From an uncultured Eubacteriales bacterium (GTDB lineage: Bacteria; Bacillota; Clostridia; Christensenellales; Aristaeellaceae), in the NCBI GenBank assembly GCA_902790495.1, contig CADASK010000027.1, positions 1 through 56,793 of the forward strand: 56,793 nucleotides of DNA, in the 5' to 3' direction. Position numbers and translations under genes: made by a program. Below are positions 1-56,793 of the stretch, piece by piece (position 1 is the stretch's first letter; each line of letters opens with the position of its first letter). Under the pieces are notes generated by a model, which saw nothing but the letters and a program-made list of their open reading frames with translations, did no database searches and was not told the DNA's origin.

Positions 1-831
1 GCCCTCGAAGTTGAACACGCCGTTGTCGTCCCAGCCGTGCTCGTCGTCGCCGATCAGCAGGCGCTTGGGGTCGGTGGACAGGGTGGTCTTGCCGGTGCCG
101 GACAGACCGAAGAAGATGGCGGTGTTCTCACCCTGCATGTCCGTGTTGGCGGAGCAGTGCATGGAGGCCATGCCCTTGAGGGGCAGGTAGTAGTTCATCA
201 TGGAGAACATGCCCTTCTTCATCTCGCCGCCGTACCAGGTGTTCAGGATGACCTGCTCACGGCTGGTGACGTTGAAGGCCACCACGGTCTCGGAATTCAG
301 GCCCAGCTCCTTGTAGCAATCGCACTTGGCCTTGGAAGCGGTGTACACCACGAAGTCGGGCTCGAAGGAGGCCTCCTCCTCGGCGGTGGGCTTGATGAAC
401 ATGTTGCGGACGAAGTGGGCCTGCCAGGCCACCTCCATCATGAAGCGCACGGCCATGCGGGTGTCCTTGTTCGCGCCGCAGAAGGCGTCCACCACGTACA
501 GCTTCTTGCCGGAGAGCTGCTTCTGGGCCATCTCCTTCACCACAGCCCAGGTCTCCTGGGTCATGGGATGGTTGTCGTTCTTGTACTCGGGGGTGGTCCA
601 CCACACCGTGTCCTTGGAGTTTTCATCCATCACGATGTACTTGTCCTTGGGGGAGCGGCCGGTATAAATGCCGGTCATCACGTTGACCGCGCCCAGCTCG
701 CTCTCCTGGCCCTTCTCATAGCCCTCCAGGGACGGGTCCATCTCGTCCTTGTACAGCTGCTCGTAGGAGGGATTGTAGACAATCTCGGTCGTTCCGGTCA
801 CGCCATACTTGGTCAGATCCAGTTTCGCCAT
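1..831 (-). CDS. pckA: Phosphoenolpyruvate carboxykinase (ATP), N-terminal 277 residues, cut by window edge
   Basis: Converts oxaloacetate and ATP to phosphoenolpyruvate, CO2 and ADP in the cytoplasm (or runs in reverse in fermentative anaerobes). The visible part begins [11 protein letters not shown], carries [11 protein letters not shown] near residue 60, [10 protein letters not shown] near 200 and the kinase P-loop [11 protein letters not shown] near 241, all diagnostic of the ATP-dependent family. The family is usually about 530 residues, so roughly the C-terminal half lies outside the window. The start is supported by an AAGGGG ribosome site. It has its own promoter and a dyad in the leader (separate entries). 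Confidence 0.97.
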
Positions 832-859
832 CTGAAAAACCCCTTTTCTGCAATTTGGG

Positions 860-908
860 TTGGTTGAATGCTGCATGGTCAAAGTGGCAAATCGCCAACT
901 TCAACCAA
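860..908. promoter_or_regulatory. Inverted repeat in the pckA leader
   Basis: TTGGTTGAA (860-868) and TTCAACCAA (900-908) are perfect 9-bp inverted arms, with a smaller nested dyad (GGC-AAATC-GCC). The right arm begins just downstream of the pckA -10 box, so it could be an operator over the start site or an RNA hairpin at the mRNA 5' end. No regulator gene is adjacent. Confidence 0.45.
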
Positions 909-912
909 TTAC

Positions 913-941
913 ATGATAGCACAAAAATCCGTGGACGTCAA
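913..941 (-). promoter_or_regulatory. pckA promoter
   Basis: On the minus strand TTGACG (936-941), 17 bp, TATCAT (913-918): a good sigma-A promoter facing pckA. It starts only 4 bp beyond the stop codon of the upstream EamA gene, so pckA is independently transcribed. Confidence 0.8.
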
Positions 942-944
942 TCA

Positions 945-1817
945 TCAGCTTTCACTGACGATCGCCGATCCGATGATCAGCACAGCGCCGAGTGCGCTCA
1001 GGAGGCCGAGGGGCTCGTGGAGCAGGAGCGCGGAGAACAGCAGGGCGGAGACCGGGTCGATGTAGCTGAGCAGAGCGATGGACTGCACGCGCAGTCCGTC
1101 CATGCTCCCGAAATAGAGCACATAGGCGATGCCCGTGTGCACGATGCCGACCAACAGCAGCATCGCTGCCGTGGCCGCGGTGATGCGCTCCCCGCCGAAG
1201 CCGCCCGTCACCAGCAGGTAAGGGATCATGACCAGGCCGGCTGAGAGCAGCTGGACGGTCGTCTTCCGGTACGGTTCGATGCCGGGGGTCTTCTTGTTCA
1301 TGATGACGACGCAGGCGTAAAAGACCGCGGCCCCAAGACCCAGCAGGATCCCCCGGAGGCTCCCGCCCTGGGCGCCGCCGCCTCCCGTCACACCGGAGAC
1401 CAGCACCATGCCGACGACGGCCGCGGCCGCGCACAGGGCCTTCTTCTTCGTCAGCTTCTCATGGAAGACCGCGGGCGAAAGGAGCATCACAATCGTTGGC
1501 TGCATGTAGTAGCACAGCGTGGCGACGGCCACCGTGGTGTAGCTGTAGGCCTCGAACAGCAGGATCCAGTTGATTCCCATCAGCGCGCCCGTCACGGCGA
1601 GCCGCGCCAACGTGGCCGCCGGCAGCCTCTCCCCAGCGCCCTTTCCCTTCAGCCGCCTGAAGGCCAGGAGGAACAGCCCCCCGAGCACCCCGCGTGAAAA
1701 GGCCAGGAAGCTGGAGGACAGCGGGATCGTTCTCCTGAAGACGCCGATCGTTCCGAAGATCAGCATGGAGGCGATGAACATGGCGAAGGATCTGCGATCG
1801 TTGGTTTTTTCCGTCAT
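945..1817 (-). CDS. EamA (DMT superfamily) permease
   Basis: A 290-residue integral membrane protein of the drug/metabolite transporter superfamily: two EamA repeats of about five helices each (GTIGVFRR in repeat 1, WILLFEAYSY near the end of repeat 1, LLLHEPLGLLSALGAVLIIG at the C-terminus). Members export or import small metabolites; the substrate cannot be read from sequence. An in-frame ATG lies 13 codons upstream, but the start MTEKTNDRR has an AGAGAGG site six bases ahead and is preferred. It sits alone between pckA and an apparently unrelated coiled-coil gene. Confidence 0.88.
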   Translation of the reverse strand: MTEKTNDRRSFAMFIASMLIFGTIGVFRRTIPLSSSFLAFSRGVLGGLFLLAFRRLKGKGAGERLPAATLARLAVTGALMGINWILLFEAYSYTTVAVATLCYYMQPTIVMLLSPAVFHEKLTKKKALCAAAAVVGMVLVSGVTGGGGAQGGSLRGILLGLGAAVFYACVVIMNKKTPGIEPYRKTTVQLLSAGLVMIPYLLVTGGFGGERITAATAAMLLLVGIVHTGIAYVLYFGSMDGLRVQSIALLSYIDPVSALLFSALLLHEPLGLLSALGAVLIIGSAIVSES

Positions 1818-1885
1818 ATGTACCTCTCTGTACCGGTTCGATTCCGGCGCTGCCATTATAGATGAAGCCCGCCAAAATCACAAGA

Positions 1886-1911
1886 CCCGCCTTTCCTTGC
1901 GGTCAGGCGGG
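1886..1911 (-). terminator. Possible terminator of the coiled-coil gene
   Basis: CCCGCCT and AGGCGGG form a 7-bp stem with a 12-base loop; on the minus strand it is followed by TCTTGTGATTTT. The T-run is weak and the stop codon is about 170 bp away, so the call is tentative. The rest of 1857-2079 shows only a second short hairpin (GACATTCC/GGAATGTC) and no gene. Confidence 0.3.
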
Positions 1912-2079
1912 CCTTGCTTGTATGGAGGATAGGGAGGTTTTGACATTCCTTGGGGGAATGTCGGATAGGAGACGTGTTCGGGCGGTTGGTGGCTCCGCTG
2001 AACACAATGCTATCTTAAACCGTCTGTGTGAACAGTTCGTGGCGTGAATGTGAACATCGGGTGAAAGTGCCATTTTTTG

Positions 2080-2760
2080 TTATCTATAACTCTTCATGTT
2101 TTCCCGCTCCTGGTGCACATCCTGGATCAGGCCGCCGACATACTGCTCGGCCTGGCCCAGCACATCGTCCAGGTAGGCGAAGGTTTTCTGTCGCAGCTGG
2201 GCGAGCTGGGCCTCGTTCTTCTCGGTCAGCTCCTCCGCCGCGACCTTCGCGCGCAGGTAGACGTTCTCCTTCTCGGCCAGGGCGCGGGCCTGCTGCTCGC
2301 CCTCGGCCACGATCTGCTGACCCTGGCGCTGGGCGGCGTCCACGATCTGCTGGGCCTGCTGGTGGGCCTGGGCGGTCAGCTGCTGGCGGAGCTGCTCGCC
2401 CTCCTTCTGGATCTTGGCGACCTGGGCTTCCGCCTGCTTGATCTGCTCCTGCAGCTTCTCCAGCTCGGCTTTGGCCTCGGCCTGGATGCGATCCGCCTCC
2501 TGCCGCGCCTCGCTGATGGCCGCCTGGCCCTGATCCTGGGCCGCCTTGAGGATGCTCTCCTCGTTCTTCACGATGCCTTCGGCGCTCTCCAGCGCGGTGG
2601 GCAGGCACTCCCGGAGGAGGGCCAGGTCGTCCTGCATCTGTCTGCGGTTGAGCAGGCACATGTCCGCGCGCATCCAGGATTTGCCGGCGCTCTGCACCGC
2701 GTCTTCGAGGCCGCGGATGATGGTCAGGCTTTGCTGTACGTTCTTGCTGCCCTCTGCCAT
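2080..2760 (-). CDS. Coiled-coil protein of unknown function, DivIVA/ATPase-H-like
   Basis: 226 residues, nearly all alpha-helical and Ala/Gln/Glu-rich from residue 60 to 190, with long heptads (KAELEKLQEQIKQAEAQVAK). It resembles the coiled-coil proteins annotated as DivIVA-like or V-ATPase subunit H-like in clostridia, often near coaD. No enzyme motif and no membrane segment. The open frame continues 33 codons further upstream, but those residues are translated family A repeat; the start MAEGSKNVQ has an AGGGAGG site eight bases ahead. A scaffold or cell-division role is possible but not shown. Confidence 0.7.
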   Translation of the reverse strand: MAEGSKNVQQSLTIIRGLEDAVQSAGKSWMRADMCLLNRRQMQDDLALLRECLPTALESAEGIVKNEESILKAAQDQGQAAISEARQEADRIQAEAKAELEKLQEQIKQAEAQVAKIQKEGEQLRQQLTAQAHQQAQQIVDAAQRQGQQIVAEGEQQARALAEKENVYLRAKVAAEELTEKNEAQLAQLRQKTFAYLDDVLGQAEQYVGGLIQDVHQERENMKSYR

Positions 2761-2791
2761 GGTGATTTCCTCCCTGTCTTGTGTCATCGGG

Positions 2792-2849
2792 ATTCCGCGC
2801 CTGCGGGCGCGGGCAGGGGGCTTTGCGGTCGCCCCCTGCACCCCTTCGC
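2792..2849 (+). repeat. Family A repeat, copy 1
   Basis: Stem I CCGCGCC-TGCG-GGCGCGG; stem II GCAGGGGGC/GCCCCCTGC around loop TTTGCGGTC; tail ACCCCTTCGC. It sits between coaD and the downstream coiled-coil gene, so it should be part of their mRNA. Confidence 0.9.
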
Positions 2850-2878
2850 TTGCTATCATCAGTTGAAATTTCAGCTTT

Positions 2879-3373
2879 TTAGCCCTGGAACTTCGCCAGC
2901 ACCTCAGGGATCAGCGCCTCCGGGACGAAGCCGGTCAGGTCGCAGCCGTAGGAGGCCATCTCGCGCACCGAGGACGAGGAGATGGCGGTGTGCTCGGGCC
3001 TCGCCATCAGGAACACGGTCTCGATCTCCGGGGCGAGGCGCTGGTTGATCTGCGCCAGCTCGCGCTCGCTCTCAAAGTCGCAGGCGGCGCGCAGCCCCCG
3101 GAGCATCGCGCAGGCGTGCACCTGCCGGGCGAAGGCGGTGGTCAGCCCCGCGAAGCTGGTGGCCTCCACGTTGGGGATGCCGGCGCAGGCGCGGCGGATC
3201 ATGTCGACGCGCTCCTCCCAGGTGAAGCAGCCGGGCTTGGTGGGGTGGCGGAGCACCGCCACGATGACGCGGTCGTAGAGGGAGGCGGCGCGGCGGATGA
3301 TGTCGAGGTGGCCTTCGGTGATGGGGTCGAAGCTACCAGGGTAGATGCAGATTCTCTCTGCGGGCGTGGTCAT
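2879..3373 (-). CDS. coaD: Phosphopantetheine adenylyltransferase
   Basis: Transfers AMP from ATP to 4'-phosphopantetheine, the fourth step of coenzyme A synthesis. The 164 residues match the family length. The nucleotidyltransferase signature GSFDPITEGHLDII (T-x-G-H) lies at 13-26, LRGLRAACDFESE near 91 binds pantetheine, and the adenylate motif ISSSSVRE near 130 completes the set. Asn of the usual TNGH is Glu here, which is tolerated. The GGAGG site is about 13 bases from the ATG, rather far, but no later start would keep GSFDP. It lies downstream of rsmD, a common pairing. Confidence 0.97.
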   Translation of the reverse strand: MTTPAERICIYPGSFDPITEGHLDIIRRAASLYDRVIVAVLRHPTKPGCFTWEERVDMIRRACAGIPNVEATSFAGLTTAFARQVHACAMLRGLRAACDFESERELAQINQRLAPEIETVFLMARPEHTAISSSSVREMASYGCDLTGFVPEALIPEVLAKFQG

Positions 3374-3401
3374 GGTGTTTGTTTATCCTCCGATTGCAGG
3401 G

Positions 3402-3459
3402 GTTCCGCGCCTGCGGGCGCGGCCAAAGGGCTTTGCGATCGCCCTTTGGAAACCTTCGC
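3402..3459 (+). repeat. Family A repeat, copy 2
   Basis: Stem I CCGCGCC/GGCGCGG; stem II CCAAAGGGC/GCCCTTTGG around TTTGCGATC; tail AAACCTTCGC. Directly abuts copy 3 with no spacer but has a different stem II. Confidence 0.92.
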
Positions 3460-3517
3460 GTTCCGCGCCTGCGGGCGCGGGCAGGGGGCTTTGCGGTCGC
3501 CCCCTGCACCCCTTCGC
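3460..3517 (+). repeat. Family A repeat, copy 3
   Basis: Stem I as in copy 2; stem II GCAGGGGGC/GCCCCCTGC around TTTGCGGTC; tail ACCCCTTCGC. Tandem with copy 2, each exactly 58 bp, between rsmD and coaD. Confidence 0.92.
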
Positions 3518-3539
3518 AGCGCCTGTTTCGGCAAGTGAT

Positions 3540-4106
3540 TTATTCGGCAGCACTGGAGTTTAATGTCTGCGGGCGATAGATGCTGAGCCCTGCGTAGCCG
3601 TATTTGCGGGTGTCGGTCAGGGCCAGTTCCGGGGTGACGCGACTGGGCTTGTTGGCCTCGTGCTCCACGATGACCTGGCCGTCCTCGGCCAAGAGGGGCA
3701 GCAGGGCGGCGGTGACCTCCGTGAGGTCGGTCATGGCATAGGGCGGATCGAGGAAGACGAGGTCGAAGCGCGCGCCCTCGCGCTGCAGGGTGTCCACGGC
3801 GCGCTCCCAGGGACAGAGCAGGATGCGGCACCGGTCGGTGAAGCCGAGGCTCTCCGCGTTCTGCCGCTGGCACAGGTGGGCGGGCCGTGCCTTGTCCACC
3901 AGCACGGCCATGGATGCGCCGCGGCTGAGGGCCTCGAAGGAGAGCGCGCCGCTGCCGGCGAACAGATCCAGCACCCGCGCGTCATACACGCTGTGGCCAA
4001 GGATATTGAAGAGGTTCTCCCGCACGCGGTCGAGGGTCGGGCGCGTGTCCATGCCCTTGGGGGCCTGGAGCGTCCGGGAGCGGGCGGTTCCGGCGATGAT
4101 GCGCAT
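3540..4106 (-). CDS. rsmD: 16S rRNA (guanine966-N2)-methyltransferase
   Basis: SAM-dependent methylation of G966 of 16S rRNA on the assembling 30S subunit. The 188 residues match the family. N-terminal MRIIAGTARSRTL and RPTLDRVRENLFNIL are typical of RsmD, the SAM loop is LDLFAGSGALSFEALSRG at 47-64, and the N2-methyltransferase tetrad DPPY lies near 120. The downstream neighbour is coaD, as in many Firmicutes. Confidence 0.96.
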   Translation of the reverse strand: MRIIAGTARSRTLQAPKGMDTRPTLDRVRENLFNILGHSVYDARVLDLFAGSGALSFEALSRGASMAVLVDKARPAHLCQRQNAESLGFTDRCRILLCPWERAVDTLQREGARFDLVFLDPPYAMTDLTEVTAALLPLLAEDGQVIVEHEANKPSRVTPELALTDTRKYGYAGLSIYRPQTLNSSAAE

Positions 4107-4121
4107 GTCGTCTCCTGCCGA

Positions 4122-4949
4122 TCAGTTCAGTTGCTTGGGGGTGGAGGCGGCGCGGGCCTTCTTGGCCCTGGCGCTCCGCTTTTCACGGCGCTTGTTGGCG
4201 GCGGCGATGTCCGTGTGGACACGGGTGCGCTCCTGCACGCCGCGGGTGTAGCCCCAGCCGTAGCTCAGGCCGGGCAGCAACACCAGCAGGGGAGAGAACC
4301 GCTCGAACAGCAGCAGGAGATCCGCGTTCTCCGAGCCGATGAGGTTCACCCAGGGCAGCAGCTCCACGCGGGTGATGATGCGCAGCACATCCGTCACGGT
4401 CATGTGCTGCTGCGTGGTGTAGGCCGAGACCGCCGTGGCGAAGTCGGGATCCTCCGCGAGGGTGCCCAGCCAGGAGGGCAGAGCGCCGGCGGTGGTCATC
4501 TGCCGGGTGGCGGTCAGGGCGAGACCCAGGGCCACCAGGAACAGCGGCAGGCTGCCGATGAGGCCGATCAGGAAGCCCTTTGCGGGGTGGAAGCACAGCG
4601 AGCGGTCCTTGGCCGTCACGGTCTCCCCGCGCTCCTGGCGGCGGTACATGATCTCGCCCTGGTTGACGGCCACGGCGCCGTTGGCGCGGCCGCTGGCGCT
4701 GAACAGCTGCCAGGTGAGCACCAGCAGCACCACGTTCAGCGCGATGCGCAGGGGCGCGATGTCGATCATCAGGGCTGTGGCCGCGATCAGGTAGACGAAG
4801 GCGGTCAGGGCCAGCATGCCCAGCAGGATCAGGGCACTCTTCAGGGAATTGCCGTCAAAGGGCGCGCCGGTCAGGTAGGGCTTTTTCACAGGCGCGGCCT
4901 GCTTTTTCTTCTGGGCTGTCTTTGGATGCTGAGACTGTGTGACGGACAT
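4122..4949 (-). CDS. Membrane protein of unknown function
   Basis: 275 residues. A Lys/Gln-rich N-terminus is followed by two helices (about 35-80: LKSALILLGMLALTAFVYLI and LRIALNVVLLVLTW), a third near 135 (FLIGLIGSLPLFLVALGLAL), a predicted outside loop and a fourth hydrophobic stretch near 225 (FSPLLVLLPGLSYGWGY), then a very basic tail (NKRREKRSARAKKARAA). I recognise no family. The ATG 12 codons upstream is rejected because GGGAG precedes MSVTQSQH. It lies between alr and rsmD on the same strand, with short gaps. Confidence 0.75.
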   Translation of the reverse strand: MSVTQSQHPKTAQKKKQAAPVKKPYLTGAPFDGNSLKSALILLGMLALTAFVYLIAATALMIDIAPLRIALNVVLLVLTWQLFSASGRANGAVAVNQGEIMYRRQERGETVTAKDRSLCFHPAKGFLIGLIGSLPLFLVALGLALTATRQMTTAGALPSWLGTLAEDPDFATAVSAYTTQQHMTVTDVLRIITRVELLPWVNLIGSENADLLLLFERFSPLLVLLPGLSYGWGYTRGVQERTRVHTDIAAANKRREKRSARAKKARAASTPKQLN

Positions 4950-4977
4950 ATGGTTCTCCCGTAGTTGAATTTTGATT

Positions 4978-6087
4978 TTATTCATCGCGCCACACTCGGC
5001 GCACGCGCCCGGTGGCGGCCAGCAGCACCTCGTAGGAGATGGTGCCGCTCCAGCGGGCGATGTCCTCGGCGGTGACGGTTTCGCTGCCGTCCTCGCCGAG
5101 CAGCACGGCGGTATCCCCGGCCTTCACCCCGGGGATGTCGGTGACGTCGGCCATCATCTGATCCATGCAGATGCGCCCGACGATGGGGGCCCGCTGGCCG
5201 TGGATGAGCACGGTGGCCCCGCCGGTGGCCGCGCGGTGGTAGCCGTCGCCGTAGCCGCAGGCCACGGTGGCGATGCGCATGGGGGTCTCCGCCCGGAAGA
5301 TGCAGCCGTAACTGACCGCGTCGCCCGGGGCGATGTCCTTGACGTGGGTGATCTCCGCCTCCCAGCGCATGCAGGGCTTCAGCGGCAGATCGGTGGCGAC
5401 GGGCGGATAGCCGTAGAGGCTGATGCCCATGCGCACCATGTCGAAGGCGGCCTCGGGCATCAGGCGGTGGATGGCGGCGGAGTTTGCGCAGTGGCGCAGC
5501 AGGCCGTCCGGCAGCAGGGCTGTCAGCTCCTCGAAGCGCCTGAGCTGGGCGTGGGTGAAGCTCAGGTCGACGCCGTCCGCGTCGGCAAAGTGGGTGAAGA
5601 CGCCGGTCAGGCGCACCGAGGGATGGGCGGCGAAGGCCTCGCGCAGGGCGATGACCTCCTCCGGCGTCCGCGCGCCGATGCGGCCCATGCCGGTGTCGAG
5701 CTTGACGTGGGCGTCCAGGGGCTGGCCGGCCTCGCGGGCGGCCTCGTCGGCCTGGGCGACTTGCTCAGGCGTGTAGAGGGCGAGGGTGATGTGGTGCCGC
5801 GCGGCCGCCGCCATGGCGCGGGGATTCGAGCCGCCGAGCACCAGGATGGGCGCATCGATGCCCGCCTCGCGCAGCTCGACGCCCTCCTCCACACAGGCCA
5901 CCGCCAGCCAGTCGGCGCCCGCTTCGAGGACGGCCCGGGCCGTCTGCACCGCGCCGTGACCGTAGGCGTCTGCCTTGACGACGGCCATCAGGCGCGCGGA
6001 CGCAGGCACGGCGGAGCGGATCAGCCGGGTGTTTTCCCGCAGCTGCGCGAGGTTGATAACGCGCAGTTGTCTGCCATAATCGTTCGT
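4978..6087 (-). CDS. alr: Alanine racemase, start codon abnormal
   Basis: PLP enzyme making D-alanine for peptidoglycan. The PLP lysine lies in VVKADAYGHGA near residue 35, with THFADADGVDLSFTHAQ near 165, MVRMGISLYGYPP near 213, the catalytic tyrosine in DAVSYGCIF, GYGDGYHRA near 276 and RICMDQMMADVTDIP near 300. From the proposed start it has 369 residues, the family length. The problem is the start. No ATG, GTG or TTG lies at the expected place. An ACG (6085-6087) follows AGGCAGG by eight bases and would give (M)NDYGRQLRVINL. The open frame runs back to an ATG at 6187-6189, but that stretch is a family A repeat. Either ACG initiates, or an ATG was lost. Confidence 0.88.
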   Translation of the reverse strand, partial: TNDYGRQLRVINLAQLRENTRLIRSAVPASARLMAVVKADAYGHGAVQTARAVLEAGADWLAVACVEEGVELREAGIDAPILVLGGSNPRAMAAAARHHITLALYTPEQVAQADEAAREAGQPLDAHVKLDTGMGRIGARTPEEVIALREAFAAHPSVRLTGVFTHFADADGVDLSFTHAQLRRFEELTALLPDGLLRHCANSAAIHRLMPEAAFDMVRMGISLYGYPPVATDLPLKPCMRWEAEITHVKDIAPGDAVSYGCIFRAETPMRIATVACGYGDGYHRAATGGATVLIHGQRAPIVGRICMDQMMADVTDIPGVKAGDTAVLLGEDGSETVTAEDIARWSGTISYEVLLAATGRVRRVWRDE

Positions 6088-6114
6088 GGTGATCGCCTGC
6101 CTTGTTTGGTGAGA

Positions 6115-6219
6115 GTTCCGCGCCTGCGGGCGCGGGGAGGGGGCTTTGCGATCCTGTCGCTGCCGCTTTCGCCTCACTGAAAACTCCACACTGTGGAGTT
6201 TTCCGGGCGTTCGGCGCCT
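6115..6219 (+). repeat. Family A repeat, composite copy 4
   Basis: Stem I CCGCGCC/GGCGCGG, then GGAGGGGGCTTTGCGATC, then an inserted block with hairpin GAAAACTCCAC-ACT-GTGGAGTTTTC and ending in CGGGCGTTCGGCGCC. The 3' strand of stem II is missing. The inserted block matches that beside rpoN (54992-55098). Confidence 0.85.
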
Positions 6220-6255
6220 GCCAGGCGAGGAGTCGTAACGTGATCTAAGTATACT

Positions 6256-7044
6256 TTAGACAGATTCCCCGGACTCGGCGGCTTCGACGGGCTCGGTGGT
6301 GCTGGCGGGGGTGTCGGAGGCGCTGTTGGCGGTGGGGTCGGCGACGCCGTCGTCCAGGGTCAGGAACTTGATGCGGATGTAGCCGTGCCAGCCGTTGATG
6401 TCCACCTCGACCCAGTTGGCCGCCGCGCCGACCATGGTGGCGCGCATGCCGGGGTTCACCGCCGTGAGGGACTGGCCGCTCTGGTTCGGCGAGGCCCGCA
6501 GGCGCAGGTTGGTGGTGCGGGTGGTGGAGCCCTCGTAGCTGACCGTGGCTCCGCCGAGGGAGACGCGGTCGCCGATGAACTTCAGGGCTTCGGTGAGCAC
6601 GTAGCCGCCGTAGCCCTTGTAGAAGACGCCGGTGTATTTCTCGCCGTAATCAAAGACCAGCACGACCTTGCCGGCGGGGCATTTGGTCAGCACCTTGGAC
6701 TTGGGCTTCTCCGTCAGGCGGAGGGATGCGCGGCCCGTGGAGGGCGCGTGGATCACCGCGATGCGGTGGGTGCCGGTGGCGTTGGTCTCCCAGTCCAGCT
6801 GGATGTTGTTCACGGCGAGGGTGACGCCGTTGAGCTTGATGACGGAGGTAGCGGAGCCGGGTGTCACCAGCTCGACGGGCGAGCGCGTCCCTGCGGTGTC
6901 GGTATAAAACAGGCTGAGCGCTTTGCCCTTCTGGGCGGCCTGGGCCGGCGCGGGCGTCAGGAAGCCCAAACAGATCGTCAGGATGCAGCATAAGGCCAGG
7001 GCGCGGACGATGGCACGCCAACGGAAACGCGAATCTTTCAACAT
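6256..7044 (-). CDS. Secreted SH3-domain protein
   Basis: 262 residues with an N-terminal export signal (basic RWRAIVR, then LALCCILTICLGFL, cleavage likely after PAQA near 36). A bacterial SH3 domain occupies about 175-232 (TTRTTNLRLRASPNQSG, then WVEVDINGWHGYIRIKFL), as in wall-binding proteins. Residues 40-165 form a beta-rich region I do not recognise. The C-terminus is Thr/Ser/Glu-rich. It probably binds the cell wall; no catalytic motif is seen. GGGAG precedes the ATG by eight bases and a good promoter lies upstream. Confidence 0.82.
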   Translation of the reverse strand: MLKDSRFRWRAIVRALALCCILTICLGFLTPAPAQAAQKGKALSLFYTDTAGTRSPVELVTPGSATSVIKLNGVTLAVNNIQLDWETNATGTHRIAVIHAPSTGRASLRLTEKPKSKVLTKCPAGKVVLVFDYGEKYTGVFYKGYGGYVLTEALKFIGDRVSLGGATVSYEGSTTRTTNLRLRASPNQSGQSLTAVNPGMRATMVGAAANWVEVDINGWHGYIRIKFLTLDDGVADPTANSASDTPASTTEPVEAAESGESV

Positions 7045-7082
7045 TTGCTCATCTCCCTCTGTTGCGGGTTGCCTTCAGCGAT

Positions 7083-7111
7083 ATTTTATTGTAATCATTG
7101 TTAAATGTCAA
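7083..7111 (-). promoter_or_regulatory. Promoter of the SH3 protein gene
   Basis: Minus strand TTGACA (7106-7111), 17 bp, TAAAAT (7083-7088), about 40 bp ahead of the start codon. Confidence 0.7.
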
Positions 7112-7164
7112 CCAGAGAGCCCATATTTTTGTCACAAAGGGTCGCGTTTTTGCCCGCAAAAACG

Positions 7165-7209
7165 GAAAAAAAGCAGCGCGCTGCCCCCGGTCGGGATGCA
7201 TCGCGCTGC
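7165..7209 (-). terminator. Terminator of the first aldarate operon
   Basis: GCAGCGCG (7173-7180) and CGCGCTGC (7202-7209) pair; on the minus strand the stem is followed by seven T. It ends transcription arriving from the 7.4-16.1 kb operon. Confidence 0.75.
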
Positions 7210-7252
7210 GTGCTTTATTCGATTCAGTTATGAATGCATTTTTCCCGAAAGA

Positions 7253-7366
7253 GATTTCGCCGCCTGCGGAGGGTTATCACCCAATTCCTCACTGAAATCA
7301 TGCCAAAGGGCATGATTTCCGGGCGTTCGGAATCCAGAGTTTTCCGATCGCCTCTGGACTCTTCGG
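7253..7366 (+). repeat. Family A repeat, rearranged copy 5
   Basis: Begins with half of stem I (GATTTCGCCGCCTGCGG), continues into the inserted-hairpin block with new arms GAAATCATGCC and GGGCATGATTTC, then a stem II CCAGAG/CTCTGG around TTTTCCGATCGC and tail ACTCTTCGG. Scrambled, but the hairpin stays perfectly paired. Apart from the SH3 promoter and the terminator, 7045-7432 holds nothing else. Confidence 0.75.
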
Positions 7367-7432
7367 GCGACTCGTCTTTTACACAGAGGATTCCGCGCCT
7401 GGTGTATGGTGAAGCATTCAATTAGAATCTTC

Positions 7433-8782
7433 TTACCTCACCAGACAGGGCTTCTTGTGGTCGTACTTCCACCCGGGAATCAGGTACTGCATGGCGACGG
7501 AGTCGTCGCGGTCGTGGGTCGGCAGGCTGTTGTAGAGGTGGTTGGCCTCCTCCACGCGGGCCATGTTCAGAGTCACGCCGAGGCCGGGCTTCTTCGGCAC
7601 CTGCAGCTTGCCGCCGATAATCTGCGGGGTGTCCTCCAGCAGATTCTGGCCGTCCTGCCAGATCCAGTGGGTGTCCAGCGGGGCCACGCGGCCCACCGCC
7701 GCCGCGCCGACCTGGGCGAAGGCCGCCAGGGTGATGTCGAAGTGGTTGTTGCTGTGGATGCCGAAGGTGAGGCCCCAGGTGTCCAGCAGCTGGCTCATGC
7801 GCACCGCGCCGTCAAAGCCCCAGAAGTGGGGGTCGGCGAGGATGATGTCGCAGGCGTTGAGGCTCACGGTGTGGTAAAACTGCCGCCAGTCCGTGGCGAT
7901 CATGTTGGTGGCCACCTGGAACTGGGTCGCGTTCTTGAATTCGCGCATGATCTCGCGGCCGCTGAAGCCCGCCTCGGGGCCGCAGGGATCCTCCATGTAG
8001 GTGACGATGCCGTGCATGTCCCGGCACAGGTCGATGGCTTCCTTCAGGCTCCACGCGCCGTTGGGGTCGATGTTGACCCGGGCGTCGGGGAAGCGCTTCT
8101 TCACTGCGCGGACGGCCTCCATCTCCTCCTCGCCCCGGAGCACGCCGCCCTTGAGCTTGAAGTTGCGCATGCCGTACTTCTCGGCGACGGCCTCGGCCTC
8201 CTCCACGATGCGCGCGGGGGTCAGGATCTCCTCGCGGCGCAGGCGGAACCAGGGGTCAGCGCTGTCGCTCTCGTCGAGGTACTGCATCGCGCCGGCGGGG
8301 GTTTTGCCCTTGTCCGAGACATAGAAGAGGTAGCCCAGCACCTCGACCTCGTCCCGCTGCTGGCCCTCACCGAGCAGCTGACACATGGGCACCTCGAGGA
8401 ACTGGCCCAGCAGGTCGAGCATGGCGCACTCAATGGCCCATTCGCTGCGCACCACGTACTTGAGCTTGGTGATATCCAGGGTCTGGATGCCCTCGCTGGC
8501 GTCGTCGGCGTGGGGATCAATGGCCTTGTGGATGCGCTGCAGCACCTCGCGGCCCTTGGAGATGGGCATGCCCACCACCAGGGGCGTCATGGCGACGAGG
8601 CCGTCGTGGGTGTAATCGCCGCCATGGATTTCGCCGATGCCGGTGTGGCCCGCGCTGTCCTTGAGGATCACCAGGTTGCGGGTGAAGCAGGGGGCGTGGC
8701 AGCCGGAGAGGGTCATGAGCATGCTGTCATAGCCCGCGACGGGGATGACTTGCATGGAGGTGATGACAGGAATGTTGTTCAT
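7433..8782 (-). CDS. Glucarate-dehydratase-like enolase-superfamily enzyme (paralogue 1)
   Basis: 449 residues, aligning end to end with glucarate dehydratase. It keeps the KxK pair (NFKLKGG near 204), the metal ligands in NIDPNGAW near 235 and YMEDPCG near 260, ATNMIATDW near 290 and the acid/base histidine in HSNNHFD near 340. The known reaction is dehydration of D-glucarate or L-idarate to 5-dehydro-4-deoxy-D-glucarate. It is clearly more diverged from E. coli GudD than the second paralogue at 47.6 kb, so its substrate may be a different or modified acid sugar. It is the last gene of the TTT/esterase operon, 10 bp after the metallo-hydrolase. Confidence 0.88.
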   Translation of the reverse strand: MNNIPVITSMQVIPVAGYDSMLMTLSGCHAPCFTRNLVILKDSAGHTGIGEIHGGDYTHDGLVAMTPLVVGMPISKGREVLQRIHKAIDPHADDASEGIQTLDITKLKYVVRSEWAIECAMLDLLGQFLEVPMCQLLGEGQQRDEVEVLGYLFYVSDKGKTPAGAMQYLDESDSADPWFRLRREEILTPARIVEEAEAVAEKYGMRNFKLKGGVLRGEEEMEAVRAVKKRFPDARVNIDPNGAWSLKEAIDLCRDMHGIVTYMEDPCGPEAGFSGREIMREFKNATQFQVATNMIATDWRQFYHTVSLNACDIILADPHFWGFDGAVRMSQLLDTWGLTFGIHSNNHFDITLAAFAQVGAAAVGRVAPLDTHWIWQDGQNLLEDTPQIIGGKLQVPKKPGLGVTLNMARVEEANHLYNSLPTHDRDDSVAMQYLIPGWKYDHKKPCLVR

Positions 8783-8792
8783 GGATAATACC

Positions 8793-9674
8793 TCAATTAT
8801 TCTTCGGATCCGCCATGAAGGCCAGGAGGTCGTCGCGCTTCTTGTCCATGTATTTGGCCCAGGCCTCGCTGTCCAGGAAGGGGTTGGGGCCGTCGGGATG
8901 CTCCAGTTGGCGCTGGCGGCGGGCCATGGTGTCGTTGTTGATGGTGTGGTTGCCCAGGAAGAGCTCTACCTTCTCATCCCGCGTGCGGGCCAGGGAGTCC
9001 AGATAGATCTGCCGGGTCCTGTACTCCGGGTCGCCGATCTCGATCAGGTAATCCTTCTGCAGGGTGTTGAAGCCGAAGCCGCCGTAGTAGCCGCAGCGCA
9101 CGGTCCTGTCGCCCTCGTGGGCGTCGAAGAAGCAGGAGATGACGCCCATGGTGTGCCCGGGAGACAGGTAGAACTGCACGGAGGTGTCGCCGAATTGGAT
9201 GACGTCGCCGTCGTGAATCTCCACGTCGGGGGCCTCGATGGTGGCGATCGCACTGTCCGCGTCCTGGACGAAGCTCAGCTCCGGGCGCTCGCGGTACATC
9301 TGAGCGTCCGGAGCGCCGAGGTAGATCTTCGTGCCGAACATGTTGCGGAAGAAGGCCGCGCCGCCGATGTGATCCAGGTGGCCGTGGGACAGCACCAGCC
9401 ACTTGACGTCCGCCGGGTTGAAGCCGGCCTCCCAGATGGCGTTGACCAGCATGGCGGTGGCGCCGATGTTGCCGCAGTCGATCAGCAGCAGGCCGTCGCC
9501 GGTGTCGATCAGGTGTACGCAGACCCAGTCGTCGCCCACGTACCACACGTTGCCGAAGATGCGGAACGGGTGGACGTAGCGCGATTCCTGGTTCTGCCAG
9601 AGGCGGCCCATGGGACCGCTCACCAGCTTGTCGCGGCGCGCCTGATAGTCGAGATAATCAGCACGGATGCTCAC
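8793..9674 (-). CDS. Metallo-beta-lactamase-fold hydrolase, B3-like
   Basis: 293 residues with the zinc motif SHGHLDHIGG near 118 and further ligands in LSPGHTMG near 190 and GNHTIN near 252. The layout (H-x-H-x-D-H-x-G-G, then S-P-G-H-T-x-G) resembles subclass B3 enzymes, but there is no signal peptide, so a periplasmic antibiotic role is unlikely. MBL-fold enzymes include lactonases and thioesterases; inside this operon a lactone-opening role is attractive but unproven. GTG start with AGGGGG seven to eight bases upstream. Confidence 0.85.
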   Translation of the reverse strand: MSIRADYLDYQARRDKLVSGPMGRLWQNQESRYVHPFRIFGNVWYVGDDWVCVHLIDTGDGLLLIDCGNIGATAMLVNAIWEAGFNPADVKWLVLSHGHLDHIGGAAFFRNMFGTKIYLGAPDAQMYRERPELSFVQDADSAIATIEAPDVEIHDGDVIQFGDTSVQFYLSPGHTMGVISCFFDAHEGDRTVRCGYYGGFGFNTLQKDYLIEIGDPEYRTRQIYLDSLARTRDEKVELFLGNHTINNDTMARRQRQLEHPDGPNPFLDSEAWAKYMDKKRDDLLAFMADPKNN

Positions 9675-9691
9675 GGGAATTCCCCCTCTGT

Positions 9692-10132
9692 TCAGTCCTT
9701 GTCTTCCTCGGTCTCAAAATAGCGGATCCAGAGGCCCTCCTCCTCCCGGTGGCCCTCGCCGACGATGCCGCCGCGGTGCAGGATGGGCGCGAGGGCGGCG
9801 GAATCGGTCATGAAGGTCGGGATGGTCTTGAAGGGCTGGGGCCTGGCGCCGTCGGTGAACCAGGCGTTGTTTTCGACGTAGATGTGGCAGGGCCGGCCCT
9901 CGCAGTCCTTGCCGGTGAGCATGTACCGGGCGGACATGTGGCGCACCTCGCTCAGGTTGGTGACCTGGGTGTCCACGCCGCAGGGCTCCACGATGCCGTG
10001 GAACAGCGGGCCTTTGACGGTGCCGCCGAAGGGAATCATCCGCACGGTGCCGGTGGGGCCGGTCATCTCGACGATGGCGTCGCGGTGGATGTCGACCAGG
10101 ATTTCCAGAATAGGTGAGGTTTTTCTGTGCAT
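9692..10132 (-). CDS. DUF3237-family protein
   Basis: 146 residues resembling the DUF3237 family: small beta-rich proteins with a conserved core near VEPCGVDTQVTN, ARYMLTGKDCEGRPCHIYV and NNAWF. Function unknown; members often sit in gene clusters for degrading esters and aromatic or sugar acids. No signal peptide, so cytoplasmic. Two ATGs lie side by side; the second is six bases from GGAG and is chosen. The 10-bp gap to the next hydrolase indicates one operon. Confidence 0.72.
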   Translation of the reverse strand: MHRKTSPILEILVDIHRDAIVEMTGPTGTVRMIPFGGTVKGPLFHGIVEPCGVDTQVTNLSEVRHMSARYMLTGKDCEGRPCHIYVENNAWFTDGARPQPFKTIPTFMTDSAALAPILHRGGIVGEGHREEEGLWIRYFETEEDKD

Positions 10133-10142
10133 CATAATCTCC

Positions 10143-11069
10143 TTAATTCTTCTTCCCCACGCGCTGACGGAGGAAGGTGAGGATCAGCTCCTTCACCACG
10201 GGCTGGAACAGCTCGCGGGTGCCGTGGCCGCCGTTTTCCACCACATAGAATTCCGTCTGGCTCTCGAGGCCGGCCGCCACCAGGCGATTGTAGAAATCCT
10301 CGCTGATGGACAGGGGCACCAGGGGGTCCTGGTCGCCGTGGAGGATCATGATGGGCGCGGTCTTGTCGCTGATGCTGAAGATCGGGCTGGCCGCGTCGCT
10401 GCGTTCAATCATGGTGGCCGGGTCGCCGCCCAGCAGCGCGCCGCCATGGGTCTCCTCGATGCGGTGCCAGCGGTGGTTCGGGTTCTTCATCCGCTCAAGC
10501 TCCAGCAGGTTGCAGGCCTTGATGTCCACGGGGCCGAAGAAATCCACCGCGGCCTGCACGTGGGAGGAGGTGCCCGCCCATTCGTCGGAGTCGAAGCCGT
10601 CGGTGTTCATGGCCATCCAGGAGGCCAGGTGTCCGCCGGCGGAGCGGCCCATGGCGATCACGCGGTCGGGGTCGATGCCGTAGTCCGCCGCGTGGGCGCG
10701 CAGGAAGCGCACGGCGGTCTTGCAGTCGATCAGCTGATCCGGGAAGTGGCCGAGGCCGGAGTTGCGGTATTCGATGAAGGCCACGGCGTATCCGTGCTCC
10801 GCGAAATACTGGATTTCGGCGGCCATCAGGTTCTTGTCGCACTTGCGCCAGCCCGCGCCGTTGATCCACACGATCAGGGGCTGCAGGCCGGTGGAGACCT
10901 CGTCGTCGCGGCCGGAGGCCAGGCGCATCTCGCTGTTGCCGTTCTGTACCATCAGGGAAAGGTGCAGATCCAGCGGACGGCCCTCCAGGTCGGTGACGTG
11001 GGAAAAGCAGATGTTGTCCAGGAAGTTGATGCTTCTGCGCTCATTGCCGGGGTGAATGGTGCATCTCAT
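10143..11069 (-). CDS. Alpha/beta hydrolase, BD-FAE-like esterase
   Basis: 308 residues. Serine nucleophile in the elbow GRSAGG near 166, aspartate in HGDQDPLVP near 255 and histidine in GGHGTRELF near 288. The oxyanion loop is NGAGW rather than HGGGW. Overall it is closest to BD-FAE-like esterases, which include feruloyl and acetyl esterases of gut bacteria. No signal peptide, so it acts on imported substrate. It is the first of three non-identical serine hydrolases in this operon (counting from the left) and is 15 bp from the next. Confidence 0.83.
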   Translation of the reverse strand: MRCTIHPGNERRSINFLDNICFSHVTDLEGRPLDLHLSLMVQNGNSEMRLASGRDDEVSTGLQPLIVWINGAGWRKCDKNLMAAEIQYFAEHGYAVAFIEYRNSGLGHFPDQLIDCKTAVRFLRAHAADYGIDPDRVIAMGRSAGGHLASWMAMNTDGFDSDEWAGTSSHVQAAVDFFGPVDIKACNLLELERMKNPNHRWHRIEETHGGALLGGDPATMIERSDAASPIFSISDKTAPIMILHGDQDPLVPLSISEDFYNRLVAAGLESQTEFYVVENGGHGTRELFQPVVKELILTFLRQRVGKKN

Positions 11070-11084
11070 AACAGGAATCCTTTC

Positions 11085-11996
11085 TCAGAGCGAGGTTGTC
11101 AGGATGCGCTGCACGATCAGCGCGCCGGCCTCCTCCCAGTGAGGCATGAAGTGGGGAATAAAGCCGTGGCCGGTGTCGGGGAAGATCTTCATCGTCACCT
11201 CGACGCCCAGCTCGGCCAGCCGCTGCCCCTGCCGCAGGTTCTGGAAGCGGAAGGGGTCGTTGGCCGCGCCGAGGATCATGGTGGGCGGCAGGGCGGCCAG
11301 ATCCTTCTCCGGGGCCGTCATGAAGTTGATGCTCGGGTCGTCCATCAGCGCGGCGTTGTCGTCGCTCATCAGCACGCCGAAGCCCGCGTTGCGGTATTCC
11401 TTGGTCTTCCAGTACTCGGGCACGCGCTTGGCCTCGGCCTCGTCGTAGTGCATCTCGTTGGGGCCGTAGCCGTTGACCAGCAGGCAGAAGGGCAGCTTCT
11501 CGCCGCGGGCCATCGCCGTGAGGGTCAGGCTCATGGTCAGCTGGCCGCCGGCGGAGTAGCCGCCCACGGAGACCTGCTTCGGATTGCAGTCCCAGTCCGC
11601 CAGGTGGGCGAAGGTGTAGCGGGCCGCGTCCAGGCACTGCTCCAGCGGCACCGGGAAGGAGGCGAACTCGGTGGTGGTGTAGTCCACGTCCACCACCACG
11701 CCGCCGATCTGGTCGGCCAGCCAGGCGCTCCAGAGGGTGTCGTTGGGCATGTGGCCGATCAGCCAGCCGCCGCCGTGGATGTTGATGTGCAAGGGGCTGT
11801 TGGGCTTCTTGCTCTTCGCGGTGAAGATGTACAGCTTGTAGGGCCAGCCGCAGACGGCGGGGCGCTCCACGGTCTCCATCTCCGCCCGGTCGATAAAGGC
11901 GCGGCAGACCGCCGGGATGTCCGTGTCGCCGTCGAACTTGCGGTTGCTCTGCATATCCCGCGCCATCACGGCGCGAAGCTCAGGGGTCAGGGACAT
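11085..11996 (-). CDS. Alpha/beta hydrolase, HSL-type
   Basis: 303 residues of the hormone-sensitive-lipase-like esterase group: oxyanion motif HGGGWLIG near 95, nucleophile elbow GYSAGG near 164 and catalytic histidine in DTGHGF near 278. Cytoplasmic by lack of a signal. AAGGAGG lies seven bases before the ATG. Its closest neighbour in sequence is the next upstream hydrolase (shared VVVDVDY segment), which suggests an old duplication followed by divergence of the acyl pocket. Confidence 0.85.
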   Translation of the reverse strand: MSLTPELRAVMARDMQSNRKFDGDTDIPAVCRAFIDRAEMETVERPAVCGWPYKLYIFTAKSKKPNSPLHINIHGGGWLIGHMPNDTLWSAWLADQIGGVVVDVDYTTTEFASFPVPLEQCLDAARYTFAHLADWDCNPKQVSVGGYSAGGQLTMSLTLTAMARGEKLPFCLLVNGYGPNEMHYDEAEAKRVPEYWKTKEYRNAGFGVLMSDDNAALMDDPSINFMTAPEKDLAALPPTMILGAANDPFRFQNLRQGQRLAELGVEVTMKIFPDTGHGFIPHFMPHWEEAGALIVQRILTTSL

Positions 11997-12059
11997 GGGA
12001 ATGACCTCCTTAAAGATTCGCCGCCTATCCCTTCAGGGAGACAGGCGGCAGGCTGTGAT

Positions 12060-12959
12060 TCAGGATACCGGGGCGGCGCCGTTGATGGCGTCGATGATGG
12101 TCTGCTGCGCGTCCTGCCAGTCGCCGTTCATCCGCACGGTGAAGCCGTGACGACTGTCGGGGTAGCGGGCGAAGCGCACGGTGGCGCCGGCTTCCTCCAG
12201 CATGGCGCCGAATTTCCGGTTGGTCTCCACGAAGGGACAGAGACCGGCCTCCACGATCAGGGCGGGCGGGAAGCCCCTGAGCTGATCGATGGACGCGTAC
12301 ACGGGGGAGATGGTGGGATCCTTCAGCAGCTCCGCGTCCCCGTCCGCGTAGAGCAGGGAGAAGGCGCGGCTGCGGATGTTCTCCTCGCCCTCCAGCACGA
12401 AATAGTTGTCGTTGGCGGCGTAATCCATCACCACCAGCTGGAGCTTGGGCTTGCCCACGCGCAGCGCTTCCATGGCCGTCACCGCGGCCAGGTTGCCGCC
12501 CGCGCTGTGGCCGCCGACGGAGACGCGCCGGATGTCCGCGCCCCATGCGCCGCAGTGCTCCACGGCCCAGCAGGTGACCGCGTAGGCCTGATTCACCGCG
12601 GCCGGATAGGGAGCGGCGTCGGAGCAGGCATAGTCCACGTCCACCACGATGCCGTGGATCCCCATGGCCACGTTGGCGCAGTACAGGTCGTCGTCCCCGT
12701 CCTGGGGGAAGATGAAGCCGCCGCCGTGGAAGTTGACGTGCAGGGGGCAGTCCGCCTTGCGCCCGGGATCGCGGGACACGATGACGCGCACGGGAGGCAT
12801 GCCCTCGAAGGCGAGGGTCTGCTCCTCGCGCTCCACGTGACTGAGCTGGGCCTGGTAATCCTCGGGGATTACGCGGGCCTGCTTCATCACCTCGCGGTGG
12901 CCGCCAGTGCGGTCGAGCACGGCGAAGAGCGCCTGCTTTTGTTCATTCGTCAGCGACAT
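12060..12959 (-). CDS. Alpha/beta hydrolase, HSL-type, second
   Basis: 299 residues. Oxyanion motif HGGGFIFP near 80, nucleophile elbow GHSAGGN near 153, histidine in DSRHGF near 270. The start used is MSLTNEQKQ, with AGAGGA seven bases ahead; an ATG five codons earlier overlaps the tctA end. It begins 11 bp after the tctA stop, so import and hydrolysis are tied in one transcript. Homologues hydrolyse short or aromatic carboxylic esters; the substrate here is unknown. Confidence 0.85.
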   Translation of the reverse strand: MSLTNEQKQALFAVLDRTGGHREVMKQARVIPEDYQAQLSHVEREEQTLAFEGMPPVRVIVSRDPGRKADCPLHVNFHGGGFIFPQDGDDDLYCANVAMGIHGIVVDVDYACSDAAPYPAAVNQAYAVTCWAVEHCGAWGADIRRVSVGGHSAGGNLAAVTAMEALRVGKPKLQLVVMDYAANDNYFVLEGEENIRSRAFSLLYADGDAELLKDPTISPVYASIDQLRGFPPALIVEAGLCPFVETNRKFGAMLEEAGATVRFARYPDSRHGFTVRMNGDWQDAQQTIIDAINGAAPVS

Positions 12960-12970
12960 GGCTTTTCCTC

Positions 12971-14476
12971 TCACTTGATATCGCCGGCTTTGGCGGCGCG
13001 GCGGTTCTTGATGGCCTTGGTGATGAAGGGGCCCACCACGGAGTAGATCGCGATGAGGATGAAGATCAGGGACACGGGACGGGTCAGGAAGCGGGAATAG
13101 TCACCGCGGGCATAGGACACGCCGGTGCGGAAGTATTCCTCGATCTTGGGCCCGAGGATGAAGGACAGCATGAGGGGCGTCATGGGCATGCCGAACATAT
13201 CCATCACCACGCCCAGGATGCCGAAGGCGATCATCATGTACACGCTGAAGATGGAGGTGGTGGCGCTGAAGGCGCCCATGAAGCAGATCATCATGATGGC
13301 GCTGAAGAGGTAGTGATACGGAGCCTTCAGCAGGTAGGGGAACCAGCGCTTGGTGCCCAGCTCGGTGAAGAACACCAGGATGGCGCTCACCAGCACGATC
13401 AGGAAGATCAGCGCGGCCAGCACGGGATTGGTCTTGATGAACATGGGGCCGGCCTGCAGACCCTTGATGGTCATGGCGGAGAGCAGCAGCACGGTGGTGC
13501 CGTCGCCGGGGATGCCCAGGGAGATCATCGGGATCAGCGCGCCGCCGACGCCCGCGTTGTTCGCCACCTCGGTGGCCCACACGCCGGGATCATAGCCGGT
13601 GCCGAACTTCTCGGGATGCTTGTCCATCTTCTTGGCCTGGCCGTAGGCGATCAGGTTGGAGATGCCGGAGCCCATGCCGGGCAGGAAGCCGATAAACAGG
13701 CCGATGAACAGGGACACGATGATGGTTTTCGCGTTGGAGACGAAGTCCTTGATGGTCAGGCCGAAGCCCTTCAGGCTGGCGGTGTCCACGGGGGGCATGT
13801 CCTGCTGGCCCTTGGCGTAGGCCGTGGCCACCTGCTGCAGGGCGAAGGTACCCATCAGCATGCAGACCATGTTGATGCCGCCGTAGAGGTTGGTGTTGTT
13901 GAAGGTGAAGCGCAGGGTGTTGGTCACCTTGTCCGCGCCCACGGTGGAGAGGAACAGGCCCAGGAAGGCCGCCATCAGGCCCTTGAAGACGGAGCCGTTG
14001 GACAGGCCGACGACCATGGTGATGGCCATCAGGCACAGGGAGAAGTATTCCCACGGGCCGAGGCTCAGGGCGATATCGGCGATGGCGCCGGAGCACAGCA
14101 TGGCCACGATGATGGAGACGAAGGTGCCGATGAAGGAACCCGTGATGCCGATGGACAGGGCCTTGGCGGCCTTGCCGTTCTTGGTCATGGGATAACCGTC
14201 ATAGCAGGTGCCGATGGAGGAGGCGGAGCCGGGGATGCCGACCAGCACGGCGGCGATGAAGGAACCGGACACGCCGCCCACGTACATGCCCACCAGCATG
14301 GAGAAGCTCAGCTCGCGGGAGAGGGCAAAGGTCATGGGCAGCAGCAGCGTGATGCCCAGGCCGCCGGACAGGCCGGGAATGGCGCCGAGCACGCAGCCGA
14401 CCAGCGCGCAGGCGTACATCACCAGGAAGTTGGCGGGCTGCAGGAGGATTCCCAACGCTTCAATATAAGCTTGCAT
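12971..14476 (-). CDS. tctA: Tripartite tricarboxylate transporter, large permease
   Basis: 501 residues, about 12 transmembrane helices. The two TctA signatures are clear: GAIPGLSGGLGITLLLP near 32 and GFLPGMGSGISN near 265, plus GIPGSASS near 81 and LGIPGDGTT near 325. It forms the proton- or sodium-driven channel of a TTT system that takes up citrate-like or other carboxylates delivered by a periplasmic/extracellular binding protein. AAGGAGG precedes the ATG. The cargo should be an organic acid, probably an aldarate derivative given the genes that follow. Confidence 0.95.
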   Translation of the reverse strand: MQAYIEALGILLQPANFLVMYACALVGCVLGAIPGLSGGLGITLLLPMTFALSRELSFSMLVGMYVGGVSGSFIAAVLVGIPGSASSIGTCYDGYPMTKNGKAAKALSIGITGSFIGTFVSIIVAMLCSGAIADIALSLGPWEYFSLCLMAITMVVGLSNGSVFKGLMAAFLGLFLSTVGADKVTNTLRFTFNNTNLYGGINMVCMLMGTFALQQVATAYAKGQQDMPPVDTASLKGFGLTIKDFVSNAKTIIVSLFIGLFIGFLPGMGSGISNLIAYGQAKKMDKHPEKFGTGYDPGVWATEVANNAGVGGALIPMISLGIPGDGTTVLLLSAMTIKGLQAGPMFIKTNPVLAALIFLIVLVSAILVFFTELGTKRWFPYLLKAPYHYLFSAIMMICFMGAFSATTSIFSVYMMIAFGILGVVMDMFGMPMTPLMLSFILGPKIEEYFRTGVSYARGDYSRFLTRPVSLIFILIAIYSVVGPFITKAIKNRRAAKAGDIK

Positions 14477-14494
14477 TTCTTCTTCCTCCTTCTC

Positions 14495-14989
14495 TTACGG
14501 CATGGCGATGCCAAGGGCTTCCCACAGCTCTCCCTTGGGCAGCGGGATGTTGAAGCCACGGGTAAAGCCAAAGTAGCACAGCGACGCAAGGCCGATACTC
14601 AGCAGGATGGCGACGACCCAGTTGATCTTCTTGTTTCGCTTCAGGGTGACGATGAAGAGCATCATGCCCAGCATGGCGGTGATCCAGAAGCCGATGTAGA
14701 CCATGCTCAGCGCGAAAAGAATCGATTCGCCGATGATGATGGCCAGGCGGATCCAGCCCGCCTTGTCCAGGTAGGGCTTCGTGCCCTTCTTGGCTTCCTT
14801 GGGCGCGTCGAAGATGATGGTGAGAATCGAGAACAGGGCCAGGCCGCCGGCCGAAACATACGGGATGAAGCGCGGACCGGGCTCGTTGGCCACCAGGCGC
14901 ATCGGAATCTGGCTGGCCTGCCAGACGATCCACGCGGCGATCGCCAGACCCAGAGCTCCCAGCACATAGGTGCGGTTAATCTTTTTCAT
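14495..14989 (-). CDS. tctB: Tripartite tricarboxylate transporter, small permease
   Basis: 164 residues with four hydrophobic segments (YVLGALGLAIAAWIVW; ALFSILTIIF; LAIIIGESILFALSMVYIGF; AILLSIGLASLCYFGF), the TctB layout. It has little sequence signature, but its place between tctC and tctA fixes the assignment. The start MKKINRTYV is chosen because GGAGG lies nine bases upstream; the open frame extends nine codons further. Confidence 0.9.
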   Translation of the reverse strand: MKKINRTYVLGALGLAIAAWIVWQASQIPMRLVANEPGPRFIPYVSAGGLALFSILTIIFDAPKEAKKGTKPYLDKAGWIRLAIIIGESILFALSMVYIGFWITAMLGMMLFIVTLKRNKKINWVVAILLSIGLASLCYFGFTRGFNIPLPKGELWEALGIAMP

Positions 14990-15080
14990 CGGAGTTTGCC
15001 TCCACTCTTTTGTCAAAAGAGGCCCGGCAAGATGACCTTAGCCGGGCCAGACTGTCATGTCTTTTGTGGATGGTGGCGGA

Positions 15081-16088
15081 TCAGCGAACCTTCAGGCCCA
15101 GCTCGCCCACCAGGTTGTCCAGGAAGCTCCACTCGTTCTCCATGGCGGCCTTGGACTCAGCCCAGTTCAGGGGGCTCACGAAGGTGGCCATGGCGTTGTT
15201 GCCCTCGATGAAGGACTGCACGCCGCAGGCCTTCATGATGGCCTCGTTGATGGCGGTGTACTGCTCATCGGTCATGCCCTTGGGGGCCAGGATGTAGTAG
15301 CAGCTGTCCCAGGTCGCGGACTCGACGCCCTGTTCGGGGCCGGAGGCGTACTGCGCGGGCAGCTCCTGGCCCAGCAGCTCGCTCATGGCGGGCAGGGTGG
15401 AAACCTTGGGGCCGATGGTGCCCAGGATGGTCAGGCGGCCGTCAGCCTCGTAGGACAGGGCGTTGGGGATGGAGCAGTTGGCGATGTCGATGGAGCCGGA
15501 AGCGACGTTGGTCAGCTTGTCGGCCTCGGAGGCGCACTGCACATAGGTGGCCAGGTTCGCGTCGCCGGCGATGGCGTTGACGAAGCTGGTGAAGATCATC
15601 TGGGTGGTGCCGCCCAGGGAGCAGCCGATCAGGACCTGGCCGGGGTTGGCCTTCAGGTACTCAGCCAGCTCGGCATAGTTGTGATAGGGAGCGTTGGGGC
15701 CGGCGATGATGGCCTGGGGGCCGCCCAGGTTGCACACGCCGACGACCTGCAGATCGTCCTTGATGTTGACGTTGGTCATCGCGGTGAACCACTGGATGAT
15801 CGCGCCGCCGTGGGCCACGCCCAGGGTCAGGCCGTCAGCCTTGGCGTTCTTCAGGGTCTCCATACCGACCTCGCCGGTCTCATAGTTGGTGACGATGAAG
15901 TTGGTGCCGGGGCACACTTCGCTCAGGGCCTGGGTCAGGTAGCGGGTGTACAGGTCGGAGCCGCCGCCGGCCTTGGCGGGCACGACGAAGGTCACGGTGT
16001 CGCCGGACTTCCAGGCGTCGGCCATGGCGGGCACGGCCAGGCTCAGGCACAGGATCGCAGAGAGCAGGATCGCAAGGAACTTCTTCAT
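15081..16088 (-). CDS. tctC: Tripartite tricarboxylate transporter, solute-binding protein
   Basis: 335 residues. Signal peptide MKKFLAILLSAILCLSLA with cleavage after PAMA near 23. The mature part has the TctC/Bug fold markers: VPAKAGGGSDLYTRYLT near 36, GVAHGGAI near 89 and IGCSLGGTTQM near 155. It captures the carboxylate outside the cell and hands it to TctAB. It is the first gene of the operon and is preceded by a promoter that overlaps that of the divergent LysR gene. AAAGGAAG precedes the ATG. Confidence 0.94.
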   Translation of the reverse strand: MKKFLAILLSAILCLSLAVPAMADAWKSGDTVTFVVPAKAGGGSDLYTRYLTQALSEVCPGTNFIVTNYETGEVGMETLKNAKADGLTLGVAHGGAIIQWFTAMTNVNIKDDLQVVGVCNLGGPQAIIAGPNAPYHNYAELAEYLKANPGQVLIGCSLGGTTQMIFTSFVNAIAGDANLATYVQCASEADKLTNVASGSIDIANCSIPNALSYEADGRLTILGTIGPKVSTLPAMSELLGQELPAQYASGPEQGVESATWDSCYYILAPKGMTDEQYTAINEAIMKACGVQSFIEGNNAMATFVSPLNWAESKAAMENEWSFLDNLVGELGLKVR

Positions 16089-16159
16089 GAGAGGCTACTT
16101 CCTTTCTGTCTTCCGTAGGGTTTTTGCCTTGGGGGAACGGGGGATTTGGTTACGGTCTT

Positions 16160-16189
16160 ATCATATAGGAAGCAACGGGGGTTTGACAA
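16160..16189 (-). promoter_or_regulatory. Promoter of the tctCBA-hydrolase operon
   Basis: Minus strand TTGTCA (16184-16189), 18 bp, TATGAT (16160-16165). Its -35 box occupies the same bases as the -35 of the opposing LysR promoter. Confidence 0.7.
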
Positions 16190-16211
16190 TTCCCTTTTTC
16201 TTGTATATACT
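16183..16211 (+). promoter_or_regulatory. Promoter of the LysR pair
   Basis: TTGACA (16183-16188), 17 bp, TATACT (16206-16211): near-perfect sigma-A promoter. Read on the other strand, TTGACAA supplies TTGTCA for the tct operon, so one bound regulator could control both directions. Confidence 0.82.
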
Positions 16212-16242
16212 ATGTCAAAAAGTTGTAGATAAGGATGAGGTT

Positions 16243-17217
16243 ATGAATCTGGAGCAGCTGCCCTACTTCATCGCGATTGCCTCTTATGGGAGCCTTTCTG
16301 CCGCATCGCGCCACCTGGACGTGTCCCAGCAGGCACTCAGCAGCTACCTGACAGAATTGGAAAAGTCTTTCAACATGCCCTTATTTTTCAGAAGCAAGCA
16401 GAGACTCCACCTGACCGACGCGGGCAGGCGGTACCTGAAGACCGCCCAGGAGATTACCAACGTGATGGAGCGCGCCCGCAACATGATCCAGCTGCGGGGC
16501 CGCGTGCCGGCGGAGGAGCTGCACATCGGCATCTCGCCCCACACCGGCGCGCTGCTGCTGGGCCTGGGCATGCTGGAATTCATCCAGCGCTATCCCAACG
16601 TCCAGCTGATTCCCCACGAGGGCTACTCCTACGAGCTGCGGCGGATGATCCGGGACGGCACGGTGCAGATCGGGCTGACCAGCCTGGAGGCCGAGCAGCT
16701 GCCCGGGCTGAAGTCCGTGGCCTTCACGCGGGACGAGTTCGTGCTGGCCCTGCCGGCCTACCACCCCAGGGCTGTCCGGGCCTCCTCCTTCAGCGAGTTG
16801 CCGGTGGCCGATCTGGCCGATTTCCGGGACGAGGTCTTTGTCCGCTCGACCCCCAACACCACCAACTACCACGCCTTCCTGCCCCTGTTCGAGCAGGCGG
16901 GCTTCCGGCCCACCGTCGCCATGGCGACGCCCAACATCAACATGCTCACCACGCTGATCCGCAAGGGCTGCGGCATCGGCTTCCTGCGCTACACCGACGA
17001 TCCGACCCTCTCCTTCTACCGGCTGAAAAACCCGCCCTACACCTACAACGCGGTGATCGCCCGGGAGGATCACGAGTTCACGGAGCCGGAGCGCTACATG
17101 ATCTACCTGGTCAACAAGCACCACTTCATCAAGAGCAGCGCCAGGATCAACACGGAGCTGCTGCAGGCCATCAACCGCGAATTCAGCCCCGGCGACCTGT
17201 ACCCGGAGGACATCTGA
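16243..17217 (+). CDS. LysR-family regulator 1
   Basis: 324 residues: N-terminal winged helix-turn-helix (about 1-62: YFIAIASYGSLSAASRHLDVSQQALSS split across two helices), then a LysR substrate domain (90-300) of periplasmic-binding-protein fold. It diverges from tctC with shared promoter bases, the classic position for a LysR activator of its neighbour; the inducer should be the acid carried or a product of it. The next regulator starts within its stop codon. Confidence 0.92.
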   Translation: MNLEQLPYFIAIASYGSLSAASRHLDVSQQALSSYLTELEKSFNMPLFFRSKQRLHLTDAGRRYLKTAQEITNVMERARNMIQLRGRVPAEELHIGISPHTGALLLGLGMLEFIQRYPNVQLIPHEGYSYELRRMIRDGTVQIGLTSLEAEQLPGLKSVAFTRDEFVLALPAYHPRAVRASSFSELPVADLADFRDEVFVRSTPNTTNYHAFLPLFEQAGFRPTVAMATPNINMLTTLIRKGCGIGFLRYTDDPTLSFYRLKNPPYTYNAVIAREDHEFTEPERYMIYLVNKHHFIKSSARINTELLQAINREFSPGDLYPEDI

Positions 17218-18116
17218 TGAACACCAAGATCCTCGAATACATCATCGCCATCGCGCAGGAGCGCTCCATTTCCCGCGCCGCCGAGCGTTTTTACCTCACC
17301 CAGCCGGTGCTCTCCCGCCACCTGAAGAAGATTGAGGACGAGCTGGGCGCGCCGCTGTTTGTGCGCCAGCGGGACGGCATGACGCTGACCGAGGCGGGGC
17401 GCATCTACATCAACAGCGCCCAGAACATCCTGCACCTGGAGGCCGAGCTGGAGAGCGACCTGCGCGCCATGCGGGCGGAGGAGAAGAGCACCCTGCGGGT
17501 CTATGTGGACTTCCTCGACACCGACCAGCTCACCCAGCAGATCCTGCCGCCCTTCCGGGAGCAGTACCGGGACGTGCGGGTGCGCTTCGTCCACATGGGC
17601 ACGGAGGAGATCCAGTCCTACCTCTCCTCCGGGGAGAAGGGCATCGGCATCCTGACGGCGGTGTCGCGGCGGGTCTCCGGGCTGGAATACATCACGCTCT
17701 ACGAGGACGAGCAGGTGGTGGTGAAGCCGGCGGACGGGGACGCCATGGACACCGTGTTCATGATGCCGCTGGCCAGCTCCATGCGGGCCAGGCAGAACCG
17801 CTGGCTGGAGCAGGCGGGGGTGCGCTTCGCCGCCGTGATGGAGGCGGCCTCCTTCCAGTCAGCCCTGGACGGGGCGCGGATGGGCCAGGGCTGCGCCTGC
17901 GCCCTCCGGAGCCTGGCGGAGAAGGCCGGCCTGATCCCCTGGGAGAAGGTTCCGCCCGTGCCGTTCCGGGTCAGCGCGGTCTACCCCCGGGACATGGTCT
18001 TCCGCCCCGCGGCCCTGGCGCTGCTGCAGGCCATCATCGGCGCGGGCGGAGGCGTGCGGCGGCAGGAGGCGCGGCCCGCGTCGGGCGCCCTTCCGGAGCG
18101 CTGGAGACCTGTCTGA
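17217..18116 (+). CDS. LysR-family regulator 2
   Basis: 299 residues with the LysR DNA-binding domain at 1-60 ([20 protein letters not shown]) and a ligand domain after about 90. Its ATG overlaps the preceding TGA by one base (TGATG), so the two regulators are translationally coupled. The C-terminal 20 residues are Arg/Pro-rich and look like low-complexity extension. It may respond to a second ligand of the same pathway or form heteromers with regulator 1; neither can be decided here. Confidence 0.9.
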
Positions 18117-18190
18117 CGCTTCATCATTGTTAATTCTCCGCCGCATCGCTGATTTTTGTAACAGAGTGCCCATGGAAATGAAAAAAACAC

Positions 18191-18219
18191 TTGCAAATGC
18201 CATGGAAGTATGTTACAAT
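18191..18219 (+). promoter_or_regulatory. rpmE promoter
   Basis: TTGCAA (18191-18196), 17 bp, TACAAT (18214-18219), 51 bp before the rpmE start. Confidence 0.8.
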
Positions 18220-18270
18220 ACGAAACGCGGCATAGCCGATCATTGCATACGCGAAAGAGGTGAAGAAGCA

Positions 18271-18471
18271 ATGAAGGAGAAGATCCATCCCAATTACGGC
18301 AAGTGCATCGTTCGCTGCGTGTGCGGTGAGACGTTCGAGACCGGTTCCACAAAGAAGGAATTGAAGGTCGATATTTGCTCGAAGTGCCATCCCTTCTATA
18401 CCGGCAAGCAGAAGCTGGTGGATACCGGCGGACGCGTCGATCGCTTCAAGAAGCGTTTTGGCATGGAATAA
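18271..18471 (+). CDS. rpmE: 50S ribosomal protein bL31
   Basis: 66 residues, normal for the zinc-binding (C+) form: [12 protein letters not shown] start, then C-x-C (16, 18) and C-x2-C (36, 39) that hold one zinc, and the HPFYTGKQK motif. Binds the large subunit at the central protuberance. GAGGTG lies eight bases before the ATG; the longer open frame upstream is not used. It has its own promoter and terminator. Confidence 0.97.
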
Positions 18472-18479
18472 GCCCGAAT

Positions 18480-18512
18480 CAGAGCGCCGCAATCGGTGCT
18501 CTGTTTTGTTAT
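18480..18512 (+). terminator. rpmE terminator
   Basis: CAGAGC (18480-18485) pairs with GCTCTG (18498-18503), followed by TTTTGTTATT. Confidence 0.75.
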
Positions 18513-18558
18513 TGTGACTCACGTTCACAGGGGTGCCGCGCCTGCTTCCACGCGGCGA

Positions 18559-18616
18559 GCGAAGGGTTGTCAGGGGCGATCGCAAAGCCCCTGACCCGCG
18601 CCTGCAGGCGCGGAAT
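18559..18616 (-). repeat. Family A repeat, copy 6
   Basis: Reverse orientation. Stem I CCGCGCC-TGCA-GGCGCGG; stem II GTCAGGGGC/GCCCCTGAC; tail AACCCTTCGC. A decayed fragment of another unit (CCGCGCCTGC) lies just upstream at 18536-18558. Confidence 0.9.
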
Positions 18617-18629
18617 CTTCTGCGCAGGA

Positions 18630-18687
18630 GATTTCGCCGCCTGCGGGCGGCGACCAGAGGCTTTCCGATCGCCTCTGGACTCTTCGG
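18630..18687 (+). repeat. Family A repeat, copy 7
   Basis: Stem I CGCCGCC/GGCGGCG; stem II CCAGAGGC/GCCTCTGG around TTTCCGATC; tail ACTCTTCGG. Head to head with copy 6 in the rpmE-DUF1385 gap. Confidence 0.92.
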
Positions 18688-18783
18688 CCGCGTCCTTTAC
18701 TTTGGGCTTCGCAAAGCCCCTGCGAACGACTTAATAAAAGAAACTTTATTATCATCACATTTTGCGAAGGGAGTGAACCTCTT

Positions 18784-19857
18784 ATGAGCAAACAGAGCAA
18801 CGCTGCAGGCGCTTCCTGCCCCCGCGTCGACATCGGCGGCCAGGCCGTGATGGAGGGCGTCATGATGCGCGCGCCCCGCGCCACTGCCATCGCCGTGCGC
18901 CGGCCCGACCATTCCATCGTCGTCAAGTACAGCCCCTATACGCCCCTGGCCGAGAAGCACAAGTGGATGGGCCTGCCCTTCATCCGCGGCGCGGTCAACA
19001 TGGTCAATATGCTCGTCTTCGGCATGACGACCCTGGAGGACTCCACCACCATGCTGGGCATCCTCGACGAGGAGCCCACTCGCTTTGAAAAATGGCTGGC
19101 CAAGAAGCTGGGCAAGGGCGTGGACAAGATCGTGATGGCGGTGGCCCTCGTGCTGGCCGTCGCCCTGTCCATCGGCCTGTTCATAGCGATCCCCGCCGCG
19201 GTGGAGAACGCCCTGAAGAACGCCGGCATGGCCCCCGTCGGCTACACCCTCATCAGCGGCCTGGTCAAGATCCTGCTGCTGGTGGGCTATATGCTCTTCG
19301 CGGGCAGCGTGCCGGACGTGCGCCGCACCTTCCAGTACCACGGCGCGGAGCACAAGACCGTCTACTGCCACGAGGCCGATCTGCCGCTGACGCCGGAGAA
19401 CGCCCAGACCTTCACCACCCTGCACCCGCGGTGCGGCACGGCCTTCCTGCTCATCGTGTTCTTCGTGTCCATCCTGCTCTTCGTGGTGATGAACACCACC
19501 GTGCTGCGCGGGGTGAGCAACTACTTTGTGCGGCTGCTGGCCCACCTCGTCATGCTGCCCATCGTGGCCGGCGTGAGCTATGAGGTGCTCAAGGGCCTGG
19601 CCCACTCGGAGAGCAAGATCGCGAAGATTCTGCGCTGGCCCGGCCTGCAGATGCAGCGCCTGACCACCCGCCAGCCCGACGCCTCCATGCTGGAGTGCGC
19701 CATCGTCGCCATGAACTGCGCGCTCAATGGCCTGCCGAAGCACGCGCCCCGCACCCCCGAGGGCTGGGCCAAGCTGAAGAGCTACCGCGAGAGCGATCCC
19801 GCCTACGTGCCGGAGACCGAGACGGCCGAGACCGCGGAGGCCGCGGCGCAAGCATGA
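18784..19857 (+). CDS. DUF1385 membrane protein (YqhQ-like)
   Basis: 357 residues. The DUF1385 hallmarks are IGGQAVMEGVMMR near 17-29 and YHGAEHKTVYCHE near 188-200, with TLHPRCGTAFL near 218. Three to four membrane helices (about 115-140, 152-172, 222-245, 255-280). Function unknown. The order rpmE-DUF1385-prmC is conserved in Firmicutes and points to a housekeeping role, possibly near translation or the envelope. Start backed by AAGGGAG. The stop overlaps the prmC start (ATGA). Confidence 0.9.
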   Translation: MSKQSNAAGASCPRVDIGGQAVMEGVMMRAPRATAIAVRRPDHSIVVKYSPYTPLAEKHKWMGLPFIRGAVNMVNMLVFGMTTLEDSTTMLGILDEEPTRFEKWLAKKLGKGVDKIVMAVALVLAVALSIGLFIAIPAAVENALKNAGMAPVGYTLISGLVKILLLVGYMLFAGSVPDVRRTFQYHGAEHKTVYCHEADLPLTPENAQTFTTLHPRCGTAFLLIVFFVSILLFVVMNTTVLRGVSNYFVRLLAHLVMLPIVAGVSYEVLKGLAHSESKIAKILRWPGLQMQRLTTRQPDASMLECAIVAMNCALNGLPKHAPRTPEGWAKLKSYRESDPAYVPETETAETAEAAAQA

Positions 19858-20696
19858 CGCCCGCTCAGCTGATCCGCGAGGCCGCCGGGCGCCTGCGCCT
19901 GGCCGGTGTGCCGGACGCCCGGGTGGACGCCTCCCTGCTGCTGGCCCATGTGACCGGCCGGCAGGCCCTCGCCCTGCGCCTGGACACGGACACCGTGCTG
20001 GACGAAAAAGAGCTCGAAGCCTTTGAGCGCCTCTGCGCGCGGCGCGCGGCCCGGGAGCCCCTGCAGTACATCCTCGGGGAGCAGCCCTTCTTCGGCCGCC
20101 CCTTCCGGGTGACGCCGGCGGTGCTGATCCCCCGGCCCGAGACCGAGCTGCTGTGCGAGCTGGCCCTGGAGCGCCTGCGCGGCCAGGCGTCGCCCGCCGT
20201 GCTGGATCTGTGCTGCGGCAGCGGCTGCATCGGCGTGACCCTGGCTCTGGAGCGCCTCGACGCCCGGGTGACAGCGGCGGACATCTCGCCGGAGGCCCTG
20301 GCGGTGGCGCGGGCCAACGCGGACAGCCTCGGCGCGCGGGTGACCTTCGCCCGGGGCGATCTGTTCGCCGCGGTCGAGGGTCAGCGCTTCGACCTGATCC
20401 TCTCCAATCCGCCCTACATCCCGACGGCCGACCTCGCGCCGGAGGCCCTCCAGGCGGAGGTGCAGCGCGAGCCGCGCCTGGCCCTGGACGGCGGCGCGGA
20501 CGGTCTCAGCCTCTACCGGCGCATCGCGGCGGAAGCGCCCGCCCACCTGGCGGACGGCGGTCTGCTGCTGATGGAGCTGGGCATCGGCGAGGCGGAGGCC
20601 GTGGGGGAGCTGTGCCGCGGGGCCGGCCTTACGGACGTGCGCGTTCACCCGGATCTGAACGGGATTGGGCGCATGCTCGAGGCGCGCTTTTGCTGA
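19854..20696 (+). CDS. prmC: Peptide chain release factor N5-glutamine methyltransferase
   Basis: Methylates the glutamine of the GGQ motif in release factors RF1 and RF2. The 280 residues match the family: N-terminal helical domain (1-75), IPRPETELL near 98, SAM loop DLCCGSGCIG near 118 and the catalytic tetrapeptide in SNPPYIP near 180. ATG overlaps the DUF1385 stop by four bases. prfA, its usual neighbour and the gene for its substrate, does not follow; a separate HPr-like gene with its own promoter comes next. Confidence 0.95.
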   Translation: MTPAQLIREAAGRLRLAGVPDARVDASLLLAHVTGRQALALRLDTDTVLDEKELEAFERLCARRAAREPLQYILGEQPFFGRPFRVTPAVLIPRPETELLCELALERLRGQASPAVLDLCCGSGCIGVTLALERLDARVTAADISPEALAVARANADSLGARVTFARGDLFAAVEGQRFDLILSNPPYIPTADLAPEALQAEVQREPRLALDGGADGLSLYRRIAAEAPAHLADGGLLLMELGIGEAEAVGELCRGAGLTDVRVHPDLNGIGRMLEARFC

Positions 20697-20781
20697 GAAG
20701 CTGAAGTCATCCCAGCGCTGTGATTTGCCGGAAATGTGACGGATTGCCGCCATTCGGGTCAGGTTTTGACCATATTCCCTG

Positions 20782-20810
20782 TTGCAACTTCCGGCATATC
20801 CTGATATAAT
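20782..20810 (+). promoter_or_regulatory. Promoter of the HPr-like gene
   Basis: TTGCAA (20782-20787), 17 bp, TATAAT (20805-20810): strong consensus, 36 bp ahead of the start. Confidence 0.82.
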
Positions 20811-20845
20811 TATACCGTACCCAAAGCATACAGGAGGTGTACATC

Positions 20846-21091
20846 ATGCAGAAGGTTGAAATCCGTCTGAGTCTCGCCGAGAATGTGAAGACCTTTGTCA
20901 ACATCGTCAACAAGTACGGATTCGATATGGACCTGCGCGCGGGCCGCCACGTGGTGGACGCGAAGTCGATCCTGGGCATCTTCAGCCTTGATCTCTCCAA
21001 GCCGATTACGCTGGAGATTGATGACGACAAGGCGTCCGATGCGCAGACCGTGGCGCAGCTGATGGAAGATATCAAGCCTTTCCTCGCGTAA
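20846..21091 (+). CDS. HPr-like protein lacking the phosphorylatable histidine
   Basis: 81 residues with the length and secondary-structure order of HPr (beta-alpha-beta). The C-terminal half, VVDAKSILGIFSLDLSKPITLEI, matches the region around HPr Ser46 (SIMGVMSL). The active-site segment that in HPr reads G-x-H-x-R-P is NIVNKYGFDMDLRAG here, with no histidine, so it cannot pass phosphate in the PTS in the normal way. It may be regulatory, as Crh is in Bacillus. Strong promoter, GGAGGTG site and strong terminator: a monocistronic gene that is probably well expressed. Confidence 0.8.
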   Translation: MQKVEIRLSLAENVKTFVNIVNKYGFDMDLRAGRHVVDAKSILGIFSLDLSKPITLEIDDDKASDAQTVAQLMEDIKPFLA

Positions 21092-21140
21092 AGAAGCAGA
21101 TCCTTCGGAGATTCGCGCGGCGCAGATCCGCGCAAAAAGG

Positions 21141-21190
21141 ACCCGCGTGCCTCAGGCGCTGAGCCGTTGTGGCACGCGGGTCTTCTGTTT
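21141..21190 (+). terminator. Terminator of the HPr-like gene
   Basis: Perfect 11-bp stem ACCCGCGTGCC (21141-21151)/GGCACGCGGGT (21171-21181), then CTTCTGTTT. Confidence 0.85.
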
Positions 21191-21275
21191 ATCGAGCGTA
21201 TAGACAGGCCGCCCAAAGGCGGCGGCGAAACTCTCTCAGCGCGGAATCCTATCTGATGGCGCTTGAGCTGTAAGA

Positions 21276-21336
21276 GATTTCGCCGCCTGCGGGCGGCGAC
21301 CAAAGGGCTTTGCGATCGCCCTTTGGAAACCTTCGC
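21276..21336 (+). repeat. Family A repeat, copy 8
   Basis: Stem I CGCCGCC/GGCGGCG; stem II CCAAAGGGC/GCCCTTTGG around TTTGCGATC; tail AAACCTTCGC. A decayed reverse fragment (GGCGGCGGCGAAAC) precedes it near 21210-21232. Confidence 0.9.
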
Positions 21337-21374
21337 CAGGCGCTGTATAGTTCTGCAATCATTGAATAAGAGTG

Positions 21375-23375
21375 TTACGCCTTGGCGTGCTTCTCAAACC
21401 AGTCGGTGATTTCCTTCAGCCGCCTGACCCGGTGCTTCGGCTTGCCGGAGCGGGACAGCTCGTGATTCTCGCCCTTGAAGATTACCATGCGGGTCTCCAC
21501 GCCGCGGGCCGCGAGGGCCTGCATCATCTGCATGCCTTCGGGCAGCGGGCAGCGGTAATCCTCCTCGCTGTGGATGAACAGGGTCGGCGTCTTCACGTTC
21601 TTCGCGTATTTCAGCGGGGAGTGCGCCCAGAGCGCCTCGGTGTTCTTCTCGCCGAAGAGGCCCTCCGCCTTGCACTGGTCGGGGCCGAAATACAGGCCGA
21701 TGTCCGAGATGAAGCTCATGGACACCCAGTTGGAGATGGAGCGCTGGCTGGCCGCGCAGCAGAAGCGGTCGGTGTGGCCGATGATCCAGTTGGTCATGAA
21801 GCCGCCGTAGCTGCCGCCCGTCTCGCACAGGCGCGCCGGGTCGATGGCCGGGTAGGCCTTCAGCACCGCGTCGGTAAAATCCATCAGGTTGCGGAAGTCG
21901 GTTCCGCCGTAGTCCCCGCGGATGTCCGCGAAGGCGTCGCCGCGGCCGTCGGAGCCCTTGATGTTGGTGAAGAAGACCACGTAGCCCTTGGACACCCACA
22001 CCTGCATCTCGTGGAAGAAGGTCTCGCCGTAGGCGCAGCGCGGGCCGCCGTGCACGTCCAGCACCGCGGGGTACTTCTTCCGGGGCGAGTAGTCCTGGGG
22101 CAGCAGCACCCAGCCGCGCAGGTCATAGCCGCAGGAGGTGTAATCCACCCGGTGCGGCTCGGCCACGTAGCGGCCCTCCAGGGCGGCCTCGTTCAGGTGG
22201 GTGAGCTGGGTCATGCCGGTACCGTCGCGGTTCATCTCGAAGACCTCCGCCGCGTGGGCCCAGTCCTGGTAGATCACCGCGATCCTGTCCGCGCAGGCGG
22301 TCATTGTGCAGGTCAGGCCCTCCTGCTCCCACACGGTGCGGCAGCTGAGCTGAGCGTCTTCCGCCTCGCCGGGCTTCAGGGCAAAGATGGCGTTGTGGGC
22401 TTCCACCGTGGCCAGGGTCAGGTATTCGCCCTCGCCGGCGTAGTCGCCGCCGTGGCCCTCCGCCGTGTCGCCCAGCACGCTGGAATAGAGGGAGACCGGC
22501 GGCACGTAGACCTGGCGCACGCTGTTCTTCCCGATCAGGCAGATGTCGGAGGTCTGGTTGACGCCGTAGGTCTTCATGTCGCTGGCCTGGGCGTAGAGCC
22601 GGCCGTCCAGGGTGAACAGGCCGCCGAAGGCATAGCCGGTCTTGCGCCAGAGGGCCTCGGTCTTGCCGGTGGCCGCGTTCCAGACATAGAGCTGGTTGTA
22701 CAGGGATTCGCGCCCGCGCTTCTCCGCGCCGGCGTAATACACCTTGTCGCCGTCCACGCACAGGCTGTCCACGCTGAAATAAGGCGCGGTCAGCCGCTTG
22801 CACACGGCCTTGCTGCCCTCGGGCTTCACCAGGAAGAGCGCGGTGCGGCGGCCGTTGATGTAGCCCGCGCCGTTGAACCAGTAGGGCACCTCGTCCACCA
22901 CGTGGTAGTCCTGCTCGTCCTTCTCCTTCTCCGCCTTCTCCTTGCGCTTGTCCGGCGTGTCGAGGTAGGCGTCGGGATCGTCCGCGCGGATCGCGCCGGT
23001 GGCGACGTAGGCGCTGCCCACCTTCTCGAGCTGGCGCAGGCCGAAGGGCAGGGTCAGCCAGGGCTCGGCCTCGCCGCCGCCCACGCGCAGGCGGAACAGC
23101 TCGGTCATGCCGGGCTGGGCATCCGGGGACGAGCGGCGGAGGATCAGCGTGTCGTCGTCATCCCAGAGCACCACGCTGGCGTCGATGGTCCAGGTCACGC
23201 GCCGGGCCGCGCCGTTTTCCGCCAGATAAACGTCGGTGTGATAGGTGTTCTTCTCCATGTCCGCGCGGGTGACCTGGAAGGCCAGACGCTTCCCGTCCGG
23301 GCTGTAGTGGAGGTTGGAGGGCAGCTGAAACAGGGCAATGTCCTCGATCTCGATGGGTTTGAGCTTCTTGGGCAC
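21375..23375 (-). CDS. S9-family serine peptidase (prolyl oligopeptidase / acylaminoacyl peptidase type)
   Basis: 666 residues: N-terminal beta-propeller (about 1-400), C-terminal alpha/beta-hydrolase domain. Catalytic serine in ETGGSYGGFMTNW near 505, aspartate in HSEEDYRCPLPEG near 590 and histidine in KGENHELSRSG near 626. Cleaves short peptides, often after proline or from acylated N-termini, in the cytoplasm (no signal). GTG start at the position with AAGGAGG seven to eight bases upstream; the ATG 15 codons earlier overlaps the promoter and is rejected. Confidence 0.92.
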   Translation of the reverse strand: MPKKLKPIEIEDIALFQLPSNLHYSPDGKRLAFQVTRADMEKNTYHTDVYLAENGAARRVTWTIDASVVLWDDDDTLILRRSSPDAQPGMTELFRLRVGGGEAEPWLTLPFGLRQLEKVGSAYVATGAIRADDPDAYLDTPDKRKEKAEKEKDEQDYHVVDEVPYWFNGAGYINGRRTALFLVKPEGSKAVCKRLTAPYFSVDSLCVDGDKVYYAGAEKRGRESLYNQLYVWNAATGKTEALWRKTGYAFGGLFTLDGRLYAQASDMKTYGVNQTSDICLIGKNSVRQVYVPPVSLYSSVLGDTAEGHGGDYAGEGEYLTLATVEAHNAIFALKPGEAEDAQLSCRTVWEQEGLTCTMTACADRIAVIYQDWAHAAEVFEMNRDGTGMTQLTHLNEAALEGRYVAEPHRVDYTSCGYDLRGWVLLPQDYSPRKKYPAVLDVHGGPRCAYGETFFHEMQVWVSKGYVVFFTNIKGSDGRGDAFADIRGDYGGTDFRNLMDFTDAVLKAYPAIDPARLCETGGSYGGFMTNWIIGHTDRFCCAASQRSISNWVSMSFISDIGLYFGPDQCKAEGLFGEKNTEALWAHSPLKYAKNVKTPTLFIHSEEDYRCPLPEGMQMMQALAARGVETRMVIFKGENHELSRSGKPKHRVRRLKEITDWFEKHAKA

Positions 23376-23407
23376 TGAAAAGACCTCCTTCTTTGCATGC
23401 TGGTGAC

Positions 23408-23436
23408 AGTATACAAACAAGGGTGCCCGATGTCAA
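23408..23436 (-). promoter_or_regulatory. Promoter of the S9 peptidase
   Basis: Minus strand TTGACA (23431-23436), 17 bp, TATACT (23408-23413). It lies only 33 bp from the oppositely oriented SRAP gene start. Confidence 0.85.
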
Positions 23437-23468
23437 TGAAAAGCCTGCTTTATCAGGAGGTACATCCC

Positions 23469-24074
23469 ATGTGCGGACGCTTTTATATCCCCGAACCCGA
23501 CGACAGCCCGGAGCGCCTGGAGACCATCCTGCGCCAGGCGGAGGCCCGCGGCGGTCAGCCCATGAAGCGCGGCGAAATCTCCCCCGGCGACACCGCCGCC
23601 GTGCTGGTGCGCAGCCGTGCGGGGCAGATCGCGGCCTTCCCGATGCGCTGGGGCTTCCAGCTGGGCGACCGGCTGGTGTTCAACGCCCGCAGCGAATCCG
23701 TCGGGGTCAAGCCCACGTTCCGCGAGAGCCTGGAGCGCCGCCGCTGCCTGGTGCCCGTGGCGTACTATTTCGAGTGGGATCACCGCTATCACCCGCGGCC
23801 CAAGTACCGCTTTGCCCTGCCCGCGGGCGGGGTGATGTACCTGGCGGGTCTTTACCGCATGGAGGGAAAGACGCCGGTGTTCACGGTGCTGACCCGGGAG
23901 GCCCCGCCGGAGCTGGCGGTGTTCCACAACCGGATGCCGGTGATTCCCGCCGCGCCGAGGGCCCGCGCCTGGCTGGATGCGACGGTGGATCCCGACTGGG
24001 CCCTGGCCGACGCGCAGTCGGCGCTGGAGTGGCGCACGGAAACGCCGACGCTGTTGGACTGGATGAATGCGTGA
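23469..24074 (+). CDS. SRAP domain protein (HMCES/YedK family)
   Basis: 201 residues, one SRAP domain. Starts MCGRFYIP: after Met removal Cys2 forms the thiazolidine crosslink with abasic sites in single-stranded DNA. NARSES near 78, the glutamate in VAYYFEWDH near 103 and the histidine in VFHNRMPVIP near 160 complete the active site. It shields abasic DNA from strand breaks during replication. GGAGG seven to eight bases upstream fixes the start. Confidence 0.94.
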   Translation: MCGRFYIPEPDDSPERLETILRQAEARGGQPMKRGEISPGDTAAVLVRSRAGQIAAFPMRWGFQLGDRLVFNARSESVGVKPTFRESLERRRCLVPVAYYFEWDHRYHPRPKYRFALPAGGVMYLAGLYRMEGKTPVFTVLTREAPPELAVFHNRMPVIPAAPRARAWLDATVDPDWALADAQSALEWRTETPTLLDWMNA

Positions 24075-24089
24075 GGACCGCGCCCCTCA

Positions 24090-24118
24090 TTGCGTTCCAT
24101 CGGCGAATGATGTATAAT
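24090..24118 (+). promoter_or_regulatory. Promoter of the glycosyltransferase gene
   Basis: TTGCGT (24090-24095), 17 bp, TATAAT (24113-24118), 46 bp ahead of the start codon. Confidence 0.7.
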
Positions 24119-24164
24119 ACCCCTGCGCTTTGGCGCTGAAATTCCCTTTTCTGGAGGTTTCACT

Positions 24165-25259
24165 ATGTCTGAAACGGCCTGGCAGCCGGTCATTCTGATT
24201 CCGTCCCTGGAGCCGGACGACCGTCTGCCCGCCTATGTCGAGCGCCTGCGGCAAAACGGCTTCCCCCGCGTGGTCGTGGTGGACGACGGCTCCGGCCCCA
24301 AGTATCGCCCGATCTTCGACCGCATCGCCGCCCTGGAGGGCTGTGCGGTGCTCCGCCATGAGGTCAACCGCGGCAAGGGCGCGGGCCTGCGCACGGGCTA
24401 TCAGTACATCCGCGAGCAGATGCCCGACGCGGACGCGGTCATCACCGCCGACGCGGACGGCCAGCACACGGTGGAGGATGTGCGCAAGGTGAGCGAGGCC
24501 CTGCGCACGGGCGGCGACGCCCTCTATCTGGGCAGCCGGGACTTCTCCCTGCCCAACGTGCCGCCGAAATCCCGCAGCGGCAACCGCATCACCTCGGCGG
24601 TGTTCAAGCTGCTCTACGGCGTGTGGCTGCCGGACACCCAGACCGGCCTGCGCGCCTTCCGCCGGGAGGAGCTGGCCTTCATGGAGGGCATCGAGGGCGA
24701 CCGCTACGAGTACGAGATGAACGTGCTCATCGCCTGCGCCCGCCGCCGTCTGCCCATGATCCCCGTGACCATCGAGACCGTCTACGAGAACGACAACGAG
24801 GGCTCCCACTTCCACCCGATCCGCGATTCCTGGCGGATCTACAAGGTGATCCTCGGCGGCTTCTTCCGATTCATGGGCGCGTCCATCGTCTGCTTCCTGC
24901 TGGATCAGGGGCTGGCGGCCGTCCTGCGCGAATGGCTCCTGCCTGCCATGCGCGTGGGCACGGGCGAGGCGATCTGGCTGAGCGGCTTCCTGGCCCGCCT
25001 GGTCAGCTCCGTCGCCAACTTCATCCTCAACAAGAACCTGGTCTTCAGGCTCAGGGGCGACACGAAGGGCGCGGCCCTGCGCTACGCGCTGCTGTGCGTC
25101 CTCATCATCTGCCTGAGCAACGCGGGCGTGTGGCTGCTGAGCCATGCCGGCATGGCGTCCTGGCTCGCGAAGATCCTCTGCGATACCGTGCTGTATTTCC
25201 TGAGCTACCGCGTGCAGCAGAGCTGGGTGTTCGCGGAGAGCGGAAAGAAGGAGGCCTGA
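24165..25259 (+). CDS. Family 2 glycosyltransferase fused to a GtrA membrane domain
   Basis: 364 residues. Residues 1-220 form a GT-A fold: VVVVDDGSG near 36, RGKGAGLRTGY near 69 and the metal motif TADADGQH near 93. Residues 230-355 form a GtrA domain with four membrane helices (FFRFMGASIVCFLLDQGLAA, ... VANFILNKNLVFR, ... DTVLYFLSYRVQQSWVF). GT2-GtrA proteins transfer or help flip polyprenyl-linked sugars for surface glycans. Followed after 4 bp by a small secreted peptide gene. Confidence 0.9.
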   Translation: MSETAWQPVILIPSLEPDDRLPAYVERLRQNGFPRVVVVDDGSGPKYRPIFDRIAALEGCAVLRHEVNRGKGAGLRTGYQYIREQMPDADAVITADADGQHTVEDVRKVSEALRTGGDALYLGSRDFSLPNVPPKSRSGNRITSAVFKLLYGVWLPDTQTGLRAFRREELAFMEGIEGDRYEYEMNVLIACARRRLPMIPVTIETVYENDNEGSHFHPIRDSWRIYKVILGGFFRFMGASIVCFLLDQGLAAVLREWLLPAMRVGTGEAIWLSGFLARLVSSVANFILNKNLVFRLRGDTKGAALRYALLCVLIICLSNAGVWLLSHAGMASWLAKILCDTVLYFLSYRVQQSWVFAESGKKEA

Positions 25260-25263
25260 CGCG

Positions 25264-25404
25264 ATGAAGAATGTCCTGCTGACCCTGCTGGCCCTGGTGC
25301 TCCTCGCCGGCTTCGCCCTCGCCGTTCCCAGCGGCGACATCAGCGACAGCGCGATGGAAATGTATGAGGAAACCGAGGAAAACGACGAGTTCGATTTTCT
25401 CTAA
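25264..25404 (+). CDS. Small secreted acidic peptide
   Basis: 46 codons: MKNVLLTLLALVLLAGFALA is a full signal peptide, then VPSGDISDSAMEMYEETEENDEFDFL split only by its predicted cleavage. The mature part of about 26 residues has nine Glu/Asp and no Cys. GGAGG lies nine bases before the ATG, inside the end of the glycosyltransferase gene. No family recognised. Real translation is likely from the signal sequence plus ribosome site, but not proven. Confidence 0.6.
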   Translation: MKNVLLTLLALVLLAGFALAVPSGDISDSAMEMYEETEENDEFDFL

Positions 25405-25450
25405 ATAGAAAAATGTTTGCCCAAACGAAAGCTCACAATCCAGGCTGCGG

Positions 25451-25508
25451 GCGAAGGCTTGCAAAGGGCGATCGCAAAGCCCTTTGCCCGCGCCCGCAGA
25501 CGCGGAAC
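25451..25508 (-). repeat. Family A repeat, copy 9
   Basis: Reverse orientation. Stem I CCGCGTC/GGCGCGG (one wobble); stem II GCAAAGGGC/GCCCTTTGC; tail AAGCCTTCGC. Confidence 0.9.
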
Positions 25509-25556
25509 CCCATGCCGTGGAACGCAGTTCAAATTATTAGTAAGGATGTGACCCTT

Positions 25557-26528
25557 ATGCTGAAGCGCATGCTTGTGCTGCTCACCCTTCTGGCAGTCTG
25601 CCTCACCTCCCTCGCCGAAGGCGACCTCGAAATCACCGACACCGTCGTCACCGAGGACGCCGCGGCAGAGAGTATCTATGCTCCCCTTCCCATCGACTTC
25701 ACCCCCGGCCCCGCGCCGGACGAGAGTGCCTACACCGAAAACGGCTACGACGACGGCAGCCTCCGCGTCACGGTCGAGAAGGTGCAGACCGAGAAGGCCA
25801 TCTACAACGTGGCCCGGGTGAAGATCAGCGATCCCAGCCAGTTCCGCACGGCGGTGACGCCCCGCGGCCGCACCAACAAGATCTCCGCCCTGGCGGAGAA
25901 CGCCAACGCGGTGGTGGCCATTGGCGGCGAATACTTCGCCACGGACGACGGCGGCTACATCGTGCGCATGGGCGAGGTGCAGGCGGACAGCAAGAAGAAG
26001 GCCCGCAAGAGCCCCTATGAGACCCGCGACCTGCTGGCCATCGACGAGAACGGCGACCTGCACATCCTGCTGCGCAAGCGCAACGGCAAGCCCAACAACA
26101 AGAGCATCAACCCGGACTTCACCGATCAGCTGCGGGCGCTGACCGAGGCGCACACGCTGGTGAACGTGTTCGACTTCGGCCCGGCCCTGGTCATCGACGG
26201 CGTGAAGCAGGAGCAGCCGGAGAAGTATTCCTTCAACCTGGACGGCAGGGAGCCCCGCTGCGCCATCGGCCAGACCGGCCCGCTGGAATACGCCCTGGTG
26301 GTGGTGGACACCGTGAAGCACCACGACCGCTCCGGCAAGGAGGGCGCGACCTACGACGATCTGGCGCAGTTCATGGCGGATCTGGGCTGCCAGCAGGCCT
26401 ACAACCTGGACGGCGGCAACAGCGCGCTGATGGTCTTCCACGGCGCGAACTATTCCGACAAGACCGTCAAGGAGGAGCGCTCGGTCTCCGACATCATCTA
26501 CTTTGCCACGTTGGTTGGGCAAGAATAA
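25557..26528 (+). CDS. Exported phosphodiester glycosidase (NAGPA / DUF2233 family)
   Basis: 323 residues: signal peptide MLKRMLVLLTLLAVCLTSLA, then the NAGPA domain (about 70-320) with AIGGEYFATDDGG near 120, DFGPALVIDG near 210 and the signature YNLDGGNSALMVF near 283. The family includes the enzyme that uncovers mannose-6-phosphate; bacterial members act on exopolysaccharide or glycan phosphodiesters outside the cell. The open frame extends 48 codons upstream into a family A repeat; the ATG directly before the signal peptide is used. Confidence 0.88.
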   Translation: MLKRMLVLLTLLAVCLTSLAEGDLEITDTVVTEDAAAESIYAPLPIDFTPGPAPDESAYTENGYDDGSLRVTVEKVQTEKAIYNVARVKISDPSQFRTAVTPRGRTNKISALAENANAVVAIGGEYFATDDGGYIVRMGEVQADSKKKARKSPYETRDLLAIDENGDLHILLRKRNGKPNNKSINPDFTDQLRALTEAHTLVNVFDFGPALVIDGVKQEQPEKYSFNLDGREPRCAIGQTGPLEYALVVVDTVKHHDRSGKEGATYDDLAQFMADLGCQQAYNLDGGNSALMVFHGANYSDKTVKEERSVSDIIYFATLVGQE

Positions 26529-26558
26529 AGAGCAATTCCTTCGGAAAGGCTGAAGCTC

Positions 26559-27503
26559 ATGACCTTATTGACCCTGTTCGGTATCCCTCTCACCCGCTAT
26601 GGCGCGCTCTGCGCCCTGGCGATGCTGGCGAGCCTGTGCGTCACGGGCCTCGTGATGGCGCGGCGCGGCATCCGCTACGGCGCGTTCATCCGCCTGGCGC
26701 TGTGCGTGCTCCCGTGCAGCTGGCTGATGTCCCGGCTGATCTGGGCGGCGCAGGACACGATCTCCGCCGTCATCGGCCTGTACATGGACATCGACAGCGG
26801 CTTTGACCCGCTGGACATCCTGCGCTTCTGGCACGGCGGCTACTCACTGATGGGCGCGGTGATCGGCGCGATCCTCGGCGCGAAGCTCGCGGAGGGCCTC
26901 ACCCGCAGTCCGAAGGGCAGCCTGCGCGAGTGCCTCGCCGTGGGCCTGCCCGCGGCCATCCTCGTGGAGCGGCTGGCCGAGTACGGCACCGCCCTGGGCC
27001 TGGGCCGCACGGTGACCGCCGCGTGGCTGGCAAACCTGCCCATCTGCCCCGTGATCGACGGCGACCCGGTGCACCCGGTGTACCTCTACGAGGCCTTCGC
27101 GGCGCTGGTGATCCTGGCGCTGATGATCTTCTGGGCCGTGAAGAAGAAGCCGCTGATGAAGCGCTTCCTGCTGACCTTCGGCCTGACGCAGGTGGTGCTG
27201 GAGTCCCTGCGGGCGGACGGGCACATGGTGCAGCACTTTGTGCACGTGCAGCAGGTGATTGCCATCGTGTTCGCGGTGTGCGCCCTGATCGGCTGGAGCC
27301 GCCAGGCGCTGGCCCAGCCCGGACGGCACACGGCCGTCACCATCGGCTGGATCCTGACGGTGGCCGCCATCGCGGCGGGCGTGTGGGCCGAGTTCGGCGT
27401 GGATCGCTGGGGACGCCCCCTGCTGGCCTACGGCATCATGGTAGTCAGCATGGTGGTGATCGCCGTGGTCGCCGCGGATTTTGCCAGGATGGCGGAAAGG
27501 TAA
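26559..27503 (+). CDS. Lgt-like prolipoprotein diacylglyceryl transferase homologue, active site altered
   Basis: 314 residues, about seven membrane helices. It follows the Lgt pattern (YGALCALAML; HGGYSLMGAVIGAILGA; LVERLAEYGTALGLG; HPVYLYEA; HMVQHFVHVQQVI). In E. coli Lgt the loop SFHGG holds essential His103 and GRIGNFING holds Arg143 and Asn146; here these read SLMGA and VERLAEYG, so the His and Asn are absent. It may be a diverged or inactive paralogue, or the family uses other residues in this lineage. Located 30 bp after the NAGPA gene. Confidence 0.72.
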   Translation: MTLLTLFGIPLTRYGALCALAMLASLCVTGLVMARRGIRYGAFIRLALCVLPCSWLMSRLIWAAQDTISAVIGLYMDIDSGFDPLDILRFWHGGYSLMGAVIGAILGAKLAEGLTRSPKGSLRECLAVGLPAAILVERLAEYGTALGLGRTVTAAWLANLPICPVIDGDPVHPVYLYEAFAALVILALMIFWAVKKKPLMKRFLLTFGLTQVVLESLRADGHMVQHFVHVQQVIAIVFAVCALIGWSRQALAQPGRHTAVTIGWILTVAAIAAGVWAEFGVDRWGRPLLAYGIMVVSMVVIAVVAADFARMAER

Positions 27504-27541
27504 TAGCGGCTTTTCCAACAGATCCCTTTCAAAGGATGCGG

Positions 27542-27599
27542 CCCGAAGAGTCCAGAGGCGATCGGAAAGCCTCTGGTCGCCGCCCGCAGGCGGCGAAAT
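27542..27599 (-). repeat. Family A repeat, copy 10
   Basis: Reverse orientation. Stem I CGCCGCC/GGCGGCG; stem II CCAGAGGC/GCCTCTGG around TTTCCGATC; tail ACTCTTCGGG. Confidence 0.9.
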
Positions 27600-27621
27600 T
27601 TCTAAATAGTATGCAATGAGG

Positions 27622-27719
27622 ATTCCGCGCCTGCGGGCGCGGGCAGGGGGCTTTGCGATCGGTCCGGGGCTGCCGCCCGCTCTCCGCTGAAAACTCCATA
27701 ACATGGAGTTTTCCGGGCG
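27622..27719 (+). repeat. Family A repeat, composite copy 11, 3' truncated
   Basis: Stem I CCGCGCC/GGCGCGG and GCAGGGGGCTTTGCGATCG, then the inserted block (GGTCCGGGGCTGCCGCCCGC) with hairpin GAAAACTCCAT-AAC-ATGGAGTTTTC. The closing strand of stem II is lost; only a remnant CCCCCTGC follows at about 27724. Confidence 0.85.
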
Positions 27720-27750
27720 AAATCCCCCTGCAAAGGAGTCATCAATTCCT

Positions 27751-27963
27751 ATGGATCATGAAAAGATCAAGCGCATCAACGAGCTGGCGAAAAAGCAGCG
27801 CACCACCGGCCTGACCCCTGCCGAGGTCGAGGAGCAGAAGGCCCTCCGCCAGGAGTACCTGGCTGACTTCCGCAAGGGCATGGAGGCCATGCTCGAGGGC
27901 GTGGTCATCAAGCGCCCGGACGGCACCATGGAAAAGCTGAAAAAGAAGAGCGAGATGCACTGA
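27751..27963 (+). CDS. DUF896 (YnzC-like) protein
   Basis: 70 residues. The DUF896 signature is complete: KIKRINELAKKQRTTGLTPA near 5-24 followed by EEQKALRQEYLADFRKGMEA. Small two-helix cytoplasmic proteins found across Firmicutes; function unknown (Bacillus YnzC belongs to an SOS-induced operon). AAAGGAG is 11 bases upstream of the ATG. Confidence 0.92.
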   Translation: MDHEKIKRINELAKKQRTTGLTPAEVEEQKALRQEYLADFRKGMEAMLEGVVIKRPDGTMEKLKKKSEMH

Positions 27964-28000
27964 GGGGCGCGGAAAAGCGCTGCCTTGGGCGTCATACAGC

Positions 28001-28028
28001 TTGACACGATTGGAAGATACTGTATAAT
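28001..28028 (+). promoter_or_regulatory. Promoter of a short transcript
   Basis: TTGACA (28001-28006), 16 bp, TATAAT (28023-28028): both hexamers are consensus. It drives only about 85 bp before a terminator. Confidence 0.8.
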
Positions 28029-28034
28029 GGGTCT

Positions 28035-28120
28035 GGAGAAATCAAGCCCGTTTTTTTGATGAATAGGGGTGAATCTATGAACAGGCCCGTGCCCCCGATG
28101 AAGGGACGCGGGCCTTTTGC
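28035..28120 (+). ncRNA. Candidate small RNA or attenuated leader
   Basis: Bounded by a consensus promoter and an intrinsic terminator. It contains a ribosome site AGGGGTG and an ATG at 28077, so it could also be a leader whose short peptide (MNRPVPPMKGRGPF...) is translated through the terminator hairpin, giving attenuation of the downstream gene. A second promoter lies 90 bp further on. No match to a known RNA family recognised. In 27964-28283 nothing else is seen. Confidence 0.5.
28083..28118 (+). terminator. Terminator/attenuator of the short transcript
   Basis: AGGCCCG (28083-28089) pairs with CGGGCCT (28109-28115), followed by TTTT. Confidence 0.65.
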
Positions 28121-28209
28121 AAACCGTCTTTTCGGCCGGAAAGCGCGCTTGAACGGGTCGAATGAGGCGCAATCTTCGGAAAAACCTGTCAAAATGGCCG
28201 CGGCGCGCC

Positions 28210-28238
28210 TTGACGGGCTTTGTCAAAACAGGTATAAT
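28210..28238 (+). promoter_or_regulatory. Promoter upstream of the small membrane protein and secDF
   Basis: TTGACG (28210-28215), 17 bp, TATAAT (28233-28238). Confidence 0.75.
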
Positions 28239-28283
28239 TCCATTCTGTGCGCAATGAAAAGACATCAGGAAGGAGGGATCCCG

Positions 28284-28619
28284 TTGAGACTGCTCAGACG
28301 TTTGGCGACGCTGGCGGCCCTGACGGCCCTCCTGCTGATCGCTTGGCACGGCCTGGTGCGCGGCCCGGACGCGGTGGAAAGCCCTCCGCCTGCCGCCGCG
28401 CGGGAGACCGCCGTCACCCTCACCAGCCCGGCGGAGCCTCTGCCCGCGGTATCCGCGGAGGCGGCGCGGCCTGGGCGCGAGAGCGGACAGATGCCGTCGG
28501 ATCGGCAGCTGACGCCTGTGCGTCCGCAGGAAGCGGATGCCAGCGGCTATGTCATCACGGGGCGCACGTGGGCGGATACGGTGTATGCGGCGTGTCCGCC
28601 GGAAGGGTTTTTCGGATAG
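28284..28619 (+). CDS. Small membrane-anchored protein of unknown function
   Basis: 111 residues from a TTG start that has AGGAGGG seven bases ahead. An N-terminal basic stretch (LRLLRR) and one membrane helix (LATLAALTALLLIAWHGLV), then a Pro/Ala/Glu-rich outside segment ending in a Gly/Tyr/Thr patch (ASGYVITGRTWADTVYAACP). No family recognised. The same frame is open back to 28056, but a promoter and a terminator lie in that stretch. It precedes secD by 190 bp with a repeat between. Confidence 0.55.
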   Translation: MRLLRRLATLAALTALLLIAWHGLVRGPDAVESPPPAAARETAVTLTSPAEPLPAVSAEAARPGRESGQMPSDRQLTPVRPQEADASGYVITGRTWADTVYAACPPEGFFG

Positions 28620-28685
28620 GGACAGCCTGTCCGAACCTGTTTCATCAGATACTTTTCCACGATAAAAATGCTGGCTGGCATCGTG

Positions 28686-28743
28686 GTTCCGCGCCTGCGG
28701 GCGCGGGCAAGGGGCTTTGCGATCGCCCCTTGCAACCCTTCGC
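28686..28743 (+). repeat. Family A repeat, copy 12
   Basis: Stem I CCGCGCC/GGCGCGG; stem II GCAAGGGGC/GCCCCTTGC around TTTGCGATC; tail AACCCTTCGC. This stem II version is unique in the window and fully paired. Confidence 0.92.
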
Positions 28744-28809
28744 GCTTCGCCGAAAGATAGCATTTTTATCAAAGGATGGTATGAATCATAACGAGAGGAA
28801 GATTGTGCT

Positions 28810-30132
28810 ATGGCGAAAAACAATCGCAGGCGCGGCAGCAAGACCCGTTCCATCGTCGCGCTCTGCATCCTGCTGGCGCTCACCCTGTTCGTGGGCATCG
28901 TCGGCGTGAACGGCCTGCGCTGGGGCGACCGCGGCATCTGGCGGCTGCTGCCCTGGCTCCCCACCACCAACGCGGAGAACTGGCCTGAGTCTCTGGCCCT
29001 GGGCCTGGACCTGCGCGGCGGCGTCTACGTGGAATACTCCGCTGAGCAGCCCGACGACATCGAGGGCAGCTTCAGCCAGCTGATGGCGAACACCGTGTCC
29101 GTCATCACCCAGCGCCTGACCGACAAGGGCTATCCCGAGGCCACGGTGCAGGAGATCAACAACGGCACCGGCATCCGCGTGGAGGTCCCGGACGTGAGCG
29201 ATCCCCAGGAGCTGCTGGACCTGATCGGCAGCCCGGCTGAGCTGAGCTTCCGTGATCCCAACGGCAACGAGTTCATGACCGGCAAGGACGTGCAGACCGC
29301 CCAGCCCGCCTACCAGGACGGCGAATACGTGGTGGCCTTCACCCTGACCAGTGAGGGCGCGAAGGTCTTCGCCGAGATGACCGCCGCCAACATCGGCCGC
29401 TCCATCGCCATCTACCTGGACGGCGAGCAGCTGATCGCCCCCACCGTGCAGAGCGCCATCACCGGCGGCTCCGGCATCATCAACGGCATGGGCAGCCAGG
29501 AGCGCGCGACCACCATCGCTGCCCAGATCCAGTCCGGCGCCCTGCCCCTGGTGCTGACCCAGCAGAAGGTGGACACCGTGTCCGCCACCCTGGGCGACAC
29601 CGCCCTGTCCACCTCCGTGCGCGCCGCCATGATCGGCATCGTGCTGATCATGCTGCTGCTCATCTTCCGCTACCGCCTCAACGGCGTGGTGGCCTCCTGG
29701 GCGCTGTGCATCTACATCATCGGCGTGTTCTTCTTCCTGGCCGTGATCCCCGGCATCCAGCTGACCCTGCCCGGCCTGGCCGGCATCGTGCTGGGCATCG
29801 GCATGGCTGTGGACGCCAACGTCATCATCTACGAGCGCTTCAATGAGGAGCTCCGCGCGGGCCGTCCCGTGAAGGCTGCCGTGCGCGCCGGCTTCTCCAA
29901 CGCGCTCTCCGCCATCATCGACGCCAACGTGACCACCATCATCGCCGGCATCGTGCTGCTGTTCTTCGGCACCGGCTCTGTGCAGGGCTTCGCCAAGACG
30001 CTGCTGCTGGGCGTGGTCATCTCCATGATCTCCGCCATCCTGATCACCCGCTTCCTGATGAACAGCTTCGTCGGCGCGGGCGCCACCAACCCCAAGCTCT
30101 ACTGCAATGTGAAGGGAGATGAGCAGAAATGA
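28810..30132 (+). CDS. secD: Protein translocase subunit SecD
   Basis: 440 residues. First membrane helix near 15-35, then an extracytoplasmic region starting with the family mark LGLDLRGGVYVEY near 64, and five helices from about 265. The C-terminal core has GIGMAVDANVIIYERFNEE near 335, typical of SecD. Works with SecF in the proton-driven late stage of Sec export. The short extracytoplasmic region is normal for Firmicutes. The stop overlaps the secF start (ATGA). Confidence 0.97.
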   Translation: MAKNNRRRGSKTRSIVALCILLALTLFVGIVGVNGLRWGDRGIWRLLPWLPTTNAENWPESLALGLDLRGGVYVEYSAEQPDDIEGSFSQLMANTVSVITQRLTDKGYPEATVQEINNGTGIRVEVPDVSDPQELLDLIGSPAELSFRDPNGNEFMTGKDVQTAQPAYQDGEYVVAFTLTSEGAKVFAEMTAANIGRSIAIYLDGEQLIAPTVQSAITGGSGIINGMGSQERATTIAAQIQSGALPLVLTQQKVDTVSATLGDTALSTSVRAAMIGIVLIMLLLIFRYRLNGVVASWALCIYIIGVFFFLAVIPGIQLTLPGLAGIVLGIGMAVDANVIIYERFNEELRAGRPVKAAVRAGFSNALSAIIDANVTTIIAGIVLLFFGTGSVQGFAKTLLLGVVISMISAILITRFLMNSFVGAGATNPKLYCNVKGDEQK

Positions 30133-31037
30133 CCATCAAGAACCGTTCCAAAATCTGCCTCATCGTTTCCTGCTGCATCATGATCCTGGCGCTGCTGCTG
30201 AGCATCTTCGGCCTGGGCATCAACCTCGGCATCGACTTCGCGGGCGGCATGTCCATGCAGTACAACATGGGCCAGACCGTGACCCAGACCGATGTGGAGG
30301 CCGTGCTCAAGGACATGGGCATCGACGCCAACGTGACCGTGCAGGGCGAGAACAAGGACGAGGTCAACATCCGCATCAAGGACATCGGCCTGGAGGACAC
30401 CCAGACCGTGCAGAAGACCTTTGTGGAGAAGATCGCCGAGAAGTATCCGAACGTGAGCCAGTCCGGCGACGTCAACTACGTCGGCCCCGTGGCCGGCCGC
30501 ACCCTGGTCAGCAACGCGATCTGGTCCGTGGTCATCGCCTCCGCGCTGATGCTGGTCTACATCGCCATCCGCTTTGACCTGAACTCCGGCATCGCGGCCG
30601 TGCTCGGCCTGGTGCACGACGTGCTGATCATGCTCAGCTTCATGGTGCTGCTGCGCAGCTTCATCCAGATGAACTCCACGTTCATCGCGGCCATGCTGAC
30701 CATCGTCGGCTACTCCATCAACAACACCATCGTGATCTTCGACCGCATCCGCGAGAATGCGAAGAAGAACCCGTCCCTGGCCAAGGAGGAGGTTGTCAAC
30801 CGCTCCGTGAAGGAATGCCTGGGCCGCACGGTCAACACGACCCTGACCACCCTGATCACCATGGTCTGCCTGTACATCCTCGGCGTGGCCTCCATCAAGG
30901 AGTTCGCCCTGCCGATCATCATCGGCATTCTGTCCGGTGTGTACAGCGCCAACATGATCAACGGTTATGTGTGGGCTTTCCTGGAGGAGAAGCGCGCCGC
31001 GCGCAAGAGCGCCAAGAAGGCGGTCAAGGCTGCCTGA
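30129..31037 (+). CDS. secF: Protein translocase subunit SecF
   Basis: 302 residues, six helices. Signature GINLGIDFAGG near 32 and VGYSINNTIVIFDRIREN near 195 identify SecF. Pairs with SecD; the four-base overlap gives coupled translation. C-terminus is Lys/Arg/Ala-rich and cytoplasmic. A strong terminator follows. Confidence 0.97.
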   Translation: MTIKNRSKICLIVSCCIMILALLLSIFGLGINLGIDFAGGMSMQYNMGQTVTQTDVEAVLKDMGIDANVTVQGENKDEVNIRIKDIGLEDTQTVQKTFVEKIAEKYPNVSQSGDVNYVGPVAGRTLVSNAIWSVVIASALMLVYIAIRFDLNSGIAAVLGLVHDVLIMLSFMVLLRSFIQMNSTFIAAMLTIVGYSINNTIVIFDRIRENAKKNPSLAKEEVVNRSVKECLGRTVNTTLTTLITMVCLYILGVASIKEFALPIIIGILSGVYSANMINGYVWAFLEEKRAARKSAKKAVKAA

Positions 31038-31059
31038 TCAGCGCCTCATCCCTGAGGAA

Positions 31060-31106
31060 AACAGCAGCCCCGAGCAGAACGATCAGTTCTGCCCGGGGCT
31101 GTTTTC
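31060..31106 (+). terminator. secDF terminator
   Basis: GCAGAAC (31074-31080) and GTTCTGC (31085-31091) form the tip of a long stem continued by AACAGCAGCCCCG/CGGGGCTGTT, then TTTC. Confidence 0.85.
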
Positions 31107-31158
31107 ATTGTATGAAAACCTTTGGTTGTCTATGCGATAAGTAGCCTAAAGAGGCGAT

Positions 31159-31283
31159 GCGAAGGGGTCCCGGGGGCTCGGAGCGCCTGGAAAACGCCAT
31201 GTTATGGCGTTTTCAGCGGAGAGCGGGCGGCAGCCCCGGACCGATCGCAAAGCCCCCGGGTCGCCGCCGGCAGGCGGCGAAAT
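31159..31283 (-). repeat. Family A repeat, composite copy 13
   Basis: Reverse orientation. Stem I CGCCGCC-TGCC-GGCGGCG; stem II CCCGGGGGC/GCCCCCGGG closing over the inserted block; hairpin GAAAACGCCAT-AAC-ATGGCGTTTTC; tail ACCCCTTCGC. The 3' end nearly touches the AGCS stop codon. Confidence 0.9.
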
Positions 31284-31285
31284 CG

Positions 31286-32791
31286 TCAGTCTTTCCTGGC
31301 TTCCTGCTCCTTCTGAATCTCCGGAATCGCGGAATACATCGGCTTCAGACTAGGCTGACTGCCGGAGATGATCCGGTCGCTGTAGTTCTTCGTGATCTTC
31401 ACCACCAGCCCGCTCAGACACACCACGCCGATCAGGTTCGGGATGGCCATCAGGCCGTTGAAGGTGTCGCTCAGGTCGATGGCCAGGGAGACGTCCATCG
31501 TGGCGCTGACCGCGACCATGCCGATGAAGAGCACCTTGTAGACGATGGTGGACTTGGTGCCGAAAAGGTACTCCCAGGCCTTGGAGCCGTAGAAGCTCCA
31601 GCCGAGGATGGTGGTGAAGGCGAACAGGCACACGGCCACCGCCAGGAAGATGCCGCCGAAGGTGCCGAAGCTCTTCGTGAAGGCCTCGGTGGCCAGGCCC
31701 AGCTTGCTGGCGCCGGAGATAGACGCGCCTGTCTCCAGATCCACTACGCCGGTGGTGAGGATCACCAGGGCCGTGCAGGTGCACACGATGATGGTGTCCG
31801 CGAAGACCTCAAAGATGCCCCAGAGGCCCTGCACCACGGGCTCCTTCACGTTGGAAGCGGAGTGCACCATCACCGAGGAGCCGAGGCCGGCCTCGTTGGA
31901 GAACACGCCGCGCTTGAAGCCCCAGGTCATGGCCTGGGCGATGACCGCGCCGCCCACGCCGCCGGCGGCCGACTTGAAGTTGAACGCGCCCTTGAAGATG
32001 GCCGCAAAGGCGGCGGGCACCTTCGTGATGTTCATGAGGATGATGATCAGCGAGCCGATGACGAAGAACACCGCCATGAAGGGCACGATGCGCTCGTTGG
32101 TGGTGGCGATGCGCCGCAGGCCGCCGATGATGACCAAGGCCAGCAGCACGATGAGCACGATGCCCGTCACCAGGTTGACCGTGGAGGCCTGCGCGGGCAC
32201 CAGGGTGTTGATGCTCTCGGTGATGGAGGCGACCTGGCCCATGTTGCCGATGCCGAAGGAGGCGAACACCGCGAAGAAGGAGAACAGCACCGCCAGCACC
32301 GGGCCGACGGCCTTGCCGTACTTCATGCGGCCCACGCCGTCCTTGAGGTAGTACATCGCGCCGCCGCTCCACTCGCCCTTCTGGTTCCGGCGGCGGAAGT
32401 AGATGCCCAGCACGTTCTCGGAATAGTTGGTCATCATGCCGACGACGGCGGCCAGCCACATCCAGAACACCGCGCCCGGGCCGCCCATGGTGATGGCGTA
32501 GGCCACGCCCGCGATGTTGCCCGTGCCGATGGTGGCGGACAGGGCCGTGCACAGGGCCTGGAACTGGGAGATGGCGTGCTGGTCGTGGCTGTGGCGGATG
32601 CCCTTCTCCTTGCGGAACAGGCCGCCGATGGTGTTCTTCCACATGTGGCCGAAGCGGCGGAACTGGAAGAAGCGGGTCAGCACCGTCATCAGGATGCCCG
32701 TGCCGATGAGGAGGGTCAGGGCCGGGACGCCCCAGACGACGTCGTTGACGGCGGTGTTGAGGGAGGCGAGGGTCTGTGTGAAGCTGTTCAT
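31286..32791 (-). CDS. Sodium:alanine/glycine symporter (AGCS family)
   Basis: 501 residues, about 11 helices. AGCS signatures: ALSATIGTGNIAGVAYAITMGGPG (in two parts near 88-111), SENVLGIYFRRRN near 128, KRGVFSNEAGLGSS near 298. Imports glycine or alanine with sodium. A tandem glycine riboswitch on the same strand 280-450 bp upstream predicts glycine as the cargo or as the signal. The start MNSFTQT has AAAGGTT about nine bases ahead. The upstream open frame is repeat-derived and not coding. Confidence 0.95.
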   Translation of the reverse strand: MNSFTQTLASLNTAVNDVVWGVPALTLLIGTGILMTVLTRFFQFRRFGHMWKNTIGGLFRKEKGIRHSHDQHAISQFQALCTALSATIGTGNIAGVAYAITMGGPGAVFWMWLAAVVGMMTNYSENVLGIYFRRRNQKGEWSGGAMYYLKDGVGRMKYGKAVGPVLAVLFSFFAVFASFGIGNMGQVASITESINTLVPAQASTVNLVTGIVLIVLLALVIIGGLRRIATTNERIVPFMAVFFVIGSLIIILMNITKVPAAFAAIFKGAFNFKSAAGGVGGAVIAQAMTWGFKRGVFSNEAGLGSSVMVHSASNVKEPVVQGLWGIFEVFADTIIVCTCTALVILTTGVVDLETGASISGASKLGLATEAFTKSFGTFGGIFLAVAVCLFAFTTILGWSFYGSKAWEYLFGTKSTIVYKVLFIGMVAVSATMDVSLAIDLSDTFNGLMAIPNLIGVVCLSGLVVKITKNYSDRIISGSQPSLKPMYSAIPEIQKEQEARKD

Positions 32792-32837
32792 AGTTCTACC
32801 AACCTTTCGTAGATGTTCTTTTCCATCGGCAGCAGGG

Positions 32838-32960
32838 GTTCCGCGCCTGCGAGCGCGGGCAAAGGGCTTTGCGATCGGTCCGGGGCTGCCGCCCGCTCTC
32901 TGCTGAAAACGCCATAACATGGCGTTTTCCAGGCGCTCCGAGCCCTTTGCAAACCTTCGC
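32838..32960 (+). repeat. Family A repeat, composite copy 14, inside the riboswitch leader
   Basis: Stem I CCGCGCC/GAGCGCGG (one mismatch); stem II GCAAAGGGC/GCCCTTTGC closing over the inserted block; hairpin GAAAACGCCAT/ATGGCGTTTTC; tail AAACCTTCGC. Lies between the riboswitch terminator and the AGCS start codon. Confidence 0.9.
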
Positions 32961-32999
32961 AGTCCTTTTTTTGTAGACAATGACTACCGGGCTAAAATG

Positions 33000-33030
33000 G
33001 AAAAAAACAAGATTCCGCCGAAGCGGAATC
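33000..33030 (-). terminator. Riboswitch expression-platform terminator
   Basis: GATTCCGC-TTCG-GCGGAATC on the minus strand, followed by TTGTTTTTTT. A very stable tetraloop stem directly after the glycine aptamers. Confidence 0.85.
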
Positions 33031-33078
33031 CTCAGGTCGTTCAGAGGGCGCGAAACAGACGGGGAACCTGCGCGTCCG

Positions 33079-33243
33079 ACTCTGTCCTTTTGCCTGAGAG
33101 ATTCACCGGCTCGCCGGCTTTGCACCTTCGGCACCCGATGCGGGATCGGGCTTCTCCAGAGTGTCATCCACGCACAGTCTGCGCACCTGAGAGTTTCGCT
33201 CCTTCGGTCACCCCGCAAGCGGGGTGTTTCCTGCGCGCTTCCA
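33079..33243 (-). promoter_or_regulatory. Tandem glycine riboswitch
   Basis: The minus strand carries two aptamers. The distal one has GAATCTCTCAGGCAAAAGG and CCGAAGGTGCAAAGCC, hallmarks of the second glycine aptamer; the proximal one has GGAGCGAAACTCTCAGG and GACCGAAGG. Followed by an intrinsic terminator and then the AGCS symporter gene. Binding of glycine should switch read-through; a symporter would normally be an off- or on-target depending on whether it imports or exports, which sequence alone does not settle. Confidence 0.93.
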
Positions 33244-33254
33244 ATGACAGCCTT

Positions 33255-33283
33255 ATTGTAAGGCATCCGCACCTCCGAATCAA
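33255..33283 (-). promoter_or_regulatory. Promoter of the glycine riboswitch/AGCS transcript
   Basis: Minus strand TTGATT (33278-33283), 17 bp, TACAAT (33255-33260), 12 bp before the first aptamer. Confidence 0.78.
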
Positions 33284-33336
33284 TACGCGCAGCGGGCTTC
33301 CGCTGTTCTTTTGGTGTTTTCGTCTGGCGTGATAGC

Positions 33337-33377
33337 TTTTTTTCATGCAAATCATGCCAAATTTGCAATGAAAAAAA
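33337..33377. repeat. Long AT-rich inverted repeat
   Basis: TTTTTTTCATGCAAAT (33337-33352) and ATTTGCAATGAAAAAAA (33361-33377) pair over 16 bases with one extra base. It lies between the divergent AGCS and esterase transcripts and is far more AT-rich than its surroundings. Operator or bidirectional terminator. Confidence 0.5.
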
Positions 33378-33403
33378 GGAATAGGTGTCATGATTGCAGG
33401 ATA

Positions 33404-33433
33404 TTGGACAAAACAAAGCGAAAGAGCTATGCT
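33404..33433 (+). promoter_or_regulatory. Possible promoter of the secreted esterase
   Basis: TTGGAC (33404-33409), 18 bp, TATGCT (33428-33433). Moderate match, 75 bp before the start codon. Confidence 0.45.
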
Positions 33434-33507
33434 GAAATCAAACCTAAGCATCATCCATTTAGGAAGATGCTCCAAGACGAGACCGCATAAGCAAGGAGGT
33501 TGCAACC

Positions 33508-34782
33508 GTGAAGAAGATCCTTTCCCTGATCCTTGCCGCCCTGCTGCTGATGTCCATGGCATCCGCGCTGGCGGAGGTCCGCACCAAGGTGCCCGCCGGC
33601 CAGATCGAGGGCGGCCCCGAGGTCTATTTCGCCATCAAGTCCGCTTTCTTCAAGGCGGACAGCGACATCATCGTGATCGGCCAGAAGAACAATGACTACT
33701 TCAAGCGCTACGACCAGCCCGTGGCCGTCACCAAGGTGGACGACGACCTGCTGGTGCCCGTGGACGCCCTGAGCAAGATCTTCCAGTTCTCCTACACCTA
33801 TGACGCCGCCACGGGCGCGATCCACCTCGAGGACGAGTACGTCAAGGCGGACCTCACTGTGGGCAGCAAGGACATCACCATCGACGGCGCTGCCGACACC
33901 CTGGGCGCGGCACCCGCCGAGGTCGAGGGCGTGCTGTGCGTCCCCGCTGTCAGCGTGGGCACCAAGGTCTTCACCCTGGTCACCGGCGAAGACTCCGGCT
34001 ACACCTACCTCGCCTATGAGGAGACCGGTCTGCCCAAAGGCTCCACCGGCCCCAGCGGTTCCATCACCCAGCTCACTTACCCCGGGAAGACTTACGGCGT
34101 GTTCCAGCCCGTGTATTGGTTCGAGGAAGCGCAGATGTTGATGCCCTACCGCCTGACCATCCCCACCACCTATGATCCCGAAGTGCCCAACGCCATGGTG
34201 GTGTTCCTGCATGGCGGCAGCGGCAACGACAACCGCGACGTGGAGCGCACCGCGAACTACAACGGCGAGACCGGCGCCTACTGGGATTTCGCCCTGGATC
34301 GCTATGGCTTCATCGGTCTGTCCATCAATGGCTACGCCCATTCCGACTACGGCACCAAGGCCAATGATCCCGATCCCGCCGTGGCCCGCGCCTCCGTGCT
34401 GGGCGAGCTGGAAGTGATCGCCGCTATCGAGCAGGTCAAGGCCAAGTACAACATCGACGAGAGCCGCATCTTCATCATGGGCAACTCCATGGGCGGCGGC
34501 GGTTCCCTCCAGGTCGCCTATGACCATCCGGGCATGTTCGCCGGCGTCTCCCCCAGCCCCGGCTTCAGCACCAAGCTGGATCTGACCGTGCTGGGCGACG
34601 CTGCCATCCGCGTGGTCGCCTCCACCGAGGACAAGGGCTACGACACCGCCCTGGCCAACTACAAGGCCTGGAAGGAGAAGGGCCTGAACATCACCTTCCG
34701 CGGCGTGTGCGGCGGCTATCACAACGTGGGCTGGTCCCAGGTGCTGGACGAAACCCTGGAGTTCTTCGCCAACGTGAAATAA
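33508..34782 (+). CDS. Secreted esterase with an N-terminal stalk domain
   Basis: 424 residues: signal peptide MKKILSLILAALLLMSMASA; a copper-amine-oxidase-N-like stalk domain at about 60-150 (TKVDDDLLVPVDALSKIF, SYTYDAATGAIHLE); then an alpha/beta hydrolase at 190-424 with oxyanion HGGSG near 233, nucleophile elbow MGNSMGGGG near 328 and histidine in CGGYHNVGW near 400. The hydrolase resembles PHB-depolymerase/feruloyl-type esterases. Such an enzyme could release acyl groups from plant esters outside the cell. GTG start, AAGGAGG eight to nine bases ahead. Confidence 0.87.
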   Translation: MKKILSLILAALLLMSMASALAEVRTKVPAGQIEGGPEVYFAIKSAFFKADSDIIVIGQKNNDYFKRYDQPVAVTKVDDDLLVPVDALSKIFQFSYTYDAATGAIHLEDEYVKADLTVGSKDITIDGAADTLGAAPAEVEGVLCVPAVSVGTKVFTLVTGEDSGYTYLAYEETGLPKGSTGPSGSITQLTYPGKTYGVFQPVYWFEEAQMLMPYRLTIPTTYDPEVPNAMVVFLHGGSGNDNRDVERTANYNGETGAYWDFALDRYGFIGLSINGYAHSDYGTKANDPDPAVARASVLGELEVIAAIEQVKAKYNIDESRIFIMGNSMGGGGSLQVAYDHPGMFAGVSPSPGFSTKLDLTVLGDAAIRVVASTEDKGYDTALANYKAWKEKGLNITFRGVCGGYHNVGWSQVLDETLEFFANVK

Positions 34783-34799
34783 TTTCAACCCGTCATCTT

Positions 34800-34834
34800 A
34801 CACGGAAAAGGCTGCTTCGGCGGCCTTTTTCCGT
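34800..34834 (+). terminator. Esterase terminator
   Basis: CACGGAAAAGGC pairs with GCCTTTTTCCGTG around TGCTTCGGCG; the T-run is within the right arm. Confidence 0.75.
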
Positions 34835-34935
34835 GCGCCGGACATTCGCGCCGTGCAGGATTTTCCATCCCTGGGTCGAAAGAGAGCATACAGCGGGGTT
34901 TGCCCGCTGGCAAACAGACAGGAGGAACGAGCGAT

Positions 34936-35355
34936 ATGAAGGATCCCAACTGCGGCTACTGTGTGGGCGGCGCGCCTCTGGCCGCCTTCGGCATCAAGAT
35001 CTGTGACCTGAGCGTGAGCCAGCTGATTCTGTTCAAGGAGCAGAGCCATCCCGGCCGCTGCATCGTGGCCTACAAGGATCACGTGAGCGAGATCGTGAAT
35101 ATTTCCGACGAGGAGCGCAACGCCTTCTTCGCGGACGTCAACCGCGCGGCCAAGGCGATTCACGCGGCCTTCCACCCGGACAAGGTCAACTACGGCGCTT
35201 ACGGCGACACGGGCTGCCACCTGCACATGCACCTGGTGCCCAAGTACAAGGACGGCTACGAGTGGGGCGGCGTGTTCGCGATGAATCCCGGCGAGAAATT
35301 CCTCACGGATGAGGAATACGCCGAGATGATCGAGAAGATCAAGGCGCAGCTGTGA
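34936..35355 (+). CDS. HIT-family nucleotide hydrolase/transferase
   Basis: 139 residues. The histidine triad HLHMHLVPK near 100 contains the catalytic histidine. N-terminal CGYC could bind zinc with a later histidine, as in other HIT proteins. Members hydrolyse adenosine phosphoramidates or dinucleoside polyphosphates in the cytoplasm. GGAGG lies ten bases before the ATG; an upstream ATG 12 codons earlier lacks a ribosome site. Confidence 0.92.
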   Translation: MKDPNCGYCVGGAPLAAFGIKICDLSVSQLILFKEQSHPGRCIVAYKDHVSEIVNISDEERNAFFADVNRAAKAIHAAFHPDKVNYGAYGDTGCHLHMHLVPKYKDGYEWGGVFAMNPGEKFLTDEEYAEMIEKIKAQL

Positions 35356-35409
35356 GAAGTGCGGAACCTCTGCTGCTGCGGTGAAGCAAAAAACATCAAT
35401 ATACAAAAC

Positions 35410-35442
35410 AACGCGAAGCACTGTCTGAAAGCGCTTCGCGTT
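35410..35442. terminator. Bidirectional terminator between HIT and GH13 genes
   Basis: Perfect 10-bp stem AACGCGAAGC/GCTTCGCGTT. Plus strand continues GCTTTAGTTTT, minus strand GTTTTGTAT, so it serves both converging genes. Confidence 0.8.
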
Positions 35443-35459
35443 GCTTTAGTTTTATGCGA

Positions 35460-37310
35460 TTAGCTGTGCGTGCACAGCAGCCATCTGAACCCCCACGGGG
35501 GCAGGGTGACACTGCCCTTCAGCCCGGTCTCGCCGGAGATCAGATCCGTGTAGGTATCACTGCCGGGAATCGGCACCGTCCTCTCCTCGTCCGAGAAGCT
35601 GAACATCGCCGCCAGCTTTTCCGCCCCGGCGTAGCGCCCGAAGCCCAGCACCTCGTCGCTGCCGGTCTCGGTCAGCCAGAGATCAGCCCCGCTGGCGAAC
35701 ACCGGGTGCTCGGCCCGCAGGGTCTCCAGATGGCGCAGGGCGTGGAACACCCGGCCCTCCGGGGTCGCCAGGTCACCGCGCTTCTCCGCCTTGTCCCAGC
35801 GGAAATCCCCGCGGTGGATGTAGCGGCTGTCGTCGGCCTTCAGCGGATCGGCGTGGTAGCCGTTGTCGTTGAGCTGGGCGATCTCGTCACCGGAATAGAG
35901 CACGGGCACGCCGGAGAGGGTGAGAATCAGCGCGTGCAGGGTGATGTCGCGGCGCAGCGCCAGGTCCAGGGCGGCCTCGTCGCCGTCCTCCAGGGCCTTC
36001 TCCACACCGCAGAGGGAGGCCGTCGTGCCGCACAGGCGGGCGTCGCCCAGGCGCGGGTCGTTGTTGTACAGCTCGCCGTGGCTCCAGCTGCCCGGGAATA
36101 CGCCGGTGAAGAAGTCGTTGAGGTACTTCTTGTGGGCCACCTCAGCCTGGCCGAACTGCGCCAGGAAGGGATAGTCCAGGCCCCAGCCGATGTCGTCGTG
36201 GCAGCGCAGGTAGTTCAGGAAGGTGTACTGTCCCGGCAGCGCGAAGACCTGCCGCAGCTGGTGGCGCATCAGCCGCACGTCCCGGGTGGCCACTGTGTGC
36301 CAAAGGGTCGCCATGGTGGTGACGTTGTAGAGCATGTGGCACTCAGGCTTTTCCACCGTGCCGAAGTAGGGCACCACCTTGCTCGGCTCCATCACCACCT
36401 CGCCCAGCAGCAGGGCGGAGGGGCAGACGATCTCGCAGGCCATGCGCGTCATGCGCACCAGGGTGTGCACCTGGGGCAGGTTGCGGCAGGTGGTGTGCAG
36501 CTCCTTCCAGATGTAGGGCGTCGCGTCCAGGCGCAGCACGTCCACGCCGTGGTTGCACAGGAAGAGCAGGTTGTCGGTCATGTCGTTGAAGACCGTGGGG
36601 TTGGCGTAGTTCAGATCCCACTGGTAGGGGTAGAAGGAGGTCATGACCACCTTCTGCGCCTCCTCGCACCAGGAGAAGCTGCCCGGCGCGGTGACCGGGA
36701 AGACCTGGGGCACCGTGCGCTCAAACTCGTTGGGGATGTCCCAGTTATCGTAGAAGAAGTACCGGTTCTGGCACTCGACGTCGCCAGCTCTGGCCTTGCG
36801 CGCCCACTCATGATCCTCGCTGGTGTGGTTCATCACAAAATCCAGGCAGACCGCCATGCTGCGGGCGTGGCAGGCCTCGGTCAGCGCCGCCAGATCCTCC
36901 GTGGTGCCAAAGCGGGGGTCCACCTTGCGGAAGTCGCTCACCGCGTAGCCGCCGTCCGAGCGGCCCTCGGGGCTCTCCATCAGCGGCATCAGGTGGAGGT
37001 AGCGCACGCCGGCCTCCTCCAGGTAGGGCAGGCGCTCCTGCACGTCCCGCAGGGTCGGGCCGAAGGCATTCACGTACATCTGCATGCCGACGATGCTGTG
37101 GTCGGTGTACCAGTCCGGGTTCGCCTCGCGCTGCTCGTCCAGGGCGCGCAGGGAGGCAGGACGCTCCGTCCAGCAGCGCCAGAGCATGGAGACGAAGTAG
37201 TCCCAGGCCTGGGCGTCCCCGTGGTAGAGTTCCATATAGAGCCAGCGCAGCTCGTCCTCGTGGCGGGCGAAGCGCCGGGAAAAGGTCGCGTCCCAAATGG
37301 ATCGATCCAT
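35460..37310 (-). CDS. GH13 enzyme, amylosucrase-like
   Basis: 616 residues (amylosucrases about 630). The four GH13 regions are complete: DFVMNHTSEDHEW near 175, nucleophile in GVDVLRLDATPYIW near 270, general acid in LLGEVVMEPSK near 315 and LRCHDDIGWG near 375. The HDDIGW version and YFFYDN/TFNPY-type segments fit subfamily 4 (amylosucrase or sucrose hydrolase). It would split sucrose and either build alpha-1,4-glucan or release glucose. No signal peptide. Two ATGs are adjacent; the second is seven bases from GGAGG. The longer upstream frame is repeat sequence. Confidence 0.87.
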   Translation of the reverse strand: MDRSIWDATFSRRFARHEDELRWLYMELYHGDAQAWDYFVSMLWRCWTERPASLRALDEQREANPDWYTDHSIVGMQMYVNAFGPTLRDVQERLPYLEEAGVRYLHLMPLMESPEGRSDGGYAVSDFRKVDPRFGTTEDLAALTEACHARSMAVCLDFVMNHTSEDHEWARKARAGDVECQNRYFFYDNWDIPNEFERTVPQVFPVTAPGSFSWCEEAQKVVMTSFYPYQWDLNYANPTVFNDMTDNLLFLCNHGVDVLRLDATPYIWKELHTTCRNLPQVHTLVRMTRMACEIVCPSALLLGEVVMEPSKVVPYFGTVEKPECHMLYNVTTMATLWHTVATRDVRLMRHQLRQVFALPGQYTFLNYLRCHDDIGWGLDYPFLAQFGQAEVAHKKYLNDFFTGVFPGSWSHGELYNNDPRLGDARLCGTTASLCGVEKALEDGDEAALDLALRRDITLHALILTLSGVPVLYSGDEIAQLNDNGYHADPLKADDSRYIHRGDFRWDKAEKRGDLATPEGRVFHALRHLETLRAEHPVFASGADLWLTETGSDEVLGFGRYAGAEKLAAMFSFSDEERTVPIPGSDTYTDLISGETGLKGSVTLPPWGFRWLLCTHS

Positions 37311-37338
37311 CATGATGCCTCCGGTGGATGGCAGCAGG

Positions 37339-37396
37339 GTTCCGCGCCTGCGGGCGCGGGCAGGGGGCTTTGCGATCGCCCCCTGCACCCCTTCGC
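37339..37396 (+). repeat. Family A repeat, copy 15
   Basis: Stem I CCGCGCC/GGCGCGG; stem II GCAGGGGGC/GCCCCCTGC around TTTGCGATC; tail ACCCCTTCGC. Converges with copy 16 across a 47-bp gap. Confidence 0.92.
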
Positions 37397-37443
37397 ATAC
37401 CATTGTGAGAGTTTTTATTGATATCGCCTAACAAAGGCGGCGC

Positions 37444-37503
37444 GCGAAGGTTTCCAAAGGGCGATCGCAAAGCCCTTTGGTCGCCGCCGGCAGGCGGCGA
37501 AAT
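37444..37503 (-). repeat. Family A repeat, copy 16
   Basis: Reverse orientation. Stem I CGCCGCC-TGCC-GGCGGCG; stem II CCAAAGGGC/GCCCTTTGG; tail AAACCTTCGC. Ends 3 bp before the pyk stop. Confidence 0.92.
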
Positions 37504-37506
37504 GGC

Positions 37507-39264
37507 TTAATTGCAGCTGACCGTGCCATCCTTGGCGTTCATCGTGACGACCGCCCCGCTGGAGAGGATCTCCGTGGCGTGGGCCGCACCGATGATCACC
37601 GGGATATCCAGGCTCATGCCCGCGATGACGCCCTGTCCGTCGGGATCGGGATCCTCCAGGATCAGGCCGCTGGCCTTGCGCACCAGGGGCAGCAGGTGCT
37701 TGGTGGTCTGGGAGCAGACCAGGATCGAGCCCGTGCGGAACAGCTCGATGGTCTCGGCGAGGTTCTCATCGCTGGCCACATAGACCGGGGCCGTCGCCTC
37801 GCCGCCGCACACGCCGTTGCCGCGCAGCAGCATGTGGCCCACCACCTGCACCTTCATCATGTTGGTGGTGCCGGAGATGCCCAGGGGCACGCCGGCGGTG
37901 ATCACGGCCAGCTCGCCGTCCCGCAGCAGATGCTCGTGCACGCCGGCGGCCACCGCGTGCTCAAACAGGGCCTCGGTGTCGCGCTCCTCGCTGATCATCA
38001 GCGGCACGACGCCCCAGCTCAGGTTCATCTGCCGCCACACCTGGGCGTCGATGGCGCAGGCGATGATGGGGCAGGCCGGGCGGTAGCGGCTGATCATGCG
38101 GGCCGTGCCGCCGGACTTGGTCACGGTGATGATGGCGGCGGCCTTCAGGTCGTGGGCGCTGGTGACGGTGGCGTGGGAGATGGCGGCGGTGATGTCGCAG
38201 CGCGTGTCATAGTTGGCCTGGGCGAACTCGCTCTTGTAGTCGATGTCCGCCTCGGTCTTCAGGGCGATGCGCACCATGGTCTCCACGGCCTCCACGGGGT
38301 ACATGCCCGCGGCGGTCTCGCCGGAGAGCATGATGGCGCTGGTGCCGTCGTAGATGGCGTTGGCCACGTCGGTGGCCTCGGCGCGGGTGGGCCGGGGGTT
38401 CTTCATCATGGAGTCCAGCATCTGGGTGGCGGTGATGACCGGACGGCCGGAGAGCACGCACTCGTGGATGATGTGCTTCTGCAGGCCGGGCACCTCCTCC
38501 AGCGGAATCTCCACGCCCATGTCGCCGCGGGCGACCATGATGCCGTCGGAGACGCGCATGATGTCCTCGAGGTTCTCCACGCCCTCCTTGTTCTCGATCT
38601 TCGCGATGATCTTGATGGAGGTGTTGCCCGCCTCCTGCAGCACCCGGCGGATGGCCATGATGTCCTCGCCGGAGCGGGTGAAGGAGGCCGCGATGAAGTC
38701 AAAGCCGTTCTCCGCGGCGAAGATCAGGTCGGAGCGGTCCTTCTCGGAGACGAAGGGCATGGAGAGGTGCGCGCCGGGGATGTTGATGCCCTTGTGGTTG
38801 CTGATCGCGCCGCCGTTGAGCACCTTGCAGGTGATCTCGGTGTCGGTCACGTGCTGCACCTCCATGCCCACCAGGCCGTCGTCGATGAGGACGATGGAGC
38901 CGGGCTGCACGTCCTTGGGCATATCGGCGTAGGTCACACAGCAGTGCTCCTGGTCGCCCATGCAGGCCTCGGTGGTGAGGGTGAAGAGCTGGCCGGGCTC
39001 GAGCGTCACGCGGCCGCCCTCAAAGTCGCCGGTGCGGATCTCGGGGCCCTTGGTGTCCAGCATGGTGGCCACGGGCAGCCCCAGCTCCTCGCGCAGGCGG
39101 CACACCTCGCGGTACCAGGCCAGGTGGCTCTCATGGGTTCCATGGCTGAAATTGAAGCGCGCCACATCCATGCCGGCCAGCATCAGCGGCTTGACCAGTC
39201 CCTGCTCAAACAGCCTCGGGCCCATGGTGCACACGATCTTTGTCTTTCTCCGCGGTGATGGCAT
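37507..39264 (-). CDS. pyk: Pyruvate kinase with C-terminal extra domain
   Basis: Converts PEP and ADP to pyruvate and ATP, the last step of glycolysis. 585 residues: barrel with TKIVCTMGP at 8, NFSHGTHESH near 38, DTKGPEIRTG near 70 and the active-site segment IIAKIENKEGVENL near 217, MVARGDMGVE near 242, then the alpha/beta C-domain. Residues 480-585 are the PEP-utiliser-like extra domain with ILVCSQTTKHLLPL and SGAVVTMNAKDGT, as in Bacillus. GGGAGGG precedes the ATG. Confidence 0.97.
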   Translation of the reverse strand: MPSPRRKTKIVCTMGPRLFEQGLVKPLMLAGMDVARFNFSHGTHESHLAWYREVCRLREELGLPVATMLDTKGPEIRTGDFEGGRVTLEPGQLFTLTTEACMGDQEHCCVTYADMPKDVQPGSIVLIDDGLVGMEVQHVTDTEITCKVLNGGAISNHKGINIPGAHLSMPFVSEKDRSDLIFAAENGFDFIAASFTRSGEDIMAIRRVLQEAGNTSIKIIAKIENKEGVENLEDIMRVSDGIMVARGDMGVEIPLEEVPGLQKHIIHECVLSGRPVITATQMLDSMMKNPRPTRAEATDVANAIYDGTSAIMLSGETAAGMYPVEAVETMVRIALKTEADIDYKSEFAQANYDTRCDITAAISHATVTSAHDLKAAAIITVTKSGGTARMISRYRPACPIIACAIDAQVWRQMNLSWGVVPLMISEERDTEALFEHAVAAGVHEHLLRDGELAVITAGVPLGISGTTNMMKVQVVGHMLLRGNGVCGGEATAPVYVASDENLAETIELFRTGSILVCSQTTKHLLPLVRKASGLILEDPDPDGQGVIAGMSLDIPVIIGAAHATEILSSGAVVTMNAKDGTVSCN

Positions 39265-39299
39265 AGACAGCCCTCCCTAACGTGTTTTTCATTGGATAG

Positions 39300-39328
39300 A
39301 TTGTACATCATTTGACGCGGTTGCGCAA
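39300..39328 (-). promoter_or_regulatory. pyk promoter
   Basis: Minus strand TTGCGC (39323-39328), 17 bp, TACAAT (39300-39305), 36 bp ahead of the start. Confidence 0.68.
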
Positions 39329-39330
39329 GC

Positions 39331-39391
39331 AAAAGAAAACAAAACGGCGCGAGGTTCCGCGTCCCTCGCGGGGGCCTCGCGACGCCGTTTT
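39331..39391 (-). terminator. mutY terminator
   Basis: AAAACGGCG (39341-39349) and CGCCGTTTT (39383-39391), with an inner CGAGG/CCTCG stem; on the minus strand followed by GTTTTCTTTT. It overlaps the pyk -35 end by a few bases. Confidence 0.75.
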
Positions 39392-39393
39392 TC

Positions 39394-40449
39394 TCAGGCT
39401 TCGGGCTTTCCGGATGGCAGCTGCTCGGCCAGCCTGCGCGGGACACGCATGGCGGAGGGCAGAGCGAGGCGCGCCATCTCCTCCGCGTCGGCGAAGACCC
39501 AGCCCTCGGGCGCGGTGTCGGCGTCCGTTGTGAGAGCCCACACGCGCATCTCCCACACGCGGTGGGTGAAGACGTGCCGGGCCTCTCCAAGATAGACCGG
39601 ACTCTCGCAGGTGAGGCCGGTCACAGCGCGGGCGGCCTCCGCCACCGTCTCCGCCGGGTGGAAGCCCTCGGCCATGGCGAAGACGTACAGCCCCTGCAGC
39701 AGGGTTTCCGTGCGCGGGCGCAGCAGGAAGCGGTCGCCGCTGCGGATCAGCAGCACGTCCCACTGCTCGGCGCGCGGCGGATTCTTGCGCGGGAGCACGG
39801 GCAGCTCCTCCGCGTCCCCGGCGGCGCTGGCGTCGCAGCAGGCGGCCAGAGGGCACCGGTCGCAGTCCGGCGTGCCCGGCAGGCAGATCGTCGCCCCAAG
39901 ATCCATCAGCGCCTGGTTGAAATCTCCGGGGCGCTCCACGGGCAGGATGGCGCGAACGCGGGCCTCGATCTCCCGCCGTCCGGAAGGCGAGGCCGCGTTG
40001 TCCCGGTAGCCGGTGAGCCGGGCGGTGACGCGGGTCACGTTGCCGTCCACCGCCGCCTCGGGCCGGCCGAAGGCCATGCTGGCGATGGCGCCCGCGGTGT
40101 AGGGGCCGATGCCCTGGATCTTCCGCAGCTGCGCGATGTCGGAGGGGATCGCCCCGCCGTATGCCTGCACCACCTGGCGCGCACCGGTCAGCAGGTTCTT
40201 GGCCCGGCGGTAGTACCCGAGGCCCTCCCAGAGCTTCAGCACCTCGGCCTCGTCCGCGGCGGCGAGGGCCTGCACGGTCGGAAAGGCGCGGAGGAAGCGC
40301 TTATAATAGGAAAGCACCGTCTCCACCCGCGTCTGCTGGAGCATGGTCTCGGAGACCCAGGTCGCGTAGGGGTCGCCCACGTCCCGCCAGGGCAGGCTGC
40401 GGCGGTGGCGGTCGTACCAGGAGAGAAGGGCTTGCGCGCGGTGGTCCAC
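39394..40449 (-). CDS. mutY: A/G-specific adenine DNA glycosylase
   Basis: Removes adenine mispaired with 8-oxoguanine. 351 residues: ETMLQQTRV near 34, helix-hairpin-helix LRKIQGIGPYTAGAIASMAF near 104, catalytic aspartate in AAVDGNVTRV near 130, and the 4Fe-4S loop C-x6-C-x2-C-x5-C (CLPGTPDCDRCPLAACC) near 185. A Nudix-like C-terminal domain (about 225-345) reads 8-oxoG. GTG start, with AAGGAGG eight bases ahead; the ATG 16 codons earlier is rejected. Confidence 0.95.
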   Translation of the reverse strand: MDHRAQALLSWYDRHRRSLPWRDVGDPYATWVSETMLQQTRVETVLSYYKRFLRAFPTVQALAAADEAEVLKLWEGLGYYRRAKNLLTGARQVVQAYGGAIPSDIAQLRKIQGIGPYTAGAIASMAFGRPEAAVDGNVTRVTARLTGYRDNAASPSGRREIEARVRAILPVERPGDFNQALMDLGATICLPGTPDCDRCPLAACCDASAAGDAEELPVLPRKNPPRAEQWDVLLIRSGDRFLLRPRTETLLQGLYVFAMAEGFHPAETVAEAARAVTGLTCESPVYLGEARHVFTHRVWEMRVWALTTDADTAPEGWVFADAEEMARLALPSAMRVPRRLAEQLPSGKPEA

Positions 40450-40547
40450 AGGGGTGGCCTCCTTTTGGGGGAATATCTGGTGATATTGTAGCACCAAGAG
40501 GGGGAAAAATGAAGATCGTGTTTTTCAGACGACTCTGCCGGCAGGGG

Positions 40548-40605
40548 GATTTCGCTGCCTGCGGGCAGCGACCAGAGGCTTTCCGGTCGCCTCTGGACTC
40601 TTCGG
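40548..40605 (+). repeat. Family A repeat, copy 17
   Basis: Stem I CGCTGCC/GGCAGCG (third stem I version); stem II CCAGAGGC/GCCTCTGG around TTTCCGGTC; tail ACTCTTCGG. Confidence 0.92.
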
Positions 40606-40645
40606 CCGCGTTCTTTTCTTTGAACTGTTTGCTATGGCGGCAGAG

Positions 40646-40703
40646 GTTCCGCGCCTGCAGGCGCGGGCAGGGGGCTTTGCGATCGCCCCCTGCACCCCTT
40701 CGC
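40646..40703 (+). repeat. Family A repeat, copy 18
   Basis: Stem I CCGCGCC-TGCA-GGCGCGG; stem II GCAGGGGGC/GCCCCCTGC; tail ACCCCTTCGC. Followed by TTTTGGCAGCTATT, which also links family A to family B in the second composite. Confidence 0.92.
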
Positions 40704-40767
40704 GTCGCCTCTTTTGGCAGCTATTTATAATGGCAGCAGTGTTTCTCTATGAGCATATGGCTTTCCA

Positions 40768-40873
40768 TACGAATGTTGGCGCAAGGTACCAAAAGCGTGT
40801 GCGGGGGGTCCGGGGGACACACGTCGCAACGTGTCCCCCGGTGTCCTTTGCTACTTTCCCACATGGGAAAGTA
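40768..40873 (+). repeat. Family B repeat, copy 1
   Basis: 106 bp, identical to the copy at 50440-50545 except for three bases. Two hairpins: CCGGGGG..ACACGT-CGCA-ACGTGT..CCCCCGG with a 2-base bulge, and TACTTTCCC-ACAT-GGGAAAGTA. No open frame. Confidence 0.9.
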
Positions 40874-40945
40874 GAACCATCAACTTGCGATGGATAAGGC
40901 GTTATCCTTCTGTATAATAAAATAAATATGTATTGCAGCAGAGAA

Positions 40946-41003
40946 ATTTCGCTGCCTGCGGGCAGCGACCAGAGGCTTTCCGATCGCCTCTGGACTCTTC
41001 GGG
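40946..41003 (+). repeat. Family A repeat, copy 19
   Basis: Stem I CGCTGCC/GGCAGCG; stem II CCAGAGGC/GCCTCTGG around TTTCCGATC; tail ACTCTTCGG. Confidence 0.92.
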
Positions 41004-41047
41004 CCGCATCTCTCGTTTCTTTGAACTGTTTGCCATGGCAGCAGGAG

Positions 41048-41106
41048 GTTCGCCGCCTGCGGGCGGCGACCAAAGGGCTTTGCGATCGCCCTTTGGAAAC
41101 CTTCGC
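41048..41106 (+). repeat. Family A repeat, copy 20
   Basis: Stem I CGCCGCC/GGCGGCG; stem II CCAAAGGGC/GCCCTTTGG; tail AAACCTTCGC. Ends about 95 bp before the groES -35. Confidence 0.92.
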
Positions 41107-41200
41107 CCATCCTATTTCTTTGGACAGTTTAAGAAGGCTGCTGTGCGTCGATCTGACCTTATTATTCACAAAATATTCACAATTTTCTCTGCCTGAACAC

Positions 41201-41229
41201 TTGCACATTTACCGGAAAAGTCGTATAGT
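41201..41229 (+). promoter_or_regulatory. groESL promoter
   Basis: TTGCAC (41201-41206), 17 bp, TATAGT (41224-41229), followed 14 bp later by CIRCE. Confidence 0.82.
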
Positions 41230-41243
41230 ATGCCTTGCAGATG

Positions 41244-41586
<343 letters not shown>

Positions 41587-41618
41587 TCTATCAAATAATT
41601 CGACCATACAGCGAAGGC

Positions 41619-41676
41619 CCCGAAGAGTCCAGAGGTGATCGGAAAGCCTCTGGTCGCTGCCCGCAGGCAGCGAAAT
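41619..41676 (-). repeat. Family A repeat, copy 21, between groES and groEL
   Basis: Reverse orientation. Stem I CGCTGCC/GGCAGCG; stem II CCAGAGGC/(C)ACCTCTGG with one changed base; tail ACTCTTCGG. A fragment resembling family C (ACCTTCCCTCAAGGGAAAGG) follows at about 41690. Confidence 0.9.
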
Positions 41677-41727
41677 CCCCTGGCGGGCCACCTTCCCTCA
41701 AGGGAAAGGCTGAACAAACCATTTTGA

Positions 41728-43389
<1,662 letters not shown>

Positions 43390-43414
43390 TCGCCTGAGGC
43401 AAAGAGATAATAAG

Positions 43415-43460
43415 AACCCCCGGAAAACCTGCATGAACGCGGGTTTTCCGGGGGTTTTTG
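43415..43460. terminator. groESL terminator, bidirectional
   Basis: Perfect 15-bp stem AACCCCCGGAAAACC (43415-43429)/GGTTTTCCGGGGGTT (43442-43456), then TTTG. It also lies 2 bp from the converging AEC gene and can end that operon. Confidence 0.88.
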
Positions 43461-43461
43461 A

Positions 43462-44367
43462 TTACATCAGAATCAAACTCCACACAAAGATAGCGGGCAC
43501 CGAGCACAGGGTGGTAAACACCACCAGCCTGGTGGCGAACTGCGGGTCGCGGTCATACTTCGCCGCGAGCATGGTCGTCGTCGCCCCGGCGGGCATCGCC
43601 GCCATCATGGTGCTGACGCCGGTCACGATATCGCTGACCCCCAGCAGGCGGCAGACCAGATAGACCAAGAGGGGCATCAGCACCAGCCGGTGCAGGGTGA
43701 AGTGGGCGATGGTCTTGTCCACTAAATGCTTCAGATCGATCTCCGAGAGCACCATGCCGATCATCATCATGGTCAGCGGGGTGTTGCAGCGGCCGATGCT
43801 CTGCACGGGCGAGAGCAGCAGCTCCGGCAGGGTCAGCCGGAAGCCCATGAAGATCAGCCCCAGATAGCACGCGACGACGCAGGGATGGGTCAGCACCTTG
43901 CGCACCGTCGCCTTTTTGTCGGACACGCCGGAGTACATGGCCAGGCCCTCCGACCACATCATGATGCGCTGGGGGATCAGGAAGACGCTGTTGAGCGTCA
44001 GGCCCATGGAGCCGTAGAGGCTCTCGGCGATGGGATTGCCCAGGAAGCCCGCGTTGGAGCAGATCATCGCGTAGGAGAGGTTGCAGCGGCGGTCGGCGCT
44101 CTGCTTCGGGAAGGCGAGCTTGCCGTAGACCAGCGAGAGCAGCTGGATGCCGATGGACACTAAGGTGATGACGGCCAGATCGGCGGCGTGGCCCGACACG
44201 CTCTCCCCGAGGAAGGAAGTGAAGATGTTGCAGGGCAGCACGACGAACATCACCAGGTCGGTGATGGCGCGCTCAGCCGATTTCTCCAGCACCTTCGTCT
44301 TGCGCAGGATGAAGCCGATGGCCATCATGAGGAAGATGTTGATTTCCAGCGAAAGCACTTTTTGCAT
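43462..44367 (-). CDS. AEC-family transporter 1
   Basis: 301 residues, about ten helices. Typical of the auxin efflux carrier family: first-repeat VVLPCNIFTSF near 43, the crossover SNAGFLGNP near 105 and second-repeat MMAAMPAGATTTMLA near 255. Bacterial AEC proteins move small carboxylates such as malate. As the last gene of the galactarate/glucarate block it may import an aldarate or export an end-product acid. GGAG lies ten bases before the ATG. Confidence 0.88.
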   Translation of the reverse strand: MQKVLSLEINIFLMMAIGFILRKTKVLEKSAERAITDLVMFVVLPCNIFTSFLGESVSGHAADLAVITLVSIGIQLLSLVYGKLAFPKQSADRRCNLSYAMICSNAGFLGNPIAESLYGSMGLTLNSVFLIPQRIMMWSEGLAMYSGVSDKKATVRKVLTHPCVVACYLGLIFMGFRLTLPELLLSPVQSIGRCNTPLTMMMIGMVLSEIDLKHLVDKTIAHFTLHRLVLMPLLVYLVCRLLGVSDIVTGVSTMMAAMPAGATTTMLAAKYDRDPQFATRLVVFTTLCSVPAIFVWSLILM

Positions 44368-44373
44368 AGGTTC

Positions 44374-45450
44374 TTATCTCCAGACCAGATCCTCGAGGGT
44401 TTGTCCGATGGCCTCCGCGGTGGGCGGGCAGCCCATGACGCAGGTCTCCGCGCCGCGGCAGCACTTGCCGATGCCCACGCCGTCCAGCTTCTGGCCCTGC
44501 CAGCCTTGGCCGATGTAGATCTGCTCGCGCTGGCCGTAGCCCGAGGCGTGCAGGGCGCGCACCAGGGCCGCGAAGCAGGCGGAGCAGGCCTGGTTCTCGT
44601 GGACGTTTTTGGTCAGGCTGGCCACGGTGCCGCTGGGCCGGGGATAGGCGGCAGCGTCGCTGGGGCTGTTCAGCTCCACGATGTCGTCCTCGCTCCAGGC
44701 CGCGCGGCCTCCGCCGTACTGCTCGCACAGCTCGATGTAGGGCACCTCGCTGGGCGCGAGGCCCATGAGCGCGCGGCCGTAGGCGTCCAGCTGCACGGCG
44801 TCCGTGCCCAGGTACATGCGATTGGTCTGGATGGGGGTGCCGCCCTCCTCGAAGTTCAGGTCGCCGCAGATGCTGTCCACCACGGTGAGCCGGGGCTTCA
44901 GCGCCGCGCCCAGGGCCGCGATGGGCTTTTGCAGGCCGAGGGCGTGGAAGTGGCGCTTCTCCTTGTCGGGCAGGCAGCCCTTGAGGTTCTTCAGGGCGCA
45001 GGTCATCACGGTCTGGCAATGGCCCTTGAGCACCGGCAGGTTCACCAGCAGCCCGGCGTTCAGCGCGCGCTCGCACACGTCGATCATGCCGATGGCGGTC
45101 TTCACCGGGCGGGTGGCGTCCTTCTTGAGGTCGTAGAAGGGCACGCCGTAGCGCTCGCAGACCTGGTCATAGCCCGCGCGGCGCATGGCCCGCATGGTCT
45201 GGTCGCCGACCCAGCTGCCCTCGATCACGCTGATGTCCTTCACGCCGTGGCCGCGGAAATACTCGATGCAGCCGCTGAGCACCCCGGGATGGGTGGTGGC
45301 GCCGCTCTCCGGGGTCGCCGCGACGACGAGGTTCGGCTTGAGCGCCACGCTGCCGCCCGCGGGCACCAGCGCGATGGCGTTCGCCGCCTCCAGCAGCTTC
45401 ATGGTCATATCGTGGGCGTCCTGCCCGTAAATCTGATACATCTTCGGCAT
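44374..45450 (-). CDS. DUF362 protein with cysteine-rich C-terminus
   Basis: 358 residues. DUF362 features: VALKPNLVV near 37, VIEGSW near 80, NLPVLKGHC near 145 and LKNLKGCLP near 160. C-terminal cysteines (ACSACF near 282; KCCRGAETCVMGCPP near 327) look like ligands of an iron-sulfur cluster. The reaction is unknown; redox or metal-linked roles have been suggested for the family. AAGGAG precedes MPKMYQIYG. It has its own promoter, so the last two genes of the block can be expressed alone. Confidence 0.85.
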   Translation of the reverse strand: MPKMYQIYGQDAHDMTMKLLEAANAIALVPAGGSVALKPNLVVAATPESGATTHPGVLSGCIEYFRGHGVKDISVIEGSWVGDQTMRAMRRAGYDQVCERYGVPFYDLKKDATRPVKTAIGMIDVCERALNAGLLVNLPVLKGHCQTVMTCALKNLKGCLPDKEKRHFHALGLQKPIAALGAALKPRLTVVDSICGDLNFEEGGTPIQTNRMYLGTDAVQLDAYGRALMGLAPSEVPYIELCEQYGGGRAAWSEDDIVELNSPSDAAAYPRPSGTVASLTKNVHENQACSACFAALVRALHASGYGQREQIYIGQGWQGQKLDGVGIGKCCRGAETCVMGCPPTAEAIGQTLEDLVWR

Positions 45451-45491
45451 AGATGACTCCTTGCAAAACGGAATGGAAAGGGGAGAAATAA

Positions 45492-45528
45492 CTTTGCCAA
45501 AGCGCATTGCATCGGCGCTTTGGCAAAG
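45492..45528 (-). promoter_or_regulatory. Perfect 14-bp hairpin in the DUF362 leader
   Basis: CTTTGCCAAAGCGC (45492-45505) and GCGCTTTGGCAAAG (45515-45528), loop of nine. On the minus strand it begins about 15 bases after the predicted start site and is followed by TTATTTCTCC. Operator or attenuator. Confidence 0.6.
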
Positions 45529-45546
45529 AGAGTCGAATCACGGTCT

Positions 45547-45574
45547 ATCTTACCGGAAACTTTTCAGATGTCAA
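45547..45574 (-). promoter_or_regulatory. Promoter of DUF362-AEC
   Basis: Minus strand TTGACA (45569-45574), 16 bp, TAAGAT (45547-45552), just after the garD stop. Confidence 0.7.
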
Positions 45575-45602
45575 TAGAAACAATCGGAAATATTACATGC
45601 GA

Positions 45603-47114
45603 TCAGGTAATCGGCGCGGGGTTGAAGATGCACAGGTAATTGTACATCTTGTACTTCTCGGCAAAGGGCTGATCCTTGCCGCTGGCGCAGGCGATGATCT
45701 TGTTGAAGATCTCGGTGCCCACCTCGTCGATGGTCTTTTCGCCCGTGGCCACGGCGCCGGCGCTGATGTCGATGATGTCCGGCCACTGCTCCTTCAGCTC
45801 GTTGCGGGAGGAGACCTTGATCACCGGCACGGCGGCCAGGTTGTAGGGCGTGCCGCGGCCGGTCATGAAGACCTGCAGGCCGATGCCGCTGGCCATCTGG
45901 CAGGGGCCGCAGACGATGTCGCTGGCGGGGGTCGCGGCGAAGATCTCGCCGTGCTTGGTGGGCCGCTCGGCGGGGGAGAGCACCTCAACGATGGGCGAGG
46001 TGCCGGACTTGGCGATGGAGCCCATGGCCTTCTCCACGATGTTGGCCAGGCCGCCCTTCTTGTTGCCGGGGGTCGGGTTCGCGTCGCGGTCGACGTGGCC
46101 CTCGTCCAGGTAGTTGTCGTACCAGCGCATCTCCTCGGCCAGGCGGTCGCGCACCTCGGCGCTCACGCAGCGCTCGGCGATGAAGTGCACGCCGTCGCGC
46201 ACCTCGGTCACCTCGCTGAAGAGCACGGTGGCGCCGCCCTGCACCAGCATATCCGCCGCGTAGCCCGCGGAGGGGTTGGCGGACACGCCGGAGAAGGCGT
46301 CGCTGCCGCCGCACTGCATGCCTACCAGCAGGTCGGACAGGGGCAGCTCCTCGCGGCGGCGCTCGTTGAGGATCTTCAGCTTCTTCTCCGCCATGGAGAG
46401 GATGGCGTCCATGCAGCCCTCAAAGCCGTGGCACTCCTGCAGCACCACCACGTTCTCGGGGGTGTTGTTCTCCGGGCCGACGAGCATGTCCACGGTCAGC
46501 TTTTCGCAGCCCAGGGACACGACCATCAGCTGGCCGCCGAAGTTCGGGTGATGGGCGATGTTGCGCAGGGCGCGGATCGGCACCTTGGCCTCCGGCGCGT
46601 TGATGGCCACGCCGCAGCCGTAGGGGTGGTTGATGGCCACCACGCCGTCCACGTTGGGATACTTGGGCAGCAGCTCCGAGCGGATGCGCTCCACGGCGAC
46701 GTTCAGCGTGCCCTCGACGCACTGCACGGTGGTCTGGATGCCCAGCAGGTTGCGGGTGCCCGCGTAGCCGCCTTCAGGGTTGCGGTAGCCCCACCAGGTC
46801 TTCTGGGGCGGCTCGGGCAGGTCGGTGCGGATGTTGACGCCCCAGGGCATGTTGTCCAGGGAGGGCGGTGTCGGCAGGCGGAGCATGTGCTCGTTGATCC
46901 ACTGGCCCTTGGCGATGGGGTCGATGGCGTAGCCCAGCACCACGCCGTAGCGGATGACGGGGCTGTCCTGCGGGATGTCGGTCAGGGCGATCTTGTGGGC
47001 CTGCGGGATATCCGAGAGGGTGACGACGCCGGGCATGATTTCGGTGCCCTTTGGCAGTTCGTGCACGGCGATGGCCACGTTGTCTTCGGGTTTGATCTGA
47101 ACGTATGTACGCAT
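45603..47114 (-). CDS. garD: Galactarate dehydratase (UxaA/GarD family)
   Basis: 503 residues. N-terminal SAF domain (1-85: QIKPEDNVAIAVHELPKG), linker with GYRNPEGGYAGTRN near 110, then the UxaA core with HPYGCGVA near 163, LGCEKL near 203, QECHGFEGC near 228 and MQCGGSDAFSG near 266. The length and two-domain layout fit GarD of E. coli (about 523); altronate dehydratase is the alternative. It yields 5-dehydro-4-deoxy-D-glucarate from galactarate. AAGGAG six bases before the ATG; the open frame upstream is non-coding repeat. Confidence 0.88.
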   Translation of the reverse strand: MRTYVQIKPEDNVAIAVHELPKGTEIMPGVVTLSDIPQAHKIALTDIPQDSPVIRYGVVLGYAIDPIAKGQWINEHMLRLPTPPSLDNMPWGVNIRTDLPEPPQKTWWGYRNPEGGYAGTRNLLGIQTTVQCVEGTLNVAVERIRSELLPKYPNVDGVVAINHPYGCGVAINAPEAKVPIRALRNIAHHPNFGGQLMVVSLGCEKLTVDMLVGPENNTPENVVVLQECHGFEGCMDAILSMAEKKLKILNERRREELPLSDLLVGMQCGGSDAFSGVSANPSAGYAADMLVQGGATVLFSEVTEVRDGVHFIAERCVSAEVRDRLAEEMRWYDNYLDEGHVDRDANPTPGNKKGGLANIVEKAMGSIAKSGTSPIVEVLSPAERPTKHGEIFAATPASDIVCGPCQMASGIGLQVFMTGRGTPYNLAAVPVIKVSSRNELKEQWPDIIDISAGAVATGEKTIDEVGTEIFNKIIACASGKDQPFAEKYKMYNYLCIFNPAPIT

Positions 47115-47124
47115 GGCGTTCTCC

Positions 47125-47159
47125 TTAAGAAAGGCCGACTGGCAAAGCCAGCCGGCCTT
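47125..47159 (-). terminator. Hairpin with T-run just before the garD ribosome site
   Basis: On the minus strand AAGGCCGGCTGGC pairs with GCCAGTCGGCCTT (one G-U), followed by TCTT and directly by the garD AAGGAG. Either a terminator of gudD mRNA or an attenuator of garD. Confidence 0.55.
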
Positions 47160-47213
47160 GGCTGTGAAAGGATGGTGGGCGTTTTCGCGCCGAGAAGAGG
47201 GCCCCTCCCCCGG

Positions 47214-47239
47214 CCCCTCCCCGCTGCGGCGGGGAGGGG
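47214..47239. repeat. GC-rich perfect hairpin
   Basis: CCCCTCCCCGC-TGCG-GCGGGGAGGGG: 11-bp stem with the same TGCG loop as family A stem I. Confidence 0.6.
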
Positions 47240-47282
47240 AGGAATGGAGTGGTCGGCCGGGGGTGCCTTTCCTCCGGAAAGT

Positions 47283-47390
47283 CACCCCCGGACCCCCTGG
47301 AAAGGCGCTCCTGCGGAGGGCTTATCAAGCCTTCCCCCTCTGGGGGAAGGTGTCAGCGAGCCGTAGGCTCGATGACGGATGAGGGTCTGC
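47283..47390 (+). repeat. 108-bp tandem unit 1 with family C repeat
   Basis: CCGGACCCCCTGGAAAGGCG leader, GCTCCTGCGGAGG, then CCTTCCCCC-TCT-GGGGGAAGG, CGAGCC-GTA-GGCTCG and GATGACGGATGAGGG. Duplicated at a period of 118 bp. Confidence 0.85.
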
Positions 47391-47400
47391 CTCCGCAGCG

Positions 47401-47508
47401 CACCCCCCGGACCCCCGGAAAGGCGCTCCTGCGGAGGGCTTATCAAGCCTTCCCCCTCTGGGGGAAGGTGTCAGCGAGCCGCAGGCTCGATGACGGATGA
47501 GGGTCTGC
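47401..47508 (+). repeat. 108-bp tandem unit 2 with family C repeat
   Basis: Near copy of unit 1; loop GTA becomes GCA and two or three C/G differences in the leader. Confidence 0.85.
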
Positions 47509-47539
47509 TGGCGTGCCGACAGCCGCACACTCCCCTTGG

Positions 47540-47586
47540 CTCCCCTCTTAGGGGAGCAGTCAGCCTCAACGAGGCTGACTGAGAGG
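47540..47586. repeat. Double hairpin
   Basis: CTCCCCT-CTT-AGGGGAG followed at once by CAGTCAGCCTC-AAC-GAGGCTGACTG. Both stems are perfect; the layout parallels family C but the sequence differs. Confidence 0.7.
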
Positions 47587-47624
47587 TTGGTGACCGCCGC
47601 AGCGCCGCCGCAGCCTTTTGCTCT

Positions 47625-48953
47625 TTACCTCACCAGGCAGGGCTTCTTGTTGTCGAACTTCCAGCCGGGAATCAGGTACTGCATGCCGATGGCGTCGTTG
47701 CGGGCGCCCAGGCAGTTCTCCAGGTAGACCTTGTTGGCCTTCTTGACCTGCTCCAGATCCACGTCGATGCCCAGGCCGGGCTTCTTGGGCAGATCGATGC
47801 AGCCGTCCACGATCTGCAGGGGCTCCTTGGTCAGGCGCTCGCGGCCCTCCTGCCAGATCCAGTGGGTGTCGATGCCGTTCATCTTGCCGGGGATGGCGGC
47901 CGCGCACTGGGTCACCATGGCCAGGCTGATGTCGAAGTGGTTGTTGGAGTGGCAGCCCCACATGAGGCCGAAGTCATTGCACAGCTGGCCCACGCGGACG
48001 GAGCCGTTCATGGTCCAGAAGTGGGGATCGGCCAGCGGGATATCCACGCTCTGCAGGGCGATGGTGTGGCGCATCTGCCGCCAGTCGGTGTTGATCATGT
48101 TGGTGGCGGTGGGCATCATGGTGGCCTTGCGGAACTCGGCCATCACCTCGCGGCCGGAGAAGCCGTCCTCGGCGCCGCAGGGATCCTCCATGTAGGCCAG
48201 CACCTTCTTCAGGTCGGGCGCGACCTCGAGGGCCTCCTTCAGGCTCCAGCAGCCGTTGGGGTCCAGGTCGACGCGGGCGTCCGGGAAGGCCTTCTTGATG
48301 GCGGTGACGGCCTTGACCTCCTCCTTGGGAGCCAGCACGCCGCCCTTGAGCTTGAAGTCCACGAAGCCGTACTTCTCCACCGTGGCCTTGGCCAGCTCGA
48401 CGATGGCGTCGGGGGTCAGGGCCTCCTCATTGCGCAGGCGGTACCAGGCGCAGTCGCTGTCCTCCTCGCCCATATAGGGGAGGTCGGTCTTGTGGCGGTC
48501 GCCGATGTAGAACAGGTAGCTGAGGAACTGCACGCGCTCGCGCTGAATGCCGTCGCCCATCAGGGCCGCGGCGGGCACCTCGAGGTACTTGCCCAGCAGG
48601 TCCAGCAGGGGCGCTTCGATGGCGGTCACCACGTGCACGCCGGTGCGCAGGTCGAAGGTCTGCAGGCCGCGCACGTCGTCCTTGATGTTGGCGTTCAGCC
48701 AGGCGCGCACCTTGTTCAGGGTGCCCTTGTAGTCGGAGATGGGGGTGCCGAGCACCAGGTCCTTCACGTCCTCCAGGGCCTTGGTGATCTTCTGGCCGCC
48801 GGGTACCTCACCCACGCCCAGGTTGCCAGTGGAATCCTCGAGGACCACCACGTTGCGGGTGAAATAGGGAGCGTGTGCGCCGGAGAGGTTCAGCTCCATG
48901 CTGTCATGGCCGGCGACGGGGTAGACGTCCATTTTAACAACCTGTGGAATCAT
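47625..48953 (-). CDS. gudD: Glucarate dehydratase (paralogue 2)
   Basis: 442 residues, very close to E. coli GudD throughout ([35 protein letters not shown]). Catalytic set complete: DFKLKGG near 200, DLDPNGCW near 230, YMEDPCGAE near 255, [12 protein letters not shown] near 285 and [12 protein letters not shown] near 333. Dehydrates D-glucarate or L-idarate to 5-dehydro-4-deoxy-D-glucarate. GGAGG lies eight bases before the ATG. In the same block as garD, garK and garR. Confidence 0.94.
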
Positions 48954-49007
48954 GGGTGTTGCCTCCTACAATTTCTGTCGATATCACCAAGTAAAACGAC
49001 AGGCGAT

Positions 49008-49065
49008 GCGAAGGGGTGCAGGGGACGATCGCAAAGCCCCCTGCCCGCGCCCGCAGGCGCGGAAC
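49008..49065 (-). repeat. Family A repeat, copy 22, between garK and gudD
   Basis: Reverse orientation. Stem I CCGCGCC/GGCGCGG; stem II GCAGGGGGC/GTCCCCTGC (one G-U in RNA); tail ACCCCTTCGC. Confidence 0.9.
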
Positions 49066-49094
49066 CCTTGCAGCCAAACAATACGGCAAATGAG

Positions 49095-50237
49095 TTATTT
49101 CAGTTTCATGCCAATCCGAATGGCCCGGAACAGCCGCTCGGCGGCGTACTCGTACAGGGCGGGGGCGTCCGCCATGGCCTTCTCCAGGCTCATGGGGCCG
49201 GACACTGTGGTCATGATGGTGCTCTCGCACAGATCGAACAGACCTTCCGCGCCGTCGCCGATGCCGCCCACGATGGCCACGGTCGGGATGCACTTGGCGG
49301 CGCAGCGCTTGGCCACGCCCACGGGCACCTTGCCGAAGCGCACGCTTTGGCCGTCGATGCGGCCCTCGCCGGTCACGGCCAGATCCACGCCCTCGAGCTT
49401 GGTATCAAAGTCCACCGCGTCCAGCACGGCGTCGATGCCGCTCTTGAGCTCCGCGTCGAGCACGCCCTTCAGGGCCGCGCCCAGGCCGCCCGCAGCGCCC
49501 GCGCCGGGGAAGTTCGCGATGTCGCGGCCCGCCGCGGCGGAGACGACCTGCGCGTAGTGCGCCATGCCGGCCTCCAGCTCGTCGCGGATCTCGGGCGTTG
49601 CGCCTTTTTGGGGGCCGTAGATGAAGGTCGCGCCGTTCTCGCCCAGCAGGGGATTGGTCACGTCGCAGATCACGGTGATCTCGGTCTCCCGCAGCTCGGG
49701 CAGCAGGCTGGAGAAATCGGCCTGGGCGACGTCCTTCATCGCGACGCCGACGGGCTGCACGGCCTGGCCGGCCGCATCCGTGAAGCGCGCGCCGAGGGCC
49801 GTCAGCATGCCCATGCCGCCGTCGTTGGTGGCGCTGCCGCCGATGCCGATCAGGATGCGGCGCACACCGCGGCGCAGGGCCTCCGCGATCATCTCGCCGG
49901 TGCCCAGGGACGTGGCCTTGCGCGGGTCGCGCAGGTCAGCGGGCACATAGGGCAGGCCGCTGGCCTGGGCCATCTCCATCACGGCGGTGCCGTCGGAGAG
50001 CAGACCCCAGGCCGCCGTGACCTGTTCGCCCAGGGGGCCGGTCACGGGGGTCTCGACGCGCTGGCCGCCCATGGCGCGCAGCAGGGCGTCCACGGTGCCT
50101 TCACCGCCGTCCGCCACGGGCACGGCGATGGTCTGCGCACCGGGGAAGATGCGCTGGGTGACCCGCTCGAGGATGTCGCAGCTCTCCAGGGCGCTCAGGG
50201 AGCCCTTGAAGGAATCAGGGGCAAAGATGAGTTTCAT
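49095..50237 (-). CDS. garK: Glycerate kinase (GarK/GlxK family)
   Basis: 380 residues, family 1 glycerate kinase. APDSFKGSLSALE at 6-18, VADGGEGTVDALL near 41, GIGGSATNDGGMGML near 125 and GAGAAGGLGAAL near 265. Phosphorylates D-glycerate to 2-phosphoglycerate (some members make the 3-phosphate), feeding pyruvate through enolase and pyruvate kinase. AAGGAG six bases before the ATG; upstream frame is repeat. Confidence 0.94.
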   Translation of the reverse strand: MKLIFAPDSFKGSLSALESCDILERVTQRIFPGAQTIAVPVADGGEGTVDALLRAMGGQRVETPVTGPLGEQVTAAWGLLSDGTAVMEMAQASGLPYVPADLRDPRKATSLGTGEMIAEALRRGVRRILIGIGGSATNDGGMGMLTALGARFTDAAGQAVQPVGVAMKDVAQADFSSLLPELRETEITVICDVTNPLLGENGATFIYGPQKGATPEIRDELEAGMAHYAQVVSAAAGRDIANFPGAGAAGGLGAALKGVLDAELKSGIDAVLDAVDFDTKLEGVDLAVTGEGRIDGQSVRFGKVPVGVAKRCAAKCIPTVAIVGGIGDGAEGLFDLCESTIMTTVSGPMSLEKAMADAPALYEYAAERLFRAIRIGMKLK

Positions 50238-50265
50238 GGTCTTCTCCTTGATTAAGAATCGAGGG

Positions 50266-50388
50266 GTTCCGCGCCTGCGGGCGCGGGTCAGGGGCTTTGC
50301 GGTCGGTCCGGGGCTGCTGCCCGCTCTCCGCTGAAAACTCCATAACATGGAGTTTTCCGGGCGCTCCGAGCCCCCTGCACCCCTTCGC
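50266..50388 (+). repeat. Family A repeat, composite copy 23
   Basis: Stem I CCGCGCC/GGCGCGG; stem II CAGGGGC/GCCCCCTG (one C extra) over the inserted block; hairpin GAAAACTCCAT-AAC-ATGGAGTTTTC; tail ACCCCTTCGC. Followed within 50 bp by family B copy 2. Confidence 0.9.
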
Positions 50389-50439
50389 GCGGCCACTCTT
50401 GTTTTGGCAGCTATTCGCAAAGACAGATGCCTATTCCCG

Positions 50440-50545
50440 TACGAATGCTGGCGCCTGGTACCAAAAGCGTGTGCGGGGGGTCCGGGGGACACACGTCGCA
50501 ACGTGTCCCCCGGTGTCCTTTGCTACTTTCCCACATGGGAAAGTA
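50440..50545 (+). repeat. Family B repeat, copy 2
   Basis: Same 106 bp as 40768-40873, with three differences in the first 25 bases. The 50238-50600 gap between garR and garK holds only this and copy 23 of family A. Confidence 0.9.
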
Positions 50546-50600
50546 ATTTGCGACAGGAAAGAGTTCCAAGAGATGCTGCCGCATCTCTTGGTTATCTCTC

Positions 50601-51485
50601 TCAATGATGCAGCACTTCGCCGGTCAGCTTCTGATAGTACTTCAGCAGGGCGCTGTGATCGCAGCTGCCGTCGCCGTCGTGATGCAGGATCTTCATCATC
50701 TCCAGCACCTGCTGGGTCAGCGGGATGGGCGCGTCCACGGCCTTGGCGGCGTCGACCACGTTGTTCAGATCCTTGATGTGCAGATCAATGCGGAAGCCGG
50801 GCTGGAAGTTCTGATCCATCATCATGGGCGCCTTGGCGTTCATGACGGTGGAGCCGGCCAGGCCGCCCTTGATGGCCTCGAAGATCTTCTGGGGCTCCAC
50901 GCCGCACATCTGGCCCATCTGCATGGCCTCGGCCAGGGCCGCGATGTTCACTGCCACGATGGTCTGGTTGCACAGCTTGGTCACGTTGCCCGCGCCGACG
51001 TCGCCGCAGAGCACCACGCTGGAGCCCATGGCCTCCAGGACGGGCTTGAACTTGTTGAAGACTTCCTCCTTGCCGCCGACCATGAAGGACAGGGTGCCGT
51101 CGATGGCCTTGGGCTGGCCGCCGGACACGGGGGCGTCCAGCATGTCGATGCCGTACTTGGCCAGCTCGGCAGCGATCTCGCGGGAGGCCACGGGGTTGAT
51201 GGAGGACATGTCGATGAAGGCGGCAGTCTTGGGCATCTTCTCAGCCAGCTTGTCGTCCTCGAGCATGACGGACTTCACGTGGGGGCTGTTGGGCAGCATG
51301 GTCAGGACCAGGTCGACGCCCTCGACGGTTTCGGCGGAGCAGGAGCAGGCGGTGGCGCCGGCGGCCTTCAGCTCGGCGATGGTGGCTGCGTTGCGGTCGT
51401 AGACGCGGAGCTGGTGACCGGCCTTGATGAGGTTGAGGGCCATGGGCTTGCCCATGATTCCGAGACCGATGAATGCGATTTTCAT
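50601..51485 (-). CDS. garR: 2-hydroxy-3-oxopropionate (tartronate semialdehyde) reductase
   Basis: 294 residues, beta-hydroxyacid dehydrogenase family. NAD(P) motif FIGLGIMGKPMALNLIKAG at 5-23, substrate loop DAPVSGGQPKA near 117 and catalytic lysine in GAGNVTKLCNQ near 165. Reduces tartronate semialdehyde to glycerate, the step before glycerate kinase. AGGAGG precedes the ATG. Confidence 0.93.
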   Translation of the reverse strand: MKIAFIGLGIMGKPMALNLIKAGHQLRVYDRNAATIAELKAAGATACSCSAETVEGVDLVLTMLPNSPHVKSVMLEDDKLAEKMPKTAAFIDMSSINPVASREIAAELAKYGIDMLDAPVSGGQPKAIDGTLSFMVGGKEEVFNKFKPVLEAMGSSVVLCGDVGAGNVTKLCNQTIVAVNIAALAEAMQMGQMCGVEPQKIFEAIKGGLAGSTVMNAKAPMMMDQNFQPGFRIDLHIKDLNNVVDAAKAVDAPIPLTQQVLEMMKILHHDGDGSCDHSALLKYYQKLTGEVLHH

Positions 51486-51553
51486 GATGTTTTTCCTCCT
51501 GATTCTTAGGTGTGAAAGAGTAAATGCTTACAAACAATAAACGTCAGCTGGAG

Positions 51554-51600
51554 GTTCCGCGCCTGTGGGCACGGGCAGGGGCTTTGCGTCCCCGCATCCC
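51554..51600 (+). repeat. Family A repeat, decayed copy 24
   Basis: Stem I CCGCGCC/GGCACGG with one mismatch, then GCAGGGGC-TTTGCGT-CCCCGC; tail lost. One of the few copies in which pairing has degraded. Confidence 0.7.
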
Positions 51601-51663
51601 TCGTGCGCCGTTTATGGTTTTGTGAATGGAATCATTTAGGAACAGCTTTGCTTCAAGAGGACG

Positions 51664-51722
51664 GCCGAAGGTTTGCAAAGGGCGATCGGAAAGCCCTTTG
51701 CCCGCGCCCGCAGGCGCGGAAT
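51664..51722 (-). repeat. Family A repeat, copy 25
   Basis: Reverse orientation. Stem I CCGCGCC/GGCGCGG; stem II GCAAAGGGC/GCCCTTTGC around TTTCCGATC; tail AAACCTTCGGC. Confidence 0.9.
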
Positions 51723-51758
51723 CCCTGCTGTGCAAGCTGTTTCTAAACGGAAAAGAGA

Positions 51759-52679
51759 TCAGATCTGCTGGATCAGCCAGGTGATCACCGGCACGGTGAC
51801 CACGCTGAGCAGGGTGGAGACACTGACGCAGGCGGAGGCGAAGACGTAATCGCCGCCGTAGCGCTCGGCCATGGCCGCTGTGTTGGAGGCGATGGGCATG
51901 GCCAGCAGGATGACGCACAGGTTCATGGTCATGGCGTCCACGTGCAGGAGCTTGAGGATCAGCGCGGTGATGAGGGGGAAGATGATCAGCCGCAGGGCGC
52001 TGGCGAAGAGCACCGCGGGGTCGATCAGCGCCTTCGGGCGCATGTGCGAGAGGGTCGCGCCGATCAGGATCATGGACAGCGGGGCGGTCATGTCGCCCAG
52101 GCGGGCGATGGCGGTGCCGAATACGCCGGGGATCTGCCAGTTAAAGGCCATCAGCGCGAAGCCGATGTACACCACCACCACCATCGGGTTGAGCAGCACG
52201 TTCTTCACGAACATGCCCTTCTTCCGCTTCAGGAAGAAGCCCATGCCCACCGTCCACTGCAGGATGCGCGGGGGGATCAGGTACATGGAGCCGTAGAACA
52301 CGCCCTCCGGACCGAAGACCAGGTTCAGCACCGGCAGGCCGGCGTTGCCCGCGTTGGAGAACATGCTGGCGTACATGAGTACCTTGCGCTTGTTCTCCGG
52401 CTGGTTGCGCCACAGCAGCGCGCCCGCGCCCCACTGGGCGAAGCAGCAGGCCGCCGCAATGATCATCACCAGCAGCGAGGCCTTCAGCTCCTCCGGGTCG
52501 GTGGGCTTGTTGAAGGCGTTGAGCACCATCATTGGCATCGCCACGTCCATCAGCAGACGCACCAGCACGCCGCGGTTATCCTCCCGGATGATGTTCAGCT
52601 TGCTGACGATGAACCCGCAGATCATGTAGAGGAACAGCAGCAGCTGGGTGTCGATCATCCGGGAGACAATGTCGCTCAC
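51759..52679 (-). CDS. AEC-family transporter 2
   Basis: 306 residues, ten predicted helices. LLMDVAMPMMVLNAF near 43, SNAGNAGLPVLNLVFGP near 108 and LLAMPIASNTAAMAERYGG near 258 are AEC landmarks. GTG start overlapping the preceding TGA by four bases (GTGA), so translation is coupled to the DapA-like gene. It is only distantly similar to the AEC protein at the other end of the block, so the two may carry different acids or work in opposite directions. Confidence 0.87.
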   Translation of the reverse strand: MSDIVSRMIDTQLLLFLYMICGFIVSKLNIIREDNRGVLVRLLMDVAMPMMVLNAFNKPTDPEELKASLLVMIIAAACCFAQWGAGALLWRNQPENKRKVLMYASMFSNAGNAGLPVLNLVFGPEGVFYGSMYLIPPRILQWTVGMGFFLKRKKGMFVKNVLLNPMVVVVYIGFALMAFNWQIPGVFGTAIARLGDMTAPLSMILIGATLSHMRPKALIDPAVLFASALRLIIFPLITALILKLLHVDAMTMNLCVILLAMPIASNTAAMAERYGGDYVFASACVSVSTLLSVVTVPVITWLIQQI

Positions 52680-53566
52680 AGCAGGCCCATCCCGGAAAGC
52701 ACCGTGCGGAGCTTCTCGCGCTGATCCTCATGCAGGGGCAGGATCGGCTCGACGCAGTCGCCGCAGTCATGGCCGATCAGCTTCAGGGCCTCCTTGAGGG
52801 TCACGGGGAAGGAGCCCATGTTGGTGGCGATGCGCAGGGCGCTGAGCTTGAACTGGGCATCCAGGGCGCCCTGGTAGTCCTTCTGCTGGAACTTCTCGTA
52901 GATGTCCACGGCGATGCGCGGGGCCACGTTGGCGCAGCTGGCGATGGCGCCGGTGGCGCCGTAGTGCAGGCCGGCCAGGATCAGGGTGTCGCGGCCCATC
53001 ATCACGCTGAAGTCCATGCCGCGGGTCAGGCGGATGTACTCCTCGGCGTTGGTCATGTCGCCGGTGGAGTCCTTGGCAGCCACGATGTTGTCGATCTCGG
53101 CCAGCTTCGCGATGGTGGCGGGCTCCACGGTCACGTTGGTCTTGGGCTTGTTGTTGTAGACGATGATGGGCAGGCTGGTCTCGGCGGCGATCTTCCTGTA
53201 GTAGGTGTAGACCTCCTCCTGGGTCTGGCTGACGAACATGGGGGTCAGCACGCTCAGGGCGTCGATGCCGCCGACCTTCTCCACGCACTTGGCGATCTCA
53301 ATCGCGCCCTTGGTGGTGATGTGGTTCGCGCCGGCGTAGATCTGCATGCGGCCCGCCACGGCGTCCTTGGTCACCTCGAGCAGGTGGGTGTAGAAGCCCA
53401 GGTCGTAGGCGTAGAACTCGCCGGTGGTGCCAAAGGGGAACACACCGTGGATGCCATTGTCAGCCAGGTAGTCCACCAGGCCGCGGTAGGCCTTCTCGTT
53501 CAGCTGGCCGTCTGCGGTGACCGGTGTGACAATCGGCACAACGATGCCCTTGGGTGTAAAGCTCAT
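52676..53566 (-). CDS. DapA/N-acetylneuraminate lyase family aldolase or dehydratase
   Basis: 296 residues, class I aldolase fold. GTTGEFYAYDL near 46, catalytic tyrosine in IIVYNNKPKTNV near 133 and the Schiff-base lysine in AAKDSTGDMTN near 160. Sequence alone does not separate dihydrodipicolinate synthase, 5-dehydro-4-deoxyglucarate dehydratase and sugar-acid aldolases. With garR and garK next door and no HpaI-type GarL in view, cleavage of 5-dehydro-4-deoxyglucarate to pyruvate and tartronate semialdehyde is the best-fitting role (inference). AAAGGAG precedes the ATG. Confidence 0.88.
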   Translation of the reverse strand: MSFTPKGIVVPIVTPVTADGQLNEKAYRGLVDYLADNGIHGVFPFGTTGEFYAYDLGFYTHLLEVTKDAVAGRMQIYAGANHITTKGAIEIAKCVEKVGGIDALSVLTPMFVSQTQEEVYTYYRKIAAETSLPIIVYNNKPKTNVTVEPATIAKLAEIDNIVAAKDSTGDMTNAEEYIRLTRGMDFSVMMGRDTLILAGLHYGATGAIASCANVAPRIAVDIYEKFQQKDYQGALDAQFKLSALRIATNMGSFPVTLKEALKLIGHDCGDCVEPILPLHEDQREKLRTVLSGMGLL

Positions 53567-53590
53567 GGTCCAACACTCCTTTTTTTGTTC

Positions 53591-54901
53591 TCAGGGCAGC
53601 CACGGCGTCGTGAGCGTTCCCTGCGGGTCAAAGGTGATATCTTCAGGCGCGTCCAGCGCCGTAAGACCTTGGTATTTGCCGGCCAGCACGTCGGCGTAGT
53701 AGGCCTCGGAGAGCATGATCTGGCCGATGTGCAGGCTGTTCTGGATGCGGATGATCCGGGGATGATCCTTGTCGATGCGGTTGCAGGTGCGCACGCAGAA
53801 CTGGATGGCCTCCTTGTCCGTGCTCATCACGCAGGGCACCATGGCGGACTTGATGACCGTGGAGGTCATGCAGTTGGTGTACATGGCGTCGGCGTCAATC
53901 TGGTCGAAGATGCGGCGCGTGATCGCGCTGGCCAGGCCGATGCCCAGGGAATTTCCGTGGCTCTCCTCCGTCAGGTCCAGGAAGCAGGTGCGCTGCACCT
54001 GGACGCCGCCCGTGGCGTAGGGCGTGGAGAAGGTGCCGGTGATGTTGGGGTCGACGCCCGTGCCGGAGAAGTTCTTGCCGATGCGGTCGACGATCAGCAC
54101 GTCGCCCTCGCCCACCAGGATGGAGGGCATATTGGCGAAGGCGATCTTCAGCAGCTCGGGCTCGCGCTCCAGGATCTTCTCCGCCGGGATGGCCTCGAAC
54201 ATCAGGGTCTGGTCGTAGGCGTTCTCCAGGCAGGGGATGGCGAAGAGGATCTTGCCGGTGCCCAGGGTGACCTTCGCCATGGTCGGGATGTTTTTGGCGA
54301 TGATGTCCATGCCGTCGGAGTGCACCTGCTCGGCGCCCTTCTGCTTGCCCAGGCCGACGGTCATCATCTTGCAGGGGCCGCTCTCCACGGGGCCGCGGAA
54401 GGCGTTGTGGGGCTTGAGGCGGCAGGAGAGGATCACGCCGTCGGACTCCCAGGCGTTCCTGTCCATGTACACGGGCTTGCCCAGCTCGCTGCGGCCCAGC
54501 AGCACGGTCTCCATGGAGGAGCGGATCTCGCAGCCCATGGCTTCCTCGGTGATGCCGTAGCCCGCCAGCAGCTCCCTCTGGCCCTCGGCGGTCGCGCCGC
54601 CGTGGCTGCCCATGGCCGGCACGATGAAGGGCACGGCCCCGCGGGACTTCACGTAGGCCACCACGGAGCGGGTGATTTCGTCCACGTTGCGGATGCCGCG
54701 GCTGCCCGCCGTGATGGCGATGCGCATGCCGGGCTGGACGCGCTCGCCCATGCCGCTGCGGTTGATCTCGTCGAAGATGGCTTTCTCGATGTTCTCCCGG
54801 TCGATGTGGGCGTCCGGGAACTGCTGGGACGCGTGGAACATGCGCGGCAGGGCCACGTCCTTCAAAAGCCGGGAAACGGTTCCATCGTTTCTGATTCTCA
54901 T
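53591..54901 (-). CDS. LarA-like (DUF2088) nickel-pincer racemase homologue
   Basis: 436 residues. N-terminal LarA domain with ITAGSRGIRNVDEI near 63, PAMGSHGGATAEGQ near 95 and KPHNAFRG near 163; C-terminal domain from about 280. Family members racemise or epimerise 2-hydroxy acids with a nickel-pincer nucleotide; the larB, larC and larE cofactor genes are not in the window. As first gene of the aldarate block it may interconvert sugar-acid or glycerate stereoisomers. AGGAG lies five to six bases before the ATG. Confidence 0.85.
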   Translation of the reverse strand: MRIRNDGTVSRLLKDVALPRMFHASQQFPDAHIDRENIEKAIFDEINRSGMGERVQPGMRIAITAGSRGIRNVDEITRSVVAYVKSRGAVPFIVPAMGSHGGATAEGQRELLAGYGITEEAMGCEIRSSMETVLLGRSELGKPVYMDRNAWESDGVILSCRLKPHNAFRGPVESGPCKMMTVGLGKQKGAEQVHSDGMDIIAKNIPTMAKVTLGTGKILFAIPCLENAYDQTLMFEAIPAEKILEREPELLKIAFANMPSILVGEGDVLIVDRIGKNFSGTGVDPNITGTFSTPYATGGVQVQRTCFLDLTEESHGNSLGIGLASAITRRIFDQIDADAMYTNCMTSTVIKSAMVPCVMSTDKEAIQFCVRTCNRIDKDHPRIIRIQNSLHIGQIMLSEAYYADVLAGKYQGLTALDAPEDITFDPQGTLTTPWLP

Positions 54902-54920
54902 GGTGTCTCCTGTCTGCGTG

Positions 54921-54974
54921 CCTTCCCCCTCTGGGGGAAGGTGTCATCGGGCTTGCCCGATGACGGATGAGGGT
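54921..54974 (+). repeat. Family C repeat, copy 3
   Basis: CCTTCCCCC-TCT-GGGGGAAGG, then TCATCGGGC-TT-GCCCGATGA in place of CGAGCC/GGCTCG, then CGGATGAGGG. The second stem differs from the 47.3-kb copies but stays paired. Confidence 0.85.
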
Positions 54975-54991
54975 TTTCTTGTTATCAAAGA

Positions 54992-55098
54992 GATTTCGCC
55001 GCCTGCGGGCGGCGACCAAAGGGCTTTGCGATCCTGTCGCTGCCGCTTTCGCCTCACTGAAAACTCCACACTGTGGAGTTTTCCTGGCGTTCGGCGCC
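54992..55098 (+). repeat. Family A repeat, composite copy 26
   Basis: Stem I CGCCGCC/GGCGGCG, then CCAAAGGGCTTTGCGATC, then the inserted block with hairpin GAAAACTCCAC-ACT-GTGGAGTTTTC, ending GGCGTTCGGCGCC exactly at the rpoN stop codon. Nearly the same insert as at 6115-6219. Confidence 0.88.
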
Positions 55099-56373
55099 CT
55101 ACCTTTTAAAACTAGAGTCAATTTCCATCTGCGCCCGGTACTTCGCCACCGTGCGGCGGGAAATGCTCACCCCGCGCTTCTCCAGCTCCTCGGCGATGGC
55201 CCGGTCGGAGAGCTTGCCGTTTTCCCGGCAGATCTCCCGGATCATCTCCTTGACGCTGGCCGTGCTCTCCCCGCCGGCCACCTCCTTCTGGAAGAAGTGG
55301 CTGAGCGGGTAGGTGCCCCGGGCGCAGTGGAGGTACTTGTTCTGGATGGCGCGGTAGACGGTGCTCTCGTGCACGTCCAGCTCCCGGGCGACGGTGTCGA
55401 TGCGCAGGGGCACCAGGCTGTACTGCCCCAGGAAGAAGGCCTGCTGCTCGCGCACGATGACGCGGGCCAGCTTCTCCATGGTGGTCTGGCGCATCTCCAC
55501 GGCGCGGATGAGCTGGGAGGCCGAGGACAGCATCTGCCGGGCGTAGGTCTGCTCCTCGCCCGTGAGGGAGCTGGCGAGGCGGCGGAAGTTTTCGTCCGCG
55601 CGGAAGGTCGGGTAGTAGTCGTTGTGAAAGAGGATGCTCAGCTGGCCCGCCGCGTCGGCCTCCACGGAGAACTCGGGCATGATGTACTGCACGGTCTCCT
55701 GACGGAGGGAGCAGGGCGCGGGGGTCAGGCTGCGGATGGTCTCCACGCACTGCTGCACGCGGGCCAGGGTCGCGCCGGTCTCCCGGGCAATCTGCCGGAT
55801 GTTGCCCCGGCCGATGTCCAGCAGGTGGACACGGATCAGGTCGTAGCAGAGGGGGTCGGCGTCCGCGCGCTCCCGCAGCTGCAGCTCCAGGCATTCCTCC
55901 ACGGTGCGCGCGCCGATGCCGGCGGGCTCCAGGGCCTGCACGGCCTCGAGGGCGCGGCGGGCGGTGTCCGGGCTGACCCCGGCGTCGGAGGCGAATTCCT
56001 CCAGGGACTGGGTCAGGTAGCCGCGGGGCGAGAGGGTGTGGAGCATGATCTCCGCCGTCCGGGCCGTGGAGGCGTCCAGGCCGCTGAGGCGCAGCTGCTG
56101 CTCCAGGTCGGCCATGGCTGTCTCCGGCGCGGCGGCGAGATCGGCGGTGGCGGTGTAATCGCCGCGGGAGGAGCTGTAGCGGGTTTTCACCTGCATGGCG
56201 TAGTCCTGGGCGGTTTTCTGCGGGGGCACGTACTCGAGGGCGGGGTTTTCCTGGATGGTTTTCAGCAGGTAGTCGCTCAGGCCCTCCAGGTCGAGGGAGA
56301 GGAGATGAATGGCTGTCTGCAGGCTTTGGGAGAGCTTTTGGCTTTGCTGCACCTCCAGGCGGGTCTCAGACAT
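55099..56373 (-). CDS. rpoN: RNA polymerase sigma-54 factor
   Basis: 424 residues. Region I is Gln-rich (QQSQKLSQSLQTAIHLLSLDLEGL), the core-binding region lies at about 90-270, a helix-turn-helix near 335-355 (RIDTVARELDVHESTVYRAI), and the RpoN box is SRRTVAKYRAQM near 405 (consensus ARRTVAKYRE). Directs transcription from -24/-12 promoters with an ATP-driven activator; none is encoded in the window. AAGGAGG precedes the ATG. It lies directly upstream of the aldarate block on the same strand. Confidence 0.95.
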   Translation of the reverse strand: MSETRLEVQQSQKLSQSLQTAIHLLSLDLEGLSDYLLKTIQENPALEYVPPQKTAQDYAMQVKTRYSSSRGDYTATADLAAAPETAMADLEQQLRLSGLDASTARTAEIMLHTLSPRGYLTQSLEEFASDAGVSPDTARRALEAVQALEPAGIGARTVEECLELQLRERADADPLCYDLIRVHLLDIGRGNIRQIARETGATLARVQQCVETIRSLTPAPCSLRQETVQYIMPEFSVEADAAGQLSILFHNDYYPTFRADENFRRLASSLTGEEQTYARQMLSSASQLIRAVEMRQTTMEKLARVIVREQQAFFLGQYSLVPLRIDTVARELDVHESTVYRAIQNKYLHCARGTYPLSHFFQKEVAGGESTASVKEMIREICRENGKLSDRAIAEELEKRGVSISRRTVAKYRAQMEIDSSFKR

Positions 56374-56390
56374 CTCTTCACCTCCTTGGT

Positions 56391-56512
56391 GTTCCGCGCC
56401 TGCGGGCGCGGGGAGGGGGCTTTGCGGTCGGTCCGGGGCTGCCGCCCGCTCTCCGCTGAAAACTTCATAACATGGAGTTTTCCGGGCGCTCCGAGCCCCT
56501 GGACCCTTCGGC
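56391..56512 (+). repeat. Family A repeat, composite copy 27
   Basis: Stem I CCGCGCC/GGCGCGG; stem II GGAGGGGGC against GCCCCTGG (imperfect); hairpin GAAAACTTCAT/ATGGAGTTTTC with one wobble; tail ACCCTTCGGC. Confidence 0.87.
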
Positions 56513-56557
56513 CGCCTCCTAAAACGGTAAGCGCATTTAAGAGAGAAAATGTTTGCT

Positions 56558-56615
56558 GCGAAGGGGTGGAGGGGGCGATCGCAAAGCCCCCTCCCCGCGC
56601 CCGCAGGCGCGGAAT
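56558..56615 (-). repeat. Family A repeat, copy 28
   Basis: Reverse orientation. Stem I CCGCGCC/GGCGCGG; stem II GGAGGGGGC/GCCCCCTCC; tail ACCCCTTCGC. The outer stem II pair differs from the GCAGGGGGC copies on both sides. Confidence 0.92.
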
Positions 56616-56622
56616 GCCCGCG

Positions 56623-56793
56623 TTACTTCGCGGTCTTGTGCTTCTGGCGCAGAGGCTTGGTGGCGTAGAGCACCAGCACGGCGATGGCGATGGCCAGGAA
56701 GATCGCGCTGATGGGGCTGGTCAGGAACGGGACAAAGTTGCCCTGGGTGCGGATCATGCCGCGGCGGTAGTTCACCTCAGCCAGCGGGCCAAG
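56623..56793 (-). CDS. C-terminal 56 residues of a second TctA permease
   Basis: The fragment LGPLAEVNYRRGMIRTQGNF then VPFLTSPISAIFLAIAIAVLVLY split by one helix start matches the end of TctA proteins (compare GPKIEEYFRTGVSYARGDYS and FLTRPVSLIFILIAIYSV in the first TctA). One membrane helix and a basic tail (KPLRQKHKTAK). The gene continues past the window edge, so a second tripartite carboxylate transporter probably precedes rpoN and the aldarate block. Confidence 0.78.
   Translation of the reverse strand, partial: LGPLAEVNYRRGMIRTQGNFVPFLTSPISAIFLAIAIAVLVLYATKPLRQKHKTAK

Follow-up and report, generated by a model that had tools for sequence, protein, structure and literature searches.

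The window, i.e., the whole stretch of 56,793 nt analysed here, contains numerous copies of a dispersed repeat unit labelled R1. Its core TTTSCGATC is matched 22 times, compared with 0.69 expected, a number reached by none of 100 shuffles of the window. A fuzzy search for the two hairpins returned 26 units (19 short and 7 long, the split being read from the list), and one degenerate copy without stem I and one decayed copy lie beyond these, so the earlier note's figure of about 28 copies is fair (Table 1). The long form, about a quarter of units, has an extra hairpin inserted into the pseudoknot described below. Both orientations occur in the window, as the same note had stated, and the many genomic copies it called for are indeed present: a 12-base core has 493 matches in the genome of the source, a gut bacterium (G000; 250 on the plus and 243 on the minus strand), and 0 for the reversed-pattern control. 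The termini of R1 read TTCC/TTTCG and CTTCGC/CTTCGG. Because two head-to-tail units (3403–3459 and 3461–3517) are only one base apart, this tandem pair suggests that units end at TCGS. At the gathering threshold, the sole Rfam matches within the window are two glycine riboswitch aptamers.

Table 1. Copies of R1 in the window; G010 is a related genome in which orthologous gaps were compared
Start	End	Strand	Form	Remarks
2793	2849	+	short	stem I and pseudoknot
3403	3459	+	short	head to tail with next copy, one base apart
3461	3517	+	short	
6116	6216	+	long	variant insert; 3' end unrecognised, end approximate
7334	7366	+	degenerate pseudoknot copy	without stem I
18559	18615	-	short	G010 gap without units
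18633	18687	+	short	8-bp S1, CCGA/TCGG knot; G010 gap without units
21279	21336	+	short	missing from same gap in G010
25451	25507	-	short	G010 has unit at same place
27543	27597	-	short	missing in G010
27623	27725	+	long	tail unrecognised, end approximate; missing in G010
28687	28743	+	short	
31159	31281	-	long	
32839	32960	+	long	missing in G010
37340	37396	+	short	
37444	37501	-	short	
40551	40605	+	short	8-bp S1
40647	40703	+	short	
40948	41002	+	short	8-bp S1
41049	41106	+	short	
41620	41674	-	short	one S1 mismatch; gap preceding groEL-type gene
49008	49064	-	short	one G.U in S1
50267	50388	+	long	
51551	51607	+	decayed copy	limits approximate; repeat family D4
51665	51721	-	short	CCGA/TCGG knot on CCGCGCC stem I
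54995	55096	+	long	variant insert, end approximate
56392	56511	+	long	
56558	56614	-	short	

The unit had been described as a double hairpin, which holds for its 5' hairpin (stem I). The second one, however, appears to be no plain hairpin, since its loop pairs with the tail, and covariation strongly argues for an H-type pseudoknot. The predicted knot consists of S1 (the former stem II, 7–9 bp), L1 (UUU), S2 (loop SCGR paired with tail UCGS, 4 bp), and L3 (A(n)C(m)U, alongside S1), so that S1, loop–tail pairing, and an L3 across S1, which define this type of fold, are all found in the sequence evidence. Loop SCGR and 3' tail TCGS match in 168 of the 171 short copies; among distinct sequences the match is complete (52 of 52), with G-C as outermost pair in 28 and C-G in 24. 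Only one pair of S2, however, changes fully on both sides. Eight S1 sequences of the same alignment occur with both S2 alleles, matched every time. S1 exceeds L3 by 3 in 189 of 197 copies, across three length classes. In parallel register 0, L3 and the 5' arm of S1 share 0.77 bits, compared with at most 0.27 for eleven other registers, and 0 of 500 shuffles match this signal. L3 may thus act as a third strand making base triples with S1. Counts of G.U versus A.C are 21:0 for S2, 14:4 for S1, and 19:6 for stem I; G.U persists whereas A.C does not, which indicates that one strand folds. Both the covariation of the fold and the identity of the folding strand are established by computation.

Preservation of pairing over sequence, claimed earlier for both stems, is borne out. 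S1 covaries in the alignment of distinct sequences, and stem I has 99 cells changed on both sides compared with 24.6 in shuffles, none of 500 being as high. Over 57 distinct sequences, 93.7% of stem I cells are paired, a percentage inflated by the preselection of rows with at least 5 of 7 pairs. Stem versions outnumber those listed previously, three for stem I and at least six for stem II. In 235 of the 303 copies parsed, the stem I loop is TGCG; a UNCG tetraloop was dropped as proof of RNA, because other loops break the UNCG rule. Some copies show striking pairing of their flanks into an outer helix, but a unit's own two flanks are no better paired than mismatched flanks (p = 0.13–0.37 close to the unit in G000, with the lowest value, p = 0.06, in G002).

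According to our own gene calls on 845,888 bases of G000, 10 of 185 units lie within genes, compared with a random expectation of 160. The statement that copies never fall inside a confident gene is therefore nearly correct, with exceptions that include a unit at 6147 in the window, 30 bases past the start of a gene call. Between codirectional genes of G000, 85 units are antisense and 40 sense (p = 7e-5), a majority not predicted by a role at mRNA 3' ends; sense units were not seen in clearly longer gaps (p = 0.17). As to whether orientation follows replication, it agrees with the local majority gene strand in 69 cases and opposes it in 106 (p = 0.006), the split relative to GC skew is 72 to 103 (p = 0.02), and convergent and divergent gaps together give 25 to 25. 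Where genes oppose the majority strand, 10 of 16 units are even so antisense to them. Most units in G000 are solitary, and +/- orientation is seen in 5 of its 19 close neighbour pairs and in 27 of 37 in another genome, G001.

Copy number is patchy among relatives, with 532, 493, 322, 101, 59, and 40 cores and at most 12 in the rest of 12 congeners (range 2 to 532). Presence or absence in orthologous gaps, a comparison proposed earlier and run against G010, differs in four of five cases, units being missing in G010. Both results imply that R1 units spread or vanish fast, and this rapid gain or loss is established computationally. Clean empty sites were not found by eye when the flanks of 278 units were joined and searched. 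In another relative, G035, knots lie 177–935 nt past the stop, and a T-tailed hairpin, a likely terminator, stands between stop and knot in 16 of 18 sense cases. Their strong convergent placement thus points to a harmless site rather than to a message role, and the position past likely terminators counts against a 3'-end role in that genome. Knots of G010 show no convergent enrichment (2 of 18).

The knot is found almost exclusively in one bacterial family and in viral contigs, which presumably belong to phages of this family. In these contigs it mostly lacks stem I and lies sense at a stop codon: between codirectional genes, 38 knots without stem I are sense and 8 antisense, and 30 of the 38 start -5 to 20 nt from the upstream stop. 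Genes ending before the knot encode the major head protein (11 of 38 such genes), portal (4), large terminase (3), and major tail protein (2), and ten of the 11 head proteins form six groups below 50% identity. Placement and narrow taxonomy of the knot are likewise computed results. Since the same knot is found behind capsid genes, the genome-wide repeat and the viral gene-end signal share one design.

The search for a mover extends the earlier report of no RAYT gene from the window to the whole genome, with 0 matches to PF01797 (Y1/RAYT) in G000. A Y1 transposase was also not found in G001, G002, G004, G010, G019, G035, G044, and G167, each having at least 45 cores. PF01797 is present in three genomes with at least 45 cores (G282, G120, and G297), and a Y1 transposase occurs in 10 of the 28 genomes, whether of low or middle copy number. 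Reverse transcriptase was not found in G000, G001, G002, G010, and G035, and the four highest-copy genomes lack both enzymes. Among 728 gene calls (846 kb), no two proteins are 70% or more identical, as copies of a multi-copy mover gene would be, although the assembly may collapse such genes. These results bear on the possibility that R1 is purely selfish, a miniature element whose knot serves as a single-stranded DNA signal for a strand-specific nuclease or transposase that cuts at the SCGR/TCGS pairing. In IS200/IS605, pairing of guide and cleavage site directs cutting. Apparent unit ends at TCGS, patchy copy number with gaps that gain or lose units, avoidance of genes (in G035 beyond likely terminators), and the tolerance of G.T in DNA as well all agree with such an element. 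It nevertheless seems rather unlikely, given the missing enzymes, the lack of a clean empty site, and the sense placement at viral stop codons, which it leaves unexplained.

Rfam scans matched no described family at R1. In relaxed scans, the best hit for one stretch on both strands is MIR1437 (45 bits, cut-off 168), one phage knot copy yields nothing near the cut-off, and RF01728 (STAXI) has no match in the window or in the two stretches scanned. No R1-like element was found in the literature searched, mainly open-access journals and including passages of PMC8040213. According to PMC3116915 and PMC3733652, REP, REPIN, and BIME are dispersed intergenic palindromic units with RAYT. R1 resembles them in its hundreds of dispersed intergenic palindromic units, occurring as singles and inverted doublets, in compensatory stem changes, and in patchy copy number. 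In contrast, its ends carry neither a GTAG nor a CGTC tag, the richest genomes lack a Y1/RAYT gene, its fold is a pseudoknot, and its core lies at stop codons in viral contigs; CGTC REPs, marked by a CGTC tag and a CCA-like tail, likewise have no dedicated transposase. The broad similarity to REP/BIME noted earlier holds for the spread, with RAYT missing in the own genome, but the earlier picture is incomplete in that the knot also occurs in phage-like contigs, where it mostly lacks stem I and lies at stops. STAXI (PMC2864571) is likewise a repeated pseudoknot, partly near mobile-DNA genes; it stands, however, in tandem arrays of two or three copies beside genes of DNA-handling proteins in Enterobacteriales.

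That the knots are unusual transcription terminators or attenuators is improbable. Viral knots do come after stop codons and capsid genes, and T7 has a terminator after its capsid gene; the processing and terminator elements of phage late operons, such as those of T7 at this place, are plain hairpins, whereas the viral knot, also behind the capsid gene within a late operon, is conserved, with fixed loop and tail. R1 lacks the hairpin followed by a U-run of an intrinsic terminator: its tail, A(n)C(m)TTCGS, is seldom followed directly by a T-run (L252 is an exception), and ordinary hairpins with T-runs stand apart from R1 in chromosomal gaps. Moreover, the next viral gene on the same strand usually begins within 13 to 140 nt. 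Stimulation of stop-codon readthrough or frameshifting is very hard to maintain, because the frames past the stop are short (medians of 20, 26, and 17 codons by frame in 34 cases, a few being long) and the knot-to-stop spacing varies, even though pseudoknots at stop codons are known recoding signals that a knot at a capsid stop resembles. Finally, ToxI RNAs fold as H-type pseudoknots that contain base triples, and ToxI/CptI share small size and third-strand contacts with R1 (PMC5086642), but type III antitoxin RNAs or decoys thereof are a far-fetched identity for dispersed knots, since ToxI/CptI form a tandem array before the ToxN gene, ToxN (PF13958) is missing from 10 of 11 genomes, including G000, G001, and G035, and the single ToxN, that of G002, has dissimilar repeats before it (by eye; a tandem-repeat program found none).

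The reading we favour, at a probability of roughly 0.5, is a phage-type mRNA 3'-end pseudoknot turned REP-like chromosomal repeat. The knot without stem I would most likely act at mRNA 3' ends in phages of this family, where it directly follows virion genes, the capsid gene in particular, and would govern the fate of the message upstream of it, either through a block to 3'-to-5' decay or through partial termination of transcription. The form with stem I would have spread REP-like on the chromosome to ~490 copies, most of them probably useless to the neighbouring gene and retained where harm is small. Placement alone speaks for a 3'-end stabiliser in viral contigs and against one in G035 and G000; from sequence we infer a 3'-end function for the phage knot, and function and mover of R1 are put forward in the same conditional sense. 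More tentatively, R1 may represent a new RNA class, i.e., a small pseudoknot with a parallel third strand and a code (C beside G, A or U beside A) readable in covariation, in which, by origin or capture, a phage late-gene 3' signal became a genome-wide mobile repeat without the known REP enzymes. One fold would then link phage RNA signals to dispersed repeats of the REP kind, two subjects usually treated separately. Hundreds of natural copies per genome are a rare data set for the covariation mark of third-strand contacts, and REP biology gains an example whose richest genomes have no RAYT, in which role and mover can be tested anew.

In G120, where knots also lack stem I, the nine that were read have a mixed context (sense 2, antisense 2, divergent 2, convergent 1, and 2 at an edge), which speaks against the favoured reading. 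Among 80 groEL loci of named genomes (each shown over at most ~22 kb), 77 have no core match and 3 have one.

Comparative evidence from sequence backs well a fold in which R1, the dispersed intergenic repeat, would combine one hairpin (stem I) with an H-type pseudoknot (the knot). The short unit reads, in order, stem I, the 5' arm of S1 (the earlier note's stem II), TTT, SCGR, TC, the 3' arm of S1, A(n)C(m)T (the L3 strand) and the tail TCGS, whose pairing with the loop SCGR is termed S2. Among 171 copies from five genomes, the first loop base matches the last tail base with 3 exceptions (GCGR with TCGC in 61 copies, CCGR with TCGG in 107); excluded here are 78 anchors whose S1 is unpaired (long forms in many cases), 4 close to the end of a stretch and 1 that has no tail. 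Anchors with the AAAAC insert motif show the same match in 46 of the 48 with a readable tail, the tail not being recognised in 26 more. A set of 52 distinct 37-mers was selected on three features alone: a [TC]CG[CG] tail at 9/6 spacing, a GC preceding TTT, and 6 or more of the 9 S1 pairs. All 208 S2 cells are paired in this set, although 2 of the 4 S2 pairs are invariant and hence uninformative. Two-sided changes over the whole structure of these 37-mers number 105 cells, compared with 41 in shuffles; the selection inflates the S1 figure but does not affect S2 at the covarying pair. The covariation supports the earlier description of hairpins maintained by pairing, but makes of the second hairpin a pseudoknot, its loop matching the tail (168/171). 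Single-copy folding, by a program with knots beyond its scope, recovers the two hairpins; the z-scores are −3.3 to −3.9 in three short units and −2.8 in one long form.

L3 is 3 nt shorter than S1 in 189 copies out of 197 (S1/L3 classes 9/6, 8/5 and 7/4), and 16 of 213 short units have no tail at the searched place, as a rule since a mismatch shortens S1. Chromosomal copies keep strictly to this rule; viral copies follow it more loosely, 9/6 (25) and 9/7 (21) both being common among them. L3 bases also track the S1 5' arm in parallel (61 distinct S1/L3 pairs in 306 copies, some counted twice where stretches overlap). Along this arm, C stands beside G in 208 of 214 cases and A or T beside A in 70 of 79. 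Mutual information equals 0.77 bits in the parallel register, and none of eleven other registers exceeds 0.27. When L3 is shuffled among length-matched pairs, the mean is 0.36 and the maximum 0.56, none of 500 shuffles reaching the observed value. Because a parallel strand cannot form ordinary Watson-Crick pairs with the S1 5' arm, base triples would be the natural reading. As for one-sided changes, G.U exceeds A.C in S2 (21 to 0), S1 (14 to 4) and stem I (19 to 6), whereas selection on both strands or on a cruciform should leave the two equal. With G.U kept and A.C avoided, the folding strand may be RNA or one DNA strand, both being possible.

The first 453 kb contains 110 anchors, of which 69 are short, 35 carry an insert and 6 are of other kinds. 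In the long form, SCGRTC and the S1 3' arm are separated by the insert, which makes a hairpin of its own whose changes are paired (GAAAACTCC..GGAGTTTTC, GAAAACGCC..GGCGTTTTC and GAAAACAGTCC..GGACTGTTTTC), basal S1 still being paired in most long copies listed. The insert thus follows the S2 5' strand and precedes the S1 3' strand, a position at which a pseudoknot tolerates insertion.

The core TTTSCGATC has 22 matches in the window versus 0.69 expected. Units with both hairpins number 26 and, with one degenerate knot and one decayed copy (see table), account for the roughly 28 copies claimed in the earlier note. The covariance-model search that it had asked for (model from 52 distinct cores, E up to 0.1) gives 25 places in the window: all 19 short units, 4 of the 7 long forms, the degenerate knot, and one match of 22 nt (at 31656) that lies within a gene call and is probably due to chance. 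Over the whole genome (2.47 Mb draft, the window being one of its contigs) the 12-base core has 493 matches and the control 0; the strand split, 250 versus 243, agrees with the reported occurrence in both orientations. By GroEL, the named relatives nearest to this genome (best 91%) belong to uncultured Clostridia, several of which were sampled from rumen or gut.

Core counts in 12 congeners are 532, 493, 322, 101, 59, 40 and then at most 12, and the covariance model, with at most 150 matches listed per genome, agrees in rank; in G009 the pattern finds 3 cores and the model none. Among 300 family genomes, high counts occur in a few scattered genera (G035 with 319, G282 with 198, G044 with 118), and most counts are near the control's. 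Within the order, a stricter pattern (CC allele with tail only) matches 7 of 396 genomes, of which 6 belong to the family and 1 (G489, 3 matches) to another family; across the phylum it matches 1 of 398, namely the genome under study. Of five orthologous gaps compared with G010 (82–94% DNA identity in the larger matched parts), 1 shares its unit and 4 lack theirs, none being a clean empty site. In G001, another dispersed element, CCTCTCTGTCACTGCGGTGACATCTCCCCTTTCAGGGGAG-like, lies in the spacers of some R1 doublets (L057, L058, L059), and many doublets in L051–L060 have in common outer inverted ends of greater length, GGTTCTTCACG...CGTGAAGAACC, which would suit a larger mobile unit there.

The genome under study lacks Y1 transposase, in keeping with the earlier note, which saw no RAYT gene, and so do G001, G002, G004, G010, G019, G035, G044 and G167. 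Of 28 genomes, 10 have the enzyme, including G282, G120, G278, G297 and G250 (36 to 198 cores). Reverse transcriptase occurs in 5 of 23 genomes, including G044, G019 and G282, but not in the genome under study, G001, G002, G010 or G035. Therefore, neither enzyme tracks the repeat.

Gene calls were made with a hexamer model trained on the genome under study and also used on the others; Pfam families were found for 10 of 10 calls tested. In 845,888 bases of this genome, 10 of 185 units lie within gene calls, against a random expectation of 160, so that the avoidance of genes noted earlier holds and the strict "never" does not. Gaps between codirectional genes in the same bases contain 85 antisense and 40 sense units (p = 7e-5). 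Convergent gaps are occupied more often than other gaps in the genome under study (25/70 versus 117/548, p = 0.01), G001 (13/13 versus 11/100, occupancy inflated as stretches were picked from the copy list), G002 (6/7 versus 15/51) and G035 (6/12 versus 0/52, stretches taken blind); G010 has no such excess (2/18 versus 12/98). Inside convergent gaps of G001 and G035 the order is mostly + then −. The G035 knots lie 177–935 nt downstream of the stop, and because a T-tailed hairpin precedes the knot in 16 of 18 sense cases, the convergent gap there looks like a harmless site beyond likely terminators. At L188 18350–18720 (G035), each member of a +/− knot pair is flanked outside by a CCCCAAGCCC/GGGCTTGGGG hairpin and then T-rich sequence, the hairpin preceding the knot for each of the genes.

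The viral stretches number 52 from one scan and 54 from a second pattern. At least one full knot is present in 47 of the 52, and both sets together have 49 knots without stem I and 18 with it. Between codirectional genes, the former are 38 sense and 8 antisense, 30 of the 38 starting −5 to 20 nt from the stop; the latter are 11 sense and 4 antisense, with 1 of the 11 starting there. Genes ending at most 40 nt before such a hairpin number 39, or 38 without L266:858-2243, whose hairpin has no matching tail. These 38 encode 11 major head proteins, 4 portals, 3 large terminases, 2 major tail proteins, 2 HNH endonucleases and 7 other named or unknown families, 9 having no PHROG match. Several viral contigs are near copies of one another; ten of the head proteins form six groups that share less than 50% identity. 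From the knot's narrow taxonomy we infer that these viruses infect this bacterial family. Knots of G120, from another genus, likewise have no stem I and occur in mixed contexts.

Sense placement at stop codons after virion genes points to a role at phage mRNA 3' ends. The chromosomal evidence, however, leans against such a role because of the antisense majority in the genome under study and the G035 sites beyond likely terminators. Both sets of evidence are most simply reconciled if the R1 knot does its work as RNA in phages and travels as a REP-like passenger on the chromosome. Within an operon, a sense knot may be harmful to the gene that follows it, and the antisense majority would then be explained; this stays a guess, since the longer gaps then expected around sense units are not significant (p = 0.17).

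In G002, L063 5440–6085 holds a ToxN gene; upstream of it lie unlike repeats and a hairpin, and an R1-like unit comes after it.

Imperfect R1 copies and other features of the window
Feature	Position	Strand	Remark
Degenerate knot	7334		In addition to the 26 two-hairpin units
Decayed R1 copy	near 51551		In addition to the 26 two-hairpin units
Tandem glycine riboswitch aptamers	33079-33243	minus	Upstream of sodium:alanine symporter gene (31286-32791)
Two enolase-superfamily paralogues	7433-8782 and 47625-48932		About 70-75% DNA likeness over repeated stretches
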